A stretch of 22,182 nucleotides of DNA from a virus: positions 1 through 22,182 of IMG/VR virus record IMGVR_UViG_3300034998_000031; one strand, written 5' to 3'. The notes under the pieces are model-generated. The model saw only the letters and a program-made list of their open reading frames with translations, had not been told where the DNA came from and did no database searches. A program made the position numbers and the translations under genes. Positions 1 through 22,182 of the stretch are shown piece after piece (the stretch's first letter is position 1; the number at the start of each line of letters is the position of its first letter).

Positions 1-577
1 AGAATTCTTGTAGAAACTTCTCTAGACTCTTACCTCTAACTGCTGGTTGTTGAGTATCTCCTTGATCTTCAGTAGCAATATATACATTCGATGCATATAA
101 GAATATCTCACCTTCTTCAGATAACCTCAACATTGGTTTTCCATCAGACATATCACCGCTTCCTTCAGGATTACATGATGCTATAATGATTCCATCAACA
201 GGATGTCTATATATTCTAACATTCCTTTTCTGATCATATACTAGTGAAACTATTTCCTCTGGATTTTCAATAGAACTCGTTATATCGTTATTAAACAATT
301 CAGTGTTATTGATTTGAAATCCATATTCTGGATGGTATATGTTACCATTATCAAATCTTACAGATACAACCTCACCAACGTTAGGAACATGCCATGAACC
401 TGTCATTATCCTATTCATAGGAGTAGCCCATGGTATTGATTCAACCTCAAGCAGATCAAACTTACCAAACACCCTAATTCTACATCTACCTAATTTATCA
501 GGGTCTTTATTGTCTACAACCTCGCCTAACCAATGAGTATCTCTCAGGTTATCTTGATATAATTCGTTATTTGCCAT
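1..577 (-). CDS. Baseplate hub spike protein, gp5-like OB-fold (C-terminus cut by window edge)
   Basis: Reads from ATG at 577 to the window edge, giving 192 codons with no stop, so the C-terminus is missing. The N-terminus (HWLGEVVDNKDPDKLGRCRI, residues 15-34) matches the start of the T4 gp5 OB-fold (W-x-G-V-V-x-D-x-x-D-P-x-K-L-G-R-x-R-V). A second conserved stretch, WHVPNVGEVVSVRFDNG, follows at about residues 61-77. In this family the OB-fold sits on the gp27 hub ring and leads into a beta-helical spike; T4 also carries a lysozyme domain. Whether lysozyme is present here cannot be seen. The start overlaps the last codons of the upstream tail gene, suggesting translational coupling. Confidence 0.8.
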   Translation of the reverse strand, partial: MANNELYQDNLRDTHWLGEVVDNKDPDKLGRCRIRVFGKFDLLEVESIPWATPMNRIMTGSWHVPNVGEVVSVRFDNGNIYHPEYGFQINNTELFNNDITSSIENPEEIVSLVYDQKRNVRIYRHPVDGIIIASCNPEGSGDMSDGKPMLRLSEEGEIFLYASNVYIATEDQGDTQQPAVRGKSLEKFLQEF

Positions 578-1775
578 GTACGTTTTCTCCAATTTGAAGT
601 CCTGCTGTTGCTCCGCTATCTAACGCATCTTTAGCAGATTGACCCTCAGATCCAAATATATTATCAGTTATATTACCAGCAAGATTAGTTAAATCTGTAC
701 TTTCATCTAAATCTTGAACAAAGTTCTGATAAATATTTGTTATATTTGGAACATTATCTCTAATAGTATTTGAAATACCTTGTTCGAGTTCTTGTTTTTT
801 CTTTTGAGCAAATATTGCAGCATCTCCCATTAATTGTTCTCCAGCAGATTCTAACGTGTCACCAGCAACTTGTTTTGCATAGTCCATAAGGTTGTCTGCT
901 TCTCTTGATTCATTCTCTCCAGCTGGAGATATGTTACCTTTAGTTTTTTCAGATTCTTCAATTATACCATTAAGCATTCTAGCTTCAACATTTCCTACTT
1001 TGTCATAACGGAATGATATTTCGTTAGATGCAAACCCTTCTGGACTTTTCTTTAAATCTGAGAAAGGTACTGTACCTGATTTTATATCAAAATCACACCC
1101 TCCTAGTTCAAACATAAAATATGGTCTACTATCTTCTCCACTTATATTATCATTGCTATTCTTTATTCCAATACTAGCATCAAGCCCACTGTTTACATCA
1201 AATGAAGGTCCAGCAATTTTAGTCATATTCTTAATTGATCTTACTTCAGTAACATAAGCCCATACTCTAAACTTTCTTAGATTTACAGGGAGTATATACT
1301 TCCAATTGACCTCATCGAACACTGCGGTTCTATATAGATGCATTAATCCAGATATTGTTAAGTTTATAGATTCTAAAGTTTCTATCTTAATAATAGCGTC
1401 AGCTCCATATAAAGGTTCAATATCGTTAATCTGTCGTATTGACTCAAGTCCACTTAGTGATTGCCAATACCATGGCATTTCCTTATTAATCTTCTTTAAT
1501 GCAATTATAAAATCATCTAAAGCTTTCAATCTATGTTCGTATCCTTTTAAAGAAACTCGTTTACCTTGATTACTATCCACTCCACCTGACCCAACGATCT
1601 CACTTAGATGTCTTTCATAAAATGCACGAGCACCACCACCTAATAATGGGGATTTGTTTGCACTGTTAAAATCAAAAACAAGAGCAAATGAAAGATATGT
1701 AATGTCAGCATATTGATTGCTACCGCCATGCTTATATCCTTTTCTAAAATCATTAAGTGTACTAAAATCTGACAT
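567..1775 (-). CDS. Putative tail-tube/baseplate structural protein
   Basis: 402 aa, unrecognised by name but set between the gp27-like and gp5-like genes. The central segment around residues 150-180 (W-K-Y-I-L-P-V-N-L-R-K-F-R-V-W-A-Y-V-T-E-V-R) has the form I associate with tail-tube-like and baseplate-tube proteins of large myophages. The C-terminal third is Ala/Gly/Gln-rich and probably helical. A central-tube or tube-initiator role is inference from position and this motif. The start is ATG at 1775, just downstream of an AAGAATATATAG motif and a hairpin. The stop overlaps the gp5-like start. A tail-measure or other minor baseplate role is possible. Confidence 0.55.
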   Translation of the reverse strand: MSDFSTLNDFRKGYKHGGSNQYADITYLSFALVFDFNSANKSPLLGGGARAFYERHLSEIVGSGGVDSNQGKRVSLKGYEHRLKALDDFIIALKKINKEMPWYWQSLSGLESIRQINDIEPLYGADAIIKIETLESINLTISGLMHLYRTAVFDEVNWKYILPVNLRKFRVWAYVTEVRSIKNMTKIAGPSFDVNSGLDASIGIKNSNDNISGEDSRPYFMFELGGCDFDIKSGTVPFSDLKKSPEGFASNEISFRYDKVGNVEARMLNGIIEESEKTKGNISPAGENESREADNLMDYAKQVAGDTLESAGEQLMGDAAIFAQKKKQELEQGISNTIRDNVPNITNIYQNFVQDLDESTDLTNLAGNITDNIFGSEGQSAKDALDSGATAGLQIGENVHGK

Positions 1776-1777
1776 AT

Positions 1778-1794
1778 ATCTATATATTCTTTTA
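1778..1794 (-). promoter_or_regulatory. Candidate phage promoter motif (AAGAATATATAG)
   Basis: A variant of the recurring AAGATATATAG motif, here AAAAGAATATATAG, ending about 4 nt before the ATG at 1775. The spacing leaves almost no leader, so if it is a -10 element it would give a nearly leaderless transcript. It is weaker than the other copies because of one inserted base. Confidence 0.3.
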
Positions 1795-1810
1795 AATTAT
1801 TGTTACGTTT

Positions 1811-1839
1811 GCTAAACTACCATCAAATGGCCATTTAGC
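1811..1839 (-). other. Hairpin between hub and tube-like genes
   Basis: The sequence folds as GCTAAA-3 nt-CCAT-CAA-ATGG-3 nt-TTTAGC: a 6-bp outer stem, a symmetric 3+3 internal loop and a 4-bp inner stem. It lies right after the stop of the 498-aa gene. No U-tract follows in the minus direction, so it looks more like an RNA processing or 3' protection structure than a terminator. It could also be chance in a palindromic stretch (AAATGGCCATTT at 1825-1836). Confidence 0.4.
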
Positions 1840-1843
1840 TTTG

Positions 1844-3340
1844 TTAGTTTTGTAATGTGCTAACTCCTGCCGGCCATTCTCTTCTAAGCAACGTCAACTT
1901 TTGAGTTAACTTACCAGTTGATGATTTATAGATTATTTGAATACCTCCAATTATATAATGCGCTGTTAGGAATGAGTTAATTGATTGCTCACCTGATGCA
2001 GATTTACTTTCGCCTCCAGATTCATCGTTATTATCAAAACCCTGATCGTTCTTAACTAATTCAGCAGCCTCTTGCATCGAGTTAGCTGCAAATCCATCAG
2101 TATATATTATAACAGGAACTTTCTGGAATCTATAGAGTCCAGGATTAAATGAATCAAGCTCAACTTCTAGTGATAACTTAGAAAGTTCAGCCATATTTTG
2201 TGTATTTTGTATTTCAGCAAACAAATAATTAGGATGAGTATTAATAACGTTTGTTGAGTTTGAAGATCTTCCAACATATTTATACTTAACTTCATCCAGA
2301 TATCTTTCTTCTCCACGTCTTCCTTTCAAAGGTTCTTCAATATCCTTTATATTAGTGCTACTTAATGCTTCTATATCGTTCGACACCATACCTAATGTTC
2401 CGTTATCTGAGTTAGGTTCATTTTCATAAAATTGAATAACCCTCTTATATCCGTTCTTTCTAGCAACTTTACCAGAACCGTATTTCAAAGCATATTTATT
2501 TATTGAAATATTAGTACCTGAAACTCTCTCATTATTAGTCAATACTAATTTAGATTCAATCTTATCTTCTTCGCCTGGATAATCGTTTAACGGAATTTCT
2601 AAATTAGCAAACGTATCATCTATTGTGTTTTCAGAGTTTATCATTTTATTAACATCAACAAAATTCAAATAATAATAAGGGTCAATAAAGAAAGTTTGAA
2701 AACTGTCATCGCTTATATACGAATGAAGAACAGTATTAGATATTACGTCTGACGTAGTTTGGTATGCTACTAATAAATCCATAGAATCTTCAGCATTACC
2801 AGCATCTATATTCGATGCGAATCCTAATTTAAGATCTGTTGATATGCTCTCTAAATGAAATAAAACATCTCCAACTCCGTATGATTTACATCTCTCAGCA
2901 AAATATCCAGGTATCTTCATTATACCCTTTATGATATACTTCACATCACCGCTTCCTTGATCTACTGGTTTTCTAGGAGGACTCATTACAGATTCAATAT
3001 CAAAATCTATTCTAATGTCTTTAAAAGTATCAACCTGTCTTGACGCTATTCTTAAACTCATAACATCTCCACTTCTAGGGTAATTATCTACAGCAAAGAA
3101 TGAATTTGTATCAGTAATTGTAATATCAATACTAGGTAAAGTGCTATTTAAGTTTAAATTCATTGAGTTAACTCCACCGTCACCAAAAACATAACCATTT
3201 ATTGAAATAAAAGGAATCATTTCCCCGTAACCTTTAGATGCATTAATTTTTCCATCTTCCTCTCCATAAGATTTAAACGATATCTCATCAAGTTCAATAG
3301 TGGGTTCAGTCCTTGTTAGAATATGTTTATCTAAAGCCAT
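1844..3340 (-). CDS. Baseplate hub protein, gp27/gpD-like (putative)
   Basis: 498 aa. The N-terminal half (residues 45-135) reads as a beta-rich domain with ISINGYVFGDGGVNSMNLNL, ITITDTNSFFA and GDVMSLRIAS, which is typical of hub rings that define a local coordinate frame. The C-terminus (HYIIGGIQIIY...KLTLLRREWP) matches the usual last strands of phage hub proteins. T4 gp27 is 391 aa, so this version is enlarged. Its neighbours are a gp53-like wedge protein upstream and the tube-like and gp5-like genes downstream, as expected for a hub module. The start is ATG at 3340, two to three bases after the preceding stop. The family call rests on pattern and context, not on a search. Confidence 0.6.
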   Translation of the reverse strand: MALDKHILTRTEPTIELDEISFKSYGEEDGKINASKGYGEMIPFISINGYVFGDGGVNSMNLNLNSTLPSIDITITDTNSFFAVDNYPRSGDVMSLRIASRQVDTFKDIRIDFDIESVMSPPRKPVDQGSGDVKYIIKGIMKIPGYFAERCKSYGVGDVLFHLESISTDLKLGFASNIDAGNAEDSMDLLVAYQTTSDVISNTVLHSYISDDSFQTFFIDPYYYLNFVDVNKMINSENTIDDTFANLEIPLNDYPGEEDKIESKLVLTNNERVSGTNISINKYALKYGSGKVARKNGYKRVIQFYENEPNSDNGTLGMVSNDIEALSSTNIKDIEEPLKGRRGEERYLDEVKYKYVGRSSNSTNVINTHPNYLFAEIQNTQNMAELSKLSLEVELDSFNPGLYRFQKVPVIIYTDGFAANSMQEAAELVKNDQGFDNNDESGGESKSASGEQSINSFLTAHYIIGGIQIIYKSSTGKLTQKLTLLRREWPAGVSTLQN

Positions 3341-3343
3341 TTA

Positions 3344-3949
3344 TTATCTCTTTGTTTTTTTAGATTTAACTACATTCTGTCCAATACTTTTATCTTTTAC
3401 AGATTTATTTTTGTCACCACTTAATGATGTTTTAGATTTACTCACATTATGACCACCACTCAATGATATTTTACCCTTAGATTTAATTACATTGTCCTGG
3501 CCGTGTTTTAGTATATTCGGCGGTAGAATTTGCCTTGATCCATTAGCTTTATTACTCGCTTTATCTTCTAGATATTTTATTCGTTTCTTATCTTTAGTAG
3601 TTAATCGCTTACTATCAATAAACTGAGATCTTATTGGATTTTCGTTTACGATAGAATCATCAATATCTTTCCATATCTTCATATTTGCTTCTCTTGATGG
3701 TATCCTTAGGACATCACCTGCTTTAAAAGAAAACGGATTTGATATATTATTGAATTTTAAAATGATGTCACCATACCAATCACCGGAATACTCCCGATGT
3801 GCTATTATATCTACTCGACCAACTTCATCAATACCAACAATATGCTCAGTATAATTGGTACTATCAATATCCATAAACAGAATACTAGGTCTAGTCATTC
3901 GAACCACACCATCTATGATTTTCTTATTATTAAAAACGCTAAAATTCAT
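3344..3949 (-). CDS. Baseplate wedge protein gp53-like with LysM-like domain
   Basis: 201 aa, close to T4 gp53 (196 aa). Residues 34-85 form a LysM-like unit: YTEHIVGIDEVGRVDIIAHR, then GDWYGDIILKFN and FSFKAGDVLRIPS. The same layout is known in gp53 and phage tail protein X. In T4, gp53 joins wedges around the hub during baseplate assembly. The last 100 residues are Lys/Ser-rich, probably disordered, and contain the repeated unit S-L-S-G-G/D within K-S-K contexts. ATG at 3949 overlaps the stop of the upstream structural gene (TAATG-type junction), so translation is probably coupled. Confidence 0.65.
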   Translation of the reverse strand: MNFSVFNNKKIIDGVVRMTRPSILFMDIDSTNYTEHIVGIDEVGRVDIIAHREYSGDWYGDIILKFNNISNPFSFKAGDVLRIPSREANMKIWKDIDDSIVNENPIRSQFIDSKRLTTKDKKRIKYLEDKASNKANGSRQILPPNILKHGQDNVIKSKGKISLSGGHNVSKSKTSLSGDKNKSVKDKSIGQNVVKSKKTKR

Positions 3950-5643
3950 TATCCATTTGTAATTTTTCTAAATTCCTTCATTATTGATTTACTACCAGTT
4001 TCCCGACCATATGCATCAACATTAGTTGTATCGTTAACATCTATTCCATCTTCAGGTTCTATGTAGAATCTTCCTCTACCCATATTAAACATAGCTTCTA
4101 TATCAGACTTATCTCTAGGTCTACCTGGTTTTAATGATACCTCAACAATCATCTTCTCAGGAAAATCCTGAACACCTAATGGCCCATCAAATGTGACGTT
4201 AGTTCCAGTACACGCTAAATTACCAATAACAGCCATTGGATTTAACGGATTACCTACAGTTAAATGCCATTGTCCAGTGGGATCACCGGATAACATAGCA
4301 GCGATTGTTTGTCCTCCCTGGGGAGAATTCATCATTTCCATCAACGATCCACCAATCATATTTTTAAGAGCTTTTCCTCCACCCTCTAAAAGATTACTAC
4401 CAATTTCTTTCAAACCACCACCGGCCATTCCCTTTAAGTCATCATATATACCTCCTAAGAATCCTGAAATATCTCCACTTGCTAATTTTGATATGTCTCC
4501 TAGGGGTTTTCCAACACTCCCATCTCCAATCCATCTAGTAGATCCACCCCAAAATGGAGCAGTACTGTAAGTTAGTACTAGCATGTTAGCTAGTTGATCC
4601 ATCATAAGTACTTTAGGATTTGCTCCTCCGATAGATCTAAGTTCGTATTCAAATTTAATTGTAAATTCTTGAGTAAATGTTAAGCCTTGTTCTCTTTGTA
4701 GTATGTTCTTTATAACATTTAAAGGACCAAATACGTGATTAGGATAAGTACCGCTAAAACTGTCATGTCCAGCATTAGCCTTACCTGAAGCAATTTCATA
4801 TGCATTCTTACCTTCAGCAGCGCCAACTGCAGCCGTTAAAAACCTGTTGTCTATTAAACCGCCGAGCTTTCCTCTTCTCCCGCTATTCTGAGACTGCAGT
4901 GTTTGAACCTCAGCTTCCACATCCTTCCAGTTATATCCATGCGAGAATTTAAGTATATCTGCTAAATTATTTCCAGTACTCTCACTCATCCAAGTTATAG
5001 CCCTTGCTACGTCAGGAGATGACATTGGTTGTGGTTTACCATCTTTATCTAATTCGATTGGTGAAATAATATCATCAGGTGCAGGAAATGGAAACCTTCT
5101 AAGGGTTAGCATTCTATTATTTGGTATCTTATTAAAATATTTAGCTAATGCAAAATCAGCATAATTATATCTATAGCCTAAATTACCAGAATATGCAGAA
5201 GTCTGTTCTATTATCTTAGTTGCTGTTGGATTTTCTAATTCAGAAATACTTATTTTATTATAAGCAGATTTATCACCACCAACGAGATTAATTGAATCCA
5301 TTAGAGAGTATTTATTAAAAACTGAATATGGAAAGTCACCAGGTTGCTGTACTTCAAGTTTAGGTTTTCCATCAGATGCTTCTCTAGTATACGTTGTGGC
5401 TTTGTTCTTGTCCCTATAATATAAACTATCTTGTCCTGTTTCAAAAACAGTAGGATATTTACCAGTAGATTTACTCCTACTTTCAATATCTGGATTAACT
5501 CCAGCCTCTGATTTAGTTTCAGCAGTACCAGAACCCCCATCAACAGAGTCAGCTGACATAAATTGACTAAAACGATCAAATGATGAAATAGCAACTCCTT
5601 TAATTTCACTTAGAGCGCCGTTAGCTTGTTCAGGAATGTTCAT
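3949..5643 (-). CDS. Virion structural protein, probable tail/baseplate component
   Basis: 564 aa. The N-terminal 60 residues are low complexity. Conserved-looking blocks are IPNNRMLTLRRFPFPAPDDI (about 173-192), MDQLANMLVLTYSTAPFWGG (about 345-364), a Gly/Met-rich amphipathic middle, and GQWHLTVGNPLNPMAVIGNL followed by FDGPLGVQDFPEKMIVEVSL near the C-terminus, ending in RGRFYIEPEDG. I associate this block order with large structural proteins of myophages near the baseplate, but cannot assign a T4 counterpart. A gp48/gp54-like tube cap role is possible. Two copies of the GATATA(TA)G motif lie within 30 nt upstream of the start. Confidence 0.55.
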   Translation of the reverse strand: MNIPEQANGALSEIKGVAISSFDRFSQFMSADSVDGGSGTAETKSEAGVNPDIESRSKSTGKYPTVFETGQDSLYYRDKNKATTYTREASDGKPKLEVQQPGDFPYSVFNKYSLMDSINLVGGDKSAYNKISISELENPTATKIIEQTSAYSGNLGYRYNYADFALAKYFNKIPNNRMLTLRRFPFPAPDDIISPIELDKDGKPQPMSSPDVARAITWMSESTGNNLADILKFSHGYNWKDVEAEVQTLQSQNSGRRGKLGGLIDNRFLTAAVGAAEGKNAYEIASGKANAGHDSFSGTYPNHVFGPLNVIKNILQREQGLTFTQEFTIKFEYELRSIGGANPKVLMMDQLANMLVLTYSTAPFWGGSTRWIGDGSVGKPLGDISKLASGDISGFLGGIYDDLKGMAGGGLKEIGSNLLEGGGKALKNMIGGSLMEMMNSPQGGQTIAAMLSGDPTGQWHLTVGNPLNPMAVIGNLACTGTNVTFDGPLGVQDFPEKMIVEVSLKPGRPRDKSDIEAMFNMGRGRFYIEPEDGIDVNDTTNVDAYGRETGSKSIMKEFRKITNG

Positions 5644-5646
5644 ATA

Positions 5647-5673
5647 AACTATATCTTTAGTCTATATATCTTA
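5647..5673 (-). promoter_or_regulatory. Candidate phage promoter, AAGATATATAG motif in tandem
   Basis: Minus strand reads AAGATATATAG, then 2 nt, then TAAAGATATAG, upstream of the ATG at 5643. The distal copy (5662-5672) leaves 18 nt to the start codon, similar to the copies at 10948 and 14054. It sits at the boundary before the tail/baseplate genes, so a late promoter is plausible. Confidence 0.45.
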
Positions 5674-5682
5674 AAAAGTTAG

Positions 5683-6267
5683 TTAGAGTTTGTCTAAATC
5701 TCTAGACGGGGTTCTATATAATATTTCGTCTATAAATTTATCGTTACCATATCCACGATCTCCTAAGAATTTAATAAGATGAGCCTTAAAAACACCCTTG
5801 CTCTCATAATAATAAGAACCCTCAGAATATGTTGCTCTATGCGTAAGGTTATATAGATCTGAAATAGTTCTCTCAACAAAGAAATCCTGAATTTTATTGA
5901 ATAATTCAATCATCTCATGTCGTCTTTTACAAACCATAGGACCGTCAACCGTAACCATATAATTATGTCCATTTTCGTCTAAGTGATTTTGGAAATCACC
6001 GACTGTTTTAAAGTTGCTCCTTTTCATTCTCCAACGAGTAACCCCTGAATTGAAGCTTCTAGTAAACTTTGTATGGAATAGATATCGTTTAAGAAAATAA
6101 ACGTCGTCATAGAATTTAATTAACCTAACCTGATACTCTACAATACTATCACCATGCTTAACATCATGAATTATACACTTAACAGGGAATAGTATATTAT
6201 ATTTACCAGTACTGGATATTAAAGCATAAACAGTTTCCCCCTTATCATATACTCTATTTCTTATCAA
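5683..6267 (-). CDS. Hypothetical protein, possible SH3-like N-terminal barrel
   Basis: 194 aa, not recognised. The first 65 residues alternate short strands (ETVYALIS, NILFPVKCIIHDVKHG, IVEYQVRLIKFYDDVYFL), as in small beta-barrels. The rest is basic and aromatic with helices. It starts at ATG 6267, overlapping the stop of the upstream gene by 4 nt. It lies upstream of the tail cluster, so a structural or assembly role is possible but unproven. Confidence 0.6.
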   Translation of the reverse strand: MIRNRVYDKGETVYALISSTGKYNILFPVKCIIHDVKHGDSIVEYQVRLIKFYDDVYFLKRYLFHTKFTRSFNSGVTRWRMKRSNFKTVGDFQNHLDENGHNYMVTVDGPMVCKRRHEMIELFNKIQDFFVERTISDLYNLTHRATYSEGSYYYESKGVFKAHLIKFLGDRGYGNDKFIDEILYRTPSRDLDKL

Positions 6268-6659
6268 AATTGTATAGTTTCATAGTTATCAAAAAGATCA
6301 ATAATATTAGGATCAATGTCATCAACATTTATCGATATTAAATTAATCTCATCTAAATCCTCAAACATATCAAATACTAGTTCCTTAAAGTTTTCAACAG
6401 TTTGTTCGTCTAAATTCTTCATAAGGTAAATTACCCTATCGCTTGACTGCTTTTTACGAATATTGTTGAATGCATTTTTAATAGCCATTCCAATTATAAA
6501 TGGATGAGGCTCTATATTATGGAAATCTGACTTCACTAGTTTCGTAATAATAGATATATAATCTATTGAGGATGTCGTATCATCCTTTTCTATCCTAACG
6601 TATTTATTAAATTCACGTTTAGATAAACATATTACACAATCTATTGAAGTCACTTCCAC
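6264..6659 (-). CDS. Hypothetical acidic protein
   Basis: 131 aa, not recognised. It has an alpha/beta-like pattern: a strand at the start (SIDCVICLS), helices through IGMAIKNAFNNIRKK, a strand RVIYLMKN, a helix ENFKELVFDMFED, and an acidic end with INVDDIDPNIIDLF. There is no nucleotide-binding loop. It is tightly packed between neighbours (4-nt overlap downstream, 2-nt gap upstream), so it belongs to the same transcription unit. Confidence 0.6.
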   Translation of the reverse strand: MEVTSIDCVICLSKREFNKYVRIEKDDTTSSIDYISIITKLVKSDFHNIEPHPFIIGMAIKNAFNNIRKKQSSDRVIYLMKNLDEQTVENFKELVFDMFEDLDEINLISINVDDIDPNIIDLFDNYETIQF

Positions 6660-6661
6660 GA

Positions 6662-6976
6662 TTATTTAATACTATTTCTAAGTTCATTAATCTCTTTCTC
6701 AAGCTCTTTAATTCTAGCTTCAGTTTCACTTAATGATGGTTCATAATGAATACCCCAATCTTCTATAATTTTAATTTGACTTACAGTTCTTGAGTTACCA
6801 AAATCTAAACCAACATCAAGACAAATATCTCTCATAAATTTAACCTTACCCTCAGAACCACCGCTCCACTCGTAAACTTTTACAGCTTCATAGGTATCTC
6901 CACCTGAATTTATATTGTCATCTATAATTTCTTTGATGACGCCATTATCTGCTATCTTAAGAGTTATCGTTTGCAT
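6662..6976 (-). CDS. Hypothetical protein with C-terminal coiled coil
   Basis: 104 aa, not recognised. The N-terminal half is strand-rich (QTITLKIADNGVIKEIIDD). The last 25 residues (SETEARIKELEKEINELRNS) form a short coiled coil with leucine/isoleucine heptads, suggesting oligomerisation. ATG at 6976 lies inside the 3' end of the upstream gene (20-nt overlap), pointing to coupled translation. Confidence 0.6.
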   Translation of the reverse strand: MQTITLKIADNGVIKEIIDDNINSGGDTYEAVKVYEWSGGSEGKVKFMRDICLDVGLDFGNSRTVSQIKIIEDWGIHYEPSLSETEARIKELEKEINELRNSIK

Positions 6977-7367
6977 TAAGTCTCGTCTTCATTAGTTCAT
7001 TAGCCTCTTTCATAAGTCGTTTTGCTTCCTTTTTATCAGATCTATAAGTTTCCTTATCTTTGATAGTAGTCATAACCCAAGATTCTTCTAGTAGCTTAAT
7101 TTCAGCATCGTTATATCCAATACCCGACCAAGTTTCTTTTAAACCATCTAATGTGCTTTGAACCTGATCACTAATAGAATCATTTACTCTATTTACATGT
7201 GACGTATGTGCATCATCACCTTCCTGTCTCATTCTATCATACATCTCTCTGCCTTCCTCAGTAAGTCTATTCTTTTTCTTAAGAAGTCCAAATTGATTGT
7301 ACATTTTTCTTTTCTGAGCTCTGCTCATGGATGGCATAGCTTGATGATGTTCTTTCTCGTTACTCAT
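6957..7367 (-). CDS. Hypothetical charged helical protein
   Basis: 136 aa, very rich in Lys, Glu, Asp, Arg and Met, and probably almost all helical. The N-terminal region has MSRAQKRKMYNQFGLLKKKN, a basic stretch that could bind nucleic acid or a partner protein. The C-terminal helix is KKEAKRLMKEANELMKTRL. No family is recognised. It overlaps neighbours on both sides (8 nt upstream, 20 nt downstream). A scaffold or assembly-factor role would fit composition and position, but this is only inference. Confidence 0.6.
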   Translation of the reverse strand: MSNEKEHHQAMPSMSRAQKRKMYNQFGLLKKKNRLTEEGREMYDRMRQEGDDAHTSHVNRVNDSISDQVQSTLDGLKETWSGIGYNDAEIKLLEESWVMTTIKDKETYRSDKKEAKRLMKEANELMKTRLNANDNS

Positions 7368-7887
7368 AGTATTTGTTAATGAAGTTAGTAATTTCTGTTT
7401 GTAAAAATTCTTGTAGTTTATTTATTTCAATTTCTTTAATCGCATTATCAACAACGGCTGATACTAGTTCTGATTTCTCTTCTTCAGAATTCTCAATAAG
7501 CATTTCAACAACTTTCTTCTTTGGAATGTTGATGTTTAATTTAACATCTACTCCCTCAACATTTTTCTTGGAAAGAGTTCTAACTAAAGTTTGAAGTGGG
7601 GATACTGTTGAAGTATGTACATTAGTACTCTCTGATGCTACCTCAGTTGTTTCAATTGTTTTAGCAGAAACGGCTTTGATACTTGTTGTATTATCACCAG
7701 CCCCTGGATATGGTACTTCTCCATTAATAACTTCAGTTAAAAACTCAGGTAATACACTTGTAAAAATCTTACTACCATCTGAGAAATTAGTAAATTCACC
7801 AGAAACATTATCTACTACAACTATTTTACCAAAATCATCACCTTTTTTCCATTGATAACTTTTAGCGCTCTCTTTTATTTCCGACAT
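7360..7887 (-). CDS. Hypothetical protein, probable late gene
   Basis: 175 aa from ATG 7887 (MSEIKESAKSYQWKKGDDFG). An in-frame ATG at 7968 would add 27 basic residues, but that stretch overlaps the upstream gene's end and contains the GGATATATAAAT motif and A-rich leader (AAAACAAATAAAATG). I therefore prefer 7887. The N-terminal 60 residues look like a beta domain (KIVVVDNVSGEFTNFSDGSK). The middle is Ser/Thr/Val-rich and probably a linker. The end is helical and acidic (IKEIEINKLQEFLQTEITNF). Function unknown. Confidence 0.6.
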   Translation of the reverse strand: MSEIKESAKSYQWKKGDDFGKIVVVDNVSGEFTNFSDGSKIFTSVLPEFLTEVINGEVPYPGAGDNTTSIKAVSAKTIETTEVASESTNVHTSTVSPLQTLVRTLSKKNVEGVDVKLNINIPKKKVVEMLIENSEEEKSELVSAVVDNAIKEIEINKLQEFLQTEITNFINKYYE

Positions 7888-7904
7888 TTTATTTGTTTTT
7901 AGTA

Positions 7905-7918
7905 ATTTATATATCCTA
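7905..7918 (-). promoter_or_regulatory. Candidate promoter motif (GGATATATAAAT)
   Basis: A variant of the recurrent GATATATA motif, 19 nt before the preferred ATG at 7887 and followed by an A-rich leader without a Shine-Dalgarno sequence. Its presence between the two possible starts supports the downstream start for the 175-aa protein. Confidence 0.35.
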
Positions 7919-7930
7919 TTAAATAAAGAC

Positions 7931-8128
7931 CTACCCAAGACTGTAAAACTCCTCGTTAGCTTCCTCAAATTTATCTACAAATACATTTATAAATTCAATA
8001 GATTCAGATGAACCTATGTACATGTCTGCTGTTTTTACATATAAGAAGTAAAATCTTTCACTCCCTTCGGACAGTAATACTTCCTCTAATACTTCTACGT
8101 CATGTAGGTATTTTTTATTAAAACTCAT
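7931..8128 (-). CDS. Hypothetical small acidic protein
   Basis: 65 aa, not recognised. Acidic and aromatic, with the pattern YFLYVKTADMYIGSSESIEF followed by a helix VFVDKFEEANEEFYSLG. ATG at 8128 lies within the end of the dCMP deaminase gene (11-nt overlap), so the two are probably translated together. Confidence 0.55.
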   Translation of the reverse strand: MSFNKKYLHDVEVLEEVLLSEGSERFYFLYVKTADMYIGSSESIEFINVFVDKFEEANEEFYSLG

Positions 8129-8558
8129 TCCAGACTATTACTTTAGTTACGTTAATATTCGCTTTCTCTAATAATTCGATTCCTTCTTTATCCCTATATT
8201 CTTCGCTATAAAACACATCAGTTATTCCTGATTGTATTATTAGTTTTGCACATTGATAACATGGGCTCATCGTTACATAAAGGTGTCCACCCTTAGAACT
8301 CATTGTAGATTTTGCTAACTTTGCGAGTGCATTTGATTCAGCGTGCAGGACTTCAGGCTTTGTAGTTAAATCTCCAGATGATAAATCTAAATTCTCGCAA
8401 GAATTATTAAACCCGTGAGGAGTTCCATTATATCCAAACGAAACTATTTGTTCATCTTTTACAATGACGCTACCAACCTTACGGCGTTCTGCATAGCTGA
8501 GTTTTGCAAATTGATATGCGACTTGCATGTATATACATGAAATATCTATCCTAGGCAT
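8118..8558 (-). CDS. cd: Deoxycytidylate (dCMP) deaminase
   Basis: 146 aa. Converts dCMP to dUMP, feeding thymidylate synthesis for phage DNA. The zinc site is complete: H72-A-E74 (E74 the proton shuttle) and P99-C-x-x-C103. The substrate-side segment RRKVGSVIVKDEQIVSFGYN followed by GTPHGFNN is typical of ComE/dCMP deaminases. The T4 enzyme (193 aa) has extra structural zinc segments that are mostly absent here, so this is a compact version. ATG at 8558 overlaps the endonuclease stop by 8 nt; Met11 (8528) is an alternative start. No thymidylate synthase is visible in the window. Confidence 0.85.
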   Translation of the reverse strand: MPRIDISCIYMQVAYQFAKLSYAERRKVGSVIVKDEQIVSFGYNGTPHGFNNSCENLDLSSGDLTTKPEVLHAESNALAKLAKSTMSSKGGHLYVTMSPCYQCAKLIIQSGITDVFYSEEYRDKEGIELLEKANINVTKVIVWNEF

Positions 8559-9351
8559 CTTTTTTATTTTTACAGTTATTAAAATGGTATCTAGTCATCC
8601 CATTAGTTCCACCTGATTTTTTACAATGAGGGCATATCGTAACTTCATGTTTTGAGAACACTCTATTCCTTTGAGATTCGCTCATTTTCCTTTTAGTTTC
8701 ATTGCTATGTTTCTTGCCTGTCATTGTACCCTTAGATCCTTTATGGGATTCGCTCATTTTCCTTTTAGTTTCATCACTGACAATTTTACCAGTATGAGAC
8801 TTAGACATATTATGGCGGTGTAATTTTGTAAATGGAGCTTTAGGCTTACCAATTGCAGCATTACTCATTTTACTTTTAGTTTCATCACTATGCTTTCTAC
8901 CCTTCATTGGTGAAGTTCTACCGATTAATGATTTTGATCTCTTATCACATGTTTCTTGAGTTTGCTTAGTACCTATATTATGTGCGGGTCTACCCTTTAA
9001 TGCTTCAGATATTTTTTTAGCAATATCTAACCTCCCTGTTATATCAAAATGAAATTTAGACGATGTCTGTTTACACCTATTATAAAATTTCTCATTTATT
9101 CCAACATTGAATTTATTATGTAGTTTAACCTCCAATTCCAATGCAGCTTCTCTTGTTTCAAAAATACGTATAATCTTGTATTTATAGTTACTTTTATTTA
9201 TTTTCTGATCTTTTATAAACTCAGAATCTGATGAACTTGAAAAATACTTAAATCCTAAATCTTCGAATGGATTTAGTTCAGATGATCGAGCGCCATAATA
9301 ATGCATCCCCTTAATCTTATTAGTTATTCTGTATACATAGTGATATTTCAT
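8551..9351 (-). CDS. GIY-YIG homing endonuclease with NUMOD3 repeats and zinc finger
   Basis: 266 aa. The N-terminal GIY-YIG nuclease domain (about 1-95) begins HYVYRITN...MHYYGARSS, continues with LGFKYFSSSSDSEF, and has the catalytic-region Glu in LELEVKLHNKF. The middle carries several NUMOD3-type DNA-binding units (SDETKSKMSNAAIGK, SDETKRKMSESHKG, SNETKRKMSESQRN). The C-terminus has a putative zinc finger C240-x2-C243-x12-H256-x3-C260. Such free-standing enzymes cut related phage genomes and promote their own inheritance. It sits beside dCMP deaminase. A paralogue lies at 20009-20746 with the same ends but a different middle. Confidence 0.85.
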   Translation of the reverse strand: MKYHYVYRITNKIKGMHYYGARSSELNPFEDLGFKYFSSSSDSEFIKDQKINKSNYKYKIIRIFETREAALELEVKLHNKFNVGINEKFYNRCKQTSSKFHFDITGRLDIAKKISEALKGRPAHNIGTKQTQETCDKRSKSLIGRTSPMKGRKHSDETKSKMSNAAIGKPKAPFTKLHRHNMSKSHTGKIVSDETKRKMSESHKGSKGTMTGKKHSNETKRKMSESQRNRVFSKHEVTICPHCKKSGGTNGMTRYHFNNCKNKKDA

Positions 9352-9352
9352 A

Positions 9353-9366
9353 TAGTATATATCATG
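9353..9366 (-). promoter_or_regulatory. Candidate promoter motif before homing endonuclease
   Basis: Minus strand CATGATATATACTATATG, with the GATATATA core ending a few bases before the ATG at 9351. It follows a strong terminator, so the endonuclease probably has its own transcript start here. Confidence 0.3.
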
Positions 9367-9398
9367 TATATTTTATCTATTGGCAGTCTTGGCATAAT

Positions 9399-9430
9399 AA
9401 AAAAGTCTCTATAGTTATATAGAGACTTTT
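9399..9430 (-). terminator. Rho-independent terminator
   Basis: Near-perfect hairpin AAAAAGTCTCTATA-TAAC-TATAGAGACTTTTTT after the hydrolase/tag gene (stop at 9454). The loop is about 4 nt and a run of T follows on the minus strand. The A-run on the other side makes it potentially bidirectional. Confidence 0.8.
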
Positions 9431-9453
9431 TGAATTGTTTATTGAGCTGTATA

Positions 9454-9795
9454 TTATTCTTCTTCTACTTCCCCTTCGTTTTCCATCTCCAAAATTTCGT
9501 TAAGTTTTTTAGAGAATGCCTCCTTCATAACATTTATAGATGCTTCAAACTGCTCCGGTGTATGGTCTTTAGATTCTTTTAATGCATTTGCTGCGAGCGC
9601 TGCGACTAAAGCTGCATTTTCTTTCATATATGATTCTTCAGTGTGATCGTCGTGTACATCTTCAGCCCATTCTTTAGCTTCATTAACAGCTTCATTATAA
9701 CATTCGTTAAGTTTATCAGCTACTTTGTATTTGTCTTCAGTTGATACTACTTCTTCTGAATTATCCTCGTTCATGAATGATTCGAAAGTTTTCAT
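9454..9795 (-). CDS. Possible internally started 113-aa capsid-tagged protein
   Basis: In-frame ATG at 9795 (or 9819, adding MGNNNFNK) inside the hydrolase ORF would give a protein starting MKTFESFMNEDNSEE. This closely resembles the T4 internal-protein signal MKTYQEFIAEA. The rest is acidic and Ala/Glu-rich (NAALVAALAANALKESKDH), as expected for a small packaged protein. The 50 bases upstream hold an ATATATA element and A-rich leader repeats, like those before true starts in this genome. Not proven; it could be translated only as part of the fusion. Confidence 0.45.
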   Translation of the reverse strand: MKTFESFMNEDNSEEVVSTEDKYKVADKLNECYNEAVNEAKEWAEDVHDDHTEESYMKENAALVAALAANALKESKDHTPEQFEASINVMKEAFSKKLNEILEMENEGEVEEE

Positions 9796-10326
9796 TTTAT
9801 TAAAGTTATTGTTACCCATAGTTTTATTTGTTTTATTTGTTTTATATATTTCCGTGCTTTCTCCTAGTTTTAATGCCTTTGAAATTGATTCTATAAAAAC
9901 ATTTTCTGGAACTCTATGGCCACCTTTATATGACTCATATTTGAATACTCCATTTCCTTCAGATTTGAAGTACTTTTTAATATCTGAACCGTTTATAACT
10001 TTATCGTTATCTCCAAGAATTACTATATTTTTAGTACCACCTCCTTTGGGTTCTATAATAGCGGGATCAAATTTTCTACCAACAACTGCTGGGTTGAAAA
10101 TAACAGTAGGTATGTTGAGATGCATTCCTATAAGATATGCAAAATAACCTCCCATCGATGAGCCAATTATTAAATCTGAACCCTTACAACCTTTTAAAAC
10201 CTTATCGAAAACACCATCGTTATTATAATCTATTCTAGGTGCATATACTTTAAAGTTTTCGTTTAACCAATCAACCTTAGGTCCATGGTTTGGACTCTCT
10301 AGTCCATGTAAATACGATACTTTCAT
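9454..10326 (-). CDS. Alpha/beta hydrolase (YqiA-like) joined to a capsid-tag-like C-terminal module
   Basis: 290 aa. Residues 1-155 form a small serine esterase of the YqiA/UPF0227 type: YLHGLES at 5-11, nucleophile elbow G55-S-S57-M-G59, acid D108 in GDNDKV, and H137 in GGHRV, so the triad is complete. Residues 160-177 (IYKTNKTNKTMGNNNFNK) are translated from what looks like a leader: ATATATAAAACAAATA and two further A-rich repeats. From Met178 a 113-aa acidic helical module begins MKTFESFMNEDNSEE, like the tagged N-termini of other genes here. Either two genes have fused, or an internal start (9795 or 9819) makes a second protein. Start ATG 10326 follows the upstream stop by 1 nt. Confidence 0.7.
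   Translation of the reverse strand: MKVSYLHGLESPNHGPKVDWLNENFKVYAPRIDYNNDGVFDKVLKGCKGSDLIIGSSMGGYFAYLIGMHLNIPTVIFNPAVVGRKFDPAIIEPKGGGTKNIVILGDNDKVINGSDIKKYFKSEGNGVFKYESYKGGHRVPENVFIESISKALKLGESTEIYKTNKTNKTMGNNNFNKMKTFESFMNEDNSEEVVSTEDKYKVADKLNECYNEAVNEAKEWAEDVHDDHTEESYMKENAALVAALAANALKESKDHTPEQFEASINVMKEAFSKKLNEILEMENEGEVEEE
9826..9850 (-). promoter_or_regulatory. Promoter/leader-like sequence inside the hydrolase ORF
   Basis: Minus strand reads GGAAATATATAAAACAAATA then AAACAAATAAAAC and ATG at 9819. The tandem ACAAATAAA units are A-rich like leaders of other genes (compare AAAACAAATAAAATG before 7887). In frame they encode K-T-N-K-T-N-K-T. This supports an internal start. Confidence 0.35.
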
Positions 10327-10327
10327 A

Positions 10328-10927
10328 TTAAATTTTTGGTTTACCGATCATTATTTTAGTATGTGAAACTCCTCCCAATACTCTAGTGTACCATCCTTTT
10401 CCACTTCTTGATGGATCTGTAGGATTTTCGCCATGCCATTCGATTGCTTTACCCTTAAGTAATTCTTCTACATCTTCTTGGCTATCAACTGAAGGAACTT
10501 TAAATTTATCCATCATAATATCTGCAAGCTTTCCACTAACCTCACCATAATATCCAGGTTTTTTAAGTATATCAGACTTATGACTTAGATATTCTCTAGT
10601 ACTGTCTTTCTCTCCATCATGTCCAACTCCACTAAACTTAACTCCGTATTTTGTATTCTGTCCCCATATAATTAAATCTAAATCTGGAGAGCCGTGTAAA
10701 TCAACACCTTGCCAAAATGTCCAGTTCTTATCTGCAAAAACATCTTCTGGAGATTTAACTTTAGCATGACCACCCAACGTCGAGTATGCGATACTAATTA
10801 AATCAAAAAACTCTCCAGATAAATCTGCGTGCTTTCTAGGGTCTATCTTAGTCCATTTACCTTTTTTAGTTTTAAGAACTTCTCCGCTATTCTCATTGAT
10901 GAACTCTTCAAATAATTTAATCCTCAT
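10328..10927 (-). CDS. Unknown 199-aa protein with capsid-targeting-like N-terminus
   Basis: Begins MRIKLFEEFINENSGEV, which fits the T4 capsid-targeting propeptide pattern with a possible gp21-type cleavage after I10-N-E12. The body is globular and rich in Trp, Gly, His and Asp: FWQGVDLHGSPDLDLIIWGQ, KYGVKFSGVGHDGEKDST, GYYGEVSGKLADIM, KGWYTRVLGGVSHTKIMIGK. The spaced D/H residues look like an enzyme active site, but I cannot name the family. It is preceded by a good AAGATATATAG motif and lies directly before the hydrolase/tag gene, forming a two-gene unit that ends at the 9399 terminator. Confidence 0.65.
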   Translation of the reverse strand: MRIKLFEEFINENSGEVLKTKKGKWTKIDPRKHADLSGEFFDLISIAYSTLGGHAKVKSPEDVFADKNWTFWQGVDLHGSPDLDLIIWGQNTKYGVKFSGVGHDGEKDSTREYLSHKSDILKKPGYYGEVSGKLADIMMDKFKVPSVDSQEDVEELLKGKAIEWHGENPTDPSRSGKGWYTRVLGGVSHTKIMIGKPKI

Positions 10928-10945
10928 AATAGATATATTTTTATA

Positions 10946-10960
10946 GACTATATATCTTTA
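10946..10960 (-). promoter_or_regulatory. Candidate phage promoter (AAAGATATATAGTC)
   Basis: A clear copy of the AAGATATATAG motif, 20 nt upstream of the ATG at 10927, followed by an AT-rich leader. It overlaps the stop region of the upstream gene and would drive the 199-aa gene and the hydrolase/tag gene. Confidence 0.45.
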
Positions 10961-11365
10961 ATTCCAATCCTTTTCAAAAGTGTACCAATGGTCAGCACCT
11001 GCACAATCTCTCATACCATCTAGAATAATAGCATCAATTTCAATACCACTTAAACCATATACGAATGATTTAATAGCTCCTTCAAGTAAAAGTTCTTCAT
11101 GTTCTTCTATATTACACATACTTTTTTTGAATAATGTAGTACAGGCCTCAGATGTTATTGCCGAACATATTCTAACTAACACAGTTTCATTATCATTAAA
11201 CCTATAGCCACTGTGGTAGTCTCCTTCTGGAAACATATTGAAGATCTCGTCCTCAGTATGTCTCATTCTATAAAGAGATATTGCAGTCGTTAGAATTCCA
11301 CCAGCCACATTCTCTGCTGGTTTATAATATGAATTTCCGCTTGATTTGATATTTTCTACCTTCAT
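10958..11365 (-). CDS. Hypothetical protein
   Basis: 135 aa, not recognised. Mixed helices and strands with several cysteines (VRICSAITSEACTTLFKKSM, then C-N-I-E-E-H and DCAGADHWY near the end). Acidic overall. It starts at ATG 11365, one base after the upstream stop, so it is in the same operon as the two upstream unknowns that begin after the junction element at 12178. Function unknown. Confidence 0.6.
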   Translation of the reverse strand: MKVENIKSSGNSYYKPAENVAGGILTTAISLYRMRHTEDEIFNMFPEGDYHSGYRFNDNETVLVRICSAITSEACTTLFKKSMCNIEEHEELLLEGAIKSFVYGLSGIEIDAIILDGMRDCAGADHWYTFEKDWN

Positions 11366-11366
11366 C

Positions 11367-11831
11367 TTAGTTTTTATTTAGATTATTACGGTATACTACA
11401 GTACAATGTGCTATTCTTTCTAAACGAGCTGATGGATATGGAATCATTATACGTTCAGTGCATTCATACGAATTTCCAGTATATTCGTTCGTATGTTGGC
11501 TCTGTTTAGTTTTATTTAATTGATAAATTGAACGCACAAGTCTAGATGTCCAATAACATGAACGTTTATATGCTCTACGAACATAACCACTTTCATAACT
11601 TAGATAATCGCAATCAGCTACTGGGTCATAGAAACTTCGAGTTCCATTCTTTTCTTGGGTTTTTGAGGTCTGCTCTATGAGACCTAGAGATTTTAATTTT
11701 TGTGAATTCATATCTTTTAATTTCTCTGTTAGTTCTTGTAATGTTTCAATCAATGAAGTTTTTGTAACGTTTCCGTTTAAATACTGATTCAACTCGTCAA
11801 TTGTCGCGATAATTTCAAATCGATTTTCCAT
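11367..11831 (-). CDS. Hypothetical basic protein
   Basis: 154 aa from ATG 11831 (MENRFEIIATIDELNQYL). An upstream in-frame ATG at 11864 would overlap the previous gene by 23 nt, so I prefer the downstream start with a 10-nt gap. The first 55 residues look like a two-helix module (ETLQELTEKLKDMNSQKL). The second half is Tyr/Arg/Ser-rich (YVRRAYKRSCYWTSRLVRSI) and may be disordered or bind nucleic acid. Not recognised. Confidence 0.55.
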   Translation of the reverse strand: MENRFEIIATIDELNQYLNGNVTKTSLIETLQELTEKLKDMNSQKLKSLGLIEQTSKTQEKNGTRSFYDPVADCDYLSYESGYVRRAYKRSCYWTSRLVRSIYQLNKTKQSQHTNEYTGNSYECTERIMIPYPSARLERIAHCTVVYRNNLNKN

Positions 11832-11841
11832 GTCTATTATT

Positions 11842-12138
11842 TTAAAGGTTTTTGTATTTAGCAAACTTAGATTTCCAATATTCTACAACCTTTAAAGTTT
11901 CTCTACACGGTACTTTATATGCGTGCCATAATTCTTGAATGTTAATTGGACCGCATCCACCAACATCGTCTAAGAACTTACAAAATCCGTAAAGTTCATC
12001 ATATTCTCCTGATGTTAATGATTCTCCTATAAAATCGAATGATTCAGCATACTCACCGAATGTTTTTCCAAGGTTAAGTATTTGATATACTCTTAGTTCT
12101 GATAGGGGTTGAAATCGTTCTTTTGTTGTTGTAGCCAT
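11842..12138 (-). CDS. Hypothetical protein, first gene after junction element A
   Basis: 98 aa, not recognised. Helical, with SELRVYQILNLGKTFGEYAE, a CGPINIQELWHAYKVPC segment holding two cysteines, and a lysine-rich end (VEYWKSKFAKYKNL). ATG at 12138 lies about 40 nt downstream of the -10-like TTATATT, giving a short untranslated leader. It heads the operon running to 10958. Confidence 0.6.
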   Translation of the reverse strand: MATTTKERFQPLSELRVYQILNLGKTFGEYAESFDFIGESLTSGEYDELYGFCKFLDDVGGCGPINIQELWHAYKVPCRETLKVVEYWKSKFAKYKNL

Positions 12139-12177
12139 GATAATGAATGTTTAGTTAGTATCAATTTGTTATAAGTA

Positions 12178-12207
12178 AATATAATCATTTAGTTTGACAT
12201 AAAAAAA
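12178..12207 (-). promoter_or_regulatory. Junction promoter A (TTTTTTTATGTC-11-TTATATT)
   Basis: Copy A of a four-member family. Minus strand: TTTTTTTATGTC, 11 nt, TTATATTTA. The element shares its T-run with the terminator just upstream. It drives the gene starting at 12138. The same sequence recurs at 12901 (56 of 58 bases over the whole junction), 18229 and 19709. Confidence 0.6.
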
Positions 12208-12235
12208 CTTTTATGCACTTATTTTCAAAAAAGTT
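12201..12235 (-). terminator. AT-rich terminator-like hairpin A
   Basis: AACTTTT, 16-nt loop, AAAAGTT, then TTTTT on the minus strand. It lies downstream of the tRNA-Arg gene. The stem is weak (7 bp with a single G-C pair), so efficiency is uncertain, but the same arrangement recurs at 12924-12958. Confidence 0.45.
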
Positions 12236-12250
12236 ATTAACAATTTATTG

Positions 12251-12324
12251 TGAACCGGGAAGGATTCGAACCTTCACTCTACGTCTTAGAAGGACGTTGC
12301 ATTATCCAGTTATGCTACCGGTCC
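12251..12324 (-). tRNA. tRNA-Arg (anticodon UCU)
   Basis: Full cloverleaf by eye: acceptor GGACCGG/CCGGTTC with one G-U pair, D-stem GCAT/ATGC, anticodon stem ACGTC/GACGT around loop CTTCTAA (anticodon TCT), 5-nt variable loop, T-stem GAAGG/CCTTC with loop TTCGAAT, discriminator A. 74 nt, and CCA is not encoded. It reads AGA (and AGG), a codon favoured in this AT-rich genome. It lies 10 nt after the LPD29-like gene, so it is probably processed from that transcript. Confidence 0.92.
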
Positions 12325-12334
12325 AAGTGTAGAT

Positions 12335-12676
12335 TTACTTGACTACAAGTGGTTTATCCCAATCACCTACACTCAAGTGGAAGTACCAACCGACGTCGAA
12401 ATAATCAGTCATCGAATCTGAATTATCGTGATTACCTCTCATTGCTATGCTGGTTATATCCTCGAATAACTCTCGTTCCCTCAGTTCACTTAAGTTATAA
12501 TGGTTGATTTGACTATAGTCTCCGCAATCAAGGTCTCTAGGTGCTTCTAATATTGAGACGTTGACACACATATAGTCTTTTCCTCTAACTGAAATCTTCC
12601 ATCCGTCCTTTTTAGGGTACTTAGTTTTGATTTCTTTTCTGATTTCTTTTACCTGTTCTGGTGAAATATAAGCCAT
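12335..12676 (-). CDS. LPD29-domain-like protein
   Basis: 113 aa. The pattern WKISVRGKDYMCVNVSILEA, YSQINHYNLSE, then SMTDYFDVGWYFHLSVGDWD-KP resembles the large polyvalent protein-associated domain 29 (LPD29), a small domain found in phage and plasmid proteins of unknown biochemical role. Here it is free-standing. It starts at ATG 12676, one base after the preceding stop, and its stop is followed 10 nt later by tRNA-Arg. The family call is from memory of the motif. Confidence 0.6.
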   Translation of the reverse strand: MAYISPEQVKEIRKEIKTKYPKKDGWKISVRGKDYMCVNVSILEAPRDLDCGDYSQINHYNLSELRERELFEDITSIAMRGNHDNSDSMTDYFDVGWYFHLSVGDWDKPLVVK

Positions 12677-12677
12677 T

Positions 12678-12875
12678 TTATTGTTTTTTAAAGGTTAATG
12701 TACATAGAGATAACATAGCGCCTGAAAGCGATAGTATGCAAAGTGCCATCTCGTTTAATGGATCGCTAAACTTAATATAATTTAAGATGATTCCAGACCC
12801 TGTAAGATACACAACGAATAAACATGTTGCGAATGATAGGATGCTTTTGTAGTTGTTTGACAAGAAGTAGTTCAT
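12678..12875 (-). CDS. Small membrane protein with two transmembrane segments
   Basis: 65 aa. Two hydrophobic stretches (about residues 12-32, ILSFATCLFVVYLTGSGIIL, and 42-60, MALCILSLSGAMLSLCTLTF) joined by a short polar loop, with a basic C-terminus KKQ. Predicted to sit in the inner membrane as a hairpin. No family recognised. It heads the operon after junction element B. Confidence 0.6.
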   Translation of the reverse strand: MNYFLSNNYKSILSFATCLFVVYLTGSGIILNYIKFSDPLNEMALCILSLSGAMLSLCTLTFKKQ

Positions 12876-12900
12876 ATCGTTTGTTTTTTAATTATAGTTA

Positions 12901-12930
12901 AATATAATCAATTAGTTTGACATAAAAAAA
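12901..12930 (-). promoter_or_regulatory. Junction promoter B (TTTTTTTATGTC-11-TTATATT)
   Basis: Copy B, nearly identical to copy A. The -10-like TTATATTTA lies 25 nt before the ATG at 12875. It drives the membrane protein, LPD29-like gene and tRNA. Confidence 0.6.
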
Positions 12931-12958
12931 CTTTTGTGCACTTATTTTCAAAAAAGTT
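12924..12958 (-). terminator. AT-rich terminator-like hairpin B
   Basis: AACTTTT, 16-nt loop, AAAAGTT, TTTTT on the minus strand, beginning immediately after the stop codon of the NTase-like gene (12959). Same design as copy A. Confidence 0.45.
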
Positions 12959-14032
12959 TTAAATTAAATCACCGACAATCTTAATATAACTATCTATTAG
13001 ATTTCTAATCTTTTTGATAGCAGCATGTGCAGCTGGAGAATTAGCTTTGTCAAACTTAGGCGCATTATATGCCTTCATCATGGATTTCCTATACTCATAG
13101 AACACGTTATCCATAAACTCCTCTTTATTTCTCCACTTGATAATATCTCCTAACAGATTGTTATTTTCTAGAGTTTCTGCAAGACCTTTAATACTCTCAA
13201 CCATTCGAGGCATGTCAAGTCCTTTAACATCTACTCCTTTATATTTTTCAAGTCCTTTTGAAGGCTTCATGTCTCCTTCCTTTTGCATGTATTTAAAAAA
13301 GAATGTCGCGATATCATGTAAGAAATTATTGAAGTCCATCGAGATTACTTTCTCTTCAACTCCAGCTCGTTTAGACCATGATGATAATACAGAACCTTTA
13401 AACTTTCCTCTAACTCCTCTGTCTTGAATCGATAATCCTAACGTAGTTGCGAGAGCAGTATACATATTACCTATAACGAATCCTTTAACATCTCTGATTG
13501 GTGTATATCTGTCAAGAGCCCATTCTTCGTAAGGTGGATGTGTAATAACCATATCAGCTTGAACAAACTTCTCAAATCCTTCGTCTTCTATTCTAAATAA
13601 AACTTTAACACTAGATAATGAAGACATTCCGAGAGTTTCCTCACGATCAACGTAGCTTAAATTAGCAAGTTCTAAGAATTTGAAAAGTTCTCCGTTATAT
13701 GTTTTAATAGACTCAACCTCATCTTTTCTAGTTCCAACACCCTCTATTTGTAATAATGGGTAAGATACTAAATAATCAATATCTCCATATAACTTGTCTG
13801 GTTGATTCACAATATCATCCTCGTACCAAGATCCTGATCCAATTGCTTTAATAAACTTAAGAGCTGGAAGACCTACAGAATCTAAATATTTATTAAATTC
13901 CTTATCAAATATCTTAATCTGATCGTCTACTAATTTTAGTATCTTAGGTGTTAGCTTTGTTTCTTGTGTTTTGACTGAAGACCAGCCGCCTTCATTTAAG
14001 AATTCATTTAGTGTAATAATCTTTCTAGACAT
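12959..14032 (-). CDS. Nucleotidyltransferase-fold protein with capsid-targeting-like N-terminus
   Basis: 357 aa. The Pol-beta-type nucleotidyltransferase core is visible: G65-S-G-S68-W in KAIGSGSWYEDD, paired metal ligands D84 and D86 in YGDIDYLVS, and a third Asp, D160, in FVQADMVI. The C-terminal 180 residues are helical. The N-terminus, MSRKIITLNEFLNEGGWSS, carries L12-N-E14 followed by GG, matching a T4 gp21-type cleavage site. An NTase could modify nucleotides, tRNA or protein; the substrate is unknown. A GATATATAG motif lies 21 nt upstream of the start. The tag suggests delivery in the virion. Confidence 0.7.
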   Translation of the reverse strand: MSRKIITLNEFLNEGGWSSVKTQETKLTPKILKLVDDQIKIFDKEFNKYLDSVGLPALKFIKAIGSGSWYEDDIVNQPDKLYGDIDYLVSYPLLQIEGVGTRKDEVESIKTYNGELFKFLELANLSYVDREETLGMSSLSSVKVLFRIEDEGFEKFVQADMVITHPPYEEWALDRYTPIRDVKGFVIGNMYTALATTLGLSIQDRGVRGKFKGSVLSSWSKRAGVEEKVISMDFNNFLHDIATFFFKYMQKEGDMKPSKGLEKYKGVDVKGLDMPRMVESIKGLAETLENNNLLGDIIKWRNKEEFMDNVFYEYRKSMMKAYNAPKFDKANSPAAHAAIKKIRNLIDSYIKIVGDLI

Positions 14033-14046
14033 TTGCGAGTATTTAT

Positions 14047-14730
14047 TTATACTCTATATATCAAGCTTATATTTTTGTTAGCATCCATATATTCTTTGAC
14101 CTCTGATAAACTAAATGGTCTAAATTCTGGATGACAATCGATTCCAATTTCAAAGCTTGTTCCATTTGGACTTATACCTTCAACGATTTCATTATTTGCT
14201 AAAGATTCAATAGCTTCCATATTACCGTCATCTAATAATTGTCTTAAAATCTTAGGATGTATATAATTCTCTAAGTTCCCATGAGTATGTCCAAATAACA
14301 TCCAGTTGCCATACATTGAACCATTCCAGGATTTCATCGGGTAATGTGACATAATAATTTTAGTCTGAATCTCGTCCAACCAAAGTTCCCTGTAATATGA
14401 AACAGAACTGAAGTGATTATGTACATCTACATTCTTAGTGAATTCTCTATCATGATTCCCAAGAATTAAATGTATTTCTTTACAATTGATCCTTTCTCTG
14501 AATTCTCCGATAGTTTGTGCAGATCCAAACGACCAATCACCTAAGTGATACAGGACATCATCCTCTCCGACAACACTATTTATATTATTAACTATAGTAT
14601 CATTCATTTCTTGTAAAGAATCAAAGTCCCTACAACCTGACGTTCTCTGCCAAGTTGTTAGGGACTTTATAATATTTCTGTGGTTATAGTGAGTGTCACT
14701 AGTGAACCAAATCTTTTTATCTTTCTGCAT
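14047..14730 (-). CDS. Calcineurin-like metallophosphoesterase
   Basis: 227 aa. All signature motifs of the two-metal phosphoesterase fold are present: D12-T-H14 in FTSDTHYNH, G64-D65-W in YHLGDWSFG, G91-N-H-D94, H129 in SHYPM, and G147-H-T-H150-G. Such phage enzymes hydrolyse phosphomonoesters or diesters (RNA ends, cyclic nucleotides or protein phosphates); the substrate is not evident. The C-terminal segment FEIGIDCHPEFRPFSL is typical of the phage/bacterial YfcE-like relatives. ATG 14730, 29 nt after the PhoH gene. Confidence 0.85.
   Translation of the reverse strand: MQKDKKIWFTSDTHYNHRNIIKSLTTWQRTSGCRDFDSLQEMNDTIVNNINSVVGEDDVLYHLGDWSFGSAQTIGEFRERINCKEIHLILGNHDREFTKNVDVHNHFSSVSYYRELWLDEIQTKIIMSHYPMKSWNGSMYGNWMLFGHTHGNLENYIHPKILRQLLDDGNMEAIESLANNEIVEGISPNGTSFEIGIDCHPEFRPFSLSEVKEYMDANKNISLIYRV
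14052..14065 (-). promoter_or_regulatory. Candidate phage promoter (TTGATATATAGAG)
   Basis: The GATATATAG motif, 21 nt before the ATG at 14032, overlapping the 3' end of the phosphoesterase gene. The downstream AGTATAAATAAATAC also resembles a T4-type late TATAAATA box, so the precise promoter core is ambiguous. Confidence 0.45.
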
Positions 14731-14759
14731 ATAGATTATATGTTGGAATCAGATAAAGT

Positions 14760-15473
14760 TTAATCGTTTTCAGATTTCCACTTATCGTATTTGTTTACGA
14801 TCTTCTTAAGAATTTCAGCTCTTACGATATCATCTTCACCGAATTCAAAGCACTGAACTCCATCAACGCTATCTATCATTTTAATAAAACCAGGAAGTCC
14901 AGCACTTTTCTTTGGAATATCATACTGACTAACATCTCCTGTAATTAATACCTTAGATTTCTTACCCATTCTAGTAATAAATAGCATTAATTGTTTGAAC
15001 GTACTGTTTTGAGCTTCGTCAAGAATCATTAAAGAATCATCAAAAGTATCTCCTCTCATGTACGCTAAAGGTTTAAAAACAATAATCTCTCGTTCTATTA
15101 ATCTCTCAGTTATTTCATCTCCTACTATTTTCTTAAGGTTTGAAATATAAGATTGCATATATGGATCTATCTTATCTTCAATTCCTCCAGGTAAAAATCC
15201 TAGCTTCTCACCAGACTCTTGAATAGGCTTACATAAAATTACTTGTTTTATTTTTCTTTCTGCTAATAATTTAAGTGCAGTGTAGCATGCTGTAAAGGTT
15301 TTACTAGTACCTGCTGGGCCATGACAGAATGTTACATCATTACTTTCAATTGTTCTAGAATACCTTTCTTGGGATTGTCTAAGCTTAACGTGTTGAATAT
15401 GCTCTGGCTTGACTCTAATATGTCTTGTTGTTGGTACTTTTATTTCTGGTTTACTTTGTTTTTTCTTAGTCAT
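14760..15473 (-). CDS. phoH: PhoH-like P-loop ATPase
   Basis: 237 aa. Walker A G52-P-A-G-T-S-K-T59, Walker B LMILD152-E-A-Q155-N, and the sensor segment LITGDVSQYDIP define the PhoH family (helicase-like ATPases linked to RNA metabolism). KPIQESGEKLGFLPGG and DKIDPYM are also family-typical. Phage copies are common, but their role is unsettled. The N-terminal 25 residues are basic and flexible. It starts at ATG 15473, after an A-rich leader with no Shine-Dalgarno sequence. Confidence 0.9.
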   Translation of the reverse strand: MTKKKQSKPEIKVPTTRHIRVKPEHIQHVKLRQSQERYSRTIESNDVTFCHGPAGTSKTFTACYTALKLLAERKIKQVILCKPIQESGEKLGFLPGGIEDKIDPYMQSYISNLKKIVGDEITERLIEREIIVFKPLAYMRGDTFDDSLMILDEAQNSTFKQLMLFITRMGKKSKVLITGDVSQYDIPKKSAGLPGFIKMIDSVDGVQCFEFGEDDIVRAEILKKIVNKYDKWKSEND

Positions 15474-15496
15474 TTTTTAATTATATTTATGGAGAC

Positions 15497-15751
15497 TTAA
15501 TCGTCAACCATGATTATTAATTCTCGCAACATCAGCAACCTATTACACTTTTCGTATTCTTCTAATCCTTCAAAGTATTCAATCAACATATCAACAAATT
15601 TGACTCTATGTCCAGATTCGTGGGGTATCTCAATGCTTTTGCCGTCATCAATAAATACAACGAATCGGTTAATTGTTTTTGTAAAATTCCGTGTTACGAT
15701 GTAATAGCTAGTCCTCATTAGAGAATCCCTATCTCCACCCTTTTCTTTCAT
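15497..15751 (-). CDS. Small protein with UVR-like EEYEKC motif (1 of 3)
   Basis: 84 aa from ATG 15751 (MKEKGGDRDSLMRTSYYIV). The in-frame ATG at 15799 would translate a promoter-like stretch and an ATA repeat into N-N-N-N-N, so it is rejected; 15718 (MRTSYY) is also possible. A beta part (YYIVTRNFTKTINRFVVFID) is followed by a helical hairpin MLIEYFEGLEEYEKCNRLLM. The EEYEKC motif at 64-69 resembles the UvrB/UvrC/McsA-type UVR motif and recurs in the proteins at 15870 and 17933. Function unknown. Confidence 0.55.
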   Translation of the reverse strand: MKEKGGDRDSLMRTSYYIVTRNFTKTINRFVVFIDDGKSIEIPHESGHRVKFVDMLIEYFEGLEEYEKCNRLLMLRELIIMVDD

Positions 15752-15753
15752 TA

Positions 15754-15787
15754 TATTATTATTATTATTATATACTCTATATATATC
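15754..15787 (-). promoter_or_regulatory. Candidate promoter plus ATA-repeat leader
   Basis: Minus strand TTTTGATATATATAGAGTAT, followed by a (ATA/TAA)n run of about 17 nt up to TATAATG at 15751. The GATATATAG-type motif sits about 25 nt before the start. The triplet run may vary in length between isolates and would then change leader spacing. Confidence 0.4.
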
Positions 15788-15869
15788 AAAACATAACAAG
15801 TATATACGATACTACACTAATTCTAGAAAAAGTTTATTATACTATATTAATATTAACCTTAGCGTTTAA

Positions 15870-16154
15870 TTAACATAATCTATCTTTAATTTTATCCATT
15901 ATCTTTTTAAGCTCTGCACATTTTTCGTAGTCTTCTCCGTTTTCAAAGAAATCCAATACATGCGATATTGCTTCTATTTTTTTAGAAGTAGATGTTAAGC
16001 TATTGACAACACCATGTTCATTATTTACTATTGATGAATAAACAACATCCATCATTAGTTCTCTCGAGTTATCTCGCATATCATCTACGTATTTCATAGA
16101 CTCCCAGTTATCATCTTCTTCGAATTCGAAGTCCATTTCTTCATCACCAATCAT
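15870..16154 (-). CDS. Small acidic protein with UVR-like EDYEKC motif (2 of 3)
   Basis: 94 aa. The N-terminal 28 residues are strongly acidic (GDEEMDFEFEEDDN). The C-terminus is a helical hairpin VLDFFENGEDYEKCAELKKI with EDYEKC at 74-79, similar to the UVR motif that mediates protein-protein contacts in UvrB/UvrC and McsA. The 88-aa protein at 17933 has the same architecture. It lies 2 nt downstream of the DnaJ-like gene, so co-expression is likely. A chaperone or protease adaptor role is only a suggestion. Confidence 0.6.
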   Translation of the reverse strand: MIGDEEMDFEFEEDDNWESMKYVDDMRDNSRELMMDVVYSSIVNNEHGVVNSLTSTSKKIEAISHVLDFFENGEDYEKCAELKKIMDKIKDRLC

Positions 16155-16156
16155 AA

Positions 16157-16963
16157 TTAAATTTTATTTTTGTCTATTAGTTTTATTTGTTCAACTAAAC
16201 CATATTGATCATCGTTAAGTTCAGTCTTCATAACGTTCAATTTTACCATTAAATTACCCCAACCATCTGATTTATATATTGGAATCCCCTGTCCCTTAAT
16301 TCGTAATACTTTACCATTATACGAACCCTTAGGTATGTCGACTTTGATCGAGTAGAATGGAGTAGTTATATTAACTGAAGTACCTAATATTAAATCATAG
16401 AATGGTAAATCTACGTCGGTCCAGATATCGCTACCATTTACTATTATATCTAAGCTAGGTAAAACATGACACGTTACTATTATATCTCCTTTAGGAGCAT
16501 TTGAGTTCATGGGGTGTGCGCCGCCTCTTCCTTTTAATTTTAACTTATTTCCATTACCAATTCCTTTCGGGATCTTCAGGCTGAATCTAGATTGACCAGT
16601 ATCAATAAGCTTATCTGAACCATAGTATACGTCGTTAAGTGTAATTTGGATAGATACTCGAATATCTGGTCCTTTTGCTCTACTTCCAAATGCACCATCA
16701 AACATACTTGCAAAATCCGGACTATTTCTAAATCGCTCGAAGAATTCATTATTCATACCCCCACTCATTTTTCGAGCAGTATCATATTTTTTACGGCTTA
16801 GCTCATCCCCCAAATGCTCATAAGCTTCAGATATTTCTTTAAACTTATCAGCATTACCAGATTCTTTATCAGGGTGGTGTTGTTTCGCTAATTTACGGTA
16901 TGCTTTTTTAATAGCATCTTGAGTTGCGTTCTCATCTATCTCGAGAGTATTGTAGTAGGACAT
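16157..16963 (-). CDS. DnaJ-like co-chaperone (CbpA type, no zinc finger)
   Basis: 268 aa. J-domain at 1-65 (SYYNTLEIDENATQDAIKKA..., H30-P-D32) that would stimulate host DnaK. A short GM-rich linker follows, then the two-lobed C-terminal substrate domain from about residue 98 (GPDIRVSIQITLNDVYYGSD, LKIPKGIGNGNKLKLKGRGG, IPKGSYNGKVLRIKGQG). The CxxCxGxG zinc repeats of DnaJ proper are absent, making it CbpA-like. A phage copy may redirect host Hsp70 to virion assembly. ATG at 16963 follows the small upstream gene by 1 nt; AAAGGA nearby could act as a Shine-Dalgarno but lies in coding sequence. Confidence 0.9.
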   Translation of the reverse strand: MSYYNTLEIDENATQDAIKKAYRKLAKQHHPDKESGNADKFKEISEAYEHLGDELSRKKYDTARKMSGGMNNEFFERFRNSPDFASMFDGAFGSRAKGPDIRVSIQITLNDVYYGSDKLIDTGQSRFSLKIPKGIGNGNKLKLKGRGGAHPMNSNAPKGDIIVTCHVLPSLDIIVNGSDIWTDVDLPFYDLILGTSVNITTPFYSIKVDIPKGSYNGKVLRIKGQGIPIYKSDGWGNLMVKLNVMKTELNDDQYGLVEQIKLIDKNKI

Positions 16964-16964
16964 A

Positions 16965-17126
16965 CTATTTGTCCTTTTTATTCAGATTCTTTTTTTCTAA
17001 GATTCTCTTCTCTCTAACTCGTTTCATTGATTGACGAGCTTCATTAACTTCACGCTTTTCTTTATTTTCATAACAGTCAGCTATTCGAGTTAATTGCAAT
17101 AATATGTTTTCTAATATATCTTCCAT
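16965..17126 (-). CDS. Small basic coiled-coil-like protein
   Basis: 53 aa from ATG 17126 (MEDILENILLQLTRIADCYE). An in-frame ATG at 17159 would add 11 residues (MTQTNKDIYIN), but those bases contain AAAGATATATATATTA, a promoter-like motif, so the shorter start is preferred. One amphipathic helix is followed by a very basic tail (RQSMKRVREKRILEKKNLNK). Not recognised. It is packed against the DnaJ-like gene. Confidence 0.5.
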   Translation of the reverse strand: MEDILENILLQLTRIADCYENKEKREVNEARQSMKRVREKRILEKKNLNKKDK

Positions 17127-17127
17127 A

Positions 17128-17144
17128 TTAATATATATATCTTT
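17128..17144 (-). promoter_or_regulatory. Candidate promoter motif (AAAGATATATATATTA)
   Basis: GATATATA-type motif directly before the ATG at 17126, upstream of the small basic protein and DnaJ-like gene. It lies in a purely AT-alternating stretch, so chance occurrence is a real possibility. Confidence 0.3.
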
Positions 17145-17176
17145 GTTTGTTTGTGTCATCTTACTCTTGTTTTAAA

Positions 17177-17545
17177 TCACGAATAACACGAACTAACCAC
17201 TATAGTTCTTACTAGGCGAACTCTAAGAGAACTATCCTTACCGATGTTGCTCGAGTCGCCATTAATGAAGTAGATATACCTCGCGACGTTACTATTGAAC
17301 TCCGAGGACGACCAATACTTGTCATCTTCCATCTGTAACATATCTTCACATAGATACATCAACCTAAGTTCATCTATCGTAGGTAACCTCCATCCATCAT
17401 CCCCACCTTCCATAGCTTCTTCCCACATAAACTCTCCTATGTCTGTCGAGTAAACTTCAAAGTTAAACTCATTGAACTTAATTTGCTTGTATGTTGGTTC
17501 CTCCTTAACATACCACTCCTCGTTAATCTTGATTCTCTTTTTCAT
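17177..17545 (-). CDS. DUF1566/C-type-lectin-fold-like protein
   Basis: 122 aa. W52-R-L-P-T56 followed by IDELRLMY, then Y77-W-S-S-S-E82 and the closing strand LRVRLVR at 107-113, is the hallmark of DUF1566 (Lcl C-terminal) proteins with a C-type-lectin/FGE-like fold. These usually bind surfaces or ligands. The start MKKRIKINEEWYVKEEPTY loosely resembles the tagged N-termini in this window. The end adds TIVVSSCYS. There is no reverse transcriptase or template repeat nearby, so a retroelement target is not supported. Confidence 0.65.
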   Translation of the reverse strand: MKKRIKINEEWYVKEEPTYKQIKFNEFNFEVYSTDIGEFMWEEAMEGGDDGWRLPTIDELRLMYLCEDMLQMEDDKYWSSSEFNSNVARYIYFINGDSSNIGKDSSLRVRLVRTIVVSSCYS

Positions 17546-17548
17546 ATC

Positions 17549-17734
17549 TTAGTGTTTTAGTTCTTTGATTCTATGCTTTAAAGCATTGATAGGGACTATC
17601 CCCGTTTCTTTCTCTATTGAAAGTATTAACTCCAACTCCTCGATAACTCTTTGGTTAGCGTAAGACTCAATCATCTCGATACCTGCTTCATCGTCTGTAT
17701 ATACACCTAATGGTGTTTGTATTGACTTTTCCAT
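17549..17734 (-). CDS. Hypothetical small protein
   Basis: 61 aa, not recognised. Begins MEKSIQTPLGVYTDDEAGIE and continues as two helices (SYANQRVIEELELILSIEKE, INALKHRIKELKH). It sits between close neighbours (3-nt and 1-nt gaps), so it is part of the 18199-14047 operon. Confidence 0.55.
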   Translation of the reverse strand: MEKSIQTPLGVYTDDEAGIEMIESYANQRVIEELELILSIEKETGIVPINALKHRIKELKH

Positions 17735-17735
17735 C

Positions 17736-17930
17736 TTACTCTTGTTTTAGTTCTTGACTTATTTCTGCTATAGTCTTTTCACCACATAAATACTGGCCAA
17801 ATAAATTTAAAGCGTATTGCTTAGCATATTGTTCCATTGCACTGTGTATTAAATCTTCATGAATGCTAACAGTTTCTCCATCACAATCAAAATACTCATA
17901 AGTATCTAGTATTTCTTCAGCTAATTTCAT
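17736..17930 (-). CDS. Hypothetical small helical protein
   Basis: 64 aa from ATG 17930 (MKLAEEILDTYEYFDCDGET), 2 nt after the upstream TGA. The in-frame ATG at 17987 would overlap the upstream gene by 55 nt and add a Cys-rich start (MCKNPKGCETYCGR), which is less likely. Mostly helical, with AMEQYAKQYALNLFGQYLCG and IAEISQELKQE. The pattern resembles small phage proteins expressed early, but no family is recognised. Confidence 0.5.
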   Translation of the reverse strand: MKLAEEILDTYEYFDCDGETVSIHEDLIHSAMEQYAKQYALNLFGQYLCGEKTIAEISQELKQE

Positions 17931-17932
17931 AA

Positions 17933-18199
17933 TCAAATAGTTAGCTCTCCCGCAATAAGTTTCACAGCCTTTAGGATTTTTGCACATTTCTCGTACTCTT
18001 CAGTTTCAGTGAAATGCTCTATCATATCGCTTAGGGTCTTTTCAATTTCTTTCTGATTATCCGCACCATGAAAATTACTAAAATCAATATCACCAGATGC
18101 GATAACGTTATAGTTCTTCCTAGCTAAAGTATCTTTTATTTTAGATTGTATCTCTTCTGAGTACATCTCTTCTTCAAACTCCATCATTTCATCCTCCAT
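17933..18199 (-). CDS. Small acidic protein with UVR-like EEYEKC motif (3 of 3)
   Basis: 88 aa. Acidic N-terminus (MEDEMMEFEEEMYSEE) and a C-terminal helical hairpin MIEHFTETEEYEKCAKILKA with EEYEKC at 67-72. The layout matches the 94-aa protein at 15870, so the two are likely paralogues about 2 kb apart. It is the first gene after junction promoter C, with ATG 18199 about 30 nt past the -10-like box. Confidence 0.6.
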   Translation of the reverse strand: MEDEMMEFEEEMYSEEIQSKIKDTLARKNYNVIASGDIDFSNFHGADNQKEIEKTLSDMIEHFTETEEYEKCAKILKAVKLIAGELTI

Positions 18200-18228
18200 A
18201 GTATGTGTGCTTTAATTTGTTATAGTTA

Positions 18229-18258
18229 AATATAAACATTTTAATTGACATAAAAAAA
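18229..18258 (-). promoter_or_regulatory. Junction promoter C (TTTTTTTATGTC-11-TTATATT)
   Basis: TTTTTTTATGTC, 11 nt, TTATATTTAACTATAA on the minus strand, sharing its T-run with the terminator at 18252-18278. It drives the operon starting at 18199. Confidence 0.6.
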
Positions 18259-18278
18259 TCTGAGGTGATTAAATCACC
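18252..18278 (-). terminator. Terminator hairpin overlapping a stop codon
   Basis: Minus strand GGTGATTTAATCACC (perfect 6-bp stem, 3-nt loop), then 5 nt and TTTTTTT. The hairpin includes the last codon and TGA stop of the zinc-ribbon-like gene, so ribosome arrival at the stop could affect folding. Confidence 0.65.
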
Positions 18279-18603
18279 ATTTCTTTTTAGGACACTCTTT
18301 ACCCTTAGCAAAAACCATCGCGGGGAATTGACAGCCACATTGATTGCATCTGTAACCCTTTACAGCTTCCTCTTCCTTATGTTCTTTAGGATTAAATTTA
18401 GCTCGTACTTTTTGTTTTCCACCACCTGGCAGAATTTTATCAATGAATGTAAATGTACCTGACTCAGTCAAGTGTGGGCATGTTTTACATATTGTAGCTC
18501 TTTCTTCTGCTAATTTTTTTACATCTTCCTTTAATGCGTCATAGTTTGAAAATGCAGTTAGGTAGTTTCCCCAACCATCCTTAATGTTTTTAAATATTCC
18601 CAT
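18274..18603 (-). CDS. Zinc-ribbon-like protein
   Basis: 109 aa. Two cysteine clusters: C39-x2-C42-P-H44 and C86-x2-C89-x-C91 with C104, enough for one or two zinc sites. The N-terminus MGIFKNIKDGWGNYLTAFSN is amphipathic. The middle loop is basic (GGGKQKVRAKFNPKEHK). Several phages carry proteins with this N-terminal helix plus CxxC arrangement; function unknown. ATG 18603 lies inside the 30-codon upstream gene (14-nt overlap). Confidence 0.65.
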   Translation of the reverse strand: MGIFKNIKDGWGNYLTAFSNYDALKEDVKKLAEERATICKTCPHLTESGTFTFIDKILPGGGKQKVRAKFNPKEHKEEEAVKGYRCNQCGCQFPAMVFAKGKECPKKKW

Positions 18604-18682
18604 AATAATCTTTTATTTCTTCATGCGTTAATGTTGCTGTTTCATTCTCTAACGGAAACAAATCGTTATAATAATCGTACAT
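18590..18682 (-). CDS. 30-codon small ORF upstream of zinc-ribbon-like gene
   Basis: ATG 18682 to TAA at 18590 encodes MYDYYNDLFPLENETATLTH then EEIKDYYGNI. It fills an otherwise empty gap, overlaps the next start by 14 nt, and is preceded by AAGATATATAAC only 4 nt upstream. The acidic, aromatic composition is like other small genes here. It could be a real microprotein or a coupled leader peptide. Confidence 0.45.
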   Translation of the reverse strand: MYDYYNDLFPLENETATLTHEEIKDYYGNI

Positions 18683-18684
18683 AT

Positions 18685-18698
18685 GTTATATATCTTAG
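18685..18698 (-). promoter_or_regulatory. Candidate phage promoter (TAAGATATATAAC)
   Basis: AAGATATATA motif just upstream of the ATG at 18682, with the exonuclease gene's TAA stop forming its first bases. It would drive the small ORF and the zinc-ribbon-like gene. Confidence 0.4.
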
Positions 18699-19438
18699 AA
18701 AGGAATCTCATCCTTAGTTATTATTTGCATGCCTGATAACTTAAGCATAACGTTCATTGTAGCTTCTACATCTCCTTCACAATACTGTTTAATTTCTTCT
18801 ATTTTACCATTCCAATATGATGTGCTAACATCTCCAGCCTTCATAGCTTCTTTAGGTGAAGGTATATTTAGTAAGTCACATATTAAACTTAGAGAAGCTC
18901 CATTCCACCCACCAAACTTCCAAATATCGTAAGTGTCTAATAGACAGTTCTCCCATGGTTTAAGTTTCTGTAGTTGCAATTGATTTGGAATGCTTACTCC
19001 ATTTATTATAGAGCGTTTCAATATATATGGAATGTCAAATCCTTTTATATTATGACCTATAATTTTAATATTTGGCTTAGCACTAAATATTTTAACCATC
19101 GTGCCCATAAAATCTTTAAGAACCTCAGCTTCATCGTCGCCATAAAATGACTTAATCTTAGGAACTGCAGTAATACCATCAGGATATGTAATTTGTCCTA
19201 TTGATATTACCAAAGTTTTACCAAACTCAGGAAATAAAGCAGCGTTAAGAGGATATAACTCAGTATCTGACATATCTCTATATTCTTCTGAGTCTTTTCG
19301 TAAATATTTAGCCTTTCTCGCCCAATGTTCAATTCCGTTCTGACCTATAATATCTATAAATCCGTCTAAGTCTTTCGCAGCTGAACATGTTTCAATATCT
19401 ATGAACAGCATGCCTTTTAAGTCTGATGTATTATACAT
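18695..19438 (-). CDS. DnaQ-like 3'-5' exonuclease
   Basis: 247 aa. Complete DEDDy motif set: D14-I-E16 in MLFIDIETCS, D135 in IGHNIKGFDIPYIL, and Y219-C-E-G-D223 in IKQYCEGDVEAT. This resembles the PolB-associated 3'-5' exonuclease family found as separate proteins in phages. The stretch WENCLLDTYDIWKF GGW is the usual region between motifs II and III. It likely acts in DNA repair or degradation rather than as polymerase proofreader, since no polymerase domain is attached. ATG 19438 overlaps the upstream gene by 8 nt. Confidence 0.85.
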   Translation of the reverse strand: MYNTSDLKGMLFIDIETCSAAKDLDGFIDIIGQNGIEHWARKAKYLRKDSEEYRDMSDTELYPLNAALFPEFGKTLVISIGQITYPDGITAVPKIKSFYGDDEAEVLKDFMGTMVKIFSAKPNIKIIGHNIKGFDIPYILKRSIINGVSIPNQLQLQKLKPWENCLLDTYDIWKFGGWNGASLSLICDLLNIPSPKEAMKAGDVSTSYWNGKIEEIKQYCEGDVEATMNVMLKLSGMQIITKDEIPF

Positions 19439-19667
19439 TATCTGAATGTTTTGGTTTATCGTGTCTAAGTTTAAATATACTAACAGGATATTTAGTACCG
19501 TATCTGTCCTCGACTGTGAACCAAGGCTCTCCGTAGTGAGCGGTTAACTTATCACAGGATTTTAATAATTTACCATACCTTGCGGATCCAGCGAACCAGA
19601 ACCAATAGAATTCACCCATCTTAGGTTTCTTAACATAAATCTTTTGAATCTTATTTTTCTTTGACAT
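19431..19667 (-). CDS. Hypothetical basic small protein
   Basis: 78 aa, not recognised. Lys-rich N-terminus, then an aromatic beta-rich core (GEFYWFWFAGSARYGKLLKS, EPWFTVEDRYGTKYPVSIFK) suggestive of a small SH3-like barrel. First gene after junction promoter D, overlapping the exonuclease start by 8 nt. Confidence 0.55.
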   Translation of the reverse strand: MSKKNKIQKIYVKKPKMGEFYWFWFAGSARYGKLLKSCDKLTAHYGEPWFTVEDRYGTKYPVSIFKLRHDKPKHSDNV

Positions 19668-19708
19668 AGTATTATATTGGGTTTACACTGTTTGTTTATT
19701 ACTTAGCT

Positions 19709-19738
19709 AATATAAACAAAAAACCCGACATAAAAAAA
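19709..19738 (-). promoter_or_regulatory. Junction promoter D (TTTTTTTATGTC-11-TTATATT)
   Basis: Same motif and the same 11-nt spacing as the other three copies, although the intervening bases differ (GGGTTTTTTGT). The ATGTC part is inside the 3' arm of the terminator hairpin. Confidence 0.55.
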
Positions 19739-19746
19739 TGCCGGGT
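19718..19746 (-). terminator. Rho-independent terminator with promoter motif in its stem
   Basis: Minus strand ACCCGGCAT-TTTTTT-ATGTCGGGT followed by TTTTTTG. The 9-bp stem has one G-U pair. It follows the gene ending at 19775. This is the strongest terminator among the four junction elements. Confidence 0.8.
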
Positions 19747-19774
19747 GATTTATTTTCAAAAAGTTTTGAAATTA

Positions 19775-20002
19775 TTAAATATCGAAAGGGGATTGATGTT
19801 CTTTTATGCTTCTAATATGAGTATATGAAGCAAAGTTTACGCAAACCTCAACATATCCTCCAGAAACTGAAAACGGAACTAAATCTCCATTTAACCAATA
19901 GTCTGGCATGTAATCAGCTCGTCCATTTATAAAGTCGAACATTGCATCTACTTCCATATTGTGTACGTAGATTCTCATATGCATGTCCTTCAGATCTTCC
20001 AT
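19775..20002 (-). CDS. Hypothetical small protein
   Basis: 75 aa, not recognised. Strand/helix mix with MRIYVHNMEVDAMFDFINGR and a second strand set GGYVEVCVNFASYTHIRSIK. It starts at ATG 20002, just after AAAGATATATAAC, and ends before a strong terminator, so it may be a single-gene transcript. Confidence 0.55.
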   Translation of the reverse strand: MEDLKDMHMRIYVHNMEVDAMFDFINGRADYMPDYWLNGDLVPFSVSGGYVEVCVNFASYTHIRSIKEHQSPFDI

Positions 20003-20006
20003 TATA

Positions 20007-20020
20007 TGTTATATATCTTT
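20007..20020 (-). promoter_or_regulatory. Candidate phage promoter (AAAGATATATAAC)
   Basis: AAGATATATA motif 6 nt before the ATG at 20002, overlapping the end of the homing endonuclease gene. Nearly identical to the copy at 18687. Confidence 0.4.
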
Positions 20021-20746
20021 AAATTTACAATTACTGAAATGGTATCTCGTCATAAGATTACGATCTCCAATCTTATTACAATAAGGGCACTCAGCCTTAG
20101 GTCTTTGTTTACTTGCTGATTTTGACATTTTTTCTTTTGTTTCTTTGCTAAATGTTCGTCCAATCGCAGCAGCTTTCATTTTATTTATTGTTCCTTCAGA
20201 AAAGCAGCCGGGCTTCCCTTTATTCCAGGCTTCCTGACTTCCAGTAAGTCCTTTGTTCCATGGAGCTTTTCCTCTCATCCCATTACCAATAGAATATAAC
20301 TGCTCTTCAGAATAAACACCAGTTTTACCCTTATTCCATGGTTCTAATCCATTAACATATAATGACCTCATCGTACTTGATTGTTTTTCCTTAGCAATCG
20401 GAGTCTGTTTAATTCCAACGTTCCAAGCTTCTTTACCAGAGCCGTCCCATCCTGTTGAGGTTTGCTTGCTTAAATTATAAAAGTTTTCGTTAATTCCAAC
20501 ATCAAATTTTTTATGGAGCTCTATCTCCATAAATATAGCATCTTCTCGAGTTTCAAATATGCTTACAACTTTGTATTTGTAATTTTGTGGATTGTTCTTC
20601 TGGTCTTCTCTAAACTCTTTATCTGATGAGCTTGAAAAGTATTTGAATCCGATGTCCTTTTTAGGATTTATATCGGATGAACGAACACCATAGTAGTATT
20701 TCTTGAGTTCGATGTTTGTGATTCGATAAACGTAATGATATTTCAT
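20009..20746 (-). CDS. GIY-YIG homing endonuclease with WNKG repeats and zinc finger
   Basis: 245 aa. GIY-YIG domain at about 1-95 (HYVYRITN...KKYYYGVRSS, IGFKYFSSSSDKEF, MEIELHKKF). The middle holds four WN-x-G units (EAWNVG, EPWNKG, APWNKG, EAWNKG), then one NUMOD3-like unit FSKETKEKMSKSAS. A C-terminal zinc finger C220-x2-C223-x12-H236-x3-C240 ends with MTRYHFSNC, as in the copy at 8551. The ends are conserved and the DNA-reading middle differs, so the two probably cut different sites. A 12-bp inverted repeat abuts its start codon. Confidence 0.85.
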   Translation of the reverse strand: MKYHYVYRITNIELKKYYYGVRSSDINPKKDIGFKYFSSSSDKEFREDQKNNPQNYKYKVVSIFETREDAIFMEIELHKKFDVGINENFYNLSKQTSTGWDGSGKEAWNVGIKQTPIAKEKQSSTMRSLYVNGLEPWNKGKTGVYSEEQLYSIGNGMRGKAPWNKGLTGSQEAWNKGKPGCFSEGTINKMKAAAIGRTFSKETKEKMSKSASKQRPKAECPYCNKIGDRNLMTRYHFSNCKFKDI

Positions 20747-20800
20747 AAGTTAAGGTTATTTTAAGTATCGAAGTATAAGTAATCTTACTAACCTTAACTT
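20747..20800 (-). promoter_or_regulatory. 12-bp inverted repeat in the endonuclease 5' leader
   Basis: AAGTTAAGGTTA (minus strand, 20789-20800) pairs perfectly with TAACCTTAACTT (20747-20758). The 30-nt loop carries TACTT three times. The second arm ends at the base before the ATG, so the folded leader would put the start codon at the foot of a 12-bp stem. A known parallel is the translational hairpin of T4 I-TevI. Confidence 0.6.
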
Positions 20801-20837
20801 TCAGAAACGGTAATTACTCCGATGTCCTTATCTTCTA

Positions 20838-20852
20838 TACTATATATCTTAG
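20838..20852 (-). promoter_or_regulatory. Candidate phage promoter (CTAAGATATATAGTA)
   Basis: Exact AAGATATATAG, 93 nt upstream of the endonuclease ATG and upstream of the inverted repeat. Transcription from here would include the whole hairpin in the leader. Confidence 0.45.
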
Positions 20853-20869
20853 AAATATAAATGATTAAA

Positions 20870-21880
20870 CTATTTAAGTTCCTTTATCCTGTGTTCAGAT
20901 TTACGGATAGATTCAGCGTTATGTTTCATATTAATCTTATGCTCTGCGTTTATGTATTCTACTGTAATATATTCTTTGAATTCTAAGGGAAGTTCAGTCT
21001 TATAAAAATCCTCATAGACTGTAATATAAACCATGGCCATTTTTGCTGGACCAAGACCACTACTGCTATTTATTTCAGCAACCCATAGCTTTCCATCAGT
21101 ATCTATCATAATATCGATAGACCATAAACCTAATTTAATTTCCTTTCTAATCTCTTCAGATATTTTCAAAACGTCATCTAAAAAGTCTAGCTTATCTAAG
21201 TCTTGGTCCACATATACAAACTCCGTCTGTTCGTCTGTTTCTTTGTCTCTCATTTCGTTGTCAGACTTAGAAATTCTTTCATTTACTAAGCAAATCTTAT
21301 CGTTCATCATCAAAACTCTAAATTCTTGCACCAAATCTTTAGCTTCAGAGAAATTATCAAATTCCAATTCACTTTTTACAATATCTTCGTACTTATCAAA
21401 GATTTCGATACCAATTCCAGAGTGTTCTCCATCAGGTTTACCAATCACAGGAAAATTAAGTTTCTCAGCGTCTTTGACAGAGTATACTGATTTTGGTAGC
21501 CACCAAGAACCATCAAACATTTTATAGAACTCAGATTTATTACCACTCATTTTCATTTGAGATGGAATGTTATACATAACATCTTCCTTCACCTTGTACT
21601 TTTTAAGGAAGTCAAACGCTTCGGGTTTATTTCCACCATAATAAATTATTGGAAGTGCTGGATTAACGTCTAAGTTCTTCCCGTGATCACCTACAGCATA
21701 AAATGCATTAAATAAGTTATCTAAACAATTATCATTAATGTCTCCATAGATTCTCTTGTTATTCTTACCTGTCAAACCTTCGATTTTCTCACCAGCTAGT
21801 AAGAAATTAATCTTTTGAGTATATTCCTCAAATTTAGCCTCATTAAGAGACCACTCTTCAAATAGTTTTACTTTTTTCAT
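20870..21880 (-). CDS. ATP-grasp-fold protein with capsid-targeting-like N-terminus
   Basis: 336 aa. The ATP-grasp core is visible: FPVIGKPDGEHSGIGIEIFD (143-162, flexible nucleotide-covering loop), VQEFR at 184-188, and metal ligands D256 in WSIDIMID plus E269 and N271 in LWVAEINSSSG. This is like RimK/glutathione-synthetase-type ligases that join an amine to a carboxylate; the substrate is unknown. Before it, residues 1-20 read MKKVKLFEEWSLNEAKFEEY, with L12-N-E14|A fitting a T4 gp21-type propeptide cleavage. The first 9 residues and 33 nt around the start are shared with the upstream gene. The C-terminus is charged and helical. Confidence 0.75.
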   Translation of the reverse strand: MKKVKLFEEWSLNEAKFEEYTQKINFLLAGEKIEGLTGKNNKRIYGDINDNCLDNLFNAFYAVGDHGKNLDVNPALPIIYYGGNKPEAFDFLKKYKVKEDVMYNIPSQMKMSGNKSEFYKMFDGSWWLPKSVYSVKDAEKLNFPVIGKPDGEHSGIGIEIFDKYEDIVKSELEFDNFSEAKDLVQEFRVLMMNDKICLVNERISKSDNEMRDKETDEQTEFVYVDQDLDKLDFLDDVLKISEEIRKEIKLGLWSIDIMIDTDGKLWVAEINSSSGLGPAKMAMVYITVYEDFYKTELPLEFKEYITVEYINAEHKINMKHNAESIRKSEHRIKELK

Positions 21881-22156
21881 AATTATTTTCTAGAATCAAA
21901 CGCCTTATCCCAAATCTCAGGCCAAGTACCAGTGTCTATCTTATAATAGCTAACAATATCAGCGATTTTCTCATCAGCATCTGATGTGTAGCTTTCAACA
22001 TCTTCACCAGTTACATCTTTAAAATTCTTAACAATAAATTCAGCCACTTTTTTGTCTGATGGTCTACGACCGATAGCCTTAACAACCTTAGCAACAGTGT
22101 TATATTTACCGATAGCTTCATATTCTTCGAATAGTTTTACTTTTTTCATAATTATT
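21855..22156. repeat. 33-bp direct repeat at two gene starts (21855-21887 and 22124-22156)
   Basis: The two 33-nt segments differ at one base and include the A/T leader TAATTATG plus the codons for MKKVKLFEE. They mark duplication of a start-plus-signal cassette in front of unrelated coding regions. A looser version lies at the 10927 start. Confidence 0.85.
21883..22149 (-). CDS. Small protein sharing the MKKVKLFEE N-terminus
   Basis: 88 aa, not recognised beyond its start. The first nine residues are identical to those of the ATP-grasp protein downstream, although no clear L/I-x-E site follows (MKKVKLFEEYEAIGKYNTV). The rest is a small helical domain: VAKVVKAIGRRPSDKKVAEF, IVKNFKDVTGEDVESYTSDA, KIADIVSYYKIDTGTWPEIW. 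Its stop lies 2 nt before the ATP-grasp start, so the two are co-transcribed. A packaged protein or a partner of the ligase is possible. Confidence 0.6.
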   Translation of the reverse strand: MKKVKLFEEYEAIGKYNTVAKVVKAIGRRPSDKKVAEFIVKNFKDVTGEDVESYTSDADEKIADIVSYYKIDTGTWPEIWDKAFDSRK

Positions 22157-22182
22157 ATATATATTTAAATTAAGTTCTTATA

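Follow-up and report, generated by a model that had tools for sequence, protein, structure and literature searches.

The window, by which we mean the whole 22,182-nt stretch of viral DNA analysed, comes from a jumbo-type T4-like phage and carries all of its genes on the minus strand; no close DNA relative of it was found in the phage collection. Three ORFs truly begin with a short leader (MRIKLFEEFINEN at 10927, MSRKIITLNEFLNEGG at 14032 and MKKVKLFEEWSLNEAK at 21880), and a fourth leader (MKTFESFMNEDN at 9795) lies at residue 178 of a 290-aa ORF (10326-9454; Table 1). The first-pass annotation had described the same short peptide on four unrelated proteins, each with L/I/M-N-E at residues 8-14, and this description holds: all four peptides were located, their [IL]NE or MNE sites end at residues 12 (10927), 14 (14032), 14 (21880) and 10 (9795), and PSSM scoring agrees with the grouping. 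In T4 IPIII, residues 4 and 7 of the CTS have been mapped to targeting and residues 8 and 10 to processing (PMC9026906). The corresponding pattern, Y4-x-x-F7-I8-x-E10, is matched in full at 10927 and 9795; L replaces the first aromatic at 14032, and the 21880 leader has a one-residue insertion.

Table 1. Leader genes of the window, with predicted cleavage at the slash and PSSM scores in bits
Feature	Coordinates	Strand	Remarks
290-aa ORF, UPF0227-like alpha/beta hydrolase + internal leader + C-terminal domain, in-frame fusion	9454..10326	-	
Internal leader MKTFESFMNE/D	9766..9795	-	14.3 bits; T4 CTS 10-residue layout
199-aa protein, leader MRIKLFEEFINE then GNAT-like fold	10328..10927	-	top PSSM match in window
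Leader MRIKLFEEFINE/N of GNAT-like protein	10892..10927	-	16.9 bits, p=0.0002 vs internal Mets; F6-x-x-F9-I10-x-E12 = T4 Y4-x-x-F7-I8-x-E10
357-aa protein, leader MSRKIITLNEFLNE	12959..14032	-	second best PSSM match
Leader MSRKIITLNEFLNE/G	13991..14032	-	12.2 bits, p=0.0011 vs internal Mets
336-aa ATP-grasp ligase-like protein, leader MKKVKLFEEWSLNE	20870..21880	-	third best PSSM match
Leader MKKVKLFEEWSLNE/A	21839..21880	-	11.5 bits, p=0.0017 vs internal Mets
88-aa protein starting MKKVKLFEEYEAIG	21883..22149	-	PSSM p=0.10

A strict T4 regular expression gave a single, non-significant match on a 26-kb contig that overlaps the window, and we therefore used a PSSM, built on 19 leaders of the 462-kb phage LR756500 with window data playing no part. 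Scored with this matrix, T4 returns IPII and IPIII first. The three leader-bearing starts of the window occupy the first three ranks among its 38 ORFs, with the next ORF at 4.9 bits, and 9795 comes top among the 136 internal Mets. Two further starts had been thought related, of which one gains indirect support. The 88-aa protein at 22149 shares its first 9 residues, the targeting half, with 21880 and has no NE site; its LFE could serve as an L-x-E site, the canonical cleavage half being absent. It is nevertheless a plausible leader start, because its homologue in phage G007 (75751-76329, E=5e-6) begins MKSLNEFLNEA. The neighbouring genes at 21880 and 22149 have near-identical DNA over the 9 residues that they have in common. 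For the start at 17545 (MKKRIKINEEWYVKEE, on an Lcl_C domain protein), PSSM scoring lends no support to a leader (p=0.20); another G007 protein (148877) opens in the same style (RIKI...WYVKE), and the 17545 start therefore seems to belong to a different family.

The proteins behind the leaders differ in fold and predicted activity. The AF2 model of the 199-aa protein (pLDDT 82) leaves the leader region disordered (residues 1-16) and points to a GNAT fold for the remainder, since the top 50 Foldseek matches in the PDB are all GNAT acetyltransferases or GNAT-domain proteins, with a best E of 3e-4 and TM of only 0.4-0.5; its predicted function would be acetyl transfer. The 336-aa protein matches Pfam Dala_Dala_lig_C (1e-6) and the PHROG ribosomal protein S6 glutaminyl transferase (2e-12), and is predicted to carry out peptide ligation. 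The 357-aa protein gave no significant match in Pfam, PHROG, PADLOC, the PDB or phage sequences, and its single-sequence AF2 model (pLDDT 33) was discarded; it is a probable nucleotidyltransferase, read from a GSGS...DID motif without a family match, and nucleotidyl transfer would be its function as cargo. Residues 1 to ~155 of the 290-aa ORF match Pfam UPF0227 (1.6e-6). In G004 and G009 the C-terminal part stands alone as a gene headed by a leader, and in G003 it is joined to another protein. NKMK(T/M)(F/Y)E(S/A/V)F is kept in three contexts around the internal leader, and 9795 is possibly an internal translation start.

In relatives that keep the downstream domains, the T4 determinants of the leader are conserved and its exact sequence is changed, the orthologue leaders retaining the form aromatic-x-x-aromatic-[LI]-x-E. 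Leaders of the ATP-grasp homologues read, phage by phage, LFEEWSLNE, LFETWVLNE, SFEQWSITE, MKSLKYFINE and MKFIKPYEEFKIND. Those of the GNAT-like orthologues diverge in the same manner with the pattern kept (KLFEEFINE, KLFEDFINE, KLFEEYVDE, MKSLNYFLKE, GYRAWLTE, EYLEEKINE), and one, in G004, reads FANE, without L/I at P3; the GNAT alignment (n=6 sequences) was too divergent for a scan of the collection.

A gp21-like protease, part of the T4 parallel drawn in the first-pass annotation, is encoded by relatives carrying the window's cargo genes. Pfam S77 matched in G006, G007, LR756500 and pT24, which share cargo genes with the window, weakly in LR756501 and LR745206, and also in PAU and PTm1, two phages related to them. 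The protease gene adjoins a gp23-type capsid gene in those relatives examined, whose capsid propeptides contain L/I-x-E sites, and in G007 two leader genes lie inside the head-gene cluster. The protease and head genes are absent from the 22-kb window and from the overlapping 26-kb contig, because both are fragments. The PSSM detected no leader set of the window type in PTm1, pT24 or MaF61, the first two of which have the protease.

Sphingomonas phage PAU links such a leader to proteins annotated as internal to the head. Its leader aligns with the window's K-L-F-E-x-F-I-N-E but has a different consensus, with gp142, gp154, gp270 and gp199 beginning MKxxxxLYE(AK)LNE or a variant. It is found on 14 of ~295 ORFs and on four of the five annotated internal capsid proteins (p=1.6e-5), an internal status taken from GenBank notes that give no basis for it; gp70 is annotated as internal and has no leader. 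The mature PAU major capsid protein is 520 of 585 residues long by N-terminal sequencing (PMC5646251), and the cut that we predict, LME64/N65, would leave 521 residues, one off the sequenced length. In the literature searched, we found no publication that ascribes a targeting role to the PAU leader.

The protease in relatives, the orthologue leaders and the PAU internal proteins support the proposed T4 CTS parallel and a set of head-loaded proteins. It is likely that the shared peptide is a T4-type capsid-targeting propeptide on proteins that are loaded into the head and probably injected, although for this phage we infer loading, cleavage and injection from sequence comparison. During prohead assembly, the N-terminal 10-14 residues would bind the scaffold core through spaced hydrophobic and aromatic residues, and so draw the attached protein into the prohead. 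The S77 prohead protease would then cleave after the Glu of [LI]-x-E to release the cargo, around which DNA would be packaged, and at infection the cargo would probably exit with the DNA and take effect in the host either ahead of early gene expression or while it is under way.

As in the T4 system of IPI-IPIII and gp21, a 10-14 residue N-terminal peptide stands on otherwise unrelated proteins, with aromatic-x-x-F-[LI]-x-E at the mapped targeting and processing residues, and is accompanied by a gp21-family protease and a gp23-type capsid, here known from relatives. In contrast to T4, the consensus is specific to each phage, recognisable enzyme folds occur among the cargo, and one leader is internal within a fused ORF. 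In phiKZ, 201phi2-1 and SPN3US, a gp21-like protease processes many head proteins on the C-terminal side of Glu, and these are co-ejected with the DNA (PMC9026906, PMC5694885). The system predicted here would share with such giant phages a large set of head proteins, a gp21-like protease and Glu at the cut, but the phiKZ motif is S/A-x-E whereas the window leaders have T4-type [LI]-x-E, and several SPN3US propeptides exceed 100 residues whereas the window leaders are short.

The leader might instead be an uncleaved docking helix for a different site in the virion or in its assembly, such as the inner capsid surface, the scaffold or a replication compartment, its likeness to [LI]-x-E being incidental. 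The window fragment shows no protease, and a clean cleavage site is missing in 22149, in the G004 orthologue with FANE and in some leaders of LR756500 (KIND, ILDE), all but the last of which we count in favour of such a helix. We nevertheless consider it unlikely, as diverged orthologues keep Glu and, two positions ahead, an aliphatic residue while the middle residue varies (SLNE, VLNE, SITE; FINE, YVDE, FLKE, WLTE), and as L/I-x-E sites also occur in the capsid propeptides of the same phages.

Chance or low-complexity likeness between short N-termini might be suggested by the density of [LI]xE near N-termini, which is not significantly enriched on the 26-kb contig (p=0.22); this tripeptide is common by itself. 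A chance origin is very improbable given that a PSSM from a foreign phage places the named starts at the top, with 3 matches above threshold against 0.15 expected on that contig (Poisson p=5e-4) and 14 against 0.61 in G007. A looser pattern gives 71 against 9 in LR745206, and a looser pattern, separate from the PSSM, 29 against 5.4 in LR756500, for which PSSM counts are partly circular because 19 of its leaders trained the matrix. Equally hard to credit is that the leader genes are paralogues which inherited a common, functionless N-terminus. The adjacency and near-identical DNA of 21880 and 22149 would fit such an origin, but the downstream folds are unrelated (GNAT-like, ATP-grasp and probable nucleotidyltransferase, with LRR and PNK3P in relatives), no homology among the downstream domains was detected in the searches made, and homologous cargo bears a different leader in each phage.

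The capsid-targeting reading would extend the CTS to Bacteroidota-type and huge phages, which is new, with a phage-specific consensus and ~14 to 60 tagged proteins. T4 has few internal proteins, whereas leader repertoires number ~14 in PAU, ~24 in the 172-kb G007, ~35 in LR756500 and perhaps 60 in the 635-kb LR745206, and the tagged proteins of relatives include LRR, PNK3P and VWA-metallopeptidase proteins. We lean towards the broader view that, among jumbo and huge phages, those whose head is of T4 type load dozens of different enzymes by a short, phage-specific, protease-coupled N-terminal tag, forming an interchangeable injected arsenal in which an enzyme is retagged on moving between phages. 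Since the tag occurs on dozens of proteins in relatives, the set co-delivered with the DNA could be predicted from sequence, and if the same enzyme takes up a new tag between phages, the delivered proteome would be readable from the genome. PADLOC gave no useful match to the cargo proteins. A sequence-readable tag would make protein delivery by giant and jumbo phages predictable, protein by protein, and the tagged uncharacterised proteins with enzyme folds are good candidates for factors of host takeover in the first minute of infection or of counter-defence.

The short N-terminal leader found on unrelated proteins of the window was scored with a position-specific matrix trained on 19 leaders of LR756500, a 462-kb metagenomic phage (consensus MKYIKEYEEFLLEA), against a null of internal Met positions; applying a matrix from this phage to other genomes avoids circularity in testing the window's own leaders. 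In T4, the matrix placed IPII and IPIII (MKTYQEFIAEA) as the top two of 441 candidate starts. The window's starts at 10927 (a 199-aa GNAT-like protein), 14032 (357 aa) and 21880 (ATP-grasp-like, 336 aa) were exactly the top three of 38 ORFs, and exactly the top three of 47 in an overlapping contig, IMGVR_UViG_3300000141_000002, which matches 17,818 bp of the window with 3 mismatches and reaches 8.3 kb beyond its right end. More than 5 bits separated them from the next-ranked ORF, and leader matches numbered 3 against 0.15 expected. The internal peptide at 9795 ranked first among the window's 136 internal Mets. All four peptides reported by the first-pass annotation are real and correctly positioned; the two further starts that it considered related, 22149 and 17545, did not score.

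The record is a virus fragment of 22,182 bp with all genes of interest on the minus strand and tail or baseplate genes in its left part (tail-sheath/baseplate PHROG matches). Judged by a 564-aa protein encoded there, the closest named phages are LR756500, Sphingomonas phage PAU and Bacteroidota jumbo phages (Tenacibaculum PTm1 and pT24 and Chryseobacterium MA9V-1, along with the smaller Flavobacterium MaF61). No near-identical phage is on record. The homing-endonuclease-like ORFs were not seen at corresponding sites in relatives L003 and G003.

Other features of the window
Feature	Position	Strand	Remark
Homing-endonuclease-like ORF (MKYHYVYRITN...)	8551-9351	minus	PHROG_314; paralogue of 20009-20746
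Homing-endonuclease-like ORF (MKYHYVYRITN...)	20009-20746	minus	paralogue of 8551-9351
tRNA-Arg (TCT anticodon)	12250-12324		between small ORFs
PhoH-like ATPase	14760-15473		near DnaJ-like protein
DnaJ-like (J-domain) protein	16157-16963		

The expectation that relatives keeping the downstream domains would also keep the peptide was borne out for the 199-aa and ATP-grasp orthologues. The 199-aa protein has relatives in many other records, among which its leader keeps its form with altered sequence: KLFEEFINE (window), KLFEDFINE (G003), KLFEEYVDE (G009), KLYEEFANE (G004), MKSLNYFLKE (G006/G007), GYRAWLTE (G008) and ISEYLEEKINE (pT24). Residues directly past the leader Glu vary too, and an extra stretch is inserted in two relatives. 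ATP-grasp orthologues carry LFETWVLNE (L003) and SFEQWSITE (G003), and homologues have the N-termini MKSLKYFINE (G007) and MKFIKPYEEFKIND (LR756500); the enzyme is the same, but it bears the leader peculiar to each phage. LR745208, a 485-kb phage in which gp23 and S77 prohead protease genes were not detected, retains the 199-aa domain but with a wholly different N-terminus. Its GNAT-like domain (L108:2929-3636) begins MVTLRSKLVRLAHENPALRPHLLPLLKEA, far from the leader type, which may be a different sort of targeting peptide.

The 9795 peptide lies within an ORF, the first half of which corresponds to a UPF0227-like hydrolase. Because the second half is a stand-alone gene in G004 and G009, starting MINKMKMYE(A/V)FVGEED, and is joined in G003 to an unrelated upstream protein via ...FNKMKTFESFVSEN, 9795 is where a mobile unit of leader plus domain begins, and it may be translated separately. 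The GNAT-like protein and the hydrolase adjoin in the window (9454-10927) and at loci L108, L109, L122, L124, L126 (G007), L127 and L128, which include a huge phage where T4-type head genes were not detected; they are a conserved functional pair.

Whole leader repertoires occur in relatives. G007, a 172-kb relative whose 199-aa gene is about 51% identical, carries about 24 leader genes matching MKS[YL]KxF[LI]NE[AS] (counted by eye; 14 by matrix against 0.61 expected), two of them within the head-gene cluster. Laid out over ten residues as Y4-x-x-F7-L8-x-E10, they match T4 IPIII, where targeting depends on residues 4 and 7 and processing on residues 8 and 10 (PMC9026906). In LR745206 (635 kb), 71 N-termini fit a looser pattern against about 9 expected; about 60 proteins (L153-L184) begin MK[YH][LI][KR]xF(N/E)(E/S), and F-N-E|S is a possible cleavage site there in place of L/I-x-E. 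Six to eight consecutive leader genes with unrelated bodies were seen at L023 (LR756500 312,960-318,055) and L140 (G007 149-156 kb).

The gp21-like protease whose search had been proposed is present in relatives: S77 (PF03420) was found in PTm1, LR756500, PAU, pT24, MA9V-1, G006 and G007, while LR756501 and LR745206 gave matches that fell short of the curated cut-off. Every one of these, and MaF61, has a gp23-type capsid gene, and [LI]-x-E|[SN]-like sites lie within capsid N-terminal propeptides of relatives. In PAU, the predicted cut LME64|N65 leaves 521 residues, which fits the mature 520 of 585 published from N-terminal sequencing (PMC5646251). Of about 295 PAU ORFs, 14 start MKx[ILMV]xx[LMI]YE, including four of the five annotated, on a basis that the record does not give, as 'internal capsid protein' (gp142, gp154, gp199 and gp270; hypergeometric p=1.6e-5). 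Ten further leader proteins lack this note, so the leader was probably not what prompted the notes.

The 199-aa model (pLDDT 82) is disordered at residues 1-16, and its best PDB matches are GNAT acetyltransferases at TM 0.4-0.5, which assigns fold class only. The 21880 protein is an ATP-grasp closest to ribosomal S6-modifying and D-Ala-D-Ala ligases. Family searches with 14032 gave no match; its GSGS...DID motif suggests a nucleotidyltransferase. Leader proteins of relatives include LRR proteins, PNK3P, a DUF2201 VWA-metallopeptidase and an ATP-grasp R2K protein, and many are without family. Tag sets of this kind were not found reported for Bacteroidota-type or huge phages in the literature searched, which was covered in part. 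The best-supported reading is that the leaders are, very probably, T4-type capsid-targeting propeptides; that the proteins bearing them would be injected is less certain and follows the precedent of T4.
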